A DNA stretch of 64,000 bases from Indolivaga alginatilytica. Its GTDB lineage: Bacteria; Bacteroidota; Bacteroidia; Bacteroidales; Dysgonomonadaceae. Below, in pieces: positions 1 to 64,000 of the stretch; positions within the stretch are counted from its first letter, which is position 1, and every line of letters begins with the position of its first letter. The translations under genes and the position numbers were made by a program. Below the pieces are notes generated by a model, which saw nothing but the letters and a program-made list of their open reading frames with translations, did not search any database and had not been told where the DNA came from. The stretch spans positions 62,001-126,000 of the forward strand of contig NZ_QICL01000012.1 of assembly GCF_003201355.1 (NCBI RefSeq), read 5' to 3'.

Positions 1-266
1 CATTCGCATTGATGATTCGTCTCTTTGCAAATATTTTGGCAGGACACTCTATTGTACTGGGATTAGTATGTTTGATCTTTTTGACTGTAAAACTAGGAGT
101 AGCAATCAACTCATCAATGACTGTGGTGTCTGTTGTCTTGACAATATTTATCAGTTTTGTTGAAATTTTGGTTGCCTATATTCAAGCATATGTATTCACC
201 ATGCTATCAGCAGTATTTATCGGTTTAGCACAAGCGGAACCGCATCATGCTAAAAAACATGAGTAA
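1..266 (+). CDS. atpB: ATP synthase F0 subunit a, C-terminal part (5' end outside window)
   Basis: This is the C-terminal part of the membrane subunit that forms the proton half-channels of F1Fo ATP synthase. The frame is open from the first base, and the first Met codons at 9-14 are internal. The segment contains the family's penultimate-helix motif, SIRLFAN-like (here LMIRLFANILAGH) with the essential Arg, followed by two hydrophobic segments and a polar tail ending KKHE. It is first in an atpB-E-F-H-A-G order. The 300-bp gap before atpE is unusually long for this operon. Confidence 0.95.
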   Translation, partial: FALMIRLFANILAGHSIVLGLVCLIFLTVKLGVAINSSMTVVSVVLTIFISFVEILVAYIQAYVFTMLSAVFIGLAQAEPHHAKKHE

Positions 267-821
<555 letters not shown>

Positions 822-841
822 AACAATTAAATTAAAAAATT

Positions 842-1339
842 ATGCTTTTACAACCTGAAGCCGGTCTTTTATTTTGGATGTTTCTATCTTTTGGGATCGT
901 TTTTGCCGTATTGGCAAAATTCGGCTTTCCCATTATCACAAAGATGGTCGAGGATCGCAATGCGTACATCGAAAAATCTTTAGATGCAGCCAAAGAAGCC
1001 AATAAACAATTGGCTCACATAAAAGAACAAAGCGAAGCTATATTAGCTTCAGCCCGTGAAGAGCAGGTGAAAATCTTAAAAGATGCTGAAAGCACCAGAA
1101 CACGTATAATCAACGAATCAAAAGAATTGGCTCGTGCCGAAGGATTGAAAGAGCTGGAGGAACTTAGAAAGCAAATGAAGCTAGAGAAAGAGGACGCAAT
1201 CAAAGACATACGTCGCCAGGTTGCAGATCTTTCGGTAGACATTGCTGAAAAAATAATCCGCAACAATCTGAATAGCAACACTGAGCAAATGGCTATGATA
1301 GACCGTTTGATTGACGAAAGTATGGTATCTAAATCTTAA
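842..1339 (+). CDS. atpF: ATP synthase F0 subunit b
   Basis: Peripheral stalk subunit linking Fo to F1. The 165-residue length is normal. One N-terminal membrane helix (about residues 8-27) is followed by a long charged, Ala/Lys/Glu-rich helix that forms the dimeric stalk. It lies between atpE and atpH with 6 bp to atpH, so co-transcription is very likely. The reverse-strand ORF inside it is a shadow. Confidence 0.96.
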   Translation: MLLQPEAGLLFWMFLSFGIVFAVLAKFGFPIITKMVEDRNAYIEKSLDAAKEANKQLAHIKEQSEAILASAREEQVKILKDAESTRTRIINESKELARAEGLKELEELRKQMKLEKEDAIKDIRRQVADLSVDIAEKIIRNNLNSNTEQMAMIDRLIDESMVSKS

Positions 1340-1345
1340 TATAAT

Positions 1346-1900
1346 ATGAATTCAGGAATGGTATCTATGCGTTATGCGCGAGCTTTGTTTAGCTATGCTT
1401 TGGAGAATAAAGCGGAGGATGTGATCTTTTCAGAAATGAAAAGTCTATCTGAAAGCCTCGCCGGTAGTCCACAACTTCGGGCAACACTAGATAATCCTGT
1501 ACTGAGTACAAGGGAAAAACTGGAACTTATAAAACTTGCTGCCGGCTCAACCGTGAGCGATGTATTTGTTCGGTTTATCCAATTGGTATTGCATCAGAGA
1601 AGAGAAAACCATCTGCAAACGATCAGTTTAGTATACTTAGATTTATACAGGAAATATAAGAATATAAGTGTCGGAAAATTAGTAACGGCATGTCCTGTCG
1701 ATGATACTACTATAAATAAAATTAAGCAACTGGTTCATGAAAAAGAAGAGGGTACAATTGAGTTTGTAACCGAAGTGGATCCTAAACTAGGCGGTGGTTT
1801 TATTTTATATATTGGTACTTATAGACTTGATGCCAGTGTGGCTTCTCAATTGAACAGAATAAAGAGTCAATTGATGAGTAAGAATAAAAAAATTGCATAG
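1346..1900 (+). CDS. atpH: ATP synthase F1 subunit delta
   Basis: Stator subunit that joins the peripheral stalk to the crown of alpha subunits. It has 184 residues with the family N-terminal helical domain (RYARALFSYA near residue 10) and the C-terminal motif DPKLGGGFILYIG with a basic tail. It follows atpF by 6 bp. An 84-bp gap containing a hairpin-repeat copy separates it from atpA, an unusual interruption of an otherwise tight operon. Confidence 0.95.
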   Translation: MNSGMVSMRYARALFSYALENKAEDVIFSEMKSLSESLAGSPQLRATLDNPVLSTREKLELIKLAAGSTVSDVFVRFIQLVLHQRRENHLQTISLVYLDLYRKYKNISVGKLVTACPVDDTTINKIKQLVHEKEEGTIEFVTEVDPKLGGGFILYIGTYRLDASVASQLNRIKSQLMSKNKKIA

Positions 1901-1910
1901 TAACCTTATG

Positions 1911-1968
1911 TTGTAACAGGCTTTGGTTACAATGTCCACCAAAGCAATAAAATAGGTCTGAGACCTTA
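1911..1968 (+). repeat. intergenic hairpin repeat, copy 1
   Basis: It contains hp2 with covaried arms TTGTAAC/GTTACAA, the linker ACCAAAGCAATAAA and hp3 AGGTCTGAGACCT at 1954-1966. The hp3 end faces the atpA start 17 bp away. The copy lies inside the atp operon. Confidence 0.85.
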
Positions 1969-1984
1969 ATACAAGGAAATAAAT

Positions 1985-3571
1985 ATGTCTGAAAATATAA
2001 AAGCTAGTGAGGTTTCTGATGTGTTGAAGATGCAGTTGGATGGGATTGACAATCGTATTCAATTAGACGAGGTAGGCGTTGTCCTTTCGGTAGGAGACGG
2101 AGTCGCCCGCATCTATGGTCTCAATAACGCAGAAGCCAATGAATTATTAGAGTTCGACAATGGTGTGAAAGCTGTTGTGATGAATCTCGAAGAAGATAAT
2201 GTAGGAGCAGTTTTACTAGGATCGAGTAGCCAGATTAAGGAAGGTTACAACGTCAAGAGAACAGGTCTTATTGCTTCAATTAAAGTCGGTGACGGATTGC
2301 TAGGTCGTGTTATTACACCTCTGGGTGAACCTATCGATGGAAAAGGAGATATAACAGGCGAATTACTGGAAATGCCTCTGGAACGTAAAGCTCCGGGAGT
2401 TATCTACCGTCAGCCTGTAACCCAACCTATGCAAACCGGTCTTAAGGCTATTGATGCCATGATTCCGATTGGTAGAGGACAACGTGAGTTGATTATCGGT
2501 GACCGTCAGACAGGAAAAACAGCAATAGCGATTGATGCCATCATCAGTCAAAAAGCAAATTACGATGCAGGAGATCCTGTATATTGTATCTATGTTGCAA
2601 TCGGTCAGAAAGCTTCTTCTGTTGCCAACATTGTTGAAACATTGAAAGAGAAAGGAGCATTAGAATACACAATTATCATTGCAGCAACAGCTGCCGAACC
2701 CGCTGCGATGCAGTATTTCGGTGCATTCTCGGGTGCTGCCATTGGTGAATACTTTAGAGACACCGGTCGTCACGCCTTAGTGGTTTATGATGATTTATCG
2801 AAACAAGCGGTTGCTTATCGTGAAGTTTCATTACTTTTGAAAAGACCTCCGGGTCGTGAAGCATATCCCGGTGATATTTTCTATCTGCACTCTCGTCTAT
2901 TGGAACGTGCTGCTAAGATTATCGATCAGCAAGAGGTTGCCGAACAAATGAACGATTTACCTGAATCTCTAAAAGGAAGAGTTAAGGGTGGAGGTTCATT
3001 AACTGCACTTCCTATCATCGAAACTCAGGCGGGTGACGTATCTGCATATATTCCTACTAACGTAATTTCTATTACTGATGGTCAGATATTCCTGGATATT
3101 GACTTGTTCAACTCTGGTTATCGTCCTGCAATTGATGTAGGTATTTCGGTTTCCCGTGTGGGTGGTAGTGCTCAAACTAAGGCTATGAAAAAGGTAGCCG
3201 GAACTTTGAAAATCGACCAAGCTCAATTCCGCGAACTGGAAGCATTTACCAAATTTGGTGGTGACATGGATCCTATTACAGCACATACTATTGACAAAGG
3301 ACAAAAGAATGCTGCATTGCTGGTTCAACCTCAATATTCTCCGGTACCTGTTGAAAAACAAATTGCAATATTATATTGTGGAACTAATGGTCTATTGAAT
3401 AATGTGCCTGTAGATAAGGTTCATGAATTCGAATCGGATTTTCTGCAAATACTAGAGATGCAATATAAAGATACTGTATTGGATGTTCTCAAAAAAGGAA
3501 TTATAAATGACAGTGTAACAGCTATCATCGAAAAGGTCGCCGAAGAAATTTCGGGCAAATACAAAAAATAA
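1985..3571 (+). CDS. atpA: ATP synthase F1 subunit alpha
   Basis: Non-catalytic nucleotide-binding subunit of F1. It is 528 residues long. The Walker A motif GDRQTGKT is at about residues 172-179, and the family signature ending [11 protein letters not shown], with the arginine that reaches into the catalytic site, is near residue 380. The N-terminal beta-barrel and C-terminal helical domain are complete. The gene is bracketed by two inverted hairpin-repeat copies, and its TAA stop (3569-3571) is the first three bases of copy 2. The start ATG at 1985 sits just after copy 1. Confidence 0.97.
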
Positions 3572-3626
3572 GGTTTCATACCTTTTTATTACTTTGGTGC
3601 AGGGATAGGGCTTGCCTTATCCCTGC
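3569..3626 (-). repeat. intergenic hairpin repeat, copy 2
   Basis: It begins with the atpA stop codon. hp3 is degenerate (AGGTTTCATACCT) and followed by TTTTATTACTTTGGTGC. hp2 has completely different but still complementary arms, GCAGGGATA/TATCCCTGC. In this orientation hp3 plus the T-run looks like a weak intrinsic terminator between atpA and atpG. Confidence 0.8.
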
Positions 3627-3660
3627 GAATAAGAATACATTATTAAATACGATCATAGTT

Positions 3661-4569
3661 ATGGCATCATTGAAGGAAGTAAAAGATAGGATAGATTCGG
3701 TAAAAAGCACGAAGAAAATAACTTCGGCCATGAAGATGATTGCAACTGCAAAGCTGCGAAAGTCTCAGCAGGCAATAAACTCTTTTCTTCCCTACTCTAC
3801 CAAACTGAATGAGATTCTGACTAATCTTTTAGCTTCTGACAGCAGTATCGATTCTGTTTATGCACAAGAAAGAGAAATTAGAAAAGTAGCCATTGTAGCT
3901 TTCTCTTCCAACTCCAGTTTGTGTGGAGGTTTCAATGCGAATGTTGTTAAAGAATTTTCTTCGGTCGTCTCTCAATGTGCTAAGATTGTAGGGAAAGAAA
4001 ATATCGTTGTCTATCCTTTCGGAAAGAAAATTGCCGATTTTGCACGAAAGTCAAATTTTGCGATTGAACGGAACCCCGAATTTCAACAGATAACCGATAG
4101 ACCTGCTTTTCCTCCGATATTGCAAATTTCAAAAGAGCTTGTAGATAAATTCTTGTCAAAAGAAATAGATCAGATAATTTTAGTGTATACTCACTTCAAA
4201 TCGATGGGCGTTCAACAAATTAAAAGTAATGTGTATCTGCCTTTTGATTTGAAAGGAGCTATAGAGAAAGCAAGCAACGATTCAGCAACATCAAATATCA
4301 ATCAGACTACTGATTATATTTTGGAACCAGAAAAGGCAGAGCTTCTATCGCATCTTATACCAAAGGTTTTAGCATCAAATCTTTTTGCAGCTTTATTAGA
4401 CTCTAATGCTTCGGAAAATGCAGCACGTAGTCTTGCTATGCAGATTGCGACAGATAATGCTGAAGAATTAGTCGGTGATTTGACAATTGAGTATAATAAG
4501 AATCGTCAGGCAGCTATTACCAATCAGTTATTAGATATAATTGGTGGAGCATCTGCTTTGAGTAAATAA
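3661..4569 (+). CDS. atpG: ATP synthase F1 subunit gamma
   Basis: Central rotor shaft of F1. It has 302 residues. The conserved N-terminal coiled-coil segment is present (IDSVKSTKKITSAMKMIATAKL, residues 11-32), as is the C-terminal signature with NRQAAITNQLLDIIGGA. It is last in this operon. The catalytic beta and epsilon genes (atpD, atpC) are not in the window and are presumably upstream. A strong bidirectional hairpin follows the stop. Confidence 0.97.
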   Translation: MASLKEVKDRIDSVKSTKKITSAMKMIATAKLRKSQQAINSFLPYSTKLNEILTNLLASDSSIDSVYAQEREIRKVAIVAFSSNSSLCGGFNANVVKEFSSVVSQCAKIVGKENIVVYPFGKKIADFARKSNFAIERNPEFQQITDRPAFPPILQISKELVDKFLSKEIDQIILVYTHFKSMGVQQIKSNVYLPFDLKGAIEKASNDSATSNINQTTDYILEPEKAELLSHLIPKVLASNLFAALLDSNASENAARSLAMQIATDNAEELVGDLTIEYNKNRQAAITNQLLDIIGGASALSK

Positions 4570-4573
4570 GACA

Positions 4574-4634
4574 AACTTTCATATAGAAAAGGAGTATTTG
4601 AGATTTTCAAATACTCCTTTTCTATATGAAAGTT
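4574..4634. terminator. 28-bp perfect bidirectional hairpin ending the atp operon
   Basis: The arms at 4574-4601 and 4607-4634 are perfectly complementary over 28 bp with a 5-nt loop. The gap lies between two convergent genes, so the hairpin should stop transcripts from both sides. The U-tracts come from the stem itself (CCTTTT). Confidence 0.85.
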
Positions 4635-4640
4635 CACCAC

Positions 4641-5096
4641 TTATAATTTAACCATCGCTTTTTTTACCACCTTCGCATTATTTGGTAAGCGAGGTACTGT
4701 GACCGCTACAATATACCCTTCGACAACCGTAGCCATATTTGTGAAAACATATACTTCAAAAGTATAGTCTATATCATTGTGCTTTATCAGTTTTGTTTCG
4801 ATTTTCGCTACCCCACTTTGCGTAGTTCCGCTTGCTAGTATAAGAGTATATTTATCAAAATCAGGTGCATTAACAGCAACCTTTGACCCGTCAACAGCTT
4901 CGATATAATCCTGCAGCTCTGCATAGTTATTTATGATATGAAACATATCTTTTTGTTTAGACAAATTCCAGCGGTAAGGCTCACCTAATACAAAATTTGA
5001 AGTAAGTATTTCTACTTCTTTATCATCATCCGAACATCCTACAAAGAGAGTTCTTGAAAACACTAAAATATAAATTAATAATAGACTTTTTTTCAT
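4641..5096 (-). CDS. hypothetical lipoprotein
   Basis: A 151-residue protein of unrecognised family. The N terminus is a lipoprotein signal (MKKSLLLIYILVF) with the lipobox LFVGC and Cys at about residue 21. The acidic SDDDKE after it is typical of surface-exposed Bacteroidetes lipoproteins. The rest is predicted mixed beta, with no catalytic motif seen. It is divergent from the GH78 gene and convergent with atpG. Confidence 0.7.
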   Translation of the reverse strand: MKKSLLLIYILVFSRTLFVGCSDDDKEVEILTSNFVLGEPYRWNLSKQKDMFHIINNYAELQDYIEAVDGSKVAVNAPDFDKYTLILASGTTQSGVAKIETKLIKHNDIDYTFEVYVFTNMATVVEGYIVAVTVPRLPNNAKVVKKAMVKL

Positions 5097-5139
5097 AATA
5101 TTTGATTGGGTATTTTATTATATTGTATATATTTTTAGT

Positions 5140-5147
5140 CAAATATA
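5140..5147 (-). promoter_or_regulatory. possible -7 box for the 4641-5096 lipoprotein
   Basis: On the minus strand this reads TATATTTG, matching the Bacteroidetes TAnnTTTG box, 44 bp before the start codon. No good -33 TTTG was found at the expected spacing. Confidence 0.4.
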
Positions 5148-5216
5148 ATGATTATCTTCGAATCATATAAAAATATAATTATCTAATTTAAATACTTAAC
5201 ACCCCGATTTATCAAG

Positions 5217-7865
5217 ATGAAAAATCTTTATATATATTTCATTCTTCTCTGTATCTGCTTGGTATCCTGTACTAAAAAAACAGATCCTCCGACAAATTTA
5301 CAATGTGAATATTTAGATAATCCTTTAGGGATAGATTCACATTCACCTCGTTTCACTTGGAAAATAGCACAAACTGAATTGTCACAGAGTGCATATCAAA
5401 TAATGGTTAGTACCGATTCGGTTAAACTCTCTAATAGCAAAGCTGAAATATGGGATTCAGGAAAAATAGATTCTGATAGTTGTCTTATTTCCTACAAAGG
5501 TCAGCCATTGCAGCCATTTACCAAGTATTATTGGAAAGTAACTATATGGAATGAAGAAAGTAATCAATCAAAACCTTCGGATATTTCGTCTTTTGAAACA
5601 GGATTGATGACCTCCAAAAATTGGCAAGGAAAATGGATATCCGATAGTCAAAGTATAGATTATAAGCCAACCTTTTATTTTAGGAAAGATATAAATATAA
5701 ACAAAGACAAAGTAGTAAAATCTGCACGAGCTTATATAACAGCAGCAGGATTATACGAATTATCTGTAAACGGGCTCAAAGCAGGCGACCGTATGCTTGA
5801 TCCGATGTACACCCGATTCGATAAACGAAACTTGTATTCAACTCTTGATATAACTTCACTATTACAATCAGGAGATAACACATTTGGTGTTATACTCGGT
5901 AATGGATGGTATAATCATCAGTCAACAGCTGTATGGGATTTTGATAAAGCACATTGGCGTAACCGACCTCGCTTCCTTGTTAATATAAAGATTAACTATA
6001 AAGATGGAACAACCGATACAATTGTTTCTGATAGTACTTGGAGAATTCATGAGAGCCCTATTATATTTAATAGCATCTATACAGCAGAGCACTACGATGC
6101 TCGTAAAGAAATAGAGAATTGGAATATGCCCGATCTAAATACTACCGATTGGCAAACCGCAGTTGTTGTAGATGCTCCTTCAAAACTGATTACAAGTCAA
6201 CAATTACACCCTATACGTGTAACTGAACGACTAGAACCAGTGAAAGTAGACAAAAAGAATGATACATGTTACGTCTTTAGCTTTGCCAAAAATATTGCAG
6301 GGATTATAGAGATACGTGTTCAAGGAGATAAAGACACAGAACTACGAATAAAGCATACTGAACGACTCTATGCTGATGGAAGAGCCGATATGTCGAACAT
6401 AGATGTTCATTATCGCCCAACTGATAATAGTGATCCTTTCCAAACAGATATCTTCATATTAAAAGGAGGAGGAGTTAAGGAAACGTTCTCTCCAAAATTC
6501 AATTATAAAGGTTTTCAGTATGTAGAAGTTACTTCATCCAAACCAATAGACCTGAATAAAGGAAGTATAACAGCTTTAGAGATGCACAGTGATGTTCCGC
6601 AAATAGGAAGTATCAAATCATCTAATCCGACTCTGAATAAAATATGGGAAGCTACTAACAACTCCTATCTGTCGAATCTATTCGGCTATCCTACCGATTG
6701 TCCTCAGCGAGAAAAAAACGGATGGACAGGAGATTCTCATATTGCCATAGAAACAGGCTTATACAGCTTTGACGCCATCACTATCTATGAGAAGTGGATG
6801 AATGACTTCAAGGACGAACAAAAATCAAATGGTGTGCTACCTAGCATTGTGCCCACTCATGGTTGGGGATATGATTGGGGAAATGGTCCTGATTGGACAA
6901 GTGCTGTAGCCATCATTCCTTGGCAAATCTATCTGTTTTACGGAGACAGCCATCTACTTCGTAATATGTATGGTAATATAAAATTATATGTAGATCATAT
7001 AACATCTATCAGTCCTCACGGAACTACCGATTGGGGGCTTGGAGATTGGGTTCCTGTAAAGACTGTTAGTAATAAAGAACTGACATCGTCTCTATACTAT
7101 TATAAAGATGTAACGATACTGGCTAATGCTGCTAAAATATTCGGAAAGAAACGAGACCATGAGCATTATACCCGTCTGGCTCATAAGATACGTAATGCCA
7201 TAAATAAAAAGTTCCTGAATACCGAAACCGGTATATATTGTTCGGGATCACAAACCGAACTTGCTGCACCTCTCTATTGGGGAGTAGTTCCAGAGAAGGT
7301 TAAGTCGAAAGTTGCAGGCAATCTATATAAGAAAGTAGAAGAAGATAACTTCCATATTGATACCGGTATTTTAGGAGCTAAAGCATTGCTGAATGCTCTC
7401 TCTGAGAATGGATATGCAGAAGCAGCATATACTATTGCAGCACAAGAGACATACCCTTCATGGGGTTGGTGGATTGTAAACGGAGCAACTACATTGTACG
7501 AGAACTGGAACATAGATGCAGAAAATGATATCTCGATGAACCATATTATGTTCGGCGATATTAATGCTTGGATGTACAGAGCTCTTGGAGGTTTATTCCC
7601 CGATGAGAACAAGGCAGGATTTAAGCACATACAACTACGTCCCAATTTCGTAAAGGCACTTAATCGATTTGAGGCAAAACATACTTCTCCGTATGGAGAA
7701 ATTATATCATCATGGAAGCGTACCGATAAACAAATACTTTATCATCTGGTAATCCCTGCTAACAGTTCAGCTACATTATATCTACCTGAGAATATCGAAG
7801 GTGAAAAAACAATACAATTATCTGCCGGAGTTTATGACCTTGAATTGAGAGAGATCAAGAAATAA
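5217..7865 (+). CDS. alpha-L-rhamnosidase, GH78 family lipoprotein
   Basis: It removes terminal alpha-L-rhamnose from plant glycans or glycosides. It has 882 residues. A lipoprotein signal ends LVSC (Cys near residue 18), followed by an N-terminal Ig-like domain (about 25-130), a beta-sandwich region, the (alpha/alpha)6 catalytic domain (about 480-800) and a C-terminal beta domain. The GH78 signature TDCPQREKNGWTGD is at about 493-506 with candidate acid Glu499. The second conserved acid is Glu762 in TTLYENW. No SusC/SusD pair is nearby, so this is an isolated glycosidase rather than part of a visible utilisation locus. Confidence 0.92.
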   Translation: MKNLYIYFILLCICLVSCTKKTDPPTNLQCEYLDNPLGIDSHSPRFTWKIAQTELSQSAYQIMVSTDSVKLSNSKAEIWDSGKIDSDSCLISYKGQPLQPFTKYYWKVTIWNEESNQSKPSDISSFETGLMTSKNWQGKWISDSQSIDYKPTFYFRKDININKDKVVKSARAYITAAGLYELSVNGLKAGDRMLDPMYTRFDKRNLYSTLDITSLLQSGDNTFGVILGNGWYNHQSTAVWDFDKAHWRNRPRFLVNIKINYKDGTTDTIVSDSTWRIHESPIIFNSIYTAEHYDARKEIENWNMPDLNTTDWQTAVVVDAPSKLITSQQLHPIRVTERLEPVKVDKKNDTCYVFSFAKNIAGIIEIRVQGDKDTELRIKHTERLYADGRADMSNIDVHYRPTDNSDPFQTDIFILKGGGVKETFSPKFNYKGFQYVEVTSSKPIDLNKGSITALEMHSDVPQIGSIKSSNPTLNKIWEATNNSYLSNLFGYPTDCPQREKNGWTGDSHIAIETGLYSFDAITIYEKWMNDFKDEQKSNGVLPSIVPTHGWGYDWGNGPDWTSAVAIIPWQIYLFYGDSHLLRNMYGNIKLYVDHITSISPHGTTDWGLGDWVPVKTVSNKELTSSLYYYKDVTILANAAKIFGKKRDHEHYTRLAHKIRNAINKKFLNTETGIYCSGSQTELAAPLYWGVVPEKVKSKVAGNLYKKVEEDNFHIDTGILGAKALLNALSENGYAEAAYTIAAQETYPSWGWWIVNGATTLYENWNIDAENDISMNHIMFGDINAWMYRALGGLFPDENKAGFKHIQLRPNFVKALNRFEAKHTSPYGEIISSWKRTDKQILYHLVIPANSSATLYLPENIEGEKTIQLSAGVYDLELREIKK

Positions 7866-7887
7866 GACTTCGAGTATACTTCAAAAG

Positions 7888-7923
7888 AAAAAGCCGGGAT
7901 CCCTAAAGGAATCTCGGCTTTTT
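7888..7923. terminator. bidirectional terminator between GH78 gene and gapA
   Basis: Arms AAAAAGCCGGGAT (7888-7900) and ATCTCGGCTTTTT (7911-7923) pair over 13 bp with one wobble and a 10-nt loop. A-runs and T-runs on both sides suit convergent genes. Confidence 0.85.
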
Positions 7924-7948
7924 AATATCTATAAGTTACTTAATTTAA

Positions 7949-9264
<1,316 letters not shown>

Positions 9265-10251
9265 TTACTTTCTGATTTTATAAATAATACTACCGGCTAT
9301 GGCGCCGGCTTCCTCCATATATGAATAGATAAAATCTTTCATTTGAGGTTGCCTGTTTATCTTATCATTTTCAGAAATAACGAATGGCTGATCTTTACTC
9401 TCTCCCCAAATATGATTCACTAACTGAGGACAATCTACAAAAGGATTTCTATTGCCTTGTAGTTTATACACTTCGTTATTTCTAGCTATTTCTTTGTCGC
9501 TAACAGGGTCTTCATTATTCCACTTGATTAACATTTCGAGAGCCCACGGTTGAAGCCCCGGATAAGTTTCTGCTTGCAACATCGATTTTTTTGCATCATC
9601 TTTCCAATCATATGAGTAATCTTCATAACAGGTTAACATATAAAAGTAAACACGGGCAAAGTCTCCTTTATATTCATCTGCCGGTTCAAACACCTGTCCT
9701 CTATGCCCGTTCGGATAAGTATTGTTTCCAACCTTCGATACACCATTATCAAACTTTGTGATTCCAACCTCCCCTAGCGGTAAATTACTCTTAGCTGCAT
9801 TAGCGCTATAATCAGAAGGGAATATATTATGAAGATCACCATTAGCGTCGTATGACGAATACTTATCCCTCTTCCCCCACCAACTGCGAGGCATGCAATG
9901 TTCACGATTCTGAACATTCCCTCCGACATAGGTAGTATGCTTTTCGTTGGAGTACATATCCAGAAAATAGCCATCCGAACACCAATCGGTCTTCTTAAAA
10001 TAATTGTCCCACCAATAACGGGCAGTTGTGCTTTCATCAAAATCCAGATATTCATGATCTCTTATAATATCATGCATAGCAGTCTTTAAAGCAGCACCGG
10101 ATAAACCATTTGCCCGATCATAATATCCGATCGATATATCTTTGATAAACAAAGAAGCGATTGCTATTATTACAGGAATCGCCCATAATAGCTTTTTTCC
10201 AAAGCCTGAGCCTTTGCTTCTCCCTTTTTTCTTTTTTCTTTTCTTTGCCAC
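9265..10251 (-). CDS. endonuclease I family nuclease, membrane-anchored or secreted
   Basis: A His-Me finger nuclease related to Vibrio EndA. It has 328 residues. A very basic N terminus (MAKKRKKKKGRSKG) is followed by a hydrophobic segment at about 22-40, which would anchor or export it. The active-site block is NREHCMPRSWWG, with the catalytic His, followed by DLHNIFPSDYSANAAKSNLPLG with the metal-ligand Asn positions of the family. It probably degrades extracytoplasmic nucleic acid. It stands alone between gapA and glyA. Confidence 0.85.
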   Translation of the reverse strand: MAKKRKKKKGRSKGSGFGKKLLWAIPVIIAIASLFIKDISIGYYDRANGLSGAALKTAMHDIIRDHEYLDFDESTTARYWWDNYFKKTDWCSDGYFLDMYSNEKHTTYVGGNVQNREHCMPRSWWGKRDKYSSYDANGDLHNIFPSDYSANAAKSNLPLGEVGITKFDNGVSKVGNNTYPNGHRGQVFEPADEYKGDFARVYFYMLTCYEDYSYDWKDDAKKSMLQAETYPGLQPWALEMLIKWNNEDPVSDKEIARNNEVYKLQGNRNPFVDCPQLVNHIWGESKDQPFVISENDKINRQPQMKDFIYSYMEEAGAIAGSIIYKIRK

Positions 10252-10397
10252 CTATAACTGCAAGGTCAAAAGACCTCTACTTTATTATTTTACCGTATCA
10301 TTTTACCGTATCAAAATAAAAAACACAGATGAAGCCTTTAAACCTCAACTGTGCCTTTTTAAGATGTATGTTAAATCACTAACTCAATTAAGCAATT

Positions 10398-10482
10398 GAA
10401 AGTAGTTAATAATATATTCCTAAGCTATAACAGGCTATACTGTTACATACTTGCCAAAGTTGCGAAAAGGTCTGAGACCTTA
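10398..10482 (+). repeat. intergenic hairpin repeat, copy 3
   Basis: A nearly full copy. hp2 TAACAG/CTGTTA is intact, the linker is TTGCCAAAG, and hp3 AAGGTCTGAGACCTT is at 10467-10481. Bases 10480-10482 are the glyA stop codon on the minus strand, so hp3 plus the downstream T-run is in terminator orientation for glyA. Confidence 0.85.
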
Positions 10483-11760
10483 CCAAGCAAACAATGGGTA
10501 ATCTTTCATCATTTGATTTACCTTCTCATGTACAGCCTTAATCGTTTTTTCGTCTTCGTGATTAGCTAGTACTGTATCAATCATTTCTACAATATCGCCC
10601 ATCAAACCATCCTTAACACCACGAGTCGTAATAGCAGGAGTACCGAAACGTAAACCCGATGTAAGGAATGGGCTACGGCTATCAAAAGGCACCATATTCT
10701 TGTTCGTAGTAATATCTGCTGCCACAAGAGCTTTTTCTGCAACTTTACCTGTCAATTCAGGGAATTTACTTCTTAAATCAACTAGTATCAAGTGATTGTC
10801 TGTACCTTCCGATACTATTTTATATCCTTTATCAGCAAAAGCCTGTGCCATTACAGCAGCATTCTTTTTAACTTGTGCCTGATATACTTTATAGGATGGA
10901 TCTAATGCCTCAGCAAAAGATACCGCTTTAGCTGCGATAACATGCTCAAGAGGTCCACCTTGTATTCCAGGAAATACAGCAGAATCCAATAAAGCCGACA
11001 TCATACGGGTTTCTCCTTTTGGAGTTTTCTTTCCGAAAGGATTTTCGAAATCTTTACCTATCAATATAGCTCCACCACGAGGTCCGCGTAGAGTCTTATG
11101 GGTTGTAGTAGTTACAATATGTGCATATTCAAGAGGGTTATTTAAAAGACCCGCAGCAATTAGTCCCGCAGGGTGAGCCATATCAACCAGGAAAATAGCA
11201 TTGATAGAATCTGCAATCTGACGGATACGGGCATAATCCCAATCACGAGAGTACGCCGAAGCACCTGCAATAATCAATTTTGGTTTCTCAGCCTTAGCAA
11301 CAGCTTCCATTTGATCATAATCAACCTCTTCGTTATCTTGTCTTACATTATATTCCAGTGCATGGAACATCAACCCCGAAAAGTTAACGGGCGAACCGTG
11401 TGAAAGGTGACCTCCATGAGAAAGATTCAATCCTAAAAATTTATCGCCTGCCTGAAGACATGCCAAAAATACTGCAGCATTTGCCTGAGCACCCGAGTGA
11501 GGTTGTACATTTGCCCATTCAGCTCCAAAAATTTGTTTCAAACGATCTATAGCCAATTGCTCGCTAAGGTCAACTATTTCGCAACCTCCATAATAACGTT
11601 TGCCCGGATATCCTTCGGCATACTTATTAGTTAAGCACGATCCCATAGCATCCATTACTTGTTGGCTCACAAAATTCTCTGAAGCGATAAGTTCAATTCC
11701 TTTTAGTTGGCGCTGGTGTTCTCTTTCAATAATATCAAAAATTGCAGTATCTCTTTTCAT
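10480..11760 (-). CDS. glyA: serine hydroxymethyltransferase
   Basis: PLP enzyme that converts serine and tetrahydrofolate to glycine and methylene-tetrahydrofolate. It has 426 residues. The N-terminal [16 protein letters not shown] signature is present, as is the PLP lysine in [15 protein letters not shown] and the QGGPLEH block. The TAA stop lies inside hairpin-repeat copy 3, and two copies (4 and 5) precede the start, so the gene is bracketed by inverted repeats. Confidence 0.97.
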
Positions 11761-11776
11761 TATATAAGAAAGTTTT

Positions 11777-11800
11777 AAAGGTCGCTGACCTGTTTATTAT
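11777..11800 (-). repeat. intergenic hairpin repeat, copy 4 (partial)
   Basis: hp3 form AAAGGTCGCTGACCT followed by GTTTATTAT. hp3 faces the glyA start 17 bp away. It is directly followed by copy 5 in the same orientation. Confidence 0.7.
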
Positions 11801-11810
11801 TTTTCTGATT

Positions 11811-11840
11811 AAAGGTCGTTGACCTCTTTATTGCTTGTAT
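11811..11840 (-). repeat. intergenic hairpin repeat, copy 5 (partial)
   Basis: hp3 form AAAGGTCGTTGACCT followed by CTTTATTGCTTG. It lies in tandem with copy 4 upstream of glyA. A weak hp2 remnant may extend to about 11860. Confidence 0.7.
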
Positions 11841-12020
11841 TGTTAAGAATAAAGTTATTCGGCAATACTAAAAATACGCTTACAAATTTACTACATTATT
11901 TTTCATTTCCCTGACTATATGAGTAATATTTTCACCCTCAGCAACCATTCTGAAAACTCATTGCTATATAATTAAAATGGGGCTTTTGTTCGCAACTGAT
12001 TTTTCTTTCGGGAAAAACAG

Positions 12021-12028
12021 TACTTTTG
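12021..12028 (+). promoter_or_regulatory. possible -7 box for the NTF2-like gene
   Basis: TACTTTTG matches TAnnTTTG, 28 bp before the ATG at 12056. The nearest TTTG upstream (11985) is too far for a standard -33 element. Confidence 0.45.
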
Positions 12029-12055
12029 TAGAATAGATAAAATAATAAAGAAAAC

Positions 12056-12427
12056 ATGAACACATCCGATAAAACCACAATCGAACAACTCGAAATTCAA
12101 TTACTGGACGCCATGCGCCATGCTAATGTAGAAACATTGGATAAGCTTATTCACCCTGACTTGCTTTTCAACAGCGCAATGGGGCAAACCGTTACCAAAG
12201 AAATAGACTTACAATCGTATAGCAGTGGGCTCATGAAGGTAGACAGCATCAGTGCTTCCGATCAACAGATCAATATAATTGGAGATACGGCGGTAGTTGC
12301 AGTAACAATAGATATGAATGGCGAATACGGAGTTCAACCGATTTCCGGAAAAGTTCGTTTCCTTAGAGTATGGAAACAGTTCGATAATAGTTGGCAGGTT
12401 ATTGCAGGAAGCAGTGTAATGATATAA
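12056..12427 (+). CDS. NTF2-like / DUF4440 protein
   Basis: A small cytosolic protein of 123 residues with the cone-shaped NTF2 fold pattern: an N-terminal helix pair (residues 8-30), the motif LIHPDLLFNSAMG (about 36-48), then strands ending VRFLRVWKQFDNSWQVIAGS (about 101-120). These features are typical of DUF4440/SnoaL-like proteins. A substrate cannot be assigned. It is convergent with apbE with only a few bases between stops. Confidence 0.75.
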   Translation: MNTSDKTTIEQLEIQLLDAMRHANVETLDKLIHPDLLFNSAMGQTVTKEIDLQSYSSGLMKVDSISASDQQINIIGDTAVVAVTIDMNGEYGVQPISGKVRFLRVWKQFDNSWQVIAGSSVMI

Positions 12428-12432
12428 AGAGA

Positions 12433-13419
12433 TTATCGGACTCGGTATTTCTCGAAGTCAGACGAATTTACAAGCGTCAAACTATCATTCCCCGAATCTA
12501 GGATCAGCAGATAAGATAAATTCGCTTTTTCAGCTATACTCCTTATGTTTGCAGTATCGGCAAGCATAAATACGGTTGCATAGGCATCTGCCGTCATACA
12601 ATCATCAGCAATAACAGTTGCACTTAAGATATTCGACTCCGATGGATAACCTGTCTTAGGATTGATTGTATGTGCGTATTTCTTACTATCCTTTATGTAG
12701 AAGTTACGATAGCTGCCCGATGTAGCCATTGATTTGTCGCACAATTGTATAATGGCCTGTAATTCTCTGTGAGCGGGTGCTTTTTCATCCATTGGCTTAT
12801 CTATTCCGATATGCCAGTATTCACCTTTAGCATTTACGCCTCTTGCTGTTACCTCTCCACCAATCTCAATCATATAATCGGCTATGCCATACGATTCGAG
12901 CAGATTTGCAATAACGTCGGTTGAGTAACCTTTAGCAATGGCAGATGTATTGATCTGAATACGAGGATCGGTTTTTATTACCTGTCCATCTTGAAATTGT
13001 ATTTTATCGTACCCTACAATCGACTTAAGACTATCAATCATTTCGGGAGTAACATTCTCCAGATTCTTAAAGCCAAAGCCCCAGGCATTAATCAGCGGAG
13101 ATACTGTTATATCAAAAAGCCCGTCGGAAACCTTAGAAACCTCTTGTGCCTTATTAAATACATTCACAAAGAAACTGTCTAACACAACCGCTTCATTGTT
13201 ATTCACTTTAGATATAATAGAAGTAGGCTTGAACGGATTCAACGAATTATCGAACTTTGCTAATTCTGCCTCTATTTCAGATTTGAGAGAATGGCTGTAT
13301 TTATATTTTATAGAATAAGTGGTATGAAAAATCTCCCCTTTGTCCTCAACATAAGAAACTTGTTTCCCGTTACATGAGACAAGCCATACAGTGAAGCACA
13401 AAAGTAACAGTTTTTGCAT
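12433..13419 (-). CDS. apbE: FAD:protein FMN transferase, lipoprotein
   Basis: It attaches FMN covalently to threonine in proteins such as the Nqr and Rnf subunits. It has 328 residues. The N terminus MQKLLLLCFTVWLVSC is a lipoprotein signal with Cys at 16. Family motifs present are TSAIAKGYSTD, MATSGSYRNF and HTINPKTGYP, followed by the metal-binding DDCMTADAYAT. It lies 7 bp downstream of aroC on the same strand, so the two are probably co-transcribed. No Nqr or Rnf genes are in the window. Confidence 0.92.
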   Translation of the reverse strand: MQKLLLLCFTVWLVSCNGKQVSYVEDKGEIFHTTYSIKYKYSHSLKSEIEAELAKFDNSLNPFKPTSIISKVNNNEAVVLDSFFVNVFNKAQEVSKVSDGLFDITVSPLINAWGFGFKNLENVTPEMIDSLKSIVGYDKIQFQDGQVIKTDPRIQINTSAIAKGYSTDVIANLLESYGIADYMIEIGGEVTARGVNAKGEYWHIGIDKPMDEKAPAHRELQAIIQLCDKSMATSGSYRNFYIKDSKKYAHTINPKTGYPSESNILSATVIADDCMTADAYATVFMLADTANIRSIAEKANLSYLLILDSGNDSLTLVNSSDFEKYRVR

Positions 13420-13426
13420 ACACTTA

Positions 13427-14491
13427 TCAGCGGGCTTTATTCAACAAGTAATAATCGAGAATAGTCATAGCTGCCATTGCTTCAACAATAGGCACAGCAC
13501 GGGGAAGCACACAAGCATCATGACGTCCGCGAGCCTTAATATCAGCCTCATTTCCTTCCTGATCTACCGTATGTTGTTGCATCAATATGGTTGCAACAGG
13601 CTTAAACGCCACTCTGAAATAAATATCCTGTCCGTTTGAAATTCCACCTTGAATACCTCCCGAATGGTTGGTACGAGTATCTATCGTCCCGTCTTTGTCA
13701 TAAAACTCATCGTTCACTTCCGAGCCTCTGTGATTTACGTCAAAGCCATCCCCATACTCAAAACCTTTAACGGCATTGATACTTAACATGGCATTTCCCA
13801 AAGCCGCATGAAGCTTACCGAATACAGGTTCACCCAATCCTACAGGAGTTCCCTTGATTACACAAGTAATAACACCGCCGATTGTATCACCCTTCGATTT
13901 CACTTCATTTATCAGTGTAATCATTTCCTCTGCTTTCGCAGCATCGGGACACCTAACGGGAGTATCTTCAATAGTATTCAAATCATATTCAGAATATAGT
14001 TTCTCTAATTTAATACCGCCTACCTGAGAAGTATATGCAGTTATAGAAACATTCAATTGATTCAATGCCAATTTAGCTAAAGCTCCAGCAACACAACGGG
14101 CAATAGTCTCACGAGCCGAAGAACGACCTCCTCCCCTATGGTCTCTTATCCCGTATTTTTGCTGGTACGTATAATCCGCATGAGACGGACGATACAGAGC
14201 TTTCATATTATCGTAATCAGACGAATGCTGATTAGCATTCCATATAATAAAACCAATGGGAGTTCCCGTAGTTTTACCTTCGAAAATACCCGATAGAAAC
14301 TCTACCTTATCGGCTTCATTTCGGGGTGTAGTTATTTTTGATTGTCCCGGACGACGACGATTCAATTCATTCTGAATAAAATCCATATCCACCTCAATGC
14401 CTGCAGGACAGCCGTCAATTATGCCTCCTATGCCTGCACCATGAGATTCACCGAAAGACGTTAACCGAAATATATTGCCAAAAGTATTCAT
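13427..14491 (-). CDS. aroC: chorismate synthase
   Basis: Last step of the shikimate pathway, converting EPSP to chorismate with reduced FMN. It has 354 residues. Signatures are the N-terminal [19 protein letters not shown], the central [14 protein letters not shown]-like block (here [11 protein letters not shown]), and the C-terminal [18 protein letters not shown]. It is the first gene of a probable aroC-apbE unit. Confidence 0.97.
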
Positions 14492-14706
14492 ATCCTTATT
14501 AAATAATAGTAATTAGTTACAAGTTACTTCGCCCTCAGGGCAGTTACAAGTTACGAGTAAACTGTTGACTGACAACTATTAGCCGATATTCAGTAAATAG
14601 TCACAGGAACTTAAGTACTACAAAGATACAGAAAAATGAAAGTAAATCGCAACTTCAACTGTACATATAAGTAATGGTAAATATTTTCCTTTGCTTATTA
14701 TACACC
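14492..14706. other. 215-bp gap with AGTTACAAGTTAC direct repeats
   Basis: No gene is seen. AGTTACAAGTTAC-type steps occur twice on either side of a short TTCGCCCTCAGGGC stretch (about 14512-14556). A related motif recurs inverted at about 61432-61446. Its significance is unclear. Confidence 0.35.
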
Positions 14707-15423
14707 TCAAAATCCGAAAATATATCCGACCGAATAAAACATCTGATTCCCATAAGGGCTCCAATCATTCTGAACCACATCGTAATGAATCATCATAGTG
14801 ACAGCCCCATTACGTCCGGAAGGAATATTTACACCACCTCCGACCAATACGCAAGGAACGGTTTGCGAATCAAGCGACTGTCCTCCTACACTTCCCCACA
14901 TCTGATAGATTTCGGGCTGTACCTGCAATGAGATAAAACGGATCGGGTGAATCCTTGCAAAAGTATTCAAACCCAAGTAGTTTTGCGAAAAGTCACTCCC
15001 GTGAGAGTTATCTCTATAATAGAAATAACCGACTCCTCCTCCGGCAGTAAAGTAACGGTTAAACTCATAACCAACCTGCGGAGAGATATTGACAGATGCA
15101 TAACCACTGCCAAATGCCATACCAAACGAACCTCCGAATACCATTCTGCCTTGGCTCTGTCCACCACTGTAGCTTAACGGCTGTTGTGCAGGCTTCGACT
15201 GAGACGTTTGTTGTTGCTGCTGTACAGGCTGCTCTATTTTATACAGAGGTTGCTGGGATTGACTCTCTCTCGGATCGGCAACTGTATCGTAACGAAACAA
15301 TTGCACTTGATCCTTTGCGGGAGCAGGAATCGTGTCATAACGAAAGGCTTTCGTATCCGTTTGCCCTAAGCAGTCTGATACTCCCAGAATGAAGGTCACT
15401 AACAAAACAAGTAAATTTTTCAT
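14707..15423 (-). CDS. predicted outer-membrane beta-barrel protein
   Basis: The start is taken at the internal Met of MKNLLVLLVTF (15421-15423) because it begins a clean signal peptide. An upstream Met at 15468 gives a polar extension. After the signal comes a low-complexity linker with a repeated FRYDT motif and a Gln-rich stretch (QPVQQQQQTSQ). A barrel-like region of alternating Gly/aromatic strands runs to the C terminus VGYIFGF, which ends in Phe as in many outer-membrane proteins. The function is unknown. Confidence 0.7.
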   Translation of the reverse strand: MKNLLVLLVTFILGVSDCLGQTDTKAFRYDTIPAPAKDQVQLFRYDTVADPRESQSQQPLYKIEQPVQQQQQTSQSKPAQQPLSYSGGQSQGRMVFGGSFGMAFGSGYASVNISPQVGYEFNRYFTAGGGVGYFYYRDNSHGSDFSQNYLGLNTFARIHPIRFISLQVQPEIYQMWGSVGGQSLDSQTVPCVLVGGGVNIPSGRNGAVTMMIHYDVVQNDWSPYGNQMFYSVGYIFGF

Positions 15424-15479
15424 ATACTTAGATGGCATTAGGTGTTTATTATTTAACTTTATTAACATTCAGCTTATTG

Positions 15480-15638
15480 AATAAGTTCAGATTTACTCTA
15501 TAAAAGTAATAAAAGTTGCAATAAGGTTACAAAGGTACATCATAAACCTGTGTATATAGTATACTTTTGTCACTTAGCAAACAATTGATTTTCAACACAC
15601 AAGAATTTAAAAAGTAACAAAAGTAACAAAAGTGACAC
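15480..15638. other. GTGACAC/GTAAC motif cluster next to terminase-like gene
   Basis: The right part (15608-15637) holds AGTAACAAAAGTAAC followed by AAAAGTGACACC, the inverse of the run at about 366-395. Another ACTTTTGTCACTT lies at about 15561. It sits directly downstream of the 15639-16142 gene. Confidence 0.5.
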
Positions 15639-16142
15639 CTAACACGAACTTTTTTTCTCACTCAGATTCTTTTGTAACCTTTCCAGATCGCGTTTGGTCT
15701 TTTCGCTGTCTACGGTTATCACTAACGGACTCGGTGCCTGTGCCTGTTTCCTGCTTTTAGACTCGTTATATCCTCCCGACAGAGAATAGACGATAGCCGA
15801 TGTTTCGGGTACGCAGTATTTCTCTTTTACCACATATTCTTTTACTACGAGGCTATCAGGGTCATCGCTGTCCTTGGATGCCACATAAGTTGTTTTTGTT
15901 TCTACCTGCCTGTACCCTTCCAGCTTTTGCCGCATCGACTGACGGGCTTTTTGTTTCAGTTTTTCTTCACGTGCTTCTACAGCTTGATCCAAGGCTTCGG
16001 CAAAAGCGGATTTGGTTGCTTTCCATTCATAAAACATTTTCCGGCTAATGCCCACAATACGGCATATCTCAGTTATTGTATAATTGTCTTCTTCTATCAG
16101 TGCGGCAATTTTCTCGACTAATGATTGGTTAAATTTCCCCAT
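15639..16142 (-). CDS. terminase-small-subunit-like helix-turn-helix protein
   Basis: A likely DNA-binding protein. The start is taken at the internal MGKFNQSL (16140-16142), which begins the HTH domain. The HTH is ITEICRIVGISRKMFYEWK (about residues 23-41), as in small terminase subunits and phBC6A51-type proteins. A long basic helix (EAREEKLKQKARQ) follows, then a variable region. No portal, large terminase or other phage gene is nearby, so it is a solitary copy. It is divergent from the DMP19 gene and adjacent to the GTGACAC motif cluster. Confidence 0.65.
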   Translation of the reverse strand: MGKFNQSLVEKIAALIEEDNYTITEICRIVGISRKMFYEWKATKSAFAEALDQAVEAREEKLKQKARQSMRQKLEGYRQVETKTTYVASKDSDDPDSLVVKEYVVKEKYCVPETSAIVYSLSGGYNESKSRKQAQAPSPLVITVDSEKTKRDLERLQKNLSEKKSSC

Positions 16143-16203
16143 AATGCTTTCTTTTATAGATAAAAACATAATTAACTTTGTAGAAATTCAATAATCCAAT
16201 CTA

Positions 16204-16830
16204 ATGAAAACATTACCATCTAAACTTTCTATTATCCTATTGTTACTTGTTACTCTTTTAGGATGTAAACAAAAAAATGAAAACAACATTACCGATAAAC
16301 AAATAGAAGAATCGGTCAGGGCATTTGAAAACAGAACAATATACAAAAAGTTAACTAAAGAAATTATTGATTCAGCCAATGATAATGAACTAGAGATGAT
16401 TGTATATGATAATATATGCAGCCGTTTCAACTCCGACTACAGCAACGATTATGAAGTCGTAAAAGGCTTATCGAAAGGACAACAGGCTATATATTCCATA
16501 TGGTGGGTAGAAGCAGAGGTTAATAATGGCGGATTCAATCAGTTTTATTTTAATTCGAGCGGAAAATTTGCAGAAATGGCTATAGACGGTTTTAAAGTAA
16601 TTGGTGCAAACAAATTTGCTGACTTAATGATTGAAGCAAATAAGATATATAATGAAAATAAAGAAATTCTGGAAGGGTTTGATGATGGAACTGTCGAAAG
16701 TTTCAGTAAATCTTATGAAGATAATCCTCTGGACAATATGGATCAAAAATTCTATGAAATATACAACGAAGAGAATTTATCTGAATTAAGGATCACATAC
16801 ATAAGAAAGAATTATACAGAGTTTATTTAA
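16204..16830 (+). CDS. DMP19/DUF4375 family lipoprotein
   Basis: It has 208 residues. The lipoprotein signal ends LLVTLLGC, with Cys at about 21. The mature part contains the family motif VEAEVNNGGFNQFYFNSSG (about 102-120), characteristic of DMP19/DUF4375. Neisseria DMP19 is a DNA-mimic protein, but most members have no tested role, so no function is claimed. Export as a lipoprotein makes a DNA-mimic role here unlikely. Confidence 0.75.
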   Translation: MKTLPSKLSIILLLLVTLLGCKQKNENNITDKQIEESVRAFENRTIYKKLTKEIIDSANDNELEMIVYDNICSRFNSDYSNDYEVVKGLSKGQQAIYSIWWVEAEVNNGGFNQFYFNSSGKFAEMAIDGFKVIGANKFADLMIEANKIYNENKEILEGFDDGTVESFSKSYEDNPLDNMDQKFYEIYNEENLSELRITYIRKNYTEFI

Positions 16831-16899
16831 AAAGTGTCATTCTAAAACCTCGATCGGGTATTTTTAGACATATACCTTTTCATATCCGGCTCAGAACTT

Positions 16900-16907
16900 T
16901 ATCTTTG
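16900..16907 (+). promoter_or_regulatory. -7 box for the POT transporter gene
   Basis: TATCTTTG fits TAnnTTTG, 28 bp before the ATG at 16936. A TTTT at 16877-16880 lies at about the right spacing for a weak -33 element. Confidence 0.55.
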
Positions 16908-16935
16908 TATAAATCTGAAAAAATCGAAATATAAA

Positions 16936-18588
16936 ATGACTGAAAATCTAACTTCTCCAAAGGAAAGCATATCACATCCAAAAGGCTTAAAATATCTGTT
17001 CCTTACCGAAATGTGGGAACGATTCGGGTATTACCTCATGCTCGGAATATTTGCACTCTATCTGATAGATGCAGATGGCATGGGCTTATTAAAAAAAGAT
17101 GCTTATGATATTGTAGGTACCTATTTAGGATTGGTGTATATTACTCCGTTTCTGGGAGGATTGATAGCCGATAAACTACTCGGGTATCGCAAATCGATCA
17201 TTATAGGAGCCATACTTATGTCTGCCGGATATTGTACACTTGCCATTCCGGGAAGTACAGCCATGTGGATAGCCCTACTCCTTATTATTGTAGGTAACGG
17301 TTTTTTCAAACCAAATATTTCTACTTTACTGGGTAATCTATATACAGAAGAAAAATACAAGGCAAAAAAAGATGCAGGCTATAGCATCTTTTACATGGGT
17401 ATTAATGTGGGAGCATTCGTGTGTAATTTCGTCGCAGCATATATGCGCAACAACTATGGATGGGGTTATGCATTCATAGCAGCCGGTATAGGTATGCTTA
17501 TCGGTCTGATCGTCTTCCTGATGGGCACACGACATATAAAAGAAGCCGATATTATAAAAAAGACAAACGACTCCAATTCCGATATAACCAAAGTATTACT
17601 CTATGTATTTGCTCCTGCCATAGCCTTTGGAGCATTGGGATGGTTAATTCCCGGAAATATTTTCGGATCGGATTCCAACGATGCATTCTTATTCGGATGT
17701 ATACCCGTTATATTTTTCTATGCTTCATTGATATTCAGATCCCCCAAAGAAGAACGGTCTCAAATAAAAGCACTTTTGAGTATTTTCCTCATCATGGTAG
17801 TATTCTGGACAGTGTTCAAACAAAATGCAACTGCCCTGACTACTTTTGCCGAAAGTTATACCGAACGATCGATAACCCCTGCCGTAGCCAAAATAGTTAA
17901 ACCCGTTGGGATGGTACAAGAGGCACAATACACAAAAGACTCTGTCATTGTGATGGATCACACTTTGAAAGCTGTAACAGATGCCAACGGTAATACTCTG
18001 AAGGCGTACGATTATCCTCATTATTTCATCAATCAATCACCCCAGAATTTACCTCAGGAAGGAGAAAAAGTAAACCTGATTTCTACCGAAATATTCCAAT
18101 CTATAAACCCATTCTTTATAGTTATACTTACCCCTGTTGTCTTAAGTTTCTTTTCGAGACTTCGAATAAGAGGACGAGAACCCTCTACTCCCGCCAAAAT
18201 GGGATGGGGATTACTCATCACAGGACTTTCATCTCTCGTTATGGCTGCATCGGTTATCTATACGGATATTTATACAGACAAAGCCTCTGCCCTATGGCTC
18301 ATCGGCACATACGGAGTAGTCACTGTCGGAGAACTATTAATAAGCCCCATAGGCTTATCGTTGGTATCAAAAGTCAGCCCAAAGAGCATTACCTCGTTTA
18401 TGATGGGTGGATGGTTTTTATCGACCTCCATCGGAAATAAACTGAGCGGAATGGTTGCCGGAATGTGGGATATGTTCGATAACAAAGAATATTATTTTCT
18501 GATGAATTTCGGAGCATGCGTTGTAGCCGCCCTTGCCATTATGATGCTTGTGAAATGGTTGCGGAATATTATTGATCAGCATTCGTAA
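16936..18588 (+). CDS. proton-dependent oligopeptide transporter (POT/PTR2 family)
   Basis: An inner-membrane symporter that imports di- and tripeptides with protons. It has 550 residues with about 14 hydrophobic segments. The family ExxERFxYY motif is visible as EMWERFGYY (about residues 29-37), and the second signature lies around FYMGINVGAFVCN (about 152-164). The insert between about 300 and 370 is longer and more polar than in E. coli DtpA, as is common in Bacteroidetes members. It is a single-gene unit with its own promoter and terminator. Confidence 0.93.
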   Translation: MTENLTSPKESISHPKGLKYLFLTEMWERFGYYLMLGIFALYLIDADGMGLLKKDAYDIVGTYLGLVYITPFLGGLIADKLLGYRKSIIIGAILMSAGYCTLAIPGSTAMWIALLLIIVGNGFFKPNISTLLGNLYTEEKYKAKKDAGYSIFYMGINVGAFVCNFVAAYMRNNYGWGYAFIAAGIGMLIGLIVFLMGTRHIKEADIIKKTNDSNSDITKVLLYVFAPAIAFGALGWLIPGNIFGSDSNDAFLFGCIPVIFFYASLIFRSPKEERSQIKALLSIFLIMVVFWTVFKQNATALTTFAESYTERSITPAVAKIVKPVGMVQEAQYTKDSVIVMDHTLKAVTDANGNTLKAYDYPHYFINQSPQNLPQEGEKVNLISTEIFQSINPFFIVILTPVVLSFFSRLRIRGREPSTPAKMGWGLLITGLSSLVMAASVIYTDIYTDKASALWLIGTYGVVTVGELLISPIGLSLVSKVSPKSITSFMMGGWFLSTSIGNKLSGMVAGMWDMFDNKEYYFLMNFGACVVAALAIMMLVKWLRNIIDQHS

Positions 18589-18615
18589 GAAGAATCAAAT
18601 ATCTCATTTATCATA

Positions 18616-18656
18616 AAAGAGGTCGGTATTATATGAATATCGACCTCTTCTGTTTT
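18616..18656 (+). terminator. terminator of the POT gene
   Basis: AGAGGTCGGTATT (18618-18630) pairs with AATATCGACCTCT (18636-18648), with one wobble and a 5-nt loop. A short T-rich tract follows. Confidence 0.75.
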
Positions 18657-18800
18657 ACAGAGGGTAAATAACCTGCTGAAAAACATACTATTTTACCTCA
18701 GCTAAGATAGTCTCATCAAAAGAACATTTATTAATTTTGAGAAAATGCTGATGAGCATTTGTTTCCTAAACCTTATTGAGTTTGAATATTTAAAATAGTT

Positions 18801-18881
18801 GAGAGTATTTAATCATATTCTCAAAATATAATAGGCTGTAGTTTTTATACTGACTGAAGTAATAAAAGATCTGTGACCTTA
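18801..18881 (+). repeat. intergenic hairpin repeat, copy 6 (full)
   Basis: hp1 GAGAGTATTTAATCATATTCTC, a weak hp2 (TATAATA..TTATA) and hp3 AGATCTGTGACCTTA. It lies head-to-tail with copy 7, only 3 bp apart. Confidence 0.75.
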
Positions 18882-18884
18882 TAC

Positions 18885-18976
18885 AAGTAAAAGAAAATAT
18901 TTAATGCAACATTTCAGAGCCGTAACTAACTATCGTTGTTACACCAGCCAAAGCAATAAATAGTTCTGCGAACTTA
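18885..18976 (+). repeat. intergenic hairpin repeat, copy 7 (full)
   Basis: hp2 GTAAC/GTTAC, linker AGCCAAAGCAATAAA, and hp3 AGTTCTGCGAACT. The hp3 arms AGTTC/GAACT differ from the usual AGGTC/GACCT at paired positions, a compensatory change. hp3 faces the start at 18999. Confidence 0.85.
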
Positions 18977-18998
18977 AATCCTATAAATATTTATTACC

Positions 18999-21158
18999 AT
19001 GAGAACTTACCAAACTAACGAAATCAAAAACATTGCAATTCTTGGGAGCTCCGGCTCCGGGAAAACCACTCTTGCCGAAGCAATGCTTTTCGAGGCAGGA
19101 GTTATAAAACGTAGAGGCACTGTGAAAAGCGGAAATACAGTCACCGATTATTTTCCCGTTGAAAAAGAGTATGGATATTCGGTCTTTTCGAGTATCTTTT
19201 CTGTTGAATGGATGAACCGTAAACTCAACTTTATCGACTGTCCGGGAGCGGATGATTTTATAGGCAATGTAGTTACATCGCTCAATGTTATGGATACTGC
19301 ACTCATGGTATTAAATGCTCAATATGGGATAGAAGTTGGCACAGTCAATCAATTAAGGTATATTCAGAAATTTCAAAAACCGGTGATGTTCATCGTCAAC
19401 CATCTCGATCAGGAGAAAGCCGATTTCGACAGCGTAGTATCTCAGCTAAAAGCCAATTATGGCGAAAAAGCTGTACTTATACAATATCCGATCAATTGCG
19501 GACCCGATTTTAATGCCATAGTAGATGTCCTCAAAAAGAAAATGTACAGGTGGAAACCCGAAGGAGGCGTTCCCGAAGTACTTGAAGTTCCCGAAGAAGA
19601 AAAAGACAAAGCCGAAGAACTGCACCAAAAATTAGTTGAAGCAGCAGCAGAACACGAAGAAACGTTGATGGAAAAATTCTTCGAACAAGGTACACTCACC
19701 GAAGAAGAAATGCGCTTCGGAATCCGTAAAGGGCTCGTTCAGAGAGATATTTTCCCCATATTCTGTGTTTGTGCCGAACGAGATATGTGCGTAAGGCGTA
19801 CCATGGAATTCCTCGGCAACGTAGTTCCCTATGTGGTCGATATGCCCTTCCCTGAAAATACAGAAGGCGAAGAAATTAAACCCGACGCCAATGGTCCTAC
19901 AAGCTTATTCTTTTTCAAATCGACAGTAGAGCCTCATGTAGGTGATATTTCTTACTTTAAAGTGATGAGCGGAAAAGTGAAAGAAGGCGACGACCTTATA
20001 AATGCAGATAGAGGATCAAAAGAGCGTATCGGACAATTATTCATGGTTGCAGGTCAGCAACGCACCAAAGTAGAGGAACTTGTTGCAGGAGATATAGGAG
20101 CCACCGTAAAACTGAAAGATGTGCGCACAGGTAACACACTGAACGGAAAAGGAGCTGATAATCAGTTCGACTTCATTAAATACCCCAACCCCAAATACCG
20201 CAGGGCAATAAAAGCCGCCAACGAAAGAGACTCCGAAAAACTGAGCGAAGCTCTACAACGGATGCACGAAGAAGACCCTACATGGCTCATCGAGAACTCG
20301 AAAGAGTTAAAACAACTCATAGTGTCGGGACAAGGTGAATTCCATTTAAAGACTCTAAAATGGAGAATAGAAAACAACGATAAAATAGCAATCGTATATT
20401 CAGAACCTAAAATTCCATACCGTGAGACTATAACAAAACCATCCAGAGCCGAATACCGCCACCGAAAACAATCGGGAGGTGCAGGGCAATTTGGTGAAGT
20501 ACATATGATTGTTGAACCTTACACGGAAGGTATGCCTGTACCCGACACCTACAAATTTAACGGGCAGGAATTTAAAGTACAATCGAGAGACATTCAAACC
20601 TATGATCTCGATTGGGGAGGAAAGCTCGTCTTTGTCAACAGTATTGTAGGAGGAGCCATCGACAATCGATTTGTTCCGGCGATTATTAAAGGAATAATGG
20701 CACGCCTCGAACAAGGCCCTTTAACAGGCTCATATGCCCGAGATGTACGTGTCATAGTTTACGATGGTAAGATGCACCCTGTAGATTCCAATGAAATATC
20801 ATTCATGCTTGCCGGGCGTAATGCGTTTAACGAAGCTTTCAGAAATGCAGGACCTAAAATTTTGGAACCCATATCGGACGTTACAGTTTTTGTTCCTTCC
20901 GACAAAATGGGAGATGTAATGAGCGACATTCAAAACAGAAGGGGTATAATTCAGGGGATGGAAAGCGACAAAGACATTGAAGTCATAAATGCTAAAGTAC
21001 CTTTGAAAGAAATGTCCAACTACTCTATAACTCTTAGTTCTCTTACCGGAGGACGGGCTTCATTCATCATGAAATTCTCAAAGTATGAATTAGTTCCCGC
21101 CGATGTACAAGAAAAGCTCTTGAAAGAGTATGAAGAAACTCAAAAAGCCGAAGACTAA
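18999..21158 (+). CDS. fusA2: elongation factor G paralogue (EF-G2 type) with GTPase-site losses
   Basis: A ribosomal translocase paralogue of 719 residues with all EF-G domains. G1 is GSSGSGKTT (16-24) instead of AHIDAGKTT. G3 is DCPGA (80-84), so the catalytic His of DTPGH is Ala84. The switch I ERGITI is replaced by EKEYGYSV. G4 is NHLD (134-137). Bacteroides EF-G2, which supports translation without GTP hydrolysis and is needed for gut colonisation, shows the same kind of losses. This gene is therefore probably that paralogue and not the housekeeping EF-G. It is bracketed by repeat copies: two in tandem upstream and one full copy at its stop. Confidence 0.9.
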   Translation: MRTYQTNEIKNIAILGSSGSGKTTLAEAMLFEAGVIKRRGTVKSGNTVTDYFPVEKEYGYSVFSSIFSVEWMNRKLNFIDCPGADDFIGNVVTSLNVMDTALMVLNAQYGIEVGTVNQLRYIQKFQKPVMFIVNHLDQEKADFDSVVSQLKANYGEKAVLIQYPINCGPDFNAIVDVLKKKMYRWKPEGGVPEVLEVPEEEKDKAEELHQKLVEAAAEHEETLMEKFFEQGTLTEEEMRFGIRKGLVQRDIFPIFCVCAERDMCVRRTMEFLGNVVPYVVDMPFPENTEGEEIKPDANGPTSLFFFKSTVEPHVGDISYFKVMSGKVKEGDDLINADRGSKERIGQLFMVAGQQRTKVEELVAGDIGATVKLKDVRTGNTLNGKGADNQFDFIKYPNPKYRRAIKAANERDSEKLSEALQRMHEEDPTWLIENSKELKQLIVSGQGEFHLKTLKWRIENNDKIAIVYSEPKIPYRETITKPSRAEYRHRKQSGGAGQFGEVHMIVEPYTEGMPVPDTYKFNGQEFKVQSRDIQTYDLDWGGKLVFVNSIVGGAIDNRFVPAIIKGIMARLEQGPLTGSYARDVRVIVYDGKMHPVDSNEISFMLAGRNAFNEAFRNAGPKILEPISDVTVFVPSDKMGDVMSDIQNRRGIIQGMESDKDIEVINAKVPLKEMSNYSITLSSLTGGRASFIMKFSKYELVPADVQEKLLKEYEETQKAED

Positions 21159-21239
21159 AAGTCGTTGACCTTTTTATTGCTTTGATTAGTAACATGGATA
21201 GTTATAGCTAAGAAATATAGATATACATATTTCTTCTTA
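21156..21239 (-). repeat. intergenic hairpin repeat, copy 8 (full)
   Basis: It starts at the TAA stop of the EF-G2 gene: hp3 AAAGTCGTTGACCTTTTT, linker TATTGCTTTG, hp2 remnant TAAC/GTTA, and hp1 AAGAAATATAG..ATATTTCTT. hp3 plus the T-run is in terminator orientation. Confidence 0.8.
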
Positions 21240-21260
21240 CTGCACAAAGCATTACAAAAG

Positions 21261-21310
21261 AAAAAGGCAGATCTCTGAATTATATATTCTTAGAAATCTG
21301 CCTTTTTTAT
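21261..21310. terminator. bidirectional terminator between EF-G2 and ROK genes
   Basis: AAAAAGGCAGAT (21261-21272) pairs with ATCTGCCTTTTT (21296-21307) across a 23-nt loop. It suits the two convergent genes. Confidence 0.75.
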
Positions 21311-21323
21311 ATTTTTTATCTGA

Positions 21324-22148
21324 TCAGGGAATAAGGGACGCAGCCCCCAACAAACTAATATCTTCTTTGGATGAAAGTAATATCTTCATTCGAGCCAAAG
21401 CCAAAGGATAAGGATAAGTAGACAGATTCTTATTCATGCCCCCTTCAAAGTATTTATACCCTTTTGAGATTCCTCCTCCGAGAATTACAGCTTCAGGGTC
21501 ATACATATGCATTATCACCTGAATCATATTACCTATATGATGCCCAAATTCCTCCCACATATTCAGTGCTTCCTGCTCGTTATTCTCAGCTCTCAAATAG
21601 GCAATGTGACCGGTAGTATTATATCGTTGAAAAAATTTAGCCGCACAATAGTGTTCGTAATTACTATCCAAATAAGGTATTAAGCCAATCTCACCTGCAC
21701 CGGTATTCAGTCCCTCGTACAAAACATCGTTAATAACAATACCTGCTCCAAGCCCTGTACCAAGAGTTACACCTATAATATTACGATAGGGAGTGCATTC
21801 ACCATAGTATCTTTCGCCAAAAGCAAAACAATTACAATCGTTATTTACACGTACCGGTATCTTAAATTCTGATTGAAGGATATCTTTCAAATGCACCTCC
21901 TGCCACGAAGGAACATTACCTGCCTTGTAAACAATTCCCTTTTTGGAATCGACAACGGAAGGAACTCCTATACCGATCCCTTTTATATTTGAGTTCATCA
22001 ATCGTCCAATAGTAGTAATCAAGAAATCTATAGTTTCTTCAACTGTTTTATCATACGGAAAAGGTTCCGATATCTTACGGTAGATCACTCCACCTTCAAC
22101 TATACCTACTCTTATATTCGTAGCACCCAAGTCAACTCCTATTGTCAT
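21324..22148 (-). CDS. ROK family sugar kinase
   Basis: A cytosolic ATP-dependent sugar kinase, probably a glucokinase-type enzyme. It has 274 residues. The phosphate-1 motif DLGATNIRVG is at 6-15, the catalytic Asp104 is in NNDCNCFAFGE, and the nucleotide-binding TLGTGLGAG follows. The usual ROK zinc site (a His after EIG and a CxCGxxGCxE cluster) is absent. EIGLIPYLDSNYEHYCAAKF stands in its place, so the protein is shorter than usual. The substrate is not determined. Confidence 0.85.
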   Translation of the reverse strand: MTIGVDLGATNIRVGIVEGGVIYRKISEPFPYDKTVEETIDFLITTIGRLMNSNIKGIGIGVPSVVDSKKGIVYKAGNVPSWQEVHLKDILQSEFKIPVRVNNDCNCFAFGERYYGECTPYRNIIGVTLGTGLGAGIVINDVLYEGLNTGAGEIGLIPYLDSNYEHYCAAKFFQRYNTTGHIAYLRAENNEQEALNMWEEFGHHIGNMIQVIMHMYDPEAVILGGGISKGYKYFEGGMNKNLSTYPYPLALARMKILLSSKEDISLLGAASLIP

Positions 22149-22476
22149 ATTTTTTCTGTTAAAGACTTTAGAGAATAGATTCTTCGAAAAAAAAGATATA
22201 CTCTAAATTAAAGGTTAAAAAACTTATTCAGCTCATAGCTGATATAATATTAAAATTATTTGATTTTCCTTATTCCTGATAAAATTTAATACAAATATAA
22301 ACAAAATATCAGATTGAGTGTAATTACAATAGCCATTTAACATGGTGTAAAGACAGCTAAACACACATATTTCAAATCGCAACCAATTAATATACAATCA
22401 GATCAAAATAGTACAAAAAAAAGGGAAGTCTTAACACTTCCCTTTCTTATATAGATAGCTGACAAAGTCTATAATC
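22149..22476. other. 328-bp gap between ROK kinase and M3 peptidase genes
   Basis: It contains a minus-strand TATATTTG box (22292-22299), a possible ROK -7 element, and the peptidase terminator at 22419-22446. There is an AAAGGTTAAAAAACTTATTC stretch near 22207 that may be a decayed hairpin repeat. No gene is seen. Confidence 0.4.
22419..22446 (-). terminator. terminator of the M3 peptidase gene
   Basis: On the minus strand AAGGGAAGT pairs with ACTTCCCTT over 9 bp and is followed by a long T-run (A-run at 22415-22422 on the plus strand). Confidence 0.8.
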
Positions 22477-24606
22477 TTACTTGATAAAACCTCTGTTTTT
22501 CAACAAATAAATAGGATTAGGCTCTGCACCTCTGAAAATCTTGTACAAAGTCATCGGATCCTCTGAACCACCTTTTGACAAGATATTATCACGGAACGAT
22601 TGTCCTGTTGTTCTGTCAAAAACACCTTTTTCTACGAAAGCTTCAAAAGCGTCGGCATCCAATACCTCAGACCACAAATAACTATAATATCCGGCAGAAT
22701 ATCCACCATCAAAGATATGTGCGAAATAAGTACTCTTATATCTTGGAATAATCTCAGAAATAAGACCTATTTTATTCATTTCGTTTGATTCGAATGCATC
22801 CACATCAAAATCTTGTTGCTCAGTTATTACATGCCATTTCATGTCAAGAAGAGCAGCAGCAACAATTTCGGTAGTTTCAAATCCCGAATTAAAATTGGTA
22901 GCCTCCTGCATTTTAGCAATTAAAGCATCGGGAATAACTTCCCCTGTTTGATAATGCTTTGCATATAGCTTCAATACCTCAGGATGCAACGCCCAATGTT
23001 CGTATATTTGAGAAGGAAGTTCTACAAAGTCACGAGACACAGCAGTACCCGACAAACCATTATAATTTACACTTGATAATAAGCCATGCAACCCATGCCC
23101 GAATTCATGGAAAAGAGTTGTCACTTGTTCCAAAGTCAACAAAGAAGGTTTATCCTCGGTAGGCAAAGCAAAATTACCTACATTATAAATAATAGGATTC
23201 ACAAACTCACCATTCTTCACACTTTGTTTACGGAAGCTGCCCATCCAGGCACCATTGCGTTTACTTGCACGAGGAAAGTAATCCAGATAAAGAACTCCGA
23301 TAAAAGAGCCGTCTGCATCTATCACATCAAAAGCCTGAACATCCTTATGGTAAATCGAAACCTCAGATGAAGGTTTAAATGTAATTCCGTATAACTTATT
23401 AGCAACAAGGAATGCTCCATCGCGCACATTATCTACCATAAAATAGGGCTTCAATGCCTCTTCGTCCAAAGCATATTTTTCCTTACGAAGTTTTTCAGTA
23501 TAATACCACCAGTCCCAAGAAGCTAATTGGAAATTACCACCGTCACGATCGATCATCTTTTGAAGTTCGGAAGCTTCTTTTTTAGCCTGAGGTAAAGCAT
23601 ATTCCCAGATATTATTCAATAAACCGAATACATTATCTGGAGTTTTAGCCATTGTTTCATCAAGAACATAATCTGCATGAGATTTATAACCTAAAAGATT
23701 AGCTTTCTCTAATCTCAGATTAACAATCTTATTGATGTTCTTTTTATTATCGAATTCGTTATTATTGTTACCACGACTATACATAGCCTTGTACAATTTT
23801 TCACGTAAGTCTCTGTTATCTGCATATTGAAGAAAAGGCAACCAACTGGGTTTACTCAACGTAAATACCCATTTACCATCCATTCCTTTTTCCTTAGCTG
23901 TTTTTGCTGCAATATTAATAACATCAGATGATAATCCGGACAAGTCCTTAGAATTATCTATTACCAATTCATAGTTATTTGTTTCTGCCAAAAGATTCTT
24001 TCCGAAAGAAAGTGAAAGCAAACTCAACTCTTTATTTATTTCACGTAAACGATCTTTTTGAGCCGCATCCAATGCAATACCCGAACGAACAAATCTCTTA
24101 TAGTATTTTTCAACCAAGCGTTTTTGTTCCGTAGTTCTCGCAGGATTCAAACTATCTGCATATACTATTTTTATGCGTGCAAAAAGCGGTTCGTTCAAAT
24201 AAATATTATCATCGTGCTCCGACAACAACGGAGATATTTCCTCAGCTATTTTCTGAATATCCGGATCACTCTGAGCACCACGAATGGCTCCAAATACTGA
24301 TGATACTCTATCTAATATCTCTCCACTTTCGTCCAAAGCTACTACTGTATTTTCGAAAGTAGCAACATCTCTTTTTCTGGTGATGGCATTTATTTCTGCA
24401 GCTTGTTGCTCGATGCCTTTAACAAAAGCAGGCTTGTAATCTTCTTTTTTAATTAAGTCGAAAGGAGGAGTACCGTTAGGTGTTTTAAACGCCTCTAAGA
24501 AAGGATTCTTTGCATCCATTTGTTTAATATTATTCTGATTATCTTGTGCATAACTCAGTGTCGTCATTATAGTCAGACTAAAGAGGAATAAAAACTTTTT
24601 GATCAT
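22477..24606 (-). CDS. dcp: M3 family peptidyl-dipeptidase, exported
   Basis: A zinc metallopeptidase that releases dipeptides from the C termini of peptides. It has 709 residues. An N-terminal signal peptide (MIKKFLFLFSLTIMTTLSYAQ) places it in the periplasm, and oligopeptidase A of the same family is excluded mainly by this export and by length. The zinc site is H500-EFG-H504 in LFHEFGHGLHG, with the downstream Glu in DFVELPSQIYEHW. A partial hairpin-repeat copy lies just before the start. Confidence 0.92.
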   Translation of the reverse strand: MIKKFLFLFSLTIMTTLSYAQDNQNNIKQMDAKNPFLEAFKTPNGTPPFDLIKKEDYKPAFVKGIEQQAAEINAITRKRDVATFENTVVALDESGEILDRVSSVFGAIRGAQSDPDIQKIAEEISPLLSEHDDNIYLNEPLFARIKIVYADSLNPARTTEQKRLVEKYYKRFVRSGIALDAAQKDRLREINKELSLLSLSFGKNLLAETNNYELVIDNSKDLSGLSSDVINIAAKTAKEKGMDGKWVFTLSKPSWLPFLQYADNRDLREKLYKAMYSRGNNNNEFDNKKNINKIVNLRLEKANLLGYKSHADYVLDETMAKTPDNVFGLLNNIWEYALPQAKKEASELQKMIDRDGGNFQLASWDWWYYTEKLRKEKYALDEEALKPYFMVDNVRDGAFLVANKLYGITFKPSSEVSIYHKDVQAFDVIDADGSFIGVLYLDYFPRASKRNGAWMGSFRKQSVKNGEFVNPIIYNVGNFALPTEDKPSLLTLEQVTTLFHEFGHGLHGLLSSVNYNGLSGTAVSRDFVELPSQIYEHWALHPEVLKLYAKHYQTGEVIPDALIAKMQEATNFNSGFETTEIVAAALLDMKWHVITEQQDFDVDAFESNEMNKIGLISEIIPRYKSTYFAHIFDGGYSAGYYSYLWSEVLDADAFEAFVEKGVFDRTTGQSFRDNILSKGGSEDPMTLYKIFRGAEPNPIYLLKNRGFIK

Positions 24607-24631
24607 AAATTCTTGTAATTTATATGTAGAT

Positions 24632-24660
24632 TAAGGTCTCAGACCTTTTATTATTACTTT
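24632..24660 (-). repeat. intergenic hairpin repeat, copy 9 (partial)
   Basis: TAAGGTCTCAGACCTTTTATT plus ATTACTTT. hp3 faces the peptidase start 26 bp away. hp1 and hp2 are missing. Confidence 0.8.
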
Positions 24661-24689
24661 AAAATTAATAACATTCGTCATTCGACAAT

Positions 24690-25205
24690 TCAGGGAGTCA
24701 TTTCATCTACCTGAATAATTCCGGCTGTGTTTAAACTATCTATCTCACTATCGGGCAACCATCCTTCTTTTGTTGAAAAATAGGTATATAAAGAACAGGA
24801 AGTCCCATTTTCGATATCGCCACAATTCCTTAAAACTAATTTGGAGTCATCTATTTCCAATATTTCAACAATTTGCGAAGCTCCGTCAGTGGGGCTTACC
24901 ATTACAAAGTGAGTATCATCAACCAGTTTCCACCGATCTTCGTAGATATCGGAACTATATTTTGAAAAAACGGTGTATAATTTATTTTCGTCATCAAAAA
25001 AGAGACTGGATATATCATCTCTTTTGAAAAATTCAACCTGAGTCAAAATTTCCTCTCCCACTTTTTCCTCTGTCCTTACAGAAAACAAGAACCAAGCACC
25101 CTGAGAGGTTAACCGTTGACTCATATCCATATCCATATCCTGTCCTTTCATATAAATGAAACAACATAACATGAGCGATATTATAACACCAATCTTTTTA
25201 ATCAT
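24690..25205 (-). CDS. hypothetical exported protein, lipocalin-like pattern
   Basis: A 171-residue protein of unrecognised family. The signal peptide is MIKKIGVIISLMLCCFIYMKGQ, followed by a DMDMDM stretch. The mature part has alternating strands such as GAWFLFSVRTEE, RWKLVDDTHFVMVS and SKLVLRNCG, as in small lipocalin-like barrels of Bacteroidetes. Two Cys (about 129 and 137) could form a disulfide. It lies between era and the peptidase gene on the same strand. Confidence 0.55.
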   Translation of the reverse strand: MIKKIGVIISLMLCCFIYMKGQDMDMDMSQRLTSQGAWFLFSVRTEEKVGEEILTQVEFFKRDDISSLFFDDENKLYTVFSKYSSDIYEDRWKLVDDTHFVMVSPTDGASQIVEILEIDDSKLVLRNCGDIENGTSCSLYTYFSTKEGWLPDSEIDSLNTAGIIQVDEMTP

Positions 25206-25211
25206 AATCTT

Positions 25212-25303
25212 AAGTAAATGAAAGTATTTAATGATATACTTCCGAATTGTAACAGACTATTGCTATCGTACTTACCAAGGTAACAGATAGGTTTGGGACC
25301 TTA
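25212..25303 (+). repeat. intergenic hairpin repeat, copy 10 (full)
   Basis: hp1 AAAGTATTTAATGATATACTT, hp2 GTAACAG..CTATCGTAC (weak), linker TTACCAAGGTAACAGA, and hp3 degenerate AGGTTTGGGACCT. hp3 faces the era stop 10 bp away. Confidence 0.85.
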
Positions 25304-25312
25304 AACTGTTAG

Positions 25313-26194
25313 TTAGTCAAGTCGATATCCGAAATTTCTCAGAATATTATCTCTGCTTCTCCAGTCTTTTTCGACCTTCACAAACATTTGCAGGAATATT
25401 TTCTTCTCAAAAAAGCGTTCCATATCCTGACGGGCCATTGCTCCTACTTTCTTCAAAGCAGCACCTTTATGTCCTATAATAATTCCTTTTTGAGAATCAC
25501 GTTCCACGATAATAAGAATGCGTATATTAATAATATCTTTTTCTTCTTTAAACTCCTCAACTACCACTTCTACTGAATATGGAACTTCTTTCTGATAATA
25601 AAGTAAAATCTTTTCTCTTACTATTTCCGTAACAAAAAATCGTGCAGGACGATCCGTTAAAGCATCTTTCTCAAAGTAGGGAGGTGATTCAGGTATTAAA
25701 TCAATAATACGACGTTTTACAAAATCGATATTAAACTTATTTAATGCCGAAATAGGATATATCTCAGCTTTTGGCAGCAATTCTTTCCAAGCCTCAACCA
25801 AAGTAACCAAATCATCCTGATTCGTTTGGTCTATCTTATTGATTAGCAACAACACAGGAGCTTCTACTTTCTGTACTTTTTGCAAGAAATCCTCATTCTT
25901 AGAAGTTTTCTCCACAACATCGGTCACATATAGCAATACATCGGCATCACCCAAGGCTGATTCCGAGAAATTACGCATCGATTCCTGCAACTTATAATTG
26001 GGGCGAAGTACTCCGGGAGTATCCGAATATACAATCTGATATTCTTCTGTATTTACAATTCCCAAAATACGGTGACGGGTAGTTTGAGCCTTCGACGTAA
26101 TAATTGATATCTTTTCGCCAACTAACTCATTCATCAACGTTGATTTTCCAACATTGGGATTTCCTACAATATTTACAAAGCCTGATTTATGCAT
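25313..26194 (-). CDS. era: GTPase Era
   Basis: An essential GTPase for 16S rRNA maturation and 30S assembly. It has 293 residues. The N-terminal G domain has GNPNVGKST (G1), DTPGV (G3) and NKID (G4). The C-terminal KH RNA-binding domain contains GIIIGHKGAALKKVG (about 233-247). It lies downstream of fabH in the DUF177-rpmF-fabH-era cluster common in Bacteroidales. It is bracketed by repeat copies 10 and 11. A der gene, which often follows era in this phylum, is not present here. Confidence 0.97.
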   Translation of the reverse strand: MHKSGFVNIVGNPNVGKSTLMNELVGEKISIITSKAQTTRHRILGIVNTEEYQIVYSDTPGVLRPNYKLQESMRNFSESALGDADVLLYVTDVVEKTSKNEDFLQKVQKVEAPVLLLINKIDQTNQDDLVTLVEAWKELLPKAEIYPISALNKFNIDFVKRRIIDLIPESPPYFEKDALTDRPARFFVTEIVREKILLYYQKEVPYSVEVVVEEFKEEKDIINIRILIIVERDSQKGIIIGHKGAALKKVGAMARQDMERFFEKKIFLQMFVKVEKDWRSRDNILRNFGYRLD

Positions 26195-26221
26195 TCTTTT
26201 TTTCTTCTCTCAAAAATTTAG

Positions 26222-26252
26222 TTTAAAGTCTAAGACATGTTTATTATTTCTC
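26222..26252 (-). repeat. intergenic hairpin repeat, copy 11 (degenerate)
   Basis: TTAAAGTCTAAGACATG followed by TTTATTATTTC. hp3 faces the era start 28 bp away. A GCTCT/AGAGC stem at 26281-26303 may be a replaced hp2. Confidence 0.5.
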
Positions 26253-26359
26253 TATCGGGAATATATACTGACAAGAACAGGCTCTATTCTTTCAAAACAG
26301 AGCAATTAAATATTCCCCAATACTTAAACACCTCATTAGACAACAAATATAGAATAAAA

Positions 26360-26386
26360 AAACGCACCTGACAAAGATGCGCTTTT
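26360..26386 (-). terminator. terminator of fabH
   Basis: On the minus strand AAAAGCGCATC pairs with GGTGCGTTTT with one bulge, then a T-run. It lies 30 bp after the fabH stop. Confidence 0.65.
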
Positions 26387-26415
26387 CTATCTATATAAGA
26401 TTTATATTTTTTCTA

Positions 26416-27408
26416 TTATTTTCCGTCGTATGCCCACTTCAAATACACAGAACCCCATGTAAATCCGGCACCGAAGGCTGCAAGAATAATATTATCTCCT
26501 TTTTTCAATTTGCTCTCCCATTCCCATAAACAAATAGGAATAGTTCCTGCACTAGTATTCCCATATCTTTCGATATTTATCATCACCTTATCGCGGGACA
26601 ATCCCATACGATTAGCGGCTGCATCTATAATTCTAAGATTGGCCTGATGAGGTACAAACCAGCTTACATCGTCTTTAGTCAGTTGATTACGCTCCATGAT
26701 CTCAGCCGAAACATCAGCCATACGAGATACTGCGTGTTTAAACACAACCTGACCTTCTTGATATACATAATGCATACCTTTCTCAATAGTTTCTGCTGAT
26801 GCAGGGAAAGCCGATCCACCGCCACATAAGTGAAGGTGTGGAGCACCAAATCCGTCGGTATGTAAAATAGTATCTATGATACCATAATCTTCTGCAGTAG
26901 GCTCTAACATTACAGCTCCTACAGCATCTCCAAACAACGGACAAGTGGTTCTATCTTTGTAGTTCGTAATTGCAGTCATTTTATCCCCGGCAACTACTAT
27001 AACTTTCTTATATCTTCCTGATTTTATATAATTCGATCCGGTTTCCAATCCAAATAGGAAGCCCGAGCAAGCTGCTTGCAAATCAAAAGCTAAAGAATTT
27101 TTAATTCCACAACCATCAGCTACTAAAGCTGCTGTTGAAGGAAACTGAAAATCGGGTGTCGTTGTTGCAAAAATAATTACTTCGACATCTTCTGGTTTTG
27201 TATTTGTCTTGTCCAACAACTCTTGTACAGCACGTATTCCCATTACGGATGTGCCTTTACCTTCACCTCTCAGTACATGACGTTCCTTGATTCCTACGCG
27301 ACTCATGATCCATTCATCATTAGTATCTACGAGTTTTTCAAGATCTTCATTAGTGATGACATCTTCGGGAACATAAGCTCCGATGCCTGTTATCGCTGCT
27401 TGAATCAT
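26416..27408 (-). CDS. fabH: beta-ketoacyl-ACP synthase III
   Basis: It starts fatty acid synthesis by condensing an acyl-CoA with malonyl-ACP. It has 330 residues. The catalytic triad is visible as Cys114 in [10 protein letters not shown], His254 in [10 protein letters not shown] and Asn284 in YGNTSAGT. The N-terminal [15 protein letters not shown] is typical. It follows rpmF, though repeat copy 12 and a terminator lie between them. Confidence 0.97.
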
Positions 27409-27422
27409 ATTTTCAGATATGT

Positions 27423-27513
27423 AAGTAACAGATTGTATTTAATGATATATTCGGCAAAGTAACAGTCTATTATTGTTATACTTGCCAAAGTATAAAAAAG
27501 GCCTGAGACCTTA
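27423..27513 (+). repeat. intergenic hairpin repeat, copy 12 (full)
   Basis: hp1 GTATTTAATGATATATTC, hp2 GTAACAG..TTGTTATAC, linker TTGCCAAAG, and hp3 AGGCCTGAGACCT. hp3 faces the rpmF stop 52 bp away. Confidence 0.85.
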
Positions 27514-27521
27514 AATTTATA

Positions 27522-27552
27522 AAAAAAAATGCCCTATTTAATTAGGGCTTTT
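27522..27552 (-). terminator. terminator of rpmF
   Basis: GCCCTA (27531-27536) pairs with TAGGGC (27543-27548). On the minus strand a T-run of nine follows. Confidence 0.8.
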
Positions 27553-27565
27553 ATTGTTTAGACAA

Positions 27566-27751
27566 TTAAAGAGCGACTTCTTTCTCAATTGCTAATTTTC
27601 CTCTGTAATACCCACAATCATTACAAACTGTGTGGTAAACATGCCATGTTCCACAATTAGGACATACTGCTAATGTTGGAGTTAGAGCTTTATCATGAGT
27701 TCTTCTTTTCGCCGATCTAGACTTCGATTGTCTATGCTTTGGATGTGCCAT
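27566..27751 (-). CDS. rpmF: 50S ribosomal protein L32
   Basis: A small ribosomal protein of 61 residues. The basic N terminus MAHPKHRQSKSRSAKRRTHD is followed by a four-Cys zinc ribbon (CPNC near 31-34, CNDC near 48-51). The Cys form of L32 implies zinc dependence. It is 43 bp downstream of the DUF177 gene, the usual arrangement. Confidence 0.97.
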   Translation of the reverse strand: MAHPKHRQSKSRSAKRRTHDKALTPTLAVCPNCGTWHVYHTVCNDCGYYRGKLAIEKEVAL

Positions 27752-27794
27752 TTTATCTGTTTATTTAATTTAAATTTTTACTTTATTTATCGCC

Positions 27795-28382
27795 TTATTC
27801 TTCAATAAGTCCTTTTAAGGTATCCCACCGGGGATCAGTAGCCTCATTGGATTCTTCTTCAACCGAATCGTCAAAATCAGTATCATCAACATCCAGACTA
27901 TCGTCTGAATCAGCATCTGCTGCAACAGCTTTGTGCTTATTAAGTTTCGAAGACATCATTTTATTGCATTTACCCGGAGCATGAACATGCTTCATCGGAA
28001 GGCTCAACATTACAAATTCATACAAGAACCATGCAATATTAATTTCACCTTCTTCTTCCGGTATAATTACAATTTCATCGCTTTCTTCCGAATATTCATG
28101 ACCAAATTTCACAACCAGACGGTTGGTAGAGTTTGTTTCAATCAGAATATCATCTAAACAACGATCACAAGGAACATGAACTTCACCATTCAGAGTAAAA
28201 CTAAACTCGAATGTCGAAGATACACTTTTCACTGTGACATCTACATTAACTTTGCCTCTTCTAATATCAGAATCAGCGTCGCCAATAGCTTTGAAGTATT
28301 GATCATCCAAAACGTACTCGAACTTATGAAGACCATCTGCCAGATTCCTTAACGGAATATTATAGAGACTAAATTTTCCCAC
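27795..28382 (-). CDS. DUF177 (YceD-type) protein
   Basis: A member of the DUF177 family, genetically linked to rRNA and L32 in bacteria and plastids. The start is set at the GTG at 28380-28382 (VGKFSLYNIPLRNL), because the longer reading from 28439 would begin with 19 hydrophobic, atypical residues and would contain a perfect -7 promoter box. The CDRCLDDI zinc-type CxxC lies mid-protein. A second Cys (KCNKMM) and an acidic C-terminal tail rich in Asp follow. It is the first gene of the rpmF-fabH-era cluster. Confidence 0.85.
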   Translation of the reverse strand: MGKFSLYNIPLRNLADGLHKFEYVLDDQYFKAIGDADSDIRRGKVNVDVTVKSVSSTFEFSFTLNGEVHVPCDRCLDDILIETNSTNRLVVKFGHEYSEESDEIVIIPEEEGEINIAWFLYEFVMLSLPMKHVHAPGKCNKMMSSKLNKHKAVAADADSDDSLDVDDTDFDDSVEEESNEATDPRWDTLKGLIEE

Positions 28383-28408
28383 TTTTTCAATTAATAAAAG
28401 AATGGTCG

Positions 28409-28416
28409 CAAAGATA
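28409..28416 (-). promoter_or_regulatory. -7 box for the DUF177-rpmF unit
   Basis: It reads TATCTTTG on the minus strand, 26 bp before the GTG start at 28382. It lies inside the longer ORF, which argues for the shorter start. Confidence 0.55.
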
Positions 28417-28476
28417 AAAAACTTTTTCCTAATTACCATATTTCTTTCTAACTAAAAAAAGACTCACAGACTATAT

Positions 28477-28569
28477 AAGTAATTCTAAATATTTAACACA
28501 ATGATTTATCAACATAACTATCTCAGGTTGTTATGCCCAGCCAAAGCAATAAAAAGGTCTGCGACCTTA
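28477..28569 (+). repeat. intergenic hairpin repeat, copy 13 (full)
   Basis: hp1 is weak. hp2 is CATAAC/GTTATG, the linker AGCCAAAGCAATAAA, and hp3 AAGGTCTGCGACCTT. It points toward the 28736 gene. Confidence 0.85.
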
Positions 28570-28699
28570 GTTAATATTTGAACATTGTATTCATATCTTA
28601 TTTTTATATATTTATTTTGTTGTAATTATTATCTTTGAGCATCTTATTAAGATCATCAGAAAATAAAACAACATCAGATTTTCAGATCACTGATAAGAT

Positions 28700-28723
28700 A
28701 CAATAAATAGGTCTATGACCTGA
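28700..28723 (+). repeat. intergenic hairpin repeat, copy 14 (partial)
   Basis: ACAATAAATAGGTCTATGACCT, 13 bp before the ATG at 28736. It is a second copy upstream of the same gene. Confidence 0.75.
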
Positions 28724-28735
28724 ACTGTTTATTCA

Positions 28736-29320
28736 ATGCAAAAACTCTTATCCATAATACTACTCTATATCCTATGTATATTTTATACACAGGCACAAGA
28801 GCGTAGAATTATCCGTTACACATTCGAAGTAGTAAAAGGCGACACTCTGTTTAACGCATATCTGCCCGAGGCTATAATATTTCCTCCGCTCTACTTCAAA
28901 AACGAAAAGGAGAGGTTGGAGTATACCAAACTAGTACGCGATGTAAAGATAACCCTACCCTATGCCAAGCAGGTAGCACAAAACATTATTGAGACTTATG
29001 AATTCATGGAGACTTTACACGATAAGAAAGCAAAACAAAAACATCTTGAACAGACTCAAAAATTCATAATGGACTCCTATAAACCAAGGATGAAAAAACT
29101 GACCAAAAATCAAGGAAAGATTCTGGTTAAACTTATCGACAGGCAAACCAATTCGTCGGCATACGATATCATCAAATCTCTCACAGGAGGATTTAAGGCT
29201 ACTGTTTACAATACCTTTGCAGGTGTTTTCGGCAACAACCTAAAAACTCAATACGAACCCAATGGTAAAGACAAGATGATAGAACGCATTGTAATAGAGA
29301 TAGAGCAAGGAACACTCTAA
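28736..29320 (+). CDS. DUF4294 family exported protein
   Basis: A Bacteroidetes-specific protein of unknown role. It has 194 residues with signal peptide MQKLLSIILLYILCIFYTQAQ. The mature part has the family pattern GDTLFNAYLPEAIIFPPLYFKN (about 35-56) and a long charged helical region ending in KLTKNQGKILVKLIDRQT. Two repeat copies lie directly upstream, so its promoter must lie within or before them. Confidence 0.75.
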   Translation: MQKLLSIILLYILCIFYTQAQERRIIRYTFEVVKGDTLFNAYLPEAIIFPPLYFKNEKERLEYTKLVRDVKITLPYAKQVAQNIIETYEFMETLHDKKAKQKHLEQTQKFIMDSYKPRMKKLTKNQGKILVKLIDRQTNSSAYDIIKSLTGGFKATVYNTFAGVFGNNLKTQYEPNGKDKMIERIVIEIEQGTL

Positions 29321-29360
29321 AATTTTCGCCTCCGGAGTTTCACAATCCAAAGAATACAAA

Positions 29361-29368
29361 TACTTTTG
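29361..29368 (+). promoter_or_regulatory. -7 box for udk
   Basis: TACTTTTG, 36 bp before the udk start. No convincing -33 TTTG. Confidence 0.5.
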
Positions 29369-29404
29369 TAACAATTAAAGTATTTACAAATAAAAAAACG
29401 ACTC

Positions 29405-30013
29405 ATGTATATAATAGGTATTGCGGGAGGATCAGGTTCCGGAAAGACAACCTTAGTAGATGGCATATTAAGCCGCATCCCCCGGGAAGAAATTGCTATT
29501 TTACCACAAGATGCCTATTACAGAGACAACAGCGACATACCGTTAGAAGATCGGTTCAAGCTAAACTATGACCATCCCGATTCTATTGAATGGGAGTTAA
29601 TGAGCAAGGATATCGAGTCACTAAAATCGGGACAAACGATCAACTGTCCAACCTATTCATATCTGACATGCGCTCGTCTGGAAGAAACAATACCAATCGC
29701 CCCTAAAAACATTCTATTAGTAGAAGGCATATTAATATATACCTCTCAAATGATTTGCGATCAACTGGATATGAAGATATTTCTGGAAGTACCTGCCGAC
29801 CAACGTCTCACCCGCATCATTCAACGGGATATGGATTCACGTGGGCGTACAGCACTGGAGGTTATAGACCGTTATTACAAAACAGTCCGCCCTATGCACG
29901 AAGAATTCATAGAGCCATCGCGTCAACAAGCCGATATGCTTGTAATGGGTGGCGGATTAAATGAAAAAGCTGCCGAATTTATAGCAGCAGCTATTCTCGA
30001 AAAATTAAAATAA
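29405..30013 (+). CDS. udk: uridine kinase
   Basis: It phosphorylates uridine and cytidine in pyrimidine salvage. It has 202 residues. The Walker A GGSGSGKTT is at 8-16, and PQDAYYRD (about 34-41) and the NYDHPDSIEW block (about 54-63) are typical of uridine kinases. The lid region contains RDMDSRGRT. It has its own -7 box and is convergent with the thioredoxin-like gene. Confidence 0.9.
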   Translation: MYIIGIAGGSGSGKTTLVDGILSRIPREEIAILPQDAYYRDNSDIPLEDRFKLNYDHPDSIEWELMSKDIESLKSGQTINCPTYSYLTCARLEETIPIAPKNILLVEGILIYTSQMICDQLDMKIFLEVPADQRLTRIIQRDMDSRGRTALEVIDRYYKTVRPMHEEFIEPSRQQADMLVMGGGLNEKAAEFIAAAILEKLK

Positions 30014-30075
30014 CTTTATAATTAAATTATTATAGTAAGATTTATAGGTTCAAACAGCTCCTCAACTCTATTTCC

Positions 30076-31200
30076 TTATTGAGGGACATTATTTTCGCCA
30101 TCTAAAACACTACTATACAACCACTTTAAATCCTCATCTTTACCAATATCTACTATTTTGGTTTTCTTTTCTCTGTCAACAAAACACAAACGAGGTATAC
30201 TTTCGGCAGAATATCTTTCAATAACTTCGCCATATCGTTTCTCTGCAAGCAAGCTTCGCCAGGGAATATTTTCTTTTATCATCAAACTTTTCCACTGTTT
30301 CTCGGTTTCATTATCATCAACTGACACATAAACAATATCCAAGTATTGATGTAAATCATTATATATCTGCTTCAATGCAGGTATCAGTTTATGACAAGGA
30401 CTACACCATGATGCTGAAAATATAACTAAAGTGTAATCGCTGCTATCTTTCACAATATCTTCTTCAATTCCGGTTTGCCAATCGGGAAGGCTCATATTAT
30501 GAAAGACTTGAAAATTTTTCTTTTTTGAAATTTCTTTCAATATTCGTTTCCCATAGTAAGAATCTTGTAATTCAGGGGAAATTGTAGAATAAATATTTTC
30601 CAGTATAGATAAATTAAGATTAATCCCTATTGCAGAAAGGGTTAAAGCACTTCGAGTAGTTGGATATTTTTGTAAAATACCCAGATACACTTTAGCAACC
30701 TCTTCTCCCGGTAAAGTTCTCAGCGCGTGCACAAATTCTTCAACCATTTTCAAAGAATTGAAAACCTCCGAATCTCCTTCATATATAAGAAATTCATCTC
30801 TATATTCTTTTTCAGATGCAATATCAGTACGTTTTTGAAAGCATGCTTTTATATATGTATCGGGAACATCACTAAAAAAGAAAACATTACTACTTGTTTC
30901 AAAAGGATATTCGTCCAATGCAATATTGAAGCTAATGTTATATGCAATAGAATCTTCATTTGATTTATATCCGATAAACCTTGTAGATGTATACGTAGAA
31001 AATATGCTGTCGGGAACTATAAAAAGCCAACTTCTATCTTCTTGTTTAATACCATCGATAGGAAAAGAACTAAACTCGGCTTCTATTTTGTCATAATTAA
31101 CACTATCTAACTGTATTCGTATATTATGATTTTGACAATAAACCACTATATGAACAAATAACAGAAAGATCGTTATTGTAAAGCTTCTCATAACTTGCAT
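30076..31200 (-). CDS. thioredoxin-like exported protein (TlpA/ResA type)
   Basis: An extracytoplasmic thiol-disulfide protein of 374 residues. The N-terminal signal is MRSFTITIFLLFVHIVVYCQ (the Met at 31191 is an equally good start). A DUF4369-like N-terminal region of about 200 residues is followed by a C-terminal thioredoxin domain with the active site WCSPCHKLIPAL (about 266-277). Its partner is unknown, and no cytochrome maturation genes are near. Confidence 0.8.
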   Translation of the reverse strand: MQVMRSFTITIFLLFVHIVVYCQNHNIRIQLDSVNYDKIEAEFSSFPIDGIKQEDRSWLFIVPDSIFSTYTSTRFIGYKSNEDSIAYNISFNIALDEYPFETSSNVFFFSDVPDTYIKACFQKRTDIASEKEYRDEFLIYEGDSEVFNSLKMVEEFVHALRTLPGEEVAKVYLGILQKYPTTRSALTLSAIGINLNLSILENIYSTISPELQDSYYGKRILKEISKKKNFQVFHNMSLPDWQTGIEEDIVKDSSDYTLVIFSASWCSPCHKLIPALKQIYNDLHQYLDIVYVSVDDNETEKQWKSLMIKENIPWRSLLAEKRYGEVIERYSAESIPRLCFVDREKKTKIVDIGKDEDLKWLYSSVLDGENNVPQ

Positions 31201-31265
31201 TTATTCAAAGAACAATTATTATTTTATTATTGAGAATTATATATTCTTCTTTGATCTTATTCTCT

Positions 31266-32348
31266 TCAACCCTTAAAGAACATCGGAGTATCTCCAAAAA
31301 TAAAATTAGAGAATCCCGCCTCTTTAAATTTGTATTTAGCTAAAACGTCCTTTGCTATAGCTAAGAAAGCATCAAGATCATAGATGATAAAATCCATGTA
31401 TGAGAAATAAAAACCTGTTGCCCCTCCTATAGATTCTGCAACCCTTTCCGCTTTTGCCTGTTTTAATATCTGGTCTTCAATTTCGGTTCTGAAAGGAACC
31501 ATACGATCTTTCGGAACATTGATATTCTCATAAAACAAGAAACCGAAGACAATACCATCCGCATAAAAGTTACCAAACAATTCGGTTGATTTATTGTAAA
31601 AAGCATTTAACACCGGAAAACAAGATGAATAAGCGATATATATATCCTCTCTCAATTGCCAGTCTTTTGCTTTTGATGGAACCATTTCATAACCGGCACA
31701 TCTTTCACAGATGTTTTCGATACGAAACCAGTTTTGTGCTACAATAGTATCATCCATCAACTTTTTGAGATCAGCGGCTGCTATTTTTTGAAAATCTTTC
31801 GTTGAGGATACAACAAAATCAATCGATCCTATATATTCCATCGTATAAGCTTCGCCAATCAATTGATCCAGATAAATAAAAAATATGCTATATCTTTTAT
31901 TCTCCTCCAACTTCATCAATTGAGGGCACTGAACCTGCAAATTTACTTTCTGATGCTTCTCGTCCACATTATAATATAACACAATACTATCCGCCGAAAG
32001 AGACGTATCGTACATATTTATTGTAAAATCGCCCTTAGCCTTGGCTGGTTTAGTCGAATAGAAATTCCATTTTTTCAATAATACCTCCGGAGCCTGTTTC
32101 AACCAATATTCCAATTGAAACAATCTCGACCTATCTCCCTCGGGAGTTAAAATCAGTTCATGCTTTCCATCCTCATTAACACCCAATTCGAAAAATGCTT
32201 TACTAAAAGCAACGGACAAAAGACCATCAACATATTTTATCAATGTATCAGTTTCAACTTTGTCATCTATCATTTTTCTGACTTCGGACTCTTTTACAGT
32301 AAAGAGATCCCAAAACTTTGTTACTTTTTCCTTAAATGATACATTCAT
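31266..32348 (-). CDS. hypothetical protein
   Basis: A 360-residue protein I do not recognise. It has no signal peptide or membrane segment. The N-terminal helix SFKEKVTKFWDLFTVKESEV is followed by a mixed region and the pair CERCAGYE near residue 210, a possible metal or redox site. The tail reads FIFGDTPMFFKG. It lies 33 bp downstream of the TonB-domain gene on the same strand, so the two may be co-transcribed. Confidence 0.6.
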   Translation of the reverse strand: MNVSFKEKVTKFWDLFTVKESEVRKMIDDKVETDTLIKYVDGLLSVAFSKAFFELGVNEDGKHELILTPEGDRSRLFQLEYWLKQAPEVLLKKWNFYSTKPAKAKGDFTINMYDTSLSADSIVLYYNVDEKHQKVNLQVQCPQLMKLEENKRYSIFFIYLDQLIGEAYTMEYIGSIDFVVSSTKDFQKIAAADLKKLMDDTIVAQNWFRIENICERCAGYEMVPSKAKDWQLREDIYIAYSSCFPVLNAFYNKSTELFGNFYADGIVFGFLFYENINVPKDRMVPFRTEIEDQILKQAKAERVAESIGGATGFYFSYMDFIIYDLDAFLAIAKDVLAKYKFKEAGFSNFIFGDTPMFFKG

Positions 32349-32363
32349 AAAATTATTTCTTTT

Positions 32364-32384
32364 TATAAAAGGCCTGAGACCTCA
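32364..32384 (+). repeat. intergenic hairpin repeat, copy 15 (partial)
   Basis: AAAAGGCCTGAGACCTCA. The last three bases are the TGA stop of the TonB-domain gene on the minus strand. Confidence 0.75.
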
Positions 32385-33101
32385 ACGTTTAAAAATCAAC
32401 TGCAATACCACAAACACCGATACCGGGGCGCCTGCCTGTTTACCTGCCTGCCATTTGGGCATAGACTTCACTAAGCGAAAAGCCTCTTTATCCAATATAT
32501 CGTTACAGCCTTCTATCACCTTTAAATTCTTTACCGAACCATCTTTAACCACAACAAAACCAAGCATTACCGCACCACACGATTCAGGCATCACCAAATC
32601 CTCAGGCAATCTCACTTTCTCATTAAGGTATTTCATCATTGCATTATATCCTCCATTAAAGGATGGCATAAATTCGGCATTAATTAAAGGGCGGTATTTA
32701 GTATTTAAAGTTATATATTTCATTTCATCCATCAACTCAAACAAAGCATCGTCTCCCTGAAAAGATATTGCTGCTACAGTTCGTGTTCCGCTTGGTTCGA
32801 AATTAGGATCATTAAAAAGAAACATAAACCGAGCCTCATCTCCTTTTTGAAAACGAGACAATTTTCTGACCGACAAAAGTTTCTTTACAATACCGTATTC
32901 AACATGCCTTTCCACATAGCGAGATTCATGATAATGGGGTATTATTTTTTTAATTTCCAATGAATCTCTCAATGCTGAATCGTCATTCCAAGCCAGATAT
33001 ATCTCACTCCTTTTAAGGGAATCCGGTAAAACATCTTGCTGGGCCTTCCCCTGAAGCGAGAAAACAAACAGAAAACAGAACAAAGATAGAAATCGTCCCA
33101 T
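32382..33101 (-). CDS. exported protein with TonB C-terminal-like domain
   Basis: It has 239 residues. The signal peptide is MGRFLSLFCFLFVFSLQGKAQ. The C-terminal 90 residues match the TonB C-terminal fold as used in Bacteroidetes envelope proteins: GAVMLGFVVVKDGSVKNLKVIEGCNDILDKEAFRLVKSMPKW. It has no N-terminal membrane anchor, so it is not a classical TonB. The function is unknown. The TGA stop lies in repeat copy 15. Confidence 0.75.
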   Translation of the reverse strand: MGRFLSLFCFLFVFSLQGKAQQDVLPDSLKRSEIYLAWNDDSALRDSLEIKKIIPHYHESRYVERHVEYGIVKKLLSVRKLSRFQKGDEARFMFLFNDPNFEPSGTRTVAAISFQGDDALFELMDEMKYITLNTKYRPLINAEFMPSFNGGYNAMMKYLNEKVRLPEDLVMPESCGAVMLGFVVVKDGSVKNLKVIEGCNDILDKEAFRLVKSMPKWQAGKQAGAPVSVFVVLQLIFKR

Positions 33102-33151
33102 AACTTCTTCAATTAAAAATAAACACTTTTCAACTACTAACTATTTTTACG

Positions 33152-33220
33152 ACATTTCATAACGACAAGCAATGTATTATCGCCATACCTATTAGGAGTG
33201 TAAAAAAGTCTAAAACCTTA
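33152..33220 (+). repeat. intergenic hairpin repeat, copy 16 (degenerate)
   Basis: hp3 remnant AAAAAGTCTAAAACCTTA. It points toward the 33336-33802 element rather than a gene, and the next gene end is at 33875. The element may have separated them. Confidence 0.4.
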
Positions 33221-33335
33221 AGCACAATAAATATAATATTTATTGCTATACCTTGCAAACATTTTTGCTATGTTAAAAAAGAAAAACTTCTCAGTATCTA
33301 TCATTTAATAATGCAAATCAGTAGTTGGATTATAT

Positions 33336-33802
33336 AAAACGCTCTTCTTTGTTATTTATAACCTACGCGCAATCACAGATTGCTTGTGTTCCTTTTGCCC
33401 AAAGCCGCAAAAGGAATCAAAAAGTCTTTGCCGACCACTTACGGTGGTGATCCGTTATCAACTTGCCGTTAAGAATAAAATAAGCCGTCCTGTCGGACTC
33501 TTTACATTTTATTCTTACCGACAGCTTCGTTGAACGGATACCTCACCCCCGAAGTAAATGTCGGCTTTGCTTACGCCCGTCAGGCTCTCCGACCTTGGCG
33601 GTTGCACGGGGTACCCGATGTGGGAGGAAAGCGTAAAAAACAAAAAGAAATCAAAGTCGAAAGTATTTTTTTGTTTCCGCTTTCAGATCACGAATTGAGG
33701 CCAAAGCAAAAGGCACAGTCTTGATCTTTTGTTTCGTTTTGCATCAAGGCAAAATGAAAGACAAACCTCGTTAGAGGTGCGTCAGTAAAAAAAGAGCGTT
33801 TT
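33336..33802. repeat. 467-bp structured element with terminal inverted repeats
   Basis: The ends are AAAACGCTCTT (33336-33346) and AAGAGCGTTTT (33792-33802), perfectly inverted. Internal stems are CCTTTTGC/GCAAAAGG near 33391-33415, a long arm pair AAGAATAAAAT/ATTTTATTCTT around 33471-33516, ATCCGTT/AACGGAT enclosing it, GAAAGCG/CGCTTTC around 33628-33685, and a GTTTTGC/GCAAAAT stem around 33738-33757. It is visibly GC-richer than its flanks. An ORF inside (33530-33724) looks non-coding. It resembles a MITE-like or structured-RNA repeat, and no transposase is present. Confidence 0.65.
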
Positions 33803-33874
33803 TCACTAACAACTGAACCACTCATTGGCATTAATAAGTTAGCGCAAGTCTTTCTGCCTCAAAAGGCTTATAAG

Positions 33875-34504
33875 TTAATCAACCGCCACCTTAAATACAA
33901 CTTTGCGTACTTTAGCTTTTTCTCCATACTGAATATTAGTCATATGAATATCATCAGGAAAGAAAATCGTAAATTGATCAGGGCGTATCACATGATACTC
34001 TATTACCGGCACTTTAAAATGAGCAATATCTCTTTTTGCATCATACGGATTTACAGTTTCGATGGCAGTGCTCAATTTGGCATACCCCTGCAATTCGCAA
34101 CCTTCAACAATATACTGTAAATCTATATATTTCTGATGCCCTTCCAACTGCTCATTGCCCGGCTCACGGGTAGTGTATTCTTGCACATTAACGGTTACAT
34201 CATCTCCCAGAGATTGTTTTCCAAGTGGAAGAGCCTTCAGATCATTTTCTTCGATGAACTTAAATACTTTCGCCCATCTTTCGGGATGCTTTTCATAATG
34301 ATTAACGAATGTCACGGCATCCAACCCCGAGTCAGGAGATGCATTAGCTCCCAGCATCCACTTTTTAGAGTCAAACCATTCCTTTTGTTTTTTTGATAAT
34401 TGTTTAGTCTTTACTACATCCTTCGCACACAAGTGCACAACAGGAAATAATAAGACAACTGAGACAATAAGTGCAAGATTAAAAAAACGTGTTTCCCTTT
34501 TCAT
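33875..34504 (-). CDS. YhcH/YjgK/YiaL (DUF386) family protein, exported
   Basis: The family includes the N-acetylneuraminate anomerase NanQ. It has 209 residues, longer than the usual 150 because of a signal peptide (about 1-27, ending LCAKD) and a linker. The cupin-like core has GHQKYIDLQYIVEGCELQGY and FTIFFPDDIHMTNI with the metal-ligand His residues. Export is unusual for this family, which suggests the enzyme acts on released sugars in the periplasm. Confidence 0.85.
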   Translation of the reverse strand: MKRETRFFNLALIVSVVLLFPVVHLCAKDVVKTKQLSKKQKEWFDSKKWMLGANASPDSGLDAVTFVNHYEKHPERWAKVFKFIEENDLKALPLGKQSLGDDVTVNVQEYTTREPGNEQLEGHQKYIDLQYIVEGCELQGYAKLSTAIETVNPYDAKRDIAHFKVPVIEYHVIRPDQFTIFFPDDIHMTNIQYGEKAKVRKVVFKVAVD

Positions 34505-34782
34505 TAGTTTAGTATTTAAATAATATTAAATAATTATTTGTATTTTCGTTGCAGGAGCAGATCTGAGATACTTTACCCTCTATCGATAAAAAGAGTGCAA
34601 AATAAAAACAAATGTCCCACCATCTGATTATAAGTACAGCAAATGTAAGATTTGTCTTCAATATTTAAGAGAAAATTCCAATTAAGTAGCACTAAATATT
34701 TAATGCGATTTCTCTGCTTACCAATTGTCAGCAAACAATCACACCAATCCTCTATACTTGTTACCTTATCCACTTATTTATT

Positions 34783-34825
34783 CGTTGTTATACTTACCAA
34801 AGCAATAAAAAGGTCTGAGACCTTA
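34783..34825 (+). repeat. intergenic hairpin repeat, copy 17
   Basis: GTTGTTATACTTACC, then AAAGCAATAAAAAGGTCTGA and GACCTTA. hp3 faces the lepA promoter directly downstream. Confidence 0.85.
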
Positions 34826-34844
34826 AAATCTTACAAAACATATC

Positions 34845-34875
34845 TTTCAATAGTACAATTCTTTCCGTATATTTG
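34845..34875 (+). promoter_or_regulatory. lepA promoter
   Basis: TTTC (34845-34848) and TATATTTG (34868-34875) with 19 bp between them, close to the Bacteroidetes -33/-7 consensus. It is followed by a 53-bp leader to the ATG. Confidence 0.6.
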
Positions 34876-34935
34876 CATCCCGTAAATTGGGGTTGTAATC
34901 TCCAATCGATAAACTAGTCATACCGTTGTTTAAGA

Positions 34936-36723
34936 ATGAATAAAATAAGAAATTTCTGCATCATTGCGCATATAGATCATGGTAAGAGCACATTAGCCGA
35001 CCGTCTACTCGAATATACTAAAACAGTAGAAGGTAAAGATATGCAAGCTCAGGTCCTTGACAATATGGATTTGGAACGTGAACGTGGTATCACAATCAAA
35101 AGTCATGCCATCCAGATGCAATACCTGTACAATGGCGAAACATATATACTGAATCTCATTGATACTCCGGGACACGTTGATTTCTCATATGAAGTTTCGC
35201 GTTCTATTGCTGCCTGCGAAGGAGCATTACTTATAGTTGATGCAGCTCAGGGAATACAAGCTCAAACTATTTCCAACCTTTACATGGCAATCGACAATGA
35301 CTTGGAAATTATTCCGATCCTAAATAAGATAGACCTTCCAAGTGCGATGCCTGATGAAGTAGAAGATCAGATCATCGAACTTTTAGGATGTAAACGCGAA
35401 GAAATTATCCGTGCCAGTGGAAAAATGGGACAAGGAGTATATGATATTTTAGCTGCTATTATAGAACGTGTTCCTGCTCCAAAAGGAGATCCCGAAGCAC
35501 CTCTGCAAGCTTTGATTTTCGACTCTGTATTCAACTCTTTCCGGGGAATTATCGCCTATTTCAAAATACTAAACGGTACTATCAGAAAAGGCGACCTTGT
35601 AAAATTCTTTGCTACGGAAAAAGAATATAACGCCGATGAAGTGGGTGTTCTGAAACTAACCATGTCGCCCCGTGATGTAGTTACCTGTGGTGATGTCGGC
35701 TATATTATATCAGGAATCAAGACTTCCAAGGAGGTAAAAGTGGGTGACACAATTACTCACGTTAAGAATCCTTGTGAGAAAGCGATAGACGGTTTCGAAG
35801 AAGTAAAACCAATGGTTTTCGCAGGGGTATACCCTATCGAAAGCGAAGACTTTGAAGATTTGAGAGCTTCTTTGGAAAAACTTCAATTGAATGATGCTTC
35901 GCTAACCTTCCAACCCGAATCGTCCATTGCCTTAGGTTTTGGTTTCCGATGCGGTTTCTTGGGGCTTCTGCATATGGAAATCATACAGGAACGTTTGGAA
36001 CGTGAGTTTAACATGGACGTTATAACAACCGTACCTAACGTTTCATATTTAGTATACGACAAAAAAGGAGGAGTAAAAGAGGTACATAACCCTTCGGGGC
36101 TACCCGACCCTACCCTTATCGATTATATAGAAGAACCCTATATACGCGCATCGGTTATTACCAGTACAGCATACATAGGACCTATCATGTCACTATGTTT
36201 AGGTAAGCGAGGTATACTTCTTAAACAAGAATATATTTCAGGAGACCGTGTAGAAATCACTTATGATTTACCCTTGGGTGAAATCGTAATCGACTTTTAC
36301 GATAAACTGAAAAGTATATCAAAAGGATACGCTTCGTTCGACTATCAAATGCACGACTACCGTGAAGCTAGATTGGCAAAAATGGATATTCTCCTAAACG
36401 GAGAACCCGTGGATGCCCTGTCAACACTTACTCACGTAGATAATGCGGTAAACTTCGGTCGCAGAATGTGCGAAAAGCTGAAAGAGCTTATCCCACGTCA
36501 ACAATTTGACATCGCTATACAAGCAGCTATCGGAGCTAAAATTATTGCCCGTGAAACAATCAAGGCTGTACGTAAGGATGTTACTGCAAAATGTTATGGT
36601 GGTGATATTTCCCGTAAACGGAAGCTTCTTGAAAAACAAAAAGAAGGTAAAAAACGAATGAAACAAGTAGGTAACGTAGAAGTACCTCAAAAAGCATTCT
36701 TGGCTGTATTGAAATTAGACTAA
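34936..36723 (+). CDS. lepA: elongation factor 4 (LepA)
   Basis: A ribosome-associated GTPase involved in initiation and back-translocation. It has 595 residues. G1 is AHIDHGKST (11-19), switch I has [10 protein letters not shown], and G3 is [12 protein letters not shown] with the catalytic His intact. The LepA-specific C-terminal domain ends [24 protein letters not shown]. It is followed after 9 bp by a BACON lipoprotein gene, so the two are likely co-transcribed. Confidence 0.98.
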
Positions 36724-36732
36724 ATCTATTAC

Positions 36733-38490
36733 ATGAAAAAGTTTTTCTTTATTATTAGTATTCTTGCTTGCTTTATCGCATGCTCTTCGGATAAAGAAGA
36801 GGAAATAATTACATTAGAGTTATCTCAATCCGAGATTTCATTTTCAGCCAATGAAGAAACTAAAGACCTTAGTGTAAAGACCAACGGATCATGGACCATA
36901 AGTGATATTCCCGATTGGATTTCAATCGATCCAAAAGAAGGTAAGGGTAATTATAAGATTACATTAAAATCTGAAGAGAATCTAAAAGAAGAAGAGCGTT
37001 CTGCCACTTTGAAAATCGTTGCGAAAGATAAAATCAAGGAATTGAAAATAAAGCAAAATGCAAAGAATGTAGAATTATCTATCTCAAAACCAGAACTTGT
37101 ATTTGATGCCGAACCGATAGCCGATGGATTGACTCTTGATATTGTATCCAACGAGCCTTGGACTATTGTCGACATTCCAGAATGGTGTACATTAAGTGCA
37201 GATAAAGGAGAAGGAAACATGACCATTACAGTTGTTGTCGATAAAAACTATATCGACATAAAACGTGATGCTACCATAATAATAAAAGCCGGAAGCAAAA
37301 CAGAGGAATTAAAATTAAAGCAAGAAGCTTTAAATATTCAGATAGTTTTTTCCATGATGGATCTAACAGGAACGTATGCCAGCGATATCCTGGATATGGG
37401 ATTTTACAGCGAAGCCTCTGCCAATTCTATCATGATACGCTCAAATACAAAATGGACTGTTCAATCTAACGCAACATGGGCTACCCCAGACAAAAATAAT
37501 GGTAATGGAAACCAGCCTATAACTATCAGTGTTACCGAAAATAAAAACAAAACAGATAGAAACGGTGAAGTAACAATTACTGCAGGATCAAAATTCCTAA
37601 AATTAATTATCGGACAAGGAGGGATGATTGATGTTACAGACAATCCATACCAAATAAACCAGCGAGATAATGCCCCTCATATTGGCGACTATCTCATTAA
37701 AAAGAAAATAAGCTATGTAGACCCTGGTAATGGAGGTAAAAATGCTTCTTGGAATTTCAGCAATTTGACAGTTCTTATTGATAAATATGAAGCCAACTAC
37801 AGAGCTCCAAATATGGCCGAAGATCATACGTACCGCCTCGGTCTTGATATTATTGATCCTTCTAAAATTTCTGCGAATAGTCTTATTATTTATACTGATA
37901 ATGTTGTAAATACGATGTATTATTACGAAATCAAAAATAATCAATTACAGGCAATGGGACATGAAAATTCAACTACTCTATTGCAGTATAATCCTCGTAT
38001 GATAGAAGATAAATACCCAACATATTATGGCGATTCTTATAAATACGATTACCAATCAGATGTATGGTATAGTGGAAGAAATGATTTCAGAACCAAAGGT
38101 TATTATGAAATGAAAGCTGATGGCTACGGAACTATTACGTTACCATCGGGTACTTATAACAATGTTTTGCGGATAAAATATGTACAAACTATTCAATATA
38201 TCCCCTTGCGTGGTGTTTGGGAAGGTCCACTAGAATACGAATTTATAACCTACAAGTGGTATGTAAAAGGATATAGGTACCCTGTACTTGAAACAATGCG
38301 AATGGTAGATACTACAGGCTTTGAAACCGCATCTCTTGGATTCTATTATCCTCCAACAGATCACACTTATTTGAAGCAAACAAAGCAGGTTGTTTCAGTT
38401 GATAACAAACCTATAACAAACGTAAGGAGTACACCTCGAAAAACATCCCGATCAGAAAGTGTACGACCAATATTGCAATTGACAAAATAA
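36733..38490 (+). CDS. BACON-domain lipoprotein
   Basis: A cell-surface lipoprotein of 585 residues. The signal ends ILACFIAC (Cys at about 14). Three successive BACON domains (about 26-110, 114-200, 212-297) each have the NGSWTISDIPDWISI-like pattern with Trp and end in a K/Q tail. The C-terminal half (about 300-585) is a separate domain with many Tyr and Trp, of unknown family, possibly carbohydrate-binding. BACON domains in Bacteroidetes often accompany glycan-binding or protease proteins. Confidence 0.85.
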   Translation: MKKFFFIISILACFIACSSDKEEEIITLELSQSEISFSANEETKDLSVKTNGSWTISDIPDWISIDPKEGKGNYKITLKSEENLKEEERSATLKIVAKDKIKELKIKQNAKNVELSISKPELVFDAEPIADGLTLDIVSNEPWTIVDIPEWCTLSADKGEGNMTITVVVDKNYIDIKRDATIIIKAGSKTEELKLKQEALNIQIVFSMMDLTGTYASDILDMGFYSEASANSIMIRSNTKWTVQSNATWATPDKNNGNGNQPITISVTENKNKTDRNGEVTITAGSKFLKLIIGQGGMIDVTDNPYQINQRDNAPHIGDYLIKKKISYVDPGNGGKNASWNFSNLTVLIDKYEANYRAPNMAEDHTYRLGLDIIDPSKISANSLIIYTDNVVNTMYYYEIKNNQLQAMGHENSTTLLQYNPRMIEDKYPTYYGDSYKYDYQSDVWYSGRNDFRTKGYYEMKADGYGTITLPSGTYNNVLRIKYVQTIQYIPLRGVWEGPLEYEFITYKWYVKGYRYPVLETMRMVDTTGFETASLGFYYPPTDHTYLKQTKQVVSVDNKPITNVRSTPRKTSRSESVRPILQLTK

Positions 38491-38497
38491 TATAACA

Positions 38498-39004
38498 ATG
38501 AACAATTTCAAAGAAATATCGGCAAAACAACTGCCATTCTCCCCTTATGACATAAAGGACGAATGGATGTTGGTTACAGCTGAGAAAGAGGGCAAAGTAA
38601 ATACGATGACTGCCAGTTGGGGAGGCTTCGGAATTATGTGGAACAAACAAGTAGCCTTTATTGTTATACGTCCACAGCGTTACACAAAAGAATTTGTAGA
38701 TAATGCAGATTCTTTTTCGCTCACTTTCTTTGATAAAAGCTATTTGAAAAAGCTCGGTTATTTGGGCAAAGTATCGGGCAGAGATGAAAATAAAATAGAA
38801 AAAGCTGAACTGACAATTACTCACGAAGGAGAGATTCCTTACTTTGAGGAAGCTCACACAGCCATTTTTATAAAAAAACTATATGCTCAACCAATGGGAG
38901 GTGAATATTTTCTGGATAAGGAAATAATCTCAAAGTGGTTCCCTCAAAACGATTTCCATATTTTATATATAGGAGAGATAACAAAGGTTCTAACTACCAA
39001 GTAA
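38498..39004 (+). CDS. flavin reductase-like FMN-binding split-barrel protein
   Basis: It has 168 residues. The pattern MTASWGGFGIMWNKQVAFIVIRPQRYT (about 37-63) is the flavin-binding core, followed by SFSLTFFD and a GKVSGRDENK loop. It probably binds FMN and reduces it or acts as an uncharacterised oxidoreductase. It follows the BACON gene by 7 bp. Its TAA stop is the first three bases of repeat copy 18. Confidence 0.85.
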   Translation: MNNFKEISAKQLPFSPYDIKDEWMLVTAEKEGKVNTMTASWGGFGIMWNKQVAFIVIRPQRYTKEFVDNADSFSLTFFDKSYLKKLGYLGKVSGRDENKIEKAELTITHEGEIPYFEEAHTAIFIKKLYAQPMGGEYFLDKEIISKWFPQNDFHILYIGEITKVLTTK

Positions 39005-39037
39005 GGTCGCAGACCTTTTTATTATCTACCTAAGTAT
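39002..39037 (-). repeat. intergenic hairpin repeat, copy 18 (partial)
   Basis: It starts at the TAA stop: TAAGGTCGCAGACCTTTTTA, then TTATCTACC. hp3 plus the T-run is in terminator orientation. Confidence 0.8.
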
Positions 39038-39142
39038 AAATATCATTGCAAGTTATAATTTTAAAATATTGATTTTAAAATCCAACTTTTACTTAAGGTC
39101 ACTCTATTTACAAACAATTTTAAAACAGGCGTATTTGCAATA

Positions 39143-41035
39143 ATGAGAAAATGGCGCATTGAAGATTCGGAAGAATTGTACAACATCTCCAGTTGGGGTG
39201 TGAATTATTTTTCAATCAATGAAAAGGGGAACGTAATAGTTACTCCCCGAAAAGATGGTGTAGCTGTGGACATGAAAGAGCTGATAGATGAATTACAGCT
39301 TCGCGATGTAGCAGCCCCTGTATTGGTTCGTTTTCCGGATATTCTGGATAACCGCATCGAAAAGATTTCTACTTGCTTTAAAAAAGCAGCCAAAGAGTAT
39401 GGTTACGAAGCACAGAATCACATTATATATCCTATAAAGGTGAATCAGATGCGACCCGTAGTAGAGGAACTTGTGAGTCATGGTAAAAAGTTTAACATCG
39501 GTCTTGAGGCCGGTTCTAAACCCGAATTACATGCAGTTATAGCCATCAATACAGACCCTAACTCTTTAATTATCTGTAACGGATACAAAGACGAAAGTTA
39601 TGTAGAATTGGCTCTTCTTGCTCAAAAAATGGGAAAAAGAGTATTCATTGTGGTTGAAAAACTGAATGAATTACCACTTATTACAAAAACAGCAAAACGT
39701 TTAAAAATAGTTCCTAATATTGGTATACGTATCAAATTAGCGAGTAGCGGTAGCGGAAAATGGGAAGAATCGGGAGGCGATGTCAGTAAATTCGGATTAA
39801 ATTCGAGTGAGCTATTGGAGGCTCTGTCTTTCCTTGAAAAAAATAACATGCAGGGTTCTCTGCGTCTTATCCACTTCCATATCGGTAGTCAGGTAACAAA
39901 AATAAGACGTATTAAAACAGCACTACGTGAAGCTTCGCAATTTTATGTACAACTTCATGGCATGGGCTTCAATATCGAATTTGTTGATATTGGCGGAGGT
40001 CTCGGTATCGATTACGACGGCACACGTTCGTCACACAGCGAAAGTAGTGTTAATTACACTATTCAGGAATATGTAAACGACTCTATTTCGACAATGGTAG
40101 ATGCAGCCAACAAGAATGGCCTGCCCCACCCTCATATCATTACCGAATCAGGAAGATCGCTAACAGCCCATCACTCGATACTTGTATTTGAGGTTCTCGA
40201 AACAGCAACTCTACCCGAATGGGAAGAAAGTGATGTGATTAGTGAACAAGATCATGAACTGGTGCGTGAGATGTATCAAATATGGGACGATCTTAATCAA
40301 CGCCGTATGTTGGAAGCATGGCACGATTCGCAACAGATCAGAGAAGAAGCACTCGATTTATTCAGCTTGGGAATGTTGACTCTCAAAACAAGAGCACAAG
40401 TAGAGCGTCTTTATTTCTCTATCGCACGTGAAATATACCAGATGGCAGGACGTATGAAACATTCCCCCGACGAATTGAAACAGTTAGCTAAATTGCTCCC
40501 TGATAAATATTTCTGTAACTTCTCTCTTTTCCAGTCTCTGCCTGACTCTTGGGCTATCGATCAGATATTTCCGATCATACCTTTGCATCGTTTGTCAGAA
40601 AGACCCGATAGAACAGCTACATTACAGGATATCACGTGTGATTCGGACGGAAAGATTGATAACTTCATACCAACAGGCAATCAAACAGGATATTTACCTG
40701 TACACAGCCTGAAAAAGAATGAACCTTATTATTTAGGAGTATTCCTGGTTGGAGCATATCAGGAAATTCTGGGTGACCTTCACAATCTGTTTGGTGATAC
40801 CAATGCAGTACACGTAGCAGTTGACGAAAACGGATATAAGATAGAACAGATATTAGATGGAGAAACGGTAGCTGAAGTATTGGAATATGCACAATACAAC
40901 GCTAAAAAACTGGTTCGTACAGTAGAAACCTGGGTAACAACTTGTGTTAAACAAGGATCTATTACCGTTGAAGAAGGTAAAGAGTTCTTATCCAACTATC
41001 GTTCAGGATTATACGGATATACATATTTGGAGTAA
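39143..41035 (+). CDS. speA: biosynthetic arginine decarboxylase
   Basis: A PLP enzyme that makes agmatine from arginine for polyamine synthesis. It has 630 residues. The PLP lysine is Lys99 in IYPIKVNQM. The HFHIGSQ block (about 245) and VDIGGGLGIDYDGT (about 279-292) are typical of the fold. The C-terminal EHVAVDENGY-like region (here HVAVDENGYKIEQIL) is present. It is expressed alone and has a strong perfect-stem terminator. Confidence 0.96.
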   Translation: MRKWRIEDSEELYNISSWGVNYFSINEKGNVIVTPRKDGVAVDMKELIDELQLRDVAAPVLVRFPDILDNRIEKISTCFKKAAKEYGYEAQNHIIYPIKVNQMRPVVEELVSHGKKFNIGLEAGSKPELHAVIAINTDPNSLIICNGYKDESYVELALLAQKMGKRVFIVVEKLNELPLITKTAKRLKIVPNIGIRIKLASSGSGKWEESGGDVSKFGLNSSELLEALSFLEKNNMQGSLRLIHFHIGSQVTKIRRIKTALREASQFYVQLHGMGFNIEFVDIGGGLGIDYDGTRSSHSESSVNYTIQEYVNDSISTMVDAANKNGLPHPHIITESGRSLTAHHSILVFEVLETATLPEWEESDVISEQDHELVREMYQIWDDLNQRRMLEAWHDSQQIREEALDLFSLGMLTLKTRAQVERLYFSIAREIYQMAGRMKHSPDELKQLAKLLPDKYFCNFSLFQSLPDSWAIDQIFPIIPLHRLSERPDRTATLQDITCDSDGKIDNFIPTGNQTGYLPVHSLKKNEPYYLGVFLVGAYQEILGDLHNLFGDTNAVHVAVDENGYKIEQILDGETVAEVLEYAQYNAKKLVRTVETWVTTCVKQGSITVEEGKEFLSNYRSGLYGYTYLE

Positions 41036-41061
41036 AAGATTCCAATCTACAAACGATATAG

Positions 41062-41099
41062 ATAGGTGGAGAAAAGTTCCTTTTCTCCACCTATTTTTT
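41062..41099 (+). terminator. terminator of speA
   Basis: ATAGGTGGAGAAAA (41062-41075) pairs perfectly with TTTTCTCCACCTAT (41081-41094). A T-run follows. Confidence 0.9.
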
Positions 41100-41209
41100 C
41101 TTACAGCAGCTAACCCATTCTTATAAAGAGTAACATCTTCTTTTTAGAGTCAGCGAGCCGACTATTCTTTTCATAAACATTTACTATTTTAGAAAACAAT
41201 CTTTATATT

Positions 41210-41288
41210 TAAGGTTTCAGACCTTTTTAATATTTTGACAAGTACAACAACTATAACCTGAAAGCATATTGCTTATAGCTTTCTTTAC
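41210..41288 (-). repeat. intergenic hairpin repeat, copy 19 (full)
   Basis: hp3 AAGGTTTCAGACCTTTTTAA, a weak hp2, and hp1 GAAAGC..GCTTTC, a paired change from the usual AAAGT/ACTTT. hp3 points back toward speA, 174 bp away. Confidence 0.7.
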
Positions 41289-41304
41289 TAAAAAATAAAC
41301 AATC

Positions 41305-41694
41305 ATGGTTTTAAAAGATTCTACACCTAACCTTATGGTTAAAGACGTAAACAAAACAGTCGATTTTTATACTAATATCTTAGGGTTTAACAAAATAGAT
41401 AGCGTACCCGAAACAGGGCAATGGGTATTCGCAATAGTAAAATCGGGAGACGTTATGTTTATGTTTCAAGAAGAAAACAGCATTAAAGAAGAATATCCTC
41501 AACTATCTGAATTTCCTCGGGGAGGCGGATTGACTTTTTATATACATGTATCTGACATACATACTCTTTATGAAAAGTTGAAGAACAAAGCAACCTTAGC
41601 AAAAGACCTGCATGACACATTTTACGGATCAACCGATTTTGCAATAGAAGATTGTAACGGATATATACTTACATTTTCTCAAAGCAATAAATAA
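41305..41694 (+). CDS. glyoxalase / VOC superfamily protein
   Basis: A small metal-dependent lyase or dioxygenase-like protein of 129 residues. The VOC pattern TPNLMVKDVNKTVDFYTNILGF (about 7-28) and the second half LTFYIHVSDIHTLYEKL (about 75-91) form the two beta-alpha-beta3 units. Candidate metal ligands are few, so it may not be catalytically typical. The gene stands alone just upstream of the GH28 gene. Confidence 0.8.
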   Translation: MVLKDSTPNLMVKDVNKTVDFYTNILGFNKIDSVPETGQWVFAIVKSGDVMFMFQEENSIKEEYPQLSEFPRGGGLTFYIHVSDIHTLYEKLKNKATLAKDLHDTFYGSTDFAIEDCNGYILTFSQSNK

Positions 41695-41739
41695 CACAAT
41701 GCGGAATATACCTTAAACTCAAAAACCAAACACAATATT

Positions 41740-43101
41740 ATGATAAAACAGATTACACCAATCCTTTTTATGGCTGTTCTACTCCTATCATGCAGCCGTC
41801 CGACTACAACAGTCACAGATAACGGATGGGAAATGGTTCCTGAAATTATGAAAAATATTTCCGCACCTAAATTTCATGACAAAACCTTCAATGTTGTAGA
41901 TTTCGGAGCAAAAAACGATTCTACATTCAACAGCCTTCCTGCAATTATTGCCGCAATAAATGAATGTAATCAGCAAGGCGGAGGCAAAGTATTAGTTCCC
42001 GCAGGCACATACTACCTTAAAGGTTCTATTATCTTAAAAAGTCACGTAAATCTTCATTTAACAGAAGGGGCCCGGCTCGAATTTTCGACAGAACCTACCG
42101 ACTATCTCCCTATGGTACTGACTAAATGGGAAGGTACAGAATGCTTCAACTATACCCCGTTTATTTACAGTTATCAATGCGTAAATGTAGCCATCACAGG
42201 CAAAGGAGAAATTGATGGTAATGGTGCAGTAACATTCAACACTTGGAAACCCAAAGAAAAACCGGCAATGGACAGACTTCGTCAAATGGGTAACGACTCC
42301 ATTCCTGTTTACGAGCGTGTTTTTGGAGAAGGCTGGCATCTGCGCCCATGTATGATCCAGTTTTTAGGATGTAAAAACGTATTGATCGAAGGCGTAAAGA
42401 TATACGATTCGCCTTTCTGGATTATTCATCCCGTTTATTGTGACAATGTAATTGTACGTGATGTGTATATTGACAGTAACAATTACAATAATGACGGATG
42501 CGACCCCGAATCATCTACCAATGTATTAATAGAAAATGTAAAATTCAATGTCGGAGACGACGGTATAGCCATTAAATCGGGACGGGATCAAGACGGATGG
42601 CGTATAGGGCAGGCAACCGAGAATGTAATTATACGCAATTGCTATTTTGCCCGCTGGGCTATTACCATCGGTAGCGAAATGTCGGGAGGTGTACGTAATA
42701 TCTTCATCGAAGACTGTAAAATAGATAGTTGCAGGAATGGAATTTACTTCAAATCGAACCTCGACCGTGGAGGATTCTTCGAGAATCTACATATGCGAAA
42801 CATCGAGGCTGATGTATGCTTATGGGGAGTAATAAACTTCCGTACAGACTACCACGGTTATAGAGGAGGAAATTATCCGACACAATTCCGAAATATTACC
42901 ATCGAAAATGTAACATGTAACCGAGTAGACAGCGTAGCCATCATGGCGAACGGTGTGCCCGAAGCCAAACTATATGATATTACATTACGCAATATTGAAG
43001 TAAAAAAAGCACCTAAGGCTACTCAAATGAAAAATGTCGTTAATCTGGTTTTAGATAATGTAAAAGTAAACGGAAGGCTCGTCACCAAAGAAAACGAATA
43101 A
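41740..43101 (+). CDS. polygalacturonase-type glycoside hydrolase, GH28, lipoprotein
   Basis: It cleaves alpha-galacturonosyl linkages of pectin or related rhamnogalacturonan. It has 453 residues. The lipoprotein signal ends VLLLSC (Cys about 18). The parallel beta-helix begins with VVDFGAKNDST (about 51-61). Catalytic-type Asp residues are in NYNNDGCDPESS and VGDDGIAIKSG (about 250-282). A conserved IGSEMSGGVRN block follows. Together with the GH78 enzyme it suggests pectin use. Confidence 0.9.
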   Translation: MIKQITPILFMAVLLLSCSRPTTTVTDNGWEMVPEIMKNISAPKFHDKTFNVVDFGAKNDSTFNSLPAIIAAINECNQQGGGKVLVPAGTYYLKGSIILKSHVNLHLTEGARLEFSTEPTDYLPMVLTKWEGTECFNYTPFIYSYQCVNVAITGKGEIDGNGAVTFNTWKPKEKPAMDRLRQMGNDSIPVYERVFGEGWHLRPCMIQFLGCKNVLIEGVKIYDSPFWIIHPVYCDNVIVRDVYIDSNNYNNDGCDPESSTNVLIENVKFNVGDDGIAIKSGRDQDGWRIGQATENVIIRNCYFARWAITIGSEMSGGVRNIFIEDCKIDSCRNGIYFKSNLDRGGFFENLHMRNIEADVCLWGVINFRTDYHGYRGGNYPTQFRNITIENVTCNRVDSVAIMANGVPEAKLYDITLRNIEVKKAPKATQMKNVVNLVLDNVKVNGRLVTKENE

Positions 43102-43114
43102 ACTCCAGACTTAT

Positions 43115-43167
43115 AATACTATTTAATCTGAGACCTTAAGAAATAAAGTTTCGGGTTAAATAGTATT
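43115..43167. repeat. 12-bp inverted repeat enclosing an hp3 fragment
   Basis: AATACTATTTAA (43115-43126) pairs perfectly with TTAAATAGTATT (43156-43167). The loop contains ATCTGAGACCTTA, a piece of the hairpin repeat. It lies after the GH28 gene. It may act as a terminator but lacks a T-run. Confidence 0.6.
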
Positions 43168-43311
43168 AACAAAAACCACTATAATCTATTTTAAGAAGTA
43201 TATTGCAAGGTTAAATTTATAGACATATCAGTTTACCATAACAGACCTTATAAACAAAGCTTATAAGGAGTTTGTTATAAAAACCAGGTATTATAATAAT
43301 CAGGTTGCAGT

Positions 43312-43390
43312 AAGTAAAGAATACAATAAAAGCTACAGCATAAATAATGTATTCATACTTACCAAAGCTATAAATAGGTCAAAGACCTTA
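43312..43390 (+). repeat. intergenic hairpin repeat, copy 20
   Basis: ACTTACCAAAGCTATAAATA followed by GGTCAAAGACCTTA at 43377-43390. hp1 and hp2 are weak. hp3 faces the EcsC start 11 bp away. Confidence 0.75.
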
Positions 43391-43401
43391 ATATACTTAA
43401 C

Positions 43402-44091
43402 ATGAGTAAAATAATAACAACAGCCAAAAGCGGCATCGTCTCAAAAGTTCTGGAATGGACATACGCCAGAGCCATAAATGGTTTTGGAGGTGTAGACTCA
43501 GCATATCAGTTAGGAAATGATTATCTTAAATCAAAAGGAAGCATCGACCAGCAAGTCGACCAGTTGATCAAATGGCAGGTTACCAAAGCTGCATCCAGCG
43601 GATTCTTTGCAGGACTCGGCGGATGGGCTATAATGCCTTTTGCCTTGCCTGCCAATATAGCGAGTGTGATGTATATTCAAGTAAGAATGATCTCTGCCAT
43701 TGCTTATATGGGTGGCCACGATATTCAAAGCGATCAGGTAAAATCGGTCATCTATGTTTGTATGCTTGGCAATGGAACCAAAGAGATATTCAAGGAGATG
43801 GGAATCAAAGCCGGTGAAAAATTCGTAAGAAACTTTATTGAACAATCGTCCAAAAAGATGCTCCTTTCAGTGAATGAAAAAGTGAGTGTAAACATAGCCT
43901 CAAAACTAGGCAGCAAAGGTTTATCCGGCTTAGGAAAAGCCGTACCTTTAGTAGGAGGGCTTATCGGTGGTGGATTTGATGCAGCCTCAACACAAATTAT
44001 AGGTAAGGTTGCCAAGAAAATATTTATAGATGATGATAAATCATTTTCAATTCTGGAGAGAGAGGAAACAGGAATTCCTTCACTTCTCTAA
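43402..44091 (+). CDS. EcsC family protein
   Basis: It has 229 residues. It shows the EcsC pattern: a helical N-terminal half with hydrophobic segments such as GFFAGLGGWAIMPFALPANIA (about 67-87), a charged middle, and a Gly-rich C-terminal segment GLGKAVPLVGGLIGGGFDAAS (about 176-196). It is probably membrane-associated. The precise role is unknown. It is flanked by two repeat copies in the same orientation. Confidence 0.7.
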   Translation: MSKIITTAKSGIVSKVLEWTYARAINGFGGVDSAYQLGNDYLKSKGSIDQQVDQLIKWQVTKAASSGFFAGLGGWAIMPFALPANIASVMYIQVRMISAIAYMGGHDIQSDQVKSVIYVCMLGNGTKEIFKEMGIKAGEKFVRNFIEQSSKKMLLSVNEKVSVNIASKLGSKGLSGLGKAVPLVGGLIGGGFDAASTQIIGKVAKKIFIDDDKSFSILEREETGIPSLL

Positions 44092-44126
44092 TTTTTTTGT
44101 ACATTTGTTATTTAGAAAAAGCAGAT

Positions 44127-44218
44127 AAGTAAATGAAAGTATTTAATGATATACTTTCTGATTATAACAGGCTATTTCTGTTATGCTTACCAAAGCAATA
44201 AAAAGGTCTAAGACCTTA
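44127..44218 (+). repeat. intergenic hairpin repeat, copy 21 (best full copy)
   Basis: hp1 AAAGTAT..ATACTTT (44134-44158), hp2 ATAACAG..CTGTTAT (44164-44184), linker GCTTACCAAAGCAATAAA, and hp3 AAGGTCTAAGACCTT (44203-44217). All three stems are perfect. It is the reference copy for the family. hp3 faces mlaE 52 bp away. Confidence 0.95.
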
Positions 44219-44270
44219 AGGTTACAAATCTTAGATATTTCACAGGACTTAAAAAGTTAATTTTAAAGGT

Positions 44271-45020
44271 ATGCTATTAATAGGTTCATTAGAAAAATTG
44301 GGACAATATGCGATGCTAATGCGCAAAGTCTTAACAAGACCCCAAAAATGGAGAATATTTCTTCAACAGCTTTCAAAAGAGATAAGTAAACTTGGAGTAG
44401 ATTCGATAAGTATCGTTATCATCATCTCGTTTTTTATCGGTGCTGTAATAGTTATACAAATTGCACTTAATATCAACAATCCGCTTTTACCCAGATATAC
44501 CGTAGGATATACCTCGCGTGAAATCATTTTGCTTGAGTTTTCATCATCTATTATGTGCCTTATTCTGGCAGGAAAGGTCGGGTCGAATATATCTTCCGAG
44601 ATTGGAACCATGCGTGTTACCGAACAGATAGATGCCCTCGAAATAATGGGAGTAAACTCTGCAAATTATCTCATCTTACCTAAAGTTGTGGGTCTGATGA
44701 CTTTCGTACCGGTATTAGTTATACTAAGTATGTTTTTTGGTATCGTAGGAGGATTTGGTGTCTGTTATTTTACCAATGCCGTACCTGTTGCCGATTTCGA
44801 ATTCGGATTACAATCCTTTTTCAAAACATATTACATATGGTACGCCATAGTAAAAACAATATTTTTCGCCTTTCTGATTTCCTCCATAGCAGCCTATTAC
44901 GGGTATTTTGCCAAAGGAGGTTCGCTTGATGTAGGGAAAGCAAGCACAAATGCTGTTGTAGTGAGCAGTATTTTGATCTTGATTTCCGATTTATTAATCA
45001 CTGATTTGATGATGGGATGA
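44271..45020 (+). CDS. mlaE: ABC transporter permease, MlaE/YrbE type
   Basis: Inner-membrane permease of a phospholipid or MCE-type transporter. It has 249 residues and about five to six hydrophobic segments. Family motifs are the GKVGSNISSEIGTMRVTEQIDALEIMG block (about 103-129) and YYGYFAKGGSLDVGKAST (about 207-224). It overlaps mlaF by 4 bp, so translation is coupled. No MCE-domain gene (mlaD) follows in this locus. Confidence 0.92.
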   Translation: MLLIGSLEKLGQYAMLMRKVLTRPQKWRIFLQQLSKEISKLGVDSISIVIIISFFIGAVIVIQIALNINNPLLPRYTVGYTSREIILLEFSSSIMCLILAGKVGSNISSEIGTMRVTEQIDALEIMGVNSANYLILPKVVGLMTFVPVLVILSMFFGIVGGFGVCYFTNAVPVADFEFGLQSFFKTYYIWYAIVKTIFFAFLISSIAAYYGYFAKGGSLDVGKASTNAVVVSSILILISDLLITDLMMG

Positions 45021-45790
45021 TAGAAGTTAAGGATTTAGTAAAATCATTCGAAGGCAGGGAAGTGCTTAAAGGTATAAGCATGATTTTCGAAGAAGGCAAA
45101 ACCAATCTGATCATAGGTCGAAGCGGCTCAGGAAAAACCGTTTTACTTAAAAACCTGATCGGATTAATGAGACCCACTAAAGGCAGCATCTTATACGATA
45201 ACAGGGATTTGACAAAATTATCTTCGTATCAGATGAAAGCCTTGCGTCAGGAGATGGGTATGATCTTTCAAGGATCGGCTTTATTTGATGCAATGACCGT
45301 ATTCGAAAATGTGTATTTTCCATTGGATATGTTTTCATCACTATCTAAAAGTGAAAAGATAAAACGTGCAACATCCTGTCTCGATCGTGTAAACTTATCG
45401 GATGCAGGTCATTTATACCCCTCTGAAATAAGTGGAGGTATGATGAAGCGTGCAGCTATCGCAAGAGCTATCTCATTAAATCCAAAATACTTATTTTGTG
45501 ATGAACCCAACTCAGGACTTGATCCTCAAACATCTCTGGTTATCGATGAACTGATAAGCGATATTACCAAAGAATATAAAATTACCACTATCATCAATAC
45601 ACATGATATGAACTCGGTGATGAATATCGGAGATAAGATATTCTTTATCCAAGAAGGTAATCTGGAATGGGAGGGTACTAACAAGCAGATATTAACAACA
45701 AAAAATGAAGCTCTTAACGATTTCGTCTTTGCATCTGACCTATTCAAAAAGGTCAAAGCAATTGAAATGGACGAAATAAATAATAAATGA
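45017..45790 (+). CDS. mlaF: ABC transporter ATPase, MlaF type
   Basis: ATPase of the Mla/MCE lipid transporter. It has 257 residues. Walker A is GRSGSGKT (about 34-41), the Q-loop is MIFQGSALFDAMTV, the signature is ISGGMMKRAAIARA, and Walker B is YLFCDEPNSGLDP. The second ATG of the overlap (ATGATAG) begins it. It pairs with mlaE. Confidence 0.93.
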   Translation: MIEVKDLVKSFEGREVLKGISMIFEEGKTNLIIGRSGSGKTVLLKNLIGLMRPTKGSILYDNRDLTKLSSYQMKALRQEMGMIFQGSALFDAMTVFENVYFPLDMFSSLSKSEKIKRATSCLDRVNLSDAGHLYPSEISGGMMKRAAIARAISLNPKYLFCDEPNSGLDPQTSLVIDELISDITKEYKITTIINTHDMNSVMNIGDKIFFIQEGNLEWEGTNKQILTTKNEALNDFVFASDLFKKVKAIEMDEINNK

Positions 45791-45838
45791 CGAATGATGA
45801 ATAGCTAAAATATTCATCGCCTTTTTAATTTCCTAATA

Positions 45839-46606
45839 ATGAAAATTGTCTCATATAACGTTAATGGTATACGTGCTGCATTCAATAAAGGACTAGCCGA
45901 ATGGCTAAGTAAGGAAAACCCTGATTTAGTATGCTTTCAAGAACTTAAAGCACAAGAAGACCAAATAGATCTTATAACCTTAAAATCTCTGGGATACGAA
46001 TATTGTTATTTTCATCCGGCAGAAAAAAAAGGCTATAGCGGAGTCGGAATTATAACTAAAATCCAGCCCGATTTTGTAAAAATCGGAATGGGTATCGAAA
46101 AATACGACAAAGAAGGTCGTGTAATACGTGTCGACTATGGCAACGTAACCATAATATGTGTATACATCCCTTCGGGAACTACCGGAGGACTTCGTCAGGT
46201 TTTCAAAATGGAATTTCTGGCAGACTTCTCAGAATACATCCAAGAATTAAGAAAAGAACGTAAAGAAATATTGATTTGTGGCGATTATAATATCTGTCAT
46301 AAGCCTATTGATATAAATCATCCCGAAAAACACTTAACTTCGTCTGGGTTTTTACCCGAAGAAAGAGAGTGGTTCGATCAGTTTGTAGGAACAGGCATGG
46401 TAGATACATTCAGGGAATACGATCAAAGTGGAGAGAAATACACGTGGTGGAGCTACAGAGCCGGTGCCAAACCTAAGAACTTGGGATGGAGAATAGACTA
46501 TCATATGATTTCGAGCGAAGCAAGAGAAAGAGTTAAAAGCGCAACCATTCACAACGAAGTATGCTATTCCGATCACTGTCCGATATCTATTGAGGCAGAT
46601 ATATAA
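45839..46606 (+). CDS. xth: exodeoxyribonuclease III / AP endonuclease
   Basis: A base-excision repair nuclease that incises abasic sites. It has 255 residues. It begins MKIVSYNVNGIRAAF, with CFQELKAQEDQ (catalytic Glu), GDYNICHKPIDI, GWRIDYHMIS and the C-terminal YSDHCPISIE with the conserved Asp-His. It is not exported, unlike the EEP protein at 50530. Confidence 0.95.
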   Translation: MKIVSYNVNGIRAAFNKGLAEWLSKENPDLVCFQELKAQEDQIDLITLKSLGYEYCYFHPAEKKGYSGVGIITKIQPDFVKIGMGIEKYDKEGRVIRVDYGNVTIICVYIPSGTTGGLRQVFKMEFLADFSEYIQELRKERKEILICGDYNICHKPIDINHPEKHLTSSGFLPEEREWFDQFVGTGMVDTFREYDQSGEKYTWWSYRAGAKPKNLGWRIDYHMISSEARERVKSATIHNEVCYSDHCPISIEADI

Positions 46607-46822
46607 TCTTTATAGATTTTTTAGATCATATATAGCCAAAAAGAAGTAAACAATTTCTTACAACTATTGTTCATTGTATTGAAATATATAGCCCCGGCTA
46701 TATTAGTGAATATAATAACAATTTAGAAAAACAACGAGTAATAAAGTTATTAATAAGCTGAATAAGCGATTATTAAAAGACTTATCACTATATTATTTAA
46801 TTATTTTATTTTAAACAAAATA
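46607..46822. promoter_or_regulatory. sufC upstream region with a near-perfect palindrome
   Basis: ATATAGCCCCGGCTATAT (46686-46703) has 8-bp arms around CC. It lies about 120 bp before the sufC start, and the gap has no ORF. It could be a regulator site for iron-sulfur assembly genes or a simple hairpin. No TAnnTTTG box is clear. Confidence 0.45.
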
Positions 46823-47584
46823 ATGGCGAATTTATTAAGCATAAAAAACTTGCATGCCAACATTGATGGCAAAGAAATATTAAGAGGACTAGATCTTGAA
46901 GTTAATAACGGAGAGATACATGCAATTATGGGTCCTAACGGAGCCGGTAAAAGCACATTAGCATCGGTACTTGTAGGTAATCCCAATTTCGAGGTAACAG
47001 AAGGTGAAGTTACTTTCGAAGGCAAAGATTTATTGGAACTTGCTCCCGAAGAAAGAGCATGCGAAGGTTTATTCCTTAGTTTCCAATATCCTGTAGAAAT
47101 ACCGGGAGTAAGTATGGTAAACTTTATGCGTGCTGCTGTGAATGAGACTCGCAAGCACAAAGGACTCGATCCTATCGCAGCATCGGATTTTTTAAAACTG
47201 ATGAAAGAAAAACGCGAGTTAGTTGATCTCGACAGCACTCTGGCAAGCCGTTCGGTTAACGAAGGTTTCTCTGGTGGTGAAAAAAAACGCAACGAGATTT
47301 TTCAAATGGCTATGCTTGATCCTAAATTAGCTATTCTGGACGAAACAGATTCAGGCTTGGATATTGATGCTCTTCGTATTGTTGCAGCAGGCGTTAACAA
47401 GTTGAGACGTAAAGACAATGCTACGATTGTTATTACTCACTACCAACGTCTTTTAGAGTATATCAAACCAGACTTTGTACATGTATTATACAAAGGACAA
47501 ATCGTAAAAAGTGCAGGACCTGAATTGGCTCTTGAATTGGAAGAAAAAGGATACGATTGGATTATTAAAGATTTTCAAGATTAA
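46823..47584 (+). CDS. sufC: Fe-S cluster assembly ATPase SufC
   Basis: An ABC-type ATPase of the SufBCD scaffold complex. It has 253 residues. Walker A is GPNGAGKST (about 36-44), the SufC insert is LSFQYPVEIPGVSMVNFMR, the signature is GFSGGEKKRNEI, and Walker B is LAILDETDSGLD. The usual sufB gene is not immediately upstream. The TAA stop is the first three bases of repeat copy 22. Confidence 0.97.
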   Translation: MANLLSIKNLHANIDGKEILRGLDLEVNNGEIHAIMGPNGAGKSTLASVLVGNPNFEVTEGEVTFEGKDLLELAPEERACEGLFLSFQYPVEIPGVSMVNFMRAAVNETRKHKGLDPIAASDFLKLMKEKRELVDLDSTLASRSVNEGFSGGEKKRNEIFQMAMLDPKLAILDETDSGLDIDALRIVAAGVNKLRRKDNATIVITHYQRLLEYIKPDFVHVLYKGQIVKSAGPELALELEEKGYDWIIKDFQD

Positions 47585-47637
47585 GGTCATAAACCTATCT
47601 GTTGCTTTGGTGCAGGAATAAGGTTTATCTCCTGCGA
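47582..47637 (-). repeat. intergenic hairpin repeat, copy 22
   Basis: It starts at the sufC stop: TAAGGTCATAAACCTATCTG, TTGCTTTGG, then hp2 with GC-rich arms GCAGGAATA/TATCTCCTGC, like copy 2. It sits between sufC and sufD in terminator orientation. Confidence 0.75.
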
Positions 47638-47685
47638 TACTAAAAGTACAGAAACAATGTTTTACAGTAAAATATACAGAATTCA

Positions 47686-49026
47686 ATGATAGAAACTCAA
47701 TATATAGACTTATTCACCGAACACAGAAGCCTTATCGACAGCAAATCGACAAAGGTTCTGAACGATGAAAGGAATAAGGCTTTTGAAATTTTCAAGACGC
47801 TCGGTTTTCCCGATCGTAGCCTTGAAGATTATCAATATTCGGATGTTGTAAAGGAATTTATTCCCGATTATGGATTTAATCTAAGTAGATTATCTGCTCA
47901 AACAAATCCATACAACGCGTATAAATGCAATGTACCCGAACTTTCGACTAATTTATTCTTTTTAATGAATGATACATTCCACAAAGAGCATCAGCCAAAA
48001 ACTGATTTCCCAAAGGGTGTATTTATCGGAAGCCTAAACGATTTTGCAGAACAACATGCTGATATAGCATCAAAATATTATGGCAAAGCAGCTCAATTAG
48101 AAAACAATACTATAGCTGCTTTCAATACTATGTTTGTACAAGATGGATTTGTAATATACATTCCTGATAACATCGTAATTGAACAGCCTCTGCAATTAAT
48201 AAATATACTAACTGCAAATGTCGATTTTCTGGTAAACAGACGTCTACTTATTATTGCAGGAAAGAACTCTCAGGTAAAACTATTGGCTTGCGACCACACT
48301 GTTGACAGCCATAAATTTCTGGCGACTCAGGTTACAGAAATATTTGCCGGAGAAAATGCGCACATCGAGTTTTACGAACTGGAGGAAAACTCTAACCAAG
48401 TAACCCGATTGGCTTCAACCTACGTTCATCAAGATAAATCATCAACCGTCTTAGTTAATAATATTACACTGAACTGTGGTTTTACACGTAATAATTACCA
48501 TGTGAAACTTAACGGGGAAAACGCCGAAGCAACTATTGCAGGTGTTATTATTGCCGATAAAGTACAGCACGTTGATAACTTTGCATTTCTGGATCATGCA
48601 AAACCTCATTGTCAAAGTACTCAGCTATTTAAATATGTATTACAGGAGCATGCCGTAGGTTCTTTCTGCGGACGTATTCTTGTAGAGCAGGATGCACAAA
48701 AAACAATGGCGTATCAGACAAATAACAATCTTTGTGCTTCGCCTGATGCCCGTATGTATTCAAAACCTCAGCTTGAAATTTATGCTGATGACGTGAAATG
48801 TTCTCACGGTTTAACTACCGGACAACTGGACGAGGATGCTCTTTTCTACTTGCGTGCAAGAGGTATAGCCAAAGAGGATGCAAAATTGCTGCTTATGCAA
48901 GCATTTACCGCGGATGTGCTTAAGCTTATTCATATTGACGTACTAAGAGACCGTCTTGAAGAATTGGTAGAGAAACGCTTCCGTGGAGAAGAAGCCAGAT
49001 GTGGTGATTGCGCTATATGTAAATAA
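47686..49026 (+). CDS. sufD: Fe-S cluster assembly protein SufD
   Basis: Scaffold subunit pairing with SufB and SufC. It has 446 residues. The C-terminal beta-helix has KPQLEIYADDVKCSHGLTTGQLDEDALFYLRARGI, with the conserved His/Cys region, and an unusual Cys-rich tail RCGDCAICK. The N-terminal part is the typical SufD helical domain. The TAA stop is the first three bases of copy 23. Confidence 0.95.
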   Translation: MIETQYIDLFTEHRSLIDSKSTKVLNDERNKAFEIFKTLGFPDRSLEDYQYSDVVKEFIPDYGFNLSRLSAQTNPYNAYKCNVPELSTNLFFLMNDTFHKEHQPKTDFPKGVFIGSLNDFAEQHADIASKYYGKAAQLENNTIAAFNTMFVQDGFVIYIPDNIVIEQPLQLINILTANVDFLVNRRLLIIAGKNSQVKLLACDHTVDSHKFLATQVTEIFAGENAHIEFYELEENSNQVTRLASTYVHQDKSSTVLVNNITLNCGFTRNNYHVKLNGENAEATIAGVIIADKVQHVDNFAFLDHAKPHCQSTQLFKYVLQEHAVGSFCGRILVEQDAQKTMAYQTNNNLCASPDARMYSKPQLEIYADDVKCSHGLTTGQLDEDALFYLRARGIAKEDAKLLLMQAFTADVLKLIHIDVLRDRLEELVEKRFRGEEARCGDCAICK

Positions 49027-49114
49027 GGCCTCAGACCTTTTTATTGCTTTGGCAAGTATTATAACCGGAGACAGTTATAATCAGAAATAGAACAATATAG
49101 ATTTAATTACTTAC
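49024..49114 (-). repeat. intergenic hairpin repeat, copy 23 (full)
   Basis: It starts at the sufD stop: hp3 AAGGCCTCAGACCTTTTTAT, linker TGCTTTGGCAAG, hp2 ATTATAAC/GTTATAAT (8 bp perfect), then an hp1 remnant. Terminator orientation between sufD and sufS. Confidence 0.85.
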
Positions 49115-49119
49115 AAAAA

Positions 49120-49140
49120 ACAAATAGGTCTATGACCTTA
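49120..49140 (+). repeat. intergenic hairpin repeat, copy 24 (partial) containing sufS start
   Basis: AAATAGGTCTATGACCTTA. The ATG at 49132-49134 is the loop of hp3. The only available sufS start therefore lies inside the repeat. Confidence 0.8.
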
Positions 49141-50352
49141 GATATAAATAAAATACGAGCTGATTTCCCTATACTTGAAACTCAAGTATATGGGAAACCT
49201 CTTATTTATCTGGATAATGGAGCTACTACACAAAAGCCCAAATGTGTAATAGACAAGATAAGTGAAATATATGGTTCTGTAAATGCAAATATTCACAGAG
49301 GAGTACACCATCTTAGTCAGGAAGCTACCGAACTAACAGAGAATGCCCGCAAAAAAGTTCAGCAGTTTATCAATGCAAAACATGCTCACGAAGTAATATT
49401 TACGAAAGGAACAACCGAAAGTATAAATTTGGTTGCCTCTAGTTTTTGCCGTGAGTTTTGCAAAGAAGGTGATGAGATTATTGTTTCTGCCATGGAGCAC
49501 CATTCCAATATTGTACCTTGGCAAATACAAGAAAGCATTACAGGTGTAAAGCTTAAAGTAATCCCTATCAACGAAAAGGGAGAACTTATTCTTGAAGAAC
49601 TTGAGAAACTGATTACACCTAAGACTCGTCTGATCTCAGTAATGCACGTATCTAATGTTCTGGGAACAATAAATCCGATTGAAAAAATCATAGAGATCGC
49701 ACATAAACAAAACATTCCTGTTTTAGTAGATGCTGCTCAATCCATACAGCATATCGATATAGATGTGCAAAAATTGGACTGTGACCTATTGGTTTTCTCT
49801 GGACACAAAATATATGGTCCTACGGGAACAGGTATTTTATATGGGAAAGAAGACCTACTGAACAAGATGCCTCCATATCAAGGAGGAGGGGAAATGATTG
49901 GTTCGGTTTCATTTAAGAAAACCACATTCAACGAACTTCCTTTTAAGTTTGAAGCAGGTACTCCCAATTATGTAGATTTCATAGCCCTAGGAACTGCGCT
50001 AGACTATGTCAGTTCAATAGGACTATCCAATATTCGTGCCTATGAAGATGAGCTTTTGGAGTATTGTACTTCGGAGTTGATGAAGATAGACGGTATGCGT
50101 ATTTTCGGAACATCCGACCACAAAAGTAGTGCAGTATCATTTCTTGTAAAGAATATCCATCATTACGATATGGGTATGTTACTAGACAGAATGGGTATTG
50201 CCGTACGTACAGGGCACCATTGCGCTCAACCATTGATGGAAGAACTTGGTATTGAAGGAACAGTTAGAGCATCTTTTGCATTTTATAATACAAAGGATGA
50301 AATAGATCAACTCATTGCAGGAATAAAACGAATTGTTCCTATGTTTGGATGA
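49132..50352 (+). CDS. sufS: cysteine desulfurase SufS
   Basis: A PLP enzyme that supplies sulfur to the Suf system. It has 406 residues. The PLP lysine is Lys226 in FSGHKIYGPTGTGILYG, and the catalytic Cys364 lies in RTGHHCAQPLM. The start codon (MTLDINKIRADFP) is the ATG in the loop of repeat copy 24, with no other in-frame start that keeps the family N terminus. A perfect-stem terminator follows. Confidence 0.97.
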   Translation: MTLDINKIRADFPILETQVYGKPLIYLDNGATTQKPKCVIDKISEIYGSVNANIHRGVHHLSQEATELTENARKKVQQFINAKHAHEVIFTKGTTESINLVASSFCREFCKEGDEIIVSAMEHHSNIVPWQIQESITGVKLKVIPINEKGELILEELEKLITPKTRLISVMHVSNVLGTINPIEKIIEIAHKQNIPVLVDAAQSIQHIDIDVQKLDCDLLVFSGHKIYGPTGTGILYGKEDLLNKMPPYQGGGEMIGSVSFKKTTFNELPFKFEAGTPNYVDFIALGTALDYVSSIGLSNIRAYEDELLEYCTSELMKIDGMRIFGTSDHKSSAVSFLVKNIHHYDMGMLLDRMGIAVRTGHHCAQPLMEELGIEGTVRASFAFYNTKDEIDQLIAGIKRIVPMFG

Positions 50353-50373
50353 TATCAAACACCCTATATACAG

Positions 50374-50416
50374 AAAGACTATTTATGAACTAATTTCATA
50401 AGTAGTCTTTTTTTTA
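50374..50416 (+). terminator. terminator of the suf genes
   Basis: AAAGACTATTTATGAA pairs with TTCATAAGTAGTCTTT with one mismatch, followed by eight T. Confidence 0.9.
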
Positions 50417-50460
50417 TTACTAAATTTACACGTCCTTAGATCGCTGTTTTTTTTATTACC

Positions 50461-50518
50461 ATAACAACTATATTTCTATATTACACTTACCAAAGTAACA
50501 AATAGGTCTGAGACCTTA
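50461..50518 (+). repeat. intergenic hairpin repeat, copy 25
   Basis: hp2 remnant ATAACAAC, linker CACTTACCAAAGTAACAAAT, hp3 AGGTCTGAGACCT at 50504-50516. hp3 faces the start at 50530, 11 bp away. Confidence 0.85.
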
Positions 50519-50529
50519 TAATATCATTT

Positions 50530-51549
50530 ATGAAGAAATATTTATTGATCTGCTTAGCCTTATTATCATTAGCGGGCTTTGCTCAAAACCAAAAGGAGAT
50601 ATATCCGATTGCATTCTATAATGTAGAGAATTTATTTGATACAAAAAGAGATACCAATATTGAAGATGAAGATTTTACACCTTCGGGACGTAATGCTTGG
50701 ACAGATGATAAATATAAGAAGAAACTCAAAAACTTAGCATATGTAATTGATTTACTCGGCAAAGAAACAAATCCTTCGGGCGCTGTCATAATAGGTGTGG
50801 CTGAAGTTGAAAATAGAAAAGTAATAGAAGACCTTATCAGTACAGGAGATTTAGCAAGTCGTAAATATAAGATTGTACACCAAGACTCACCCGATGCACG
50901 CGGTATTGATGTAGGACTTATTTACAACCCATCGTTATTCAAAGTAACCTCATACAAAATTTATCCCTTCACACTTCCGGGAGCAAATGACATAAGAACC
51001 CGAGACATTCTTGTTGTTAGTGGGTTATTAGCAGGACAACCTCTTAATGTTTTGGTTAATCACTGGCCTTCGCGCCGGGGAGATAACTCCTCACCTCTCA
51101 GAGAACGTGCTGCTGCTATCTGCAAACATATCAGCGATTCTATTTACAAAGCCACTCCTACAGCAGGCATTGTCATTATGGGTGATATGAATGATGACCC
51201 TAAAGACAAGAGTACCCGAATAGTACTTAATGCTAAAAAGAATCAGGAAGAGGTGCAGAAAGGCGAACTATATAATACCATGTGGAAAATACACGAAAGT
51301 GGTACAGGTACTTTATGCTATAAAGACCAATGGAATTTGTTCGATCAAATTATAATTTCTCAGAGCCTGTTAAGTAAAGGAAAAAGCAAATTGAATTTTG
51401 AGAAAGCTGAAGTATTCAATAAGGATTTTCTTTTCCAGAAATCGGGAAAATATAAAGGATACCCATTGCGTACTTTCTCGGGAAATACTTTCTTAAATGG
51501 GTATAGCGACCACTTCCCCACCCTAATCTATCTATCATTGAACAAATAA
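50530..51549 (+). CDS. exported endonuclease/exonuclease/phosphatase family protein
   Basis: It has 339 residues with signal peptide MKKYLLICLALLSLAGFAQ. The EEP fold has YPIAFYNVENLFDTKRD (about 25-41), IGVAEVENRKV with the metal-ligand Glu, NHWPSRRGD, IVIMGDMNDDPKD and YSDHFPTLIYLS with Asp-His. It probably cleaves nucleic acid, phosphodiester or phospholipid substrates outside the cytoplasm; the exact substrate is unknown. It is bracketed by repeat copies 25 and 26. Confidence 0.88.
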   Translation: MKKYLLICLALLSLAGFAQNQKEIYPIAFYNVENLFDTKRDTNIEDEDFTPSGRNAWTDDKYKKKLKNLAYVIDLLGKETNPSGAVIIGVAEVENRKVIEDLISTGDLASRKYKIVHQDSPDARGIDVGLIYNPSLFKVTSYKIYPFTLPGANDIRTRDILVVSGLLAGQPLNVLVNHWPSRRGDNSSPLRERAAAICKHISDSIYKATPTAGIVIMGDMNDDPKDKSTRIVLNAKKNQEEVQKGELYNTMWKIHESGTGTLCYKDQWNLFDQIIISQSLLSKGKSKLNFEKAEVFNKDFLFQKSGKYKGYPLRTFSGNTFLNGYSDHFPTLIYLSLNK

Positions 51550-51587
51550 TGTTCTTTTCTTTAGAAATTATAGAAAAACAGGTAATC

Positions 51588-51681
51588 TAAGGTCTCAGAC
51601 CTATTTGTTACTTTGGTAAATATAAAAACAGGAGATAGTTATAGTTGTAAAATGTAACAATAAATATTTACTACCACTTAT
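51588..51681 (-). repeat. intergenic hairpin repeat, copy 26
   Basis: TAAGGTCTCAGACCTATTTG, TTACTTTGGTAAATAT, with weak hp2 and an hp1-like GTAACAATAAATATTTAC. It lies 39 bp after the stop of the 50530 gene, hp3 facing it. Confidence 0.8.
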
Positions 51682-51728
51682 AACACTTAAACTCTCGAAT
51701 TTCTACAAAAGAAAAAACATATTTATAT

Positions 51729-51736
51729 TATCTTTG
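51729..51736 (+). promoter_or_regulatory. -7 box for the nucleoside transporter gene
   Basis: TATCTTTG, 31 bp before the ATG at 51768. A possible -33 TTTC at 51700 is spaced a little wide. Confidence 0.55.
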
Positions 51737-51767
51737 GCTAATAAATCATATAAATAACTAATTACAG

Positions 51768-53021
51768 ATGAGCAGTTCTTTAAACCTTAAGTATCGCCTT
51801 ATAATAATGAATTTCCTACAATTCTTTTTATGGGGTACATGGCTTACTTCTCTCGGGGTATATCTTTCCGTAACACTTCATTTCAATGCCGTAGAAATCG
51901 GAGGTATTTTTGCAACCATGGGTATTTCTGCACTTATAATGCCTGCTCTGCTTGGTATTATTGCCGACAGATTCCTCAATGCCGAACGTGTATATGCAAT
52001 TTGTCATCTGTTAGGTGCTGCACTACTTTTTTATCTACCGCATGTTACAGAATATAGTCAGGTTTATTTTATTATGCTGCTCGTTACTATGTGTTATATG
52101 CCTACACTGGGCTTGACCAATACTATTGCTTACAATGCAATGGAACGATCAAACTTCGATATCGTAAAACATTACCCACCTGTTAGAGTTTGGGGTACAG
52201 TAGGATTTATTGTAGCCATGTGGATGGTTGATATAATGAAATGGACTGCCAGCGCCAATCAACTATACTTAGGAGCTGCCGCTGCGTTGATATTAGGTTT
52301 ATATGCTTTTACATTACCAAAATGTCCTCCGACTCATGCAACTAAAAACTCTTCTTGGGTTTCAACCTTCGGACTAGATGCTTTCGTACTTTTCAAAGAA
52401 AAGAAGATGGCTATATTTTTCATCTTTTCCATGTTACTAGGTGCTGCACTGCAAATCACCAACCTTTTCGGACAACAATTCTTAAATGACTTTGCTCTTA
52501 CTGAAGAATATAAAGACTCTTTTGCCGTTCAGCATCCGGGCATTTTGACTTCGTTATCACAAATATCAGAGGCTTTATTTATTCTGGCAATACCTTTCTT
52601 CATGAAACGTTACGGTATCAAGAATGTAATGCTCATCAGTATGCTAGCCTGGGTATTGCGCTTTGCCTTGTTTGGCATCGGAAACCCTGATAGCGGCATT
52701 GTATTCATCATGTTATCGATGGTGGTATACGGAATGGCTTTCGACTTTTTCAATGTATCGGGATCTCTTTTTGTGGAGACAGAAACAAACCCGTCATTCA
52801 GAGCAAGTGCTCAAGGTTTATTTATACTTATGACCAACGGAATCGGTACTATTGTTGGAACAATGGGTAGCGGATACGTTGTAGACCTGTTCACTTCAAG
52901 CGATGGTATAAAAGACTGGCCGAGTATTTGGTTTAGCTTTGCAGCCTATGCTTTAGTTCTTGCCGTTGTATTTAGCATTGTCTTTAAATATAAGAAAACC
53001 GAACACATAAAAACAGCTTAA
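51768..53021 (+). CDS. NupG-family nucleoside:proton symporter
   Basis: An inner-membrane MFS transporter, probably for nucleosides. It has 417 residues and about 12 hydrophobic segments. The NupG/XapB-type N terminus MNFLQFFLWGTWLTSLGVYL (about 14-33), the PTLGLTNTIAYNAM block and PVRVWGTVGFI (about 132-142) fit this family. It lies 6 bp before rsmI, so the two are probably co-transcribed. Confidence 0.88.
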   Translation: MSSSLNLKYRLIIMNFLQFFLWGTWLTSLGVYLSVTLHFNAVEIGGIFATMGISALIMPALLGIIADRFLNAERVYAICHLLGAALLFYLPHVTEYSQVYFIMLLVTMCYMPTLGLTNTIAYNAMERSNFDIVKHYPPVRVWGTVGFIVAMWMVDIMKWTASANQLYLGAAAALILGLYAFTLPKCPPTHATKNSSWVSTFGLDAFVLFKEKKMAIFFIFSMLLGAALQITNLFGQQFLNDFALTEEYKDSFAVQHPGILTSLSQISEALFILAIPFFMKRYGIKNVMLISMLAWVLRFALFGIGNPDSGIVFIMLSMVVYGMAFDFFNVSGSLFVETETNPSFRASAQGLFILMTNGIGTIVGTMGSGYVVDLFTSSDGIKDWPSIWFSFAAYALVLAVVFSIVFKYKKTEHIKTA

Positions 53022-53027
53022 AAAAAT

Positions 53028-53708
53028 ATGTCACTAGGCAAACTATATATTATACCGACTCCTGTCGGAAATCTGGAAGATATGACTATCAGAGCAATAA
53101 GACTGCTCAAAGAGGTGGATCTTATCCTTGCAGAAGATACGCGTACAACAGGTTTTCTGCTGAAGCATTTTGAGATTCAAAATAAGATGCAGTCGTACCA
53201 TAAATTCAACGAACATAAAACTATATCTCATATTATAGACCGACTGAGTGCAGGAGAAAATATAGGTCTCGTTTCGGATGCCGGAACTCCGGGTATTTCC
53301 GATCCGGGTTTTCTTATCGGTAGAGAATGCATAAAAGCAGGTATCGAAATAGAATGCCTTCCGGGAGCTACAGCATTAATTCCGGCATTAGTTTCATCGG
53401 GAATTCCTTGTGATAAATTTTACTTCGAAGGTTTTCTTCCTCAAAAGAAAGGACGAATGACCCGATTTAAAGAACTTGCAGAAATACCGACTACTATAGT
53501 TTTATATGAATCGCCTCATCGCGTATTGAAAACGCTAACGCAATTAGCAGAATACATGGGAGAAGACAGACAAGCCGCAACTTGTAGAGAGATATCTAAA
53601 ATGCACGAAGAAACTCTACGTGGTACCCTTGCTGAGCTTATTTTGCATTTTACGACAAAGGCTCCAAGAGGTGAATTTGTGATAATTATTGCTTCAAAAA
53701 ATGAATAA
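53028..53708 (+). CDS. rsmI: 16S rRNA (cytidine1402-2'-O)-methyltransferase
   Basis: It methylates the ribose of C1402 in the ribosomal decoding centre using S-adenosylmethionine. It has 226 residues. Signatures are LYIIPTPVGNLEDMTIRAIRLL (about 6-27), LILAEDTRTTGFLLKHF, GLVSDAGTPGISDPGF and FYFEGFLPQKKGRM. The length fits a Bacteroidetes form lacking the C-terminal helical extension. Confidence 0.95.
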   Translation: MSLGKLYIIPTPVGNLEDMTIRAIRLLKEVDLILAEDTRTTGFLLKHFEIQNKMQSYHKFNEHKTISHIIDRLSAGENIGLVSDAGTPGISDPGFLIGRECIKAGIEIECLPGATALIPALVSSGIPCDKFYFEGFLPQKKGRMTRFKELAEIPTTIVLYESPHRVLKTLTQLAEYMGEDRQAATCREISKMHEETLRGTLAELILHFTTKAPRGEFVIIIASKNE

Positions 53709-53818
53709 ACTCTAAAAATAAGCTATTTATTTAAGAAAAGAATTAAATTTGATGAATTGAAGCAAAACTAAACAAGAGGGTTTAGTGTTAAATAGGAAAA
53801 AGTAAAAAGTAGATAATT

Positions 53819-54691
53819 ATGAAAAAAGTAATTTTAGGATGTCTGTGCCTTGGCATGTTAGCATCATGTAATGTAAAGAACTCTGACGAATATAAAGCAT
53901 TGCAAGCTGAGAGAGATTCTTTATTACAAGTCTCGTCTAAGGGGCAATCAGATGTATCCGATTTAATGGCTATGATCAATCAAGTGGAAGAAAACTTCGC
54001 TCAAATTAAAGAAGCCGAGAAATATCTAACGATAGAATCTAAGTCAAAGGGTGAAATGTCTTCTGATACCAAATCCCGTATCACCGACAATTTCCAAATG
54101 ATTAATGAAATTCTAAAGAAAAATAAGGCAGACATAGAAACCCTTAATAAGAAACTTAAGAATGCTGGAGGACAGTCGGCACAACTTAAGCAAACAGTAG
54201 AAAGACTTACTGCCGAACTTGAACAAAGAAGTGCTGCTATCACAGAACTTAGAGAAGCTCTTACTGTAAGAGATGCTCAAATTGCATCATTAACAGGTGA
54301 AGTTGAAAAATTGAATACCAATGTTGAAGATCTTTCTAACAAAAATGTAGAGCAATCTAACAAAATAAAAGAACAAGAGAAGGCTTTGAATACCGGTTAT
54401 TATATCTTCGGTACATCTAAAGAGCTTAAAGAAGCCAAAGTAGTTACAGGCGGCTTTATCTCTTCTCCTAAAATTTTGAAAGAGTCTATCGACAAATCAA
54501 CTTTCATCAAGATTGACATTCGCGATGTAAAAGAAATTCCTGTATATGCTAAGAAAGCAAAAGTATTATCTGATCAACCTAAAGACAGCTACACTATTGC
54601 TAAAGATGCAAACAGTCAGGTAGTAATTAAGATTAACGATTACAAAAGATTCTGGAGCCTAGGTCAATTCCTTATTATACAGGTTGATTAA
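53819..54691 (+). CDS. coiled-coil lipoprotein
   Basis: It has 290 residues. The lipoprotein signal ends GMLASC (Cys at about 17). Residues about 85-190 form a strong coiled coil (KLKNAGGQSAQLKQTVERLTAEL and ITELREALTVRDAQIASLTGEV). The C-terminal domain (about 195-290) is predicted alpha/beta and unrecognised. It is possibly a structural or adaptor envelope protein. Its TAA stop is directly followed by hp3 of copy 27. Confidence 0.75.
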   Translation: MKKVILGCLCLGMLASCNVKNSDEYKALQAERDSLLQVSSKGQSDVSDLMAMINQVEENFAQIKEAEKYLTIESKSKGEMSSDTKSRITDNFQMINEILKKNKADIETLNKKLKNAGGQSAQLKQTVERLTAELEQRSAAITELREALTVRDAQIASLTGEVEKLNTNVEDLSNKNVEQSNKIKEQEKALNTGYYIFGTSKELKEAKVVTGGFISSPKILKESIDKSTFIKIDIRDVKEIPVYAKKAKVLSDQPKDSYTIAKDANSQVVIKINDYKRFWSLGQFLIIQVD

Positions 54692-54788
54692 AGGTCTCAG
54701 ACCTTTTTATGGCTGTGGCAGGAATAACAACGCCAATTAGTTATAACTTAAATTATAGCAATAAATATTATTGATAATTTAATTCTTA
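54689..54788 (-). repeat. intergenic hairpin repeat, copy 27 (full)
   Basis: TAAAGGTCTCAGACCTTTTT, linker ATGGCTGTGGCAG, hp2 ATAAC/GTTAT, hp1 ATTATAGCAATAAATA and TTATTGATAAT. It starts at the stop codon of the 53819 gene. Confidence 0.8.
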
Positions 54789-54797
54789 CATATATAA

Positions 54798-54840
54798 TGA
54801 AACACTGGTAAAGAAATCTCTTTATCAGTGTTTCATTTTA
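54798..54840 (+). terminator. terminator downstream of the coiled-coil lipoprotein gene
   Basis: TGAAACACTGGTAAAGA pairs with TCTTTATCAGTGTTTCA with one mismatch and a 4-nt loop, followed by TTTTA. Confidence 0.8.
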
Positions 54841-54864
54841 GAAGGTCTCGGATTTTTTTACCAA
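54841..54864 (-). repeat. intergenic hairpin repeat, copy 28 (degenerate)
   Basis: GAAGGTCTCGGATTTTTTTA then CC. One arm of hp3 is damaged. Confidence 0.4.
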
Positions 54865-54873
54865 TTAAAACAG

Positions 54874-55569
54874 ATGAAATATACAACTATTTTTTTTGAT
54901 CTTGATGATACACTTATCGACACTGCACTTAACAGTAAACAAGTACTGGAAGAAGTTTACAATGATTACACCATCGATAAGTATTATCCGAGTTTTAATG
55001 ATTTCTATACAAAATATCAAAGCATTAATCTTCACTTATGGGATCAGTATGAGCAAAATCTAATAAGTAAAGAAGAACTTAAGAAAGGACGGTTCGAACA
55101 ATCATTAAGAGATTTCACGTCTATTTCAACCGAACAATCTCTGGAAATGAACAATGATTTTATGGGAAGAGTATCCAATAAAAAGAATATTATTGAAGGT
55201 GTTGAAAATATACTTGAATATTTACAGCCCAAATACCACCTCTACATAATATCAAACGGTTTTTTGGAAGTACAGGATAAGAAGATAAAAAATGCAGGAT
55301 TAGATTCTTATTTCAAAGATGTATTCCTCTCGGATCATGTAGGAAAAAATAAACCGCATCCCCTGATCTTCAATTACGCCCTAAAAGAAGCAAATACTAC
55401 AAGTACTGATTGTATTATGATCGGGGACAATATCAATACCGATATTATAGGAGCAAAGAATATTGGTATAGACCAGATTTGGTTTAATCCTAAAAGCATG
55501 GAGGATACAAGCCATATAGCACCAACGTATACAGTTAAAACATTAAACGATATAAGGACTATTCTCTAA
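54874..55569 (+). CDS. HAD-family phosphatase, YjjG (pyrimidine nucleotidase) type
   Basis: A cytosolic phosphatase of 231 residues. HAD motif I is FFDLDDTLIDT (about 7-17) with the nucleophile Asp, motif II IISNGF (about 124-129), motif III with Lys in DHVGKNKPHP, and motif IV IGDNINTDIIGAK. The YjjG-type cap suits non-canonical pyrimidine nucleotides, but the substrate is only inferred from resemblance. Confidence 0.82.
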   Translation: MKYTTIFFDLDDTLIDTALNSKQVLEEVYNDYTIDKYYPSFNDFYTKYQSINLHLWDQYEQNLISKEELKKGRFEQSLRDFTSISTEQSLEMNNDFMGRVSNKKNIIEGVENILEYLQPKYHLYIISNGFLEVQDKKIKNAGLDSYFKDVFLSDHVGKNKPHPLIFNYALKEANTTSTDCIMIGDNINTDIIGAKNIGIDQIWFNPKSMEDTSHIAPTYTVKTLNDIRTIL

Positions 55570-55571
55570 AG

Positions 55572-55609
55572 AAAAAATGGTAGTATCTTATATACTACCA
55601 TTTTTTCTT
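55572..55609 (+). terminator. terminator of the YjjG-type gene
   Basis: AATGGTAGTAT pairs with ATACTACCATT with a 4-5 nt loop, extended by A-runs and T-runs on both sides. It is probably bidirectional. Confidence 0.85.
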
Positions 55610-55679
55610 TATTATCCAATACAATGTACAAACCTTCACAAACTTCTTTTTTGCGCGTTTATAACATCTGCTTAATCTA

Positions 55680-56468
55680 TTAGAACACAATAGGTGAAAC
55701 GATATTAATCAGCGTACTCACCACCGACCATCCTGCAATTTCGGCCGTAGCGCTATACACATCTATAACAGCATGTACCTGATCATTCTCAATTTCGACC
55801 CTTTGAGTGTCTCCTCTAAAACCGGGAGTTGATTGCATAATCACTTGCATATTTTCGGGACCAACAGAAGCCAGCGAAGCTGCAACCGAAACATTAAGTC
55901 CCGTAGGAAAGACTCCTATCGCCTCCCTTGCTGTCCCTGAAAAGACTACACGCTTCTCTGTTTCCATAGATGGATCATACACTGATGATCGCCTCAAGGC
56001 AGCCTGTCCTTTTTCATTAAAGAATCTGGCTGATGCATTTCCCATTAAAGTAGCGGTCCTTAAAACATCGAAACCACCCGTAGCTCCGGATGCAATGTAT
56101 ACACGTGTGCCATGCGCCTTCGCAGTTTCCATTACCTCCTGATAAAAGGCAGTATCAGCCAAAGCACCAATAGATAAGGTGACAATAGAAGTTCCATTTT
56201 TCAGCGTAGGTAAAGCAAGTGCCTTCATGGCTGCAGGAGAAGCAGACTCTACCAAATAATCAGGCTTCAAAGCCAGCAGATCTTCTAACGTTGCACATGC
56301 TACACAGGGTTTTCCATGTTGTTGCATCTTAGTTACAATACGATCAGCCTTTGAAGCTGTACGCGAATAAACGCCAACCAAATCATATTCAGCCAACAAA
56401 CCACTAACAACTGCATCCGCAACTATTTCGGCGAGATGTCCACATCCAACAATTACTAACTTTTTCAT
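55680..56468 (-). CDS. aspartate dehydrogenase-like protein (NadX family)
   Basis: It has 262 residues. The NAD(P)-binding fold begins MKKLVIVGCGHLAEIVADAV (GxGxxA pattern at about 8-13). The domain contains the family blocks IASGATGGFDVL (about 125-136) and FPTGLNVSVAASLA (about 189-202). In characterised members this oxidises aspartate toward NAD or reduces oxaloacetate. No nadA or nadC is adjacent, so the role stays open. A repeat copy lies 22 bp before the start. Confidence 0.75.
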   Translation of the reverse strand: MKKLVIVGCGHLAEIVADAVVSGLLAEYDLVGVYSRTASKADRIVTKMQQHGKPCVACATLEDLLALKPDYLVESASPAAMKALALPTLKNGTSIVTLSIGALADTAFYQEVMETAKAHGTRVYIASGATGGFDVLRTATLMGNASARFFNEKGQAALRRSSVYDPSMETEKRVVFSGTAREAIGVFPTGLNVSVAASLASVGPENMQVIMQSTPGFRGDTQRVEIENDQVHAVIDVYSATAEIAGWSVVSTLINIVSPIVF

Positions 56469-56490
56469 ATAAACAAAGATACCTTTATTC

Positions 56491-56583
56491 AGGTCTCAGA
56501 CCTATTTATTACTTAGACAAGCGTAAATACAACCGATCGAGTTACGATTAAATATGCTTGTTCTCAACAATTAGTGTTACTTA
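56491..56583 (-). repeat. intergenic hairpin repeat, copy 29 (full)
   Basis: hp3 AGGTCTCAGACCTATTTATT, linker ACTTAGACAAG, hp2 GTAA..TTAC, then an hp1-like ATTAAATATGC. hp3 faces the start of the NadX-like gene. Confidence 0.8.
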
Positions 56584-56591
56584 TATCGATT

Positions 56592-57353
56592 TTACAATAT
56601 ATCTAACTCTAAACCATCAAATGATAAGAAAACATTTTCGGGTAATATTTTCGCCATTTCGGCATGTAATCCAAAATGGTGATTCATATGAGTAAGATAA
56701 GTTTTACGGGGAGCTATCCTCTTTATCTTTTCCAAAGCCTGATCCAAATTTTGGTGAGATACATGTTCTCTTATACGAAGTGCATTTATTACTAAAACGT
56801 CGAGCCCTTCCAGTTTATCATATTCTTCCTCCGGAATAAATTTAAGATCGGTAAGGTAAGCAAAGTTCCCGATCCTATAGCCAACTATGGGGAGCGTACC
56901 ATGCATTAGTTTGATAGGGATAACCTCTATCCCTCCTGCTACAAAAAAAGGCTTTAAACTTATTTCGTTTAAAGCAATTATAGGTATACCCGGATATTTC
57001 TCTTCTGTAAAACAATATGGAATTCTTGATTTTAATGCTTCTGAAACATATTGCTCTAAATAGATCTCAATATCTCCAAATTTGCAAAAGGGACGTAAAT
57101 CGTCAATTCCTCCCACATGGTCGTAATGTTCATGAGTTATTAAAAGTGCATCAATGGGTAAAAAATTAATCCCCAACATCTGCTGTCTAAAATCGGGACC
57201 GCAATCTATCAGTATAGACTTACCTTCTATATAAACAATAACCGATGCTCTTAATCTATTATTCCGCTTATCAGTTGATCTACATACATCACATTGGCAG
57301 CCAATTTCGGGTACTCCGGTTGAAGTTCCTGTGCCTAAAAATCTTACACGCAT
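56592..57353 (-). CDS. MBL-fold metal-dependent hydrolase, PhnP-like
   Basis: It has 253 residues. It starts MRVRFLGTGTSTGVPEIGCQCDVC, with the two-Cys motif CQCDVC of the PhnP/ElaC-related group. The metal site is ITHEHYDHVGGIDD (about 74-87), with further His in the LMHGTLP and LTHMNHHFG regions. It is probably a cyclic phosphodiesterase or related hydrolase. The specific substrate is not known. Confidence 0.8.
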   Translation of the reverse strand: MRVRFLGTGTSTGVPEIGCQCDVCRSTDKRNNRLRASVIVYIEGKSILIDCGPDFRQQMLGINFLPIDALLITHEHYDHVGGIDDLRPFCKFGDIEIYLEQYVSEALKSRIPYCFTEEKYPGIPIIALNEISLKPFFVAGGIEVIPIKLMHGTLPIVGYRIGNFAYLTDLKFIPEEEYDKLEGLDVLVINALRIREHVSHQNLDQALEKIKRIAPRKTYLTHMNHHFGLHAEMAKILPENVFLSFDGLELDIL

Positions 57354-57362
57354 AATCTACAT

Positions 57363-57390
57363 TAAGGCATCATGCCTCTTATTATTTTAG
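57363..57390 (-). repeat. intergenic hairpin repeat, copy 30 (covaried hp3)
   Basis: AAGGCATCATGCCTCTTATT, then ATTTTAG. hp3 is AGGCAT-C-ATGCCT instead of AGGTCT-C-AGACCT: two paired positions changed and the stem kept. hp3 faces the MBL gene start. Confidence 0.65.
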
Positions 57391-57561
57391 TAAACAGATA
57401 TACCAAAGATAGCTATGATTAAAAGATACAGCAATAAATTCATTAAATATTTTACAGTATTTAAGCTCTCATTCCGTTTTATTTCTTTGGGTAAATATAC
57501 CACTCCAACTAATTATAGTAATTAGATACAGCAAGAGATAATTGGCATTCCCCAGAAATAA

Positions 57562-57597
57562 AAATGGCTATTTCATTTTCAGAAATAGCCATTTATT
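57562..57597. terminator. terminator of the SPOR lipoprotein gene
   Basis: AAATGGCTATTTC (57562-57574) pairs perfectly with GAAATAGCCATTT (57582-57594) with a 7-nt loop. Confidence 0.85.
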
Positions 57598-57619
57598 AAG
57601 TCTTTATATTTTGACCTGA

Positions 57620-58141
57620 TTAGTATTGTCTTTGCAATATCCAAAGATCGTCAAACGGTATACCGTATGTTCTTCTAAGAACATCGCTCGAACCGCTAGC
57701 CAAATATTTGTCACGAATAGTATTTCTTTCGTTTACAGCAGCAGCTTTATCATCGTAGCTTGCTATAATCACACGATACATACCTTGTTCGTTTTGGGCT
57801 AAGATAATTCTGTAACCTTCTTGTTCCATTCTGGCTTTCAATGCTTCAGCATTAGGTTTCACACTCAAAGAGGCGATAACCACACTATATGCTCTAAGTC
57901 CCGAAGCGTCAGTATCATATACTGGTGTAATTTTTTCTGTTCTTACTTTTTCGTTTGACGCATCTGTGTAAGCAGGATAAGCTGGCTTAGTAACCGGCGT
58001 TGCTGGTTGAGCTTTATTTTCTTCAAGTTCTCTTTCCTTGGCTGCCTCATATACAGATTTATAAGCACTTTGTTTTGGTTTACAAGAACCAAAAGCCACT
58101 AATAATGACAGTGCTAATCCAAATCCCAGTAGTTTATTCAT
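57620..58141 (-). CDS. SPOR-domain lipoprotein
   Basis: A peptidoglycan-binding envelope protein of 173 residues. The lipoprotein signal ends LVAFGSC (Cys at 20). A linker rich in Pro/Ala follows, then the SPOR domain (about 82-160), with YSVVIASLSVKPNAEALKARMEQEGYRIILAQNEQGMYRVII. SPOR domains bind denuded glycan at division sites, but this member has no demonstrated role. The C terminus reads DDLWILQRQY. Confidence 0.88.
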   Translation of the reverse strand: MNKLLGFGLALSLLVAFGSCKPKQSAYKSVYEAAKERELEENKAQPATPVTKPAYPAYTDASNEKVRTEKITPVYDTDASGLRAYSVVIASLSVKPNAEALKARMEQEGYRIILAQNEQGMYRVIIASYDDKAAAVNERNTIRDKYLASGSSDVLRRTYGIPFDDLWILQRQY

Positions 58142-58321
58142 AATCTCGTTGTTAAAAGTTATTTTTACAAAGATAATAATTTCTCCTATATCAAATAACA
58201 GATGAATACTAAAAATAGTTTAACCTCAGAAGGTATCTATAGCCTAATTTTAAGTAATTTCAAGTATTTATAGTTCTATTTTACAGTAATATCTAACAGA
58301 AGTACTTCTATAATAATCAAA

Positions 58322-58345
58322 ATAGTAAAAAGACCCGAGACTTTA
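58322..58345 (+). repeat. intergenic hairpin repeat, copy 31 (degenerate)
   Basis: AAAAAGACCCGAGACTTTA. The last bases form the TAA stop of the 58343 gene (minus strand). Confidence 0.6.
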
Positions 58346-58753
58346 ATATTTTTTGAAATATAAAATCTCCTCTTCCGACTCTAATATCAATGCTGATGAG
58401 GTATTCTTTTTTATAATAAAATTTCGAGACAGGTTATTCCATCCTAAACACGTATCGCATTCATAAGGACGGAAACTATCCCAAATAAGATCGACTTTTA
58501 TTTCACCTCCTGATACACTATAATTACCAAACCCCATAAAGGTTTCAGTATCTGAGGTCAATTTCAAATACTGAAAGACATTTCTGTCGAAAGAATAGAA
58601 GATGGTATCCACATCCTGCTTCTTTCCATCCGAAGTTTCTATTTGGTTTAGCTGCCATCGACCTTCCAGATTCGAATTCTCGTCATCACCACAAGAATAA
58701 AAACCCAATAAGGAGAAGAAAAGAATTAGCAGACTTAATTTTCGAAAATTCAT
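58343..58753 (-). CDS. lipocalin-like lipoprotein
   Basis: It has 136 residues. The lipoprotein signal ends LLGFYSC (Cys about 21), followed by GDDENS. The mature part has the pattern LEGRWQLNQIETSDGK (about 29-44) and alternating strands, as in small lipocalin-like Bacteroidetes proteins. Two Cys (CDTC) lie mid-protein. The ligand is unknown. Its stop lies in repeat copy 31. Confidence 0.7.
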   Translation of the reverse strand: MNFRKLSLLILFFSLLGFYSCGDDENSNLEGRWQLNQIETSDGKKQDVDTIFYSFDRNVFQYLKLTSDTETFMGFGNYSVSGGEIKVDLIWDSFRPYECDTCLGWNNLSRNFIIKKNTSSALILESEEEILYFKKY

Positions 58754-58779
58754 TAGCCTATTTATATTTTATAGAGGGC

Positions 58780-58810
58780 TAAAAAGCCAATAAGACGGTC
58801 TGAGACCTTA
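58780..58810 (+). repeat. intergenic hairpin repeat, copy 32
   Basis: AAAAAGCCAATAAGACGGTC, TGAGACCTTA. hp3 GGTCTGAGACC at 58797-58807, and the TTA after it is the serS stop codon (minus strand). hp1 and hp2 are absent. Confidence 0.8.
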
Positions 58811-60082
58811 ATTTATTATATCGAATCCAGTATAGGGAACCAAAGCCTTAGGGATATGTATCCCATCCGGTTTCTGATTATTCTCGAGCAAAGCCGCTAC
58901 AATTCGAGGCAAAGCCAATGCACTGCCATTTAAGGTATGCACCAGTTGGGTTTTCTTATATTCTGTAGTACGGTATCTGCATTTAAGGCGGTTGGCCTGA
59001 AAGCTTTCGAAATTAGACACAGAGCTTACCTCCAACCAACGTTTTTGGGCAGCGGAAAATACTTCGAAATCGAATGTCAATGCAGAAGTAAAACTCATAT
59101 CCCCACCACAAAGGCGAAGTATACGCCACGGTAATCCCAATTCCTCAACCAACGATTCAACATGATTTACCATTTCTTTCAATGATTCATATGAATGTTC
59201 GGGAGTATCTATACGTACAATCTCTACTTTATCGAACTGGTGTAAACGGTTCAATCCGCGAACATCCTTTCCATAAGAACCTGCTTCTCGCCTGAAACAT
59301 GCCGAATAGGCTGTATTTTTGACCGGAAGGTCTTTTTCTTCCAGAATAACATCGCGATATATATTTGTAACCGGAACTTCCGCTGTCGGTATAAGATACA
59401 AATCGTCCAAAGTCGCATGATACATCTGACCTTCTTTATCGGGAAGATTACCAGTTCCGTAACCCGAAGCTGCATTCACAACGTATGGTGGCTGAACTTC
59501 GATATATCCGGCATCACGTGCTTTATCTAAAAAGAAGTTTATAAGCGCTCTTTGCAGACGGGCACCTTTTCCTTTATATACAGGAAAACCTGCACCTGCA
59601 ATCTTTACTCCCAATTCAAAATCTATCAGATCGTATTTTTTTGCCAAGTCCCAGTGAGGAAGAGCTTCATCTCCCAAATCAGGAATAGCACCTCCTGTTT
59701 TAATCTCAACATTATCTTCTGCAACCCGACCCTCCGGAACTTCATCCGCAGGTAGATTAGGTATAAGTACAAGCATTTCCTGCACCTGCATCTCAGCATC
59801 TTTAAGATCTGCTTCCAATACTTGAATACGACCTTTAACCTCTTGTACAAAAGAACGTTGGTTTTCGGCTTCGTCTTTCTTTCCCTCTTTCATCAAAGCA
59901 CCAATGCTTTTCGATTTGGCATTTACATCCGCAAGAAGTCCGTCTAACTCAGTTTGTATATCTCTACGTCTTTTATCTTCGCCCAACACTTTGTAGATGA
60001 TTTCTTTTCCATCAAAATGCTTTTTAGCTAACTTTTTTATAACAGCCTCAGGGTTATCATTAATTGTCTTGATCGTTAACAT
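58808..60082 (-). CDS. serS: seryl-tRNA synthetase
   Basis: It charges tRNA-Ser. It has 424 residues. The N-terminal coiled-coil arm (about 30-100) binds the tRNA. Class II motif 2 is NTAYSACFRREAGSYGKD, with QFDKVEIV after it, and motif 3 is TLNGSALALPRIVAALLENNQ with the catalytic Arg. The TAA stop is part of repeat copy 32. Confidence 0.97.
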   Translation of the reverse strand: MLTIKTINDNPEAVIKKLAKKHFDGKEIIYKVLGEDKRRRDIQTELDGLLADVNAKSKSIGALMKEGKKDEAENQRSFVQEVKGRIQVLEADLKDAEMQVQEMLVLIPNLPADEVPEGRVAEDNVEIKTGGAIPDLGDEALPHWDLAKKYDLIDFELGVKIAGAGFPVYKGKGARLQRALINFFLDKARDAGYIEVQPPYVVNAASGYGTGNLPDKEGQMYHATLDDLYLIPTAEVPVTNIYRDVILEEKDLPVKNTAYSACFRREAGSYGKDVRGLNRLHQFDKVEIVRIDTPEHSYESLKEMVNHVESLVEELGLPWRILRLCGGDMSFTSALTFDFEVFSAAQKRWLEVSSVSNFESFQANRLKCRYRTTEYKKTQLVHTLNGSALALPRIVAALLENNQKPDGIHIPKALVPYTGFDIIN

Positions 60083-60184
60083 CTTATTCTTTACTATTTA
60101 GATATTGGAAATATTTATCAAAACCGGTAATACTACAAGAGATTTTTAGAACCTTAACTCGCGTGTTATTATCAATTTGACGAA

Positions 60185-60192
60185 CAAAGGTA
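60185..60192 (-). promoter_or_regulatory. possible -7 box for serS
   Basis: On the minus strand TACCTTTG, 103 bp before the serS start. No clear -33 element. Confidence 0.35.
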
Positions 60193-60351
60193 TAAATATT
60201 TTAAGTCACTTCTAAGAGGTTAGTATATATAAATAAGAAAAAAGTAAATTCAGTGAATATTCCGAAAAATTCATAAACTCGCATAAGTAATATAGAGGGC
60301 TATGGAGATTTTTAGTACTTTTACCTCTCCAAAATATAATTTTTACTTAGA

Positions 60352-61389
60352 ATGCGGTTATTAGTCATTATAATTATCCTCTTGTTCTCTTGTTCAACTA
60401 TATCATATACACAGCCTACATCTGACAAATTAATCAGAAAAGGTGTCAGCCTCCACGACAAAGGACGCTATCAGGATGCTATCAGTTATTACCAGCAAGC
60501 GCTAAAGGCTAATCCGTCTTCCATGTCTGCAACCTACGAAATGGCATTGTCCTATCTTCATCTTAAGGATTATGATAATGCACTGAAATATAGCACTAAA
60601 GTTATAAACGCCAATTTCAAACCTCTTCTGGTAGATGCTTACTGCGTAAAGAGCACAGCTCTTGCCGATATGAATAAACTGGATCAATCCGTCAAATTAT
60701 TAAATGAAGCTTTGGAAAGATGTGGAGACGAGTACCTGCTTCATTACAATCTGGGATTAAGTTATTTTAAAGCTAAAAACTTAAAGCTCTCTATTTTCCA
60801 TTTGCAAAAAGCCATTGAAATAGATACCACTCACCCCAGTGCCTTTTTACTATACGCTTATGTGTTAAGTGATTCGGACAGATGGATACAAAGCTTTCTA
60901 TCGTTCCACTTCTTCTTATTGCTTGAGCCGAATACCGATCGATCTAAAGATGCATTCGGTGAAATGTATGATATTATCACACAAAAAATTCCGGCAAATT
61001 CCCCTCGGTTGACTCCTGAAGATGGTATTGACAGACAAAAAATATACGATCAGCTTCGAACCATGCAGCCTAAGGTTGAAGATCAGCGGTTTCAATATGC
61101 TTATTTTGAACAAGCATCGCGAACCATCTTTTTCACTTTGAGCCAAATGCAGAACGATACTCGCAAAGGTATGTTATGGGATTTTTACGTCCCTATTTAC
61201 ACGGAAATACTAGAGTCGGGATATTTCGAAACGTATTGCAGGTATGTAAGCGTCTCTTATTTTCCGGTCTCGCTCGAATGGTGGAACAATAACACGGCTA
61301 AAGTAGACGGTTTTATCTCCTGGTTTGAAGACGGGCAAGGTTCAACGGTTGATAATGAAGATGATTTTGGAGATGACTCGGATTTATGA
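60352..61389 (+). CDS. TPR-repeat protein
   Basis: It has 345 residues. A signal-like or lipoprotein N terminus (MRLLVIIIILLFSCS, with Cys at about 14) is followed by several tetratricopeptide repeats (about 25-190), for example GRYQDAISYYQQALKANPSS and LSIFHLQKAIEIDTTHPSAF. The C-terminal region (about 200-345) is unrecognised and ends in an acidic tail DNEDDFGDDSDL. It is upstream of the ECF sigma operon and may be transcribed with it. Confidence 0.8.
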   Translation: MRLLVIIIILLFSCSTISYTQPTSDKLIRKGVSLHDKGRYQDAISYYQQALKANPSSMSATYEMALSYLHLKDYDNALKYSTKVINANFKPLLVDAYCVKSTALADMNKLDQSVKLLNEALERCGDEYLLHYNLGLSYFKAKNLKLSIFHLQKAIEIDTTHPSAFLLYAYVLSDSDRWIQSFLSFHFFLLLEPNTDRSKDAFGEMYDIITQKIPANSPRLTPEDGIDRQKIYDQLRTMQPKVEDQRFQYAYFEQASRTIFFTLSQMQNDTRKGMLWDFYVPIYTEILESGYFETYCRYVSVSYFPVSLEWWNNNTAKVDGFISWFEDGQGSTVDNEDDFGDDSDL

Positions 61390-61458
61390 TAATTCAGTTA
61401 CAAGTAAATGCAATTGCTTGTTCACTAATTTTCTTGTAACTTGTAACTAATAAAAAAA

Positions 61459-62010
61459 ATGACAGAAGCGGAAGAAGCTCTATTAGTTAAAAGACTATTG
61501 GATGAGAAGACCCAAAGGGATGCTTTCTCTGTTTTGGTTAAGTCGTTCAGTGAGCGGCTTTATTGGCAGATCAGGAAAATTGTTATTTCCCATGAAGATG
61601 CCAACGATGTCCTGCAAAACGCATTTATCAAGGTATGGACTAATATCGACAGTTTCAGAGGTGACTCTAAATTGACGACCTGGCTATATAAAATAGCCAT
61701 CAACGAGAGTATCTCTTTTATAAATAAGCAACGACAACAACAAAACGTACCGTTGGATGACAGTGACAACTTTCTGGAAGCAAAACTCGAAAGCGATTCT
61801 TATTTTGACGGTGACGAAGCACAGTTGAAGCTGCAAAAAGCAATACTCACTTTACCTGAAAAACAAAGGATAGTCTTCAATTTGAAGTATTTTGAAGAAA
61901 TGAAATACGAGGAGATGTCTGAAGTTCTCGACACCTCTGTAGGAGCCCTCAAAGCATCTTATCATCATGCTGTGAAAAAAATTGAAGATTTTTTATCACT
62001 ATCCAATTAA
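61459..62010 (+). CDS. RNA polymerase ECF sigma factor
   Basis: An alternative sigma factor of 183 residues. Region 2 (about 20-88) contains SHEDANDVLQNAFIKVWTNIDSFRGDSKLTTWLYKIA. Region 4 is near EKQRIVFNLKYFEEMKYEEMSEVLDTSVGALKASYHHAVKKI (about 134-175), with its HTH. It is the first gene of a three-gene unit with a small membrane protein and an exported helical protein, an arrangement typical of Bacteroidetes stress operons. Confidence 0.92.
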   Translation: MTEAEEALLVKRLLDEKTQRDAFSVLVKSFSERLYWQIRKIVISHEDANDVLQNAFIKVWTNIDSFRGDSKLTTWLYKIAINESISFINKQRQQQNVPLDDSDNFLEAKLESDSYFDGDEAQLKLQKAILTLPEKQRIVFNLKYFEEMKYEEMSEVLDTSVGALKASYHHAVKKIEDFLSLSN

Positions 62011-62058
62011 ACCTTTTTCATTTTAAAGAGTCTATAATATACTCAAAAGATTAGTAGT

Positions 62059-62409
62059 ATGTTGAACAATATCGAAAAAAACAATCCGTTCAGAGTTCCG
62101 GAAAATTACTTTCAGAATTTCAATGAAGAAATCATGAATAAACTGCCGGAAAAGAAGGAGCAAAAGAAAATTGTTCCTCTATGGAAGTCTGTTGGTAAGT
62201 GGGTGGCTGCCGCAGCTGTGGTTACAGGCATTGCTGTACTGGGAACTAATTATATGGAGAACCATTCTCCTGATATTAATAACTTCTCAAAAGAAAGCTA
62301 TGCCCCTGCTGATGAAAATTTGGTTTCTCTGGAAAACGATTATTATCAGTTTCTGGAAGACGAAGCAACACAATTGGTCTACAAAGACGCAGTTTACAGT
62401 GTAGAATAA
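62059..62409 (+). CDS. small membrane protein, probable anti-sigma factor
   Basis: It has 116 residues. An N-terminal motif NPFRVPENYFQNFNEEIMNKLPEKKE (about 9-34), common in proteins co-encoded with Bacteroidetes ECF sigma factors, is followed by one membrane helix (about 47-65: WVAAAAVVTGIAVLGTNYM) and an acidic outer part. The position next to the sigma gene suggests it holds the sigma factor inactive (inference). It lacks a zinc-binding HxxxCxxC anti-sigma motif. Confidence 0.7.
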   Translation: MLNNIEKNNPFRVPENYFQNFNEEIMNKLPEKKEQKKIVPLWKSVGKWVAAAAVVTGIAVLGTNYMENHSPDINNFSKESYAPADENLVSLENDYYQFLEDEATQLVYKDAVYSVE

Positions 62410-62410
62410 T

Positions 62411-62504
62411 TAAAGGTCGCAGACCTTTTTATTACTTTGGTAAGCATAACAGCAATAGTCTGTTATAATTCGAAAGGATATCATTAAATGCTTCTGTTTA
62501 CTTA
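62411..62504 (-). repeat. intergenic hairpin repeat, copy 33 (full)
   Basis: hp3 AAAGGTCGCAGACCTTTTTA, linker TTACTTTGGTAAG, hp2 ATAACAG..CTGTTAT, hp1 GAAAGGATATCATTAAATGC. All three stems are recognisable. It starts 2 bp after the stop of the 62059 gene, inside the sigma operon. Confidence 0.9.
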
Positions 62505-62548
62505 ATAAAGCATCGCATTAATATTAAATATTACTTAAATACAAGATT

Positions 62549-63016
62549 ATGCAACATAAGAATATTTTACTTCTTCTCGTACTTTCCATCTTTTCTTATT
62601 TTCCATTATCAGCGCAAGAGCATTCGCATAGTGGAAACTTCGATATAGATGCATTCAAGAAGAAAAGAGCCGAATTTATTATAGAAAAAGTAAATCTGAC
62701 TGATGCAGAGGCCAAAGCTTTTATTCCTCTCGCCAATGAGTTGCTGGATAAACGCTTTGAATTAAACAGAGCGATAAGAAAAGAATCCAGAGAACTTCGT
62801 AAGAAAAGCAATAAAACAAATGCCGATTACGAACGATTACTCGAAGCAAGCAGTACCGTTAAAATAAAAGAAGCTCAACTCGAACAAGAATATCTGCAAA
62901 AATTCAAAAAGGTTTTATCTGCCGAAAAAATATATAAATATAAACAAGCAGATGCCGAGTATATGAAAGAATTGGTAGACACTAAATCAGGAAGAGAAAG
63001 ATCCAGAAGAAAATAA
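62549..63016 (+). CDS. exported helical protein, Spy/CpxP-like
   Basis: It has 155 residues with signal peptide MQHKNILLLLVLSIFSYFPLSAQ. The mature part is almost entirely helical and charged: DIDAFKKKRAEFIIEKVNLTDAEAKAFIPLANEL, then KKFKKVLSAEKIYKYKQAD. This LTxxQ-like architecture resembles periplasmic chaperones of the Spy/CpxP type. Co-location with a sigma factor supports an envelope-stress role (inference). Confidence 0.75.
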   Translation: MQHKNILLLLVLSIFSYFPLSAQEHSHSGNFDIDAFKKKRAEFIIEKVNLTDAEAKAFIPLANELLDKRFELNRAIRKESRELRKKSNKTNADYERLLEASSTVKIKEAQLEQEYLQKFKKVLSAEKIYKYKQADAEYMKELVDTKSGRERSRRK

Positions 63017-63028
63017 TCGGGAAATTTC

Positions 63029-63058
63029 TTTGAGTTTTATTTTTTCTTACTATATTTG
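63029..63058 (+). promoter_or_regulatory. promoter of the histidine operon
   Basis: TTTG (63029-63032) and TATATTTG (63051-63058) with 18 bp between, the best -33/-7 match in the window. Transcription should start near 63065, about 16 bp before the leader ATG. Confidence 0.75.
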
Positions 63059-63081
63059 TCTTTGTATAAAAAATATTAATA

Positions 63082-63135
63082 ATGACAAGACAATTACATC
63101 ATCATCACCTCTATTTCTCTTCATTTGGTAAGTGA
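63082..63135 (+). CDS. hisL: his operon leader peptide with four consecutive His codons
   Basis: An ORF of 17 codons, ATG to TGA: MTRQLHHHHLYFSSFGK. Four His codons in a row (63097-63108) allow translation to sense charged His-tRNA. The last codons GGT AAG T (63127-63133) are also one arm of a candidate antiterminator with ACTTACC at 63179-63185. A ribosome ending at TGA would cover this arm and let the terminator form, while a ribosome stalled at His would leave it free. The ORF is directly downstream of a good promoter and upstream of hisG. Confidence 0.85.
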   Translation: MTRQLHHHHLYFSSFGK

Positions 63136-63174
63136 GGTCTTATTATGATGTATTTTCAAAATAACACAAGAAGT

Positions 63175-63211
63175 AAAGACTTACCTAGATATAGGTGAGT
63201 CTTTTTTTTTT
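63175..63211 (+). terminator. his attenuator terminator
   Basis: AAAGACTTACCTA (63175-63187) pairs with TAGGTGAGTCTTT (63192-63204), 13 bp with one G-U wobble and a GATA loop. A run of T follows. It lies between the leader peptide and hisG. Confidence 0.9.
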
Positions 63212-63234
63212 AACTTAATCACTTTAATAAATAT

Positions 63235-64000
63235 ATGCTACGCATTGCTATCCAATCAAAAGGTCGTCTATTTGAAGAAACAATGGAACTTCTACAAGAG
63301 GCTGGTATCAAACTTAATAATAAGAAGAGAACATTACTTGTTCCCGTAAAAGGTTTTGATGTAGAAATTCTATTTCTCCGAGACGATGATATTCCTCAGG
63401 CTGTTGCCACAGGCGTAGCCGATGTTGGAATTGTTGGAGAAAACGAATTCGTAGAGAAAAAAGAAGGCTCACTAATCACCAAACGTCTCGGGTTCAGTAA
63501 ATGTCGCTTATCGTTGGCTATTCCGAAAGATATTGACTATATAGATCTAAACTGGTTTCACAACAAGACAATCGCAACCTCTTACCCCCACATACTAAAG
63601 AAATACTTAGCTGATAATTCTATAGAATCAGAAATACATGTTATTTCGGGATCTGTTGAAATCGCACCAAGTATAGGGCTTGCTGATGCTATATTCGATA
63701 TTGTGAGTTCAGGTAGTACACTAGTAAGTAACAGGCTTAAAGAGGTGGCAGTTGTAATGCAATCCGAAGCATTATTAATTGCAAACAACAGCCTATCAGA
63801 AGAGAAAAAAGCAATATTAGACGAATTAATATTCAGAATAGAATCAGTGCAGTTCGCAGAAGGTAAAAAATATATTTTGCTGAATGCGCCTAATGACAAG
63901 GTCGAAGATATTATTTCACTTCTACCGGGTATGAAAAGCCCTACAGTGATGCCTCTGGCTGAATCGGGATGGAGTTCTATACATTCCGTAATCTCTGAAA
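63235..64000 (+). CDS. hisG: ATP phosphoribosyltransferase (3' end outside window)
   Basis: First enzyme of histidine synthesis, joining ATP and PRPP. The frame is open from the ATG at 63235 to the window end (255 codons). It begins MLRIAIQSKGRLFEETMELL. The family blocks GVADVGIVGENEFVEK (about 60-75) and a PRPP-binding SGSVEIAPSIGLADAIFDIVSSGSTL (about 140-165) are visible. The long form, with its C-terminal regulatory domain, is suggested by PGMKSPTVMPLAESGWSSIHSV near the end. Confidence 0.97.
   Translation, partial: MLRIAIQSKGRLFEETMELLQEAGIKLNNKKRTLLVPVKGFDVEILFLRDDDIPQAVATGVADVGIVGENEFVEKKEGSLITKRLGFSKCRLSLAIPKDIDYIDLNWFHNKTIATSYPHILKKYLADNSIESEIHVISGSVEIAPSIGLADAIFDIVSSGSTLVSNRLKEVAVVMQSEALLIANNSLSEEKKAILDELIFRIESVQFAEGKKYILLNAPNDKVEDIISLLPGMKSPTVMPLAESGWSSIHSVISE

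Follow-up and report, generated by a model that had tools for sequence, protein, structure and literature searches.

A 92-bp repeat of Indolivaga alginatilytica, probably a TA-inserting MITE, has a hairpin end that often coincides with stop codons

The window (the whole 64-kb stretch analysed, positions 62,001 to 126,000 of contig NZ_QICL01000012.1 of Indolivaga alginatilytica) carries many copies of a repeat unit of 92–93 bp, TAAGTAA...CCAAAGYAATAAAAAGGTCTGAGACCTTA. Twenty-five of these score at least 15 bits, and 30 are listed at E ≤ 0.05, weak ones included. The original prediction of about 33 copies, one roughly every 2 kb, was about right in number, while its spacing reflects a copy-dense window: at the rate found in stretches not picked for copies (62 in 400 kb), about 10 copies at ≥ 15 bits would be expected here. 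The three full copies that it had placed at 44127–44218, 25212–25303 and 62411–62504 were all found there, the first being the best full copy (44127..44218, + strand, 71.0 bits). Another full copy lies at 10390..10482 (+, 48.7 bits), and a full copy with the stem variant AGTTC/GAACT (18885..18976, +, 58.6 bits) is directly adjoined by a diverged one (18796..18881, +, 35.6 bits). Further copies lie at 57363..57442 (−, 25.4 bits) and 57462..57549 (−, 28.5 bits), with a very diverged, weak one at 26224..26325 (−, 11.6 bits). Some consist of the right two thirds (1906..1968, +, 37.4 bits), of another part (50458..50518, +, 33.6 bits), of a weak right half (11812..11853, −, 12.6 bits) or of the right end only (24632..24662, −, 15.5 bits; the weak 11778..11802, −, 10.0 bits, and 49118..49140, +, 10.2 bits). 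A 144-bp variant at 34683..34826 (+) combines the standard ends with another interior, its part 34782-34825 scoring 40.7 bits.

Counting copies across the genome, as the original prediction had proposed, confirmed that the repeat is real and genome-wide: an iterated profile gave 177 matches of at least 15 bits in 871.5 kb of genome sequence and none, with the identical profile, in the same set reversed. Extrapolating from the stretches not chosen for copies, we estimate about 800 copies in the whole genome. The repeat had been said to lie always between genes, which nearly holds, the exception being 1 of the 177 matches that falls wholly inside a called gene. An automatic covariance model retained only 5 base pairs and served solely for counting, with no more than 150 candidates scored per search. 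No Rfam family matched the window at its gathering score, no viral contig matched the core pattern exactly, and plasmids gave no blastn match to the repeat. We recognised no description of it in the open-licence literature, which is weak evidence of absence.

Three successive dyads had been proposed for the full form, and among 92 full copies they are borne out to differing degrees. Standard pairs fill 499 of 552 cells in dyad 3 (AAGGTC/GACCTT), 359 of 452 in dyad 2 and 477 of 630 in dyad 1, and double changes concentrate at one pair per dyad (in 9, 7 and 16 sequences for dyads 3, 2 and 1 respectively). DNA folding of three consensus-like sequences formed dyad 1 in two of them and not in the third. 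Overall, the proposal was right in part. The end that carries the AGGTC hairpin, here called the right end, occurs without the left end in 63 of the 177 matches and the left end alone in 9, although the right end carries more information than any other part of the unit, which makes it easier to recognise decayed copies by that end. The expectation that many copies keep the last dyad and its linker was therefore correct in kind, but not for the linker: right-end-only copies keep AATAAA and the hairpin, whereas many have lost the CCAAAG linker. Among the inverted pairs of right ends that were listed, we saw none of convincingly symmetrical form.

Comparison with the sister species, Dysgonomonas sp. 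HGC4, shows that the element is mobile. As had been suggested, we looked there for empty sites and found five, each with a single TA where the filled site has TA on both sides. Four lie in the sister contig opposite window copies. The cleanest reads AATC-TA-TAACACTT opposite the full copy at 51588..51679 (−, 63.1 bits); the full copy at 28477..28569 (+, 61.7 bits) likewise faces an empty site with one TA. The other two face the full copy at 27423..27513 (+, 54.7 bits), where the left flank has also changed somewhat, and the full diverged copy at 58252..58345 (+, 27.4 bits), whose left flank has diverged. The fifth belongs to a 103-bp variant copy outside the window (L041 13664-13766), and two of the five sites show flank differences beyond the insertion itself. 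A full copy at 62413..62503 (−, 69.9 bits) is also absent from the sister species, at a site differing by more than the element. Insertions have thus occurred since the two species split, and their ends are sharp. Elsewhere the sister species has a copy at the same place (25212..25303, +, 58.4 bits) or two copies at the site (44127..44218).

The two ends of the element resemble each other in register at 16 of 27 positions (shuffle P 0.00045), the shortest of the five end lengths tested, 10 bp, not being significant (P 0.11). Over 92 copies the mean number of end-to-end matches is 13.1 in register versus at most 10.5 at ten other registers, and both ends share TAAG and a TTTAWTGCT block at equal distance from the terminus. 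As terminal repeats of a MITE these are poor. Judged from sequence, the repeat is nevertheless a new MITE (miniature transposable element) and not a REP, because its empty sites in the sister species have one TA where filled sites have TA on both sides, and its ends match, if weakly, in register; it is also short (MITEs span about 50–500 bp), non-coding, multi-copy and dispersed. The earlier description 'MITE-like' is thereby borne out by single-TA empty sites, weak terminal repeats and hundreds of copies. We propose that it is a non-autonomous DNA transposon of 92–93 bp whose insertion at a TA leaves it flanked by TA at each end. The TA borders have the form of a target duplication, which would look the same if an element ending in TA inserted without duplication.

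The latter possibility matters for the REP/BIME likeness that had also been drawn. A repeat of that kind would have hairpin ends and be spread by a Y1 tyrosine (HUH) transposase, inserting after TA with no true duplication, and hairpins do lie near both ends of the element, whose flanking TAs would also result if a unit ending in TA inserted 3' of a TA. The search for a REP-associated transposase, again as suggested, found one RAYT (REP-associated tyrosine transposase) in the genome, with NF047646 above cut-off, which could be such an enzyme. However, its 3.2-kb locus holds no copy of the element and the palindromes visible there are of another kind, the unit is 92 bp long, where REPs are palindromes of 20–40 bp, and has no GTAG or CGTC tag at its ends, and the in-register resemblance of the ends is as expected of a DDE-type element. 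We therefore regard spread as a REP/BIME-type repeat as improbable. Much more improbable still is that competence maintains the element as a DNA uptake sequence which doubles as a terminator, as in Neisseria, a likeness suggested earlier. High copy number, intergenic position, hairpins after stop codons and right ends occurring alone would all suit it, but whole 92-bp units with TA borders come and go, arriving as complete insertions, and counts in related genera are low or nil.

What moves the element is a puzzle, as five common transposase domains are absent from the genome or nearly so. Searches of the genome contigs with PF13358, PF01797, PF01609, PF13340 and PF00665, eight small contigs being withheld, found none that occurs together with the element, and no match at all on the contig of the window (C12), in keeping with the earlier statement that the window holds no transposase able to move it. 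A MITE derived from IS630/Tc1/mariner would fit the TA duplication, but the corresponding DDE_3 transposase domain (PF13358) is absent from this genome, as from all six genomes of the genus, this one included; it is present in 8 of 61 genomes of the family, in no gene bearing the element. Derivation from IS5/IS427 is not supported either, as PF13340 (DUF4096, IS5-type) is missing from the genome and the sole match to PF01609 (DDE_Tnp_1) is a fragment at a contig edge with a flank unlike the element. A search of the 871.5 kb for long pairs of ends gave two autonomous candidates, L095 (1279 bp) and L084 (1041 bp), both of which turned out to be standard copies in a degraded state flanking unrelated genes, and also listed a third, weak pair (L032, 866 bp).

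The most informative part of the original prediction concerned terminator-like hairpins at stop codons, and the link is tighter than had been supposed, in that the terminus of the element frequently serves as the stop codon. Since each end continues with AG after the TA, a TAA stop codon that receives an insertion is restored as TAA. In the window, the terminal TAA of a copy is the stop codon of sufD (full copy, 49024..49112, −, 54.8 bits), of sufC (47582..47649, −, 18.2 bits), of ORF 1985-3571 (3569..3652, −, 22.7 bits), of ORF 38498-39004 (39002..39079, −, 33.9 bits) and of the minus-strand ORF 58808-60082 (58788..58810, +, 10.2 bits), the last a weak right end whose stem differs from that of the sister species by a paired change. 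At two further genes the right end lies at the stop, one base out of register (ORF 18999-21158, copy 21156..21241, −, 31.8 bits; ORF 53819-54691, copy 54691..54770, −, 51.8 bits). At the sufD site, 10 of 12 relatives looked at have TAA and no copy.

Across the searched sequence, the right end is the stop codon in 36 of the 72 right ends that face a stop, versus 4 of 39 for the left end; gene ends came from our simple gene finder, and slightly truncated genes could explain some of these coincidences. Among full copies with an end facing a stop, the two coincide exactly for 19 of 44 right ends and 3 of 35 left ends (P 0.0008); among copies with one end only, they do so for 17 of 28 right ends and 1 of 4 left ends. 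In all, 21 full copies are at a stop, compared with 11.5 expected from random TA sites of the same spacers (P 5e-5). Two other Dysgonomonas genomes show the same lean, significantly in G002 (right ends at a stop 11/25, left 1/17, P 0.013) and not in G006 (7/18 and 2/11, P 0.41).

Such a bias could arise from insertion itself, if the machinery preferred the TA of stop codons or gene-end DNA in one orientation and the hairpin end were useless to the host. Copies of at least 60 bits, near consensus and taken as young, already lean to the right end at the stop (5 versus 1.7 expected, P 0.016), and in full copies a start codon is often no more than 35 bp away from either end (right 21/48, left 24/57). 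On the other hand, below 60 bits 14 right ends are at stops versus 4.1 expected, with no enrichment of left ends, and the arrangement is commoner there than above (14/46 versus 5/46, P 0.038), right-only matches far outnumber left-only ones, and between species the right end is the slower to change, so that we think an insertion preference an unlikely full account.

The slower change was measured on a sample of 8 shared copies, in which 17 of 212 sites differ between the species in the right 27 bp, compared with 76 of 505 in the remainder (P 0.010). Among individual copies compared with the sister species, the right end is unchanged and the left diverged in the full copy at 56491..56582 (−, 38.4 bits), the right end is retained beside a diverged left part at 43348..43390 (+, 23.7 bits), and a right half at 41210..41260 (−, 30.4 bits) is unchanged. 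Read outward from stop codons, the right end gives the hairpin and TTTTTATT, with the G+C-rich stem and T run of an intrinsic terminator, and between 38000 and 57900 the window has 31 terminator-like sites, with 12.8 expected, of which 7 are right ends of the element.

We infer that right ends are retained for their use as stop-plus-terminator hairpins. Copies would be scattered by a transposase supplied in trans, and retention would favour those whose AGGTC-hairpin end abuts a stop codon, because a right end leaving a gene reads stop codon, hairpin and U-tract (UAAGGUCUCAGACCUUUUUAUU), a ready-made mRNA 3' end; the remainder of the element would then decay while hairpin and U-tract stay. The hairpin at the stop might end transcription, protect the mRNA or act on ribosomes, and where it touches the stop codon the terminating ribosome may sit over it. 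Taken as a whole, we consider this explanation, a TA-inserting MITE whose hairpin end is preferentially kept at stop codons, to be probable. Counting against it, 83 right ends face a start codon and 72 a stop codon, 40 of the 83 lying within 35 bp of the start, where a terminator read toward the gene makes little sense. We would put forward only tentatively the more specific reading that the terminus is a stop-codon-plus-terminator cassette, entering stops without altering the protein and kept there as terminator, so that a mobile element has supplied the stop and transcript end of many genes in one genus, with an unusual transposase in an IS-poor genome.

The right-end-only hairpins might also not be remnants at all, belonging instead to an older family of stop-plus-terminator hairpins that was captured as a transposon end. 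Many hairpins do carry unrelated upstream sequence, and the hairpin pattern is commoner in the genome (534) than the linker-plus-hairpin core (359). Since copies form a graded series from full to right-only and the same 92-bp consensus is present in three species, we find such a capture rather unlikely. If preferential keeping of the hairpin end is correct, a mobile repeat could reach some 800 copies even in a gene-dense genome without costing it much, because its border makes insertion into a stop codon harmless and one of its ends serves a purpose at that position. New terminators or mRNA 3' ends would in that case come from transposon ends and be datable by empty sites in sister species, which would make selection on 3' ends directly testable.

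Among known systems, the pneumococcal RUP (∼107 bp, high copy, thought to be moved in trans by IS630-Spn1; PMC3049150, in the part consulted, as for the sources below) is likewise short and abundant with terminal inverted repeats, which are much weaker in our element; in addition, no IS630-type (DDE_3) gene was found in this genome or the five others of the genus searched. SPRITE folds like a Rho-independent terminator, is enriched near gene 3' ends and has been suggested to be a co-opted terminator (PMC3049150), whereas here the terminator-like part is one end of a TA-inserting element, stop codon included. The modular BOX element (boxA/B/C) encodes the stop codon of 36 genes in one strain (PMC3049150); in our element the stop is created precisely where the insertion begins, as TA + AG gives TAA. 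The Correia element of Neisseria, an intergenic MITE of ∼204 bp with more than 120 copies whose promoters, IHF and RNase III sites affect its neighbours, differs in sequence, length and taxon, and the portion of PMC10969869 consulted mentions no stop codons and terminators mainly as a possibility. Repeated REP hairpins within 15 nt of stop codons are reported to stall ribosomes in Escherichia coli (PMC12306157), and both kinds of hairpin lie just after stops; REPs, however, are short RAYT-tied palindromes and not TA-bordered 92-bp insertions. The MITEs of Porphyromonas gingivalis and BrickBuilt, likened here by their descriptions (PMC10969869, PMC5771137, in part), are also intergenic MITEs of the Bacteroidales.

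The repeat is a discrete element with sharp ends. Sixty full copies (those with both ends present) from 456.5 kb aligned to a consensus of 92-93 bp in random flanks, and the consensus from two other Dysgonomonas genomes (G002 and G006) is 92 bp long and almost identical. Its two ends, the right end with the AGGTC hairpin and the left end (TAAGTAA), resemble each other in register at 16 of 27 positions (shuffle P = 0.00045; at other lengths, P = 0.11 for 10 bp, 0.012 for 20, 0.0012 for 30 and 0.036 for 46). Of the three dyads, none is as regular as the AGGTC hairpin; one stem pair shows nine double changes among 92 full copies.

The three full copies that the original prediction had placed in the window (25212-25303, 44127-44218 and 62411-62504) are present there. 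The 16-base linker gave 18 matches with up to three mismatches (2.6 expected), and the exact 13-mer CCAAAGCAATAAA occurs 144 times in the 5.12-Mb genome, its reversal once. A profile made from window copies and then iterated over genome stretches (threshold at least 15 bits) found 177 copies in 871.5 kb and none in the reversed sequence. The dispersal extends across the genome: 400 kb of regular-coordinate stretches contained 62 copies, extrapolating to 794 ± 101 genome-wide. The remainder of the set, made up of 392.5 kb around known hits, the window itself and 15 kb of a small contig, is copy-biased. Element density in the window (1-64000) is about 2.5 times the regular-coordinate rate, with 25 copies where about 10 would be expected.

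Relatives of the window's SufD come from Dysgonomonas and other Bacteroidales. The closest one with a name, at 98% identity, is from Dysgonomonas sp. HGC4, whose genome also has the element, matched by 148 of the 150 candidates scored. With up to two mismatches, the hairpin pattern occurs 534 times in the host genome and 421, 75, 206, 0 and 251 times in five others of the genus; beyond it, counts reach 82 in a second genus and 19 in a single genome of a third, with few or none elsewhere. In all, 28 of 101 family genomes have the pattern, and its reversal appears at most once per genome.

Empty sites, as expected of an inserted element, were found in the collinear HGC4 contig, which lacks the copies at window positions 27423, 28477, 51588 and 58252. 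Each of these sites is a single TA in HGC4, whereas at the filled window sites the copy is bordered by TA at either end; 27423 and 58252 show further change in their flanks. The copy at 62413 is also absent from HGC4 and was left uncounted, as the difference there exceeds the element. A fifth empty site, in locus L081, corresponds to a 103-bp variant with a REP-like interior in L041. The single copy at 44127 is matched in HGC4 by two abutting copies in opposite orientation, as if new copies entered the TA bordering old ones. End-to-end pairs also occur at 18796-18976 in the window and at 7549-7714 in L045.

To examine how copies lie relative to genes, we used our own calls (653 genes in 871.5 kb). 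The 177 copies comprise 92 with both ends, 63 with the right end only, nine with the left only and 13 with neither. Half of the 72 right ends facing a stop codon coincide with it exactly (19 of 44 in full copies, 17 of 28 in right-only copies), as against four of 39 left ends (3 of 35 full, 1 of 4 left-only); among full copies the two ends differ with Fisher P = 0.0008. Full copies lie at stops 21 times, compared with 11.5 expected at random TA sites in their own spacers (P = 5e-5). Right ends at stops number 14 among copies below 60 bits (4.1 expected; left ends, two) and five among those of at least 60 bits (1.7 expected, P = 0.016; left ends, one), being more frequent in the low-scoring class (P = 0.038); reading score as a clock is an assumption. 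An earlier tally that used only the right-end model, over 456.5 kb, placed 21 of 46 exactly at a stop. Right and left coincidences were 11 of 25 and 1 of 17 in G002, from stretches picked near known hits (P = 0.013), and 7 of 18 and 2 of 11 in G006, from evenly spaced stretches (P = 0.41).

The suf genes illustrate such stops. The window's sufD ends in TGTAAATAAGGCC, the element starting at the stop. Among 12 relatives, ten (L002-L007, L010, L011, L021 and L023) have a TAA stop at this place and no copy, while D. capnocytophagoides (L001 9339-9430) carries one at the identical stop in the same orientation, which may be either an old common insertion or a separate event; HGC4 reads TAAGCCCTC, with no recognisable copy. 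For sufC, the stop is the terminus of the 47582 copy; in relatives, TAA occupies the same codon in three (L004, L006, L023) and the preceding one in four (L005, L007, L010, L021), and L011 has TGA.

Read outward from the gene, the right end is UAA-GGUC-UCA-GACC-UUUUUAUU. Across eight copies common to the window and HGC4, 17 of 212 aligned sites differ within the right 27 bp, compared with 76 of 505 in the remainder (P = 0.010). The right-only hairpin at 58788 shows a paired change (GGTCT/AGACC against GATCT/AGATC in HGC4), and that at 28701 has lost one pair in HGC4. Window 38000-57900 has 31 terminator-like sites where 12.8 would be expected, and seven of the 31 are right ends. In our best reading, the element is a MITE that inserts at TA, its ends happening to restore TAA, after which survival would favour copies that close a gene with their hairpin end.

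The right end might act in termination, in mRNA protection or on the ribosome at the stop. A structure directly after stop codons is reported to promote re-initiation (PMC7518266), REPs no more than 15 nt from a stop to stall ribosomes (PMC12306157), and a terminator a few bases from the gene to lose function (PMC4824070). Termination does not explain why 83 right ends face start codons (40 at a distance of 35 bp or less); left ends are similarly close to starts (26 of 62), and the proximity of right ends may therefore only reflect short spacers. The parts of the finding have precedents: pneumococcal BOX elements provide the stop codon of 36 genes in one strain, SPRITE repeats are suggested co-opted terminators (both PMC3049150), and Coxiella MITEs are reported to overlap gene 3' ends (PMC5896051). 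In the literature searched we found no report of this 92-93 bp family, nor a description of the exact TA+AG stop rebuilding or of one-ended retention.

Some copies combine standard ends with a different interior of 119-195 bp, several containing GTAGGGGCAGACC...GGTTCACCCCTAC, which we take to resemble a GTAG-tagged REP pair. Where standard or near-standard ends enclose a GTAGGGGC...GCCCCTAC-like palindrome pair (L036 16245-16363, L037 2903-3030, L032 5401-5523, L041 13664-13766 and L038 12808-13002), the sequence looks like such a REP lodged in the element. The name GTAG-tagged REP is supported by PMC3733652. Variants with a CTCACC...CCCTC-type interior (L040 6746-6888, L039 18616-18750) apparently contain a second repeat family.

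A REP-associated transposase, which the original prediction proposed looking for, is encoded by one gene (PF01797, Y1; NF047646; L047 1450-1986), and the GGATTTGCAATCC-like palindromes on both sides of this tyrosine transposase are unlike the element. PF13358 (DDE_3), PF13340 (DUF4096) and PF00665 (rve) had no match in the genome, and PF01609 (DDE_Tnp_1) matched one fragment, at the edge of a contig. In 871.5 kb, a long element bounded by such ends was not found, one weak pair of ends being left aside. The eight smallest contigs (L060-L067, 1.2-3.0 kb) read N and lay outside these searches; they have the size of collapsed repeats, and an insertion sequence may therefore hide there. Transposase domains of the types searched are very scarce in the genome, despite the past activity of the MITE. 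By eye, L079 contains a putative ISL3-like transposase reading frame.
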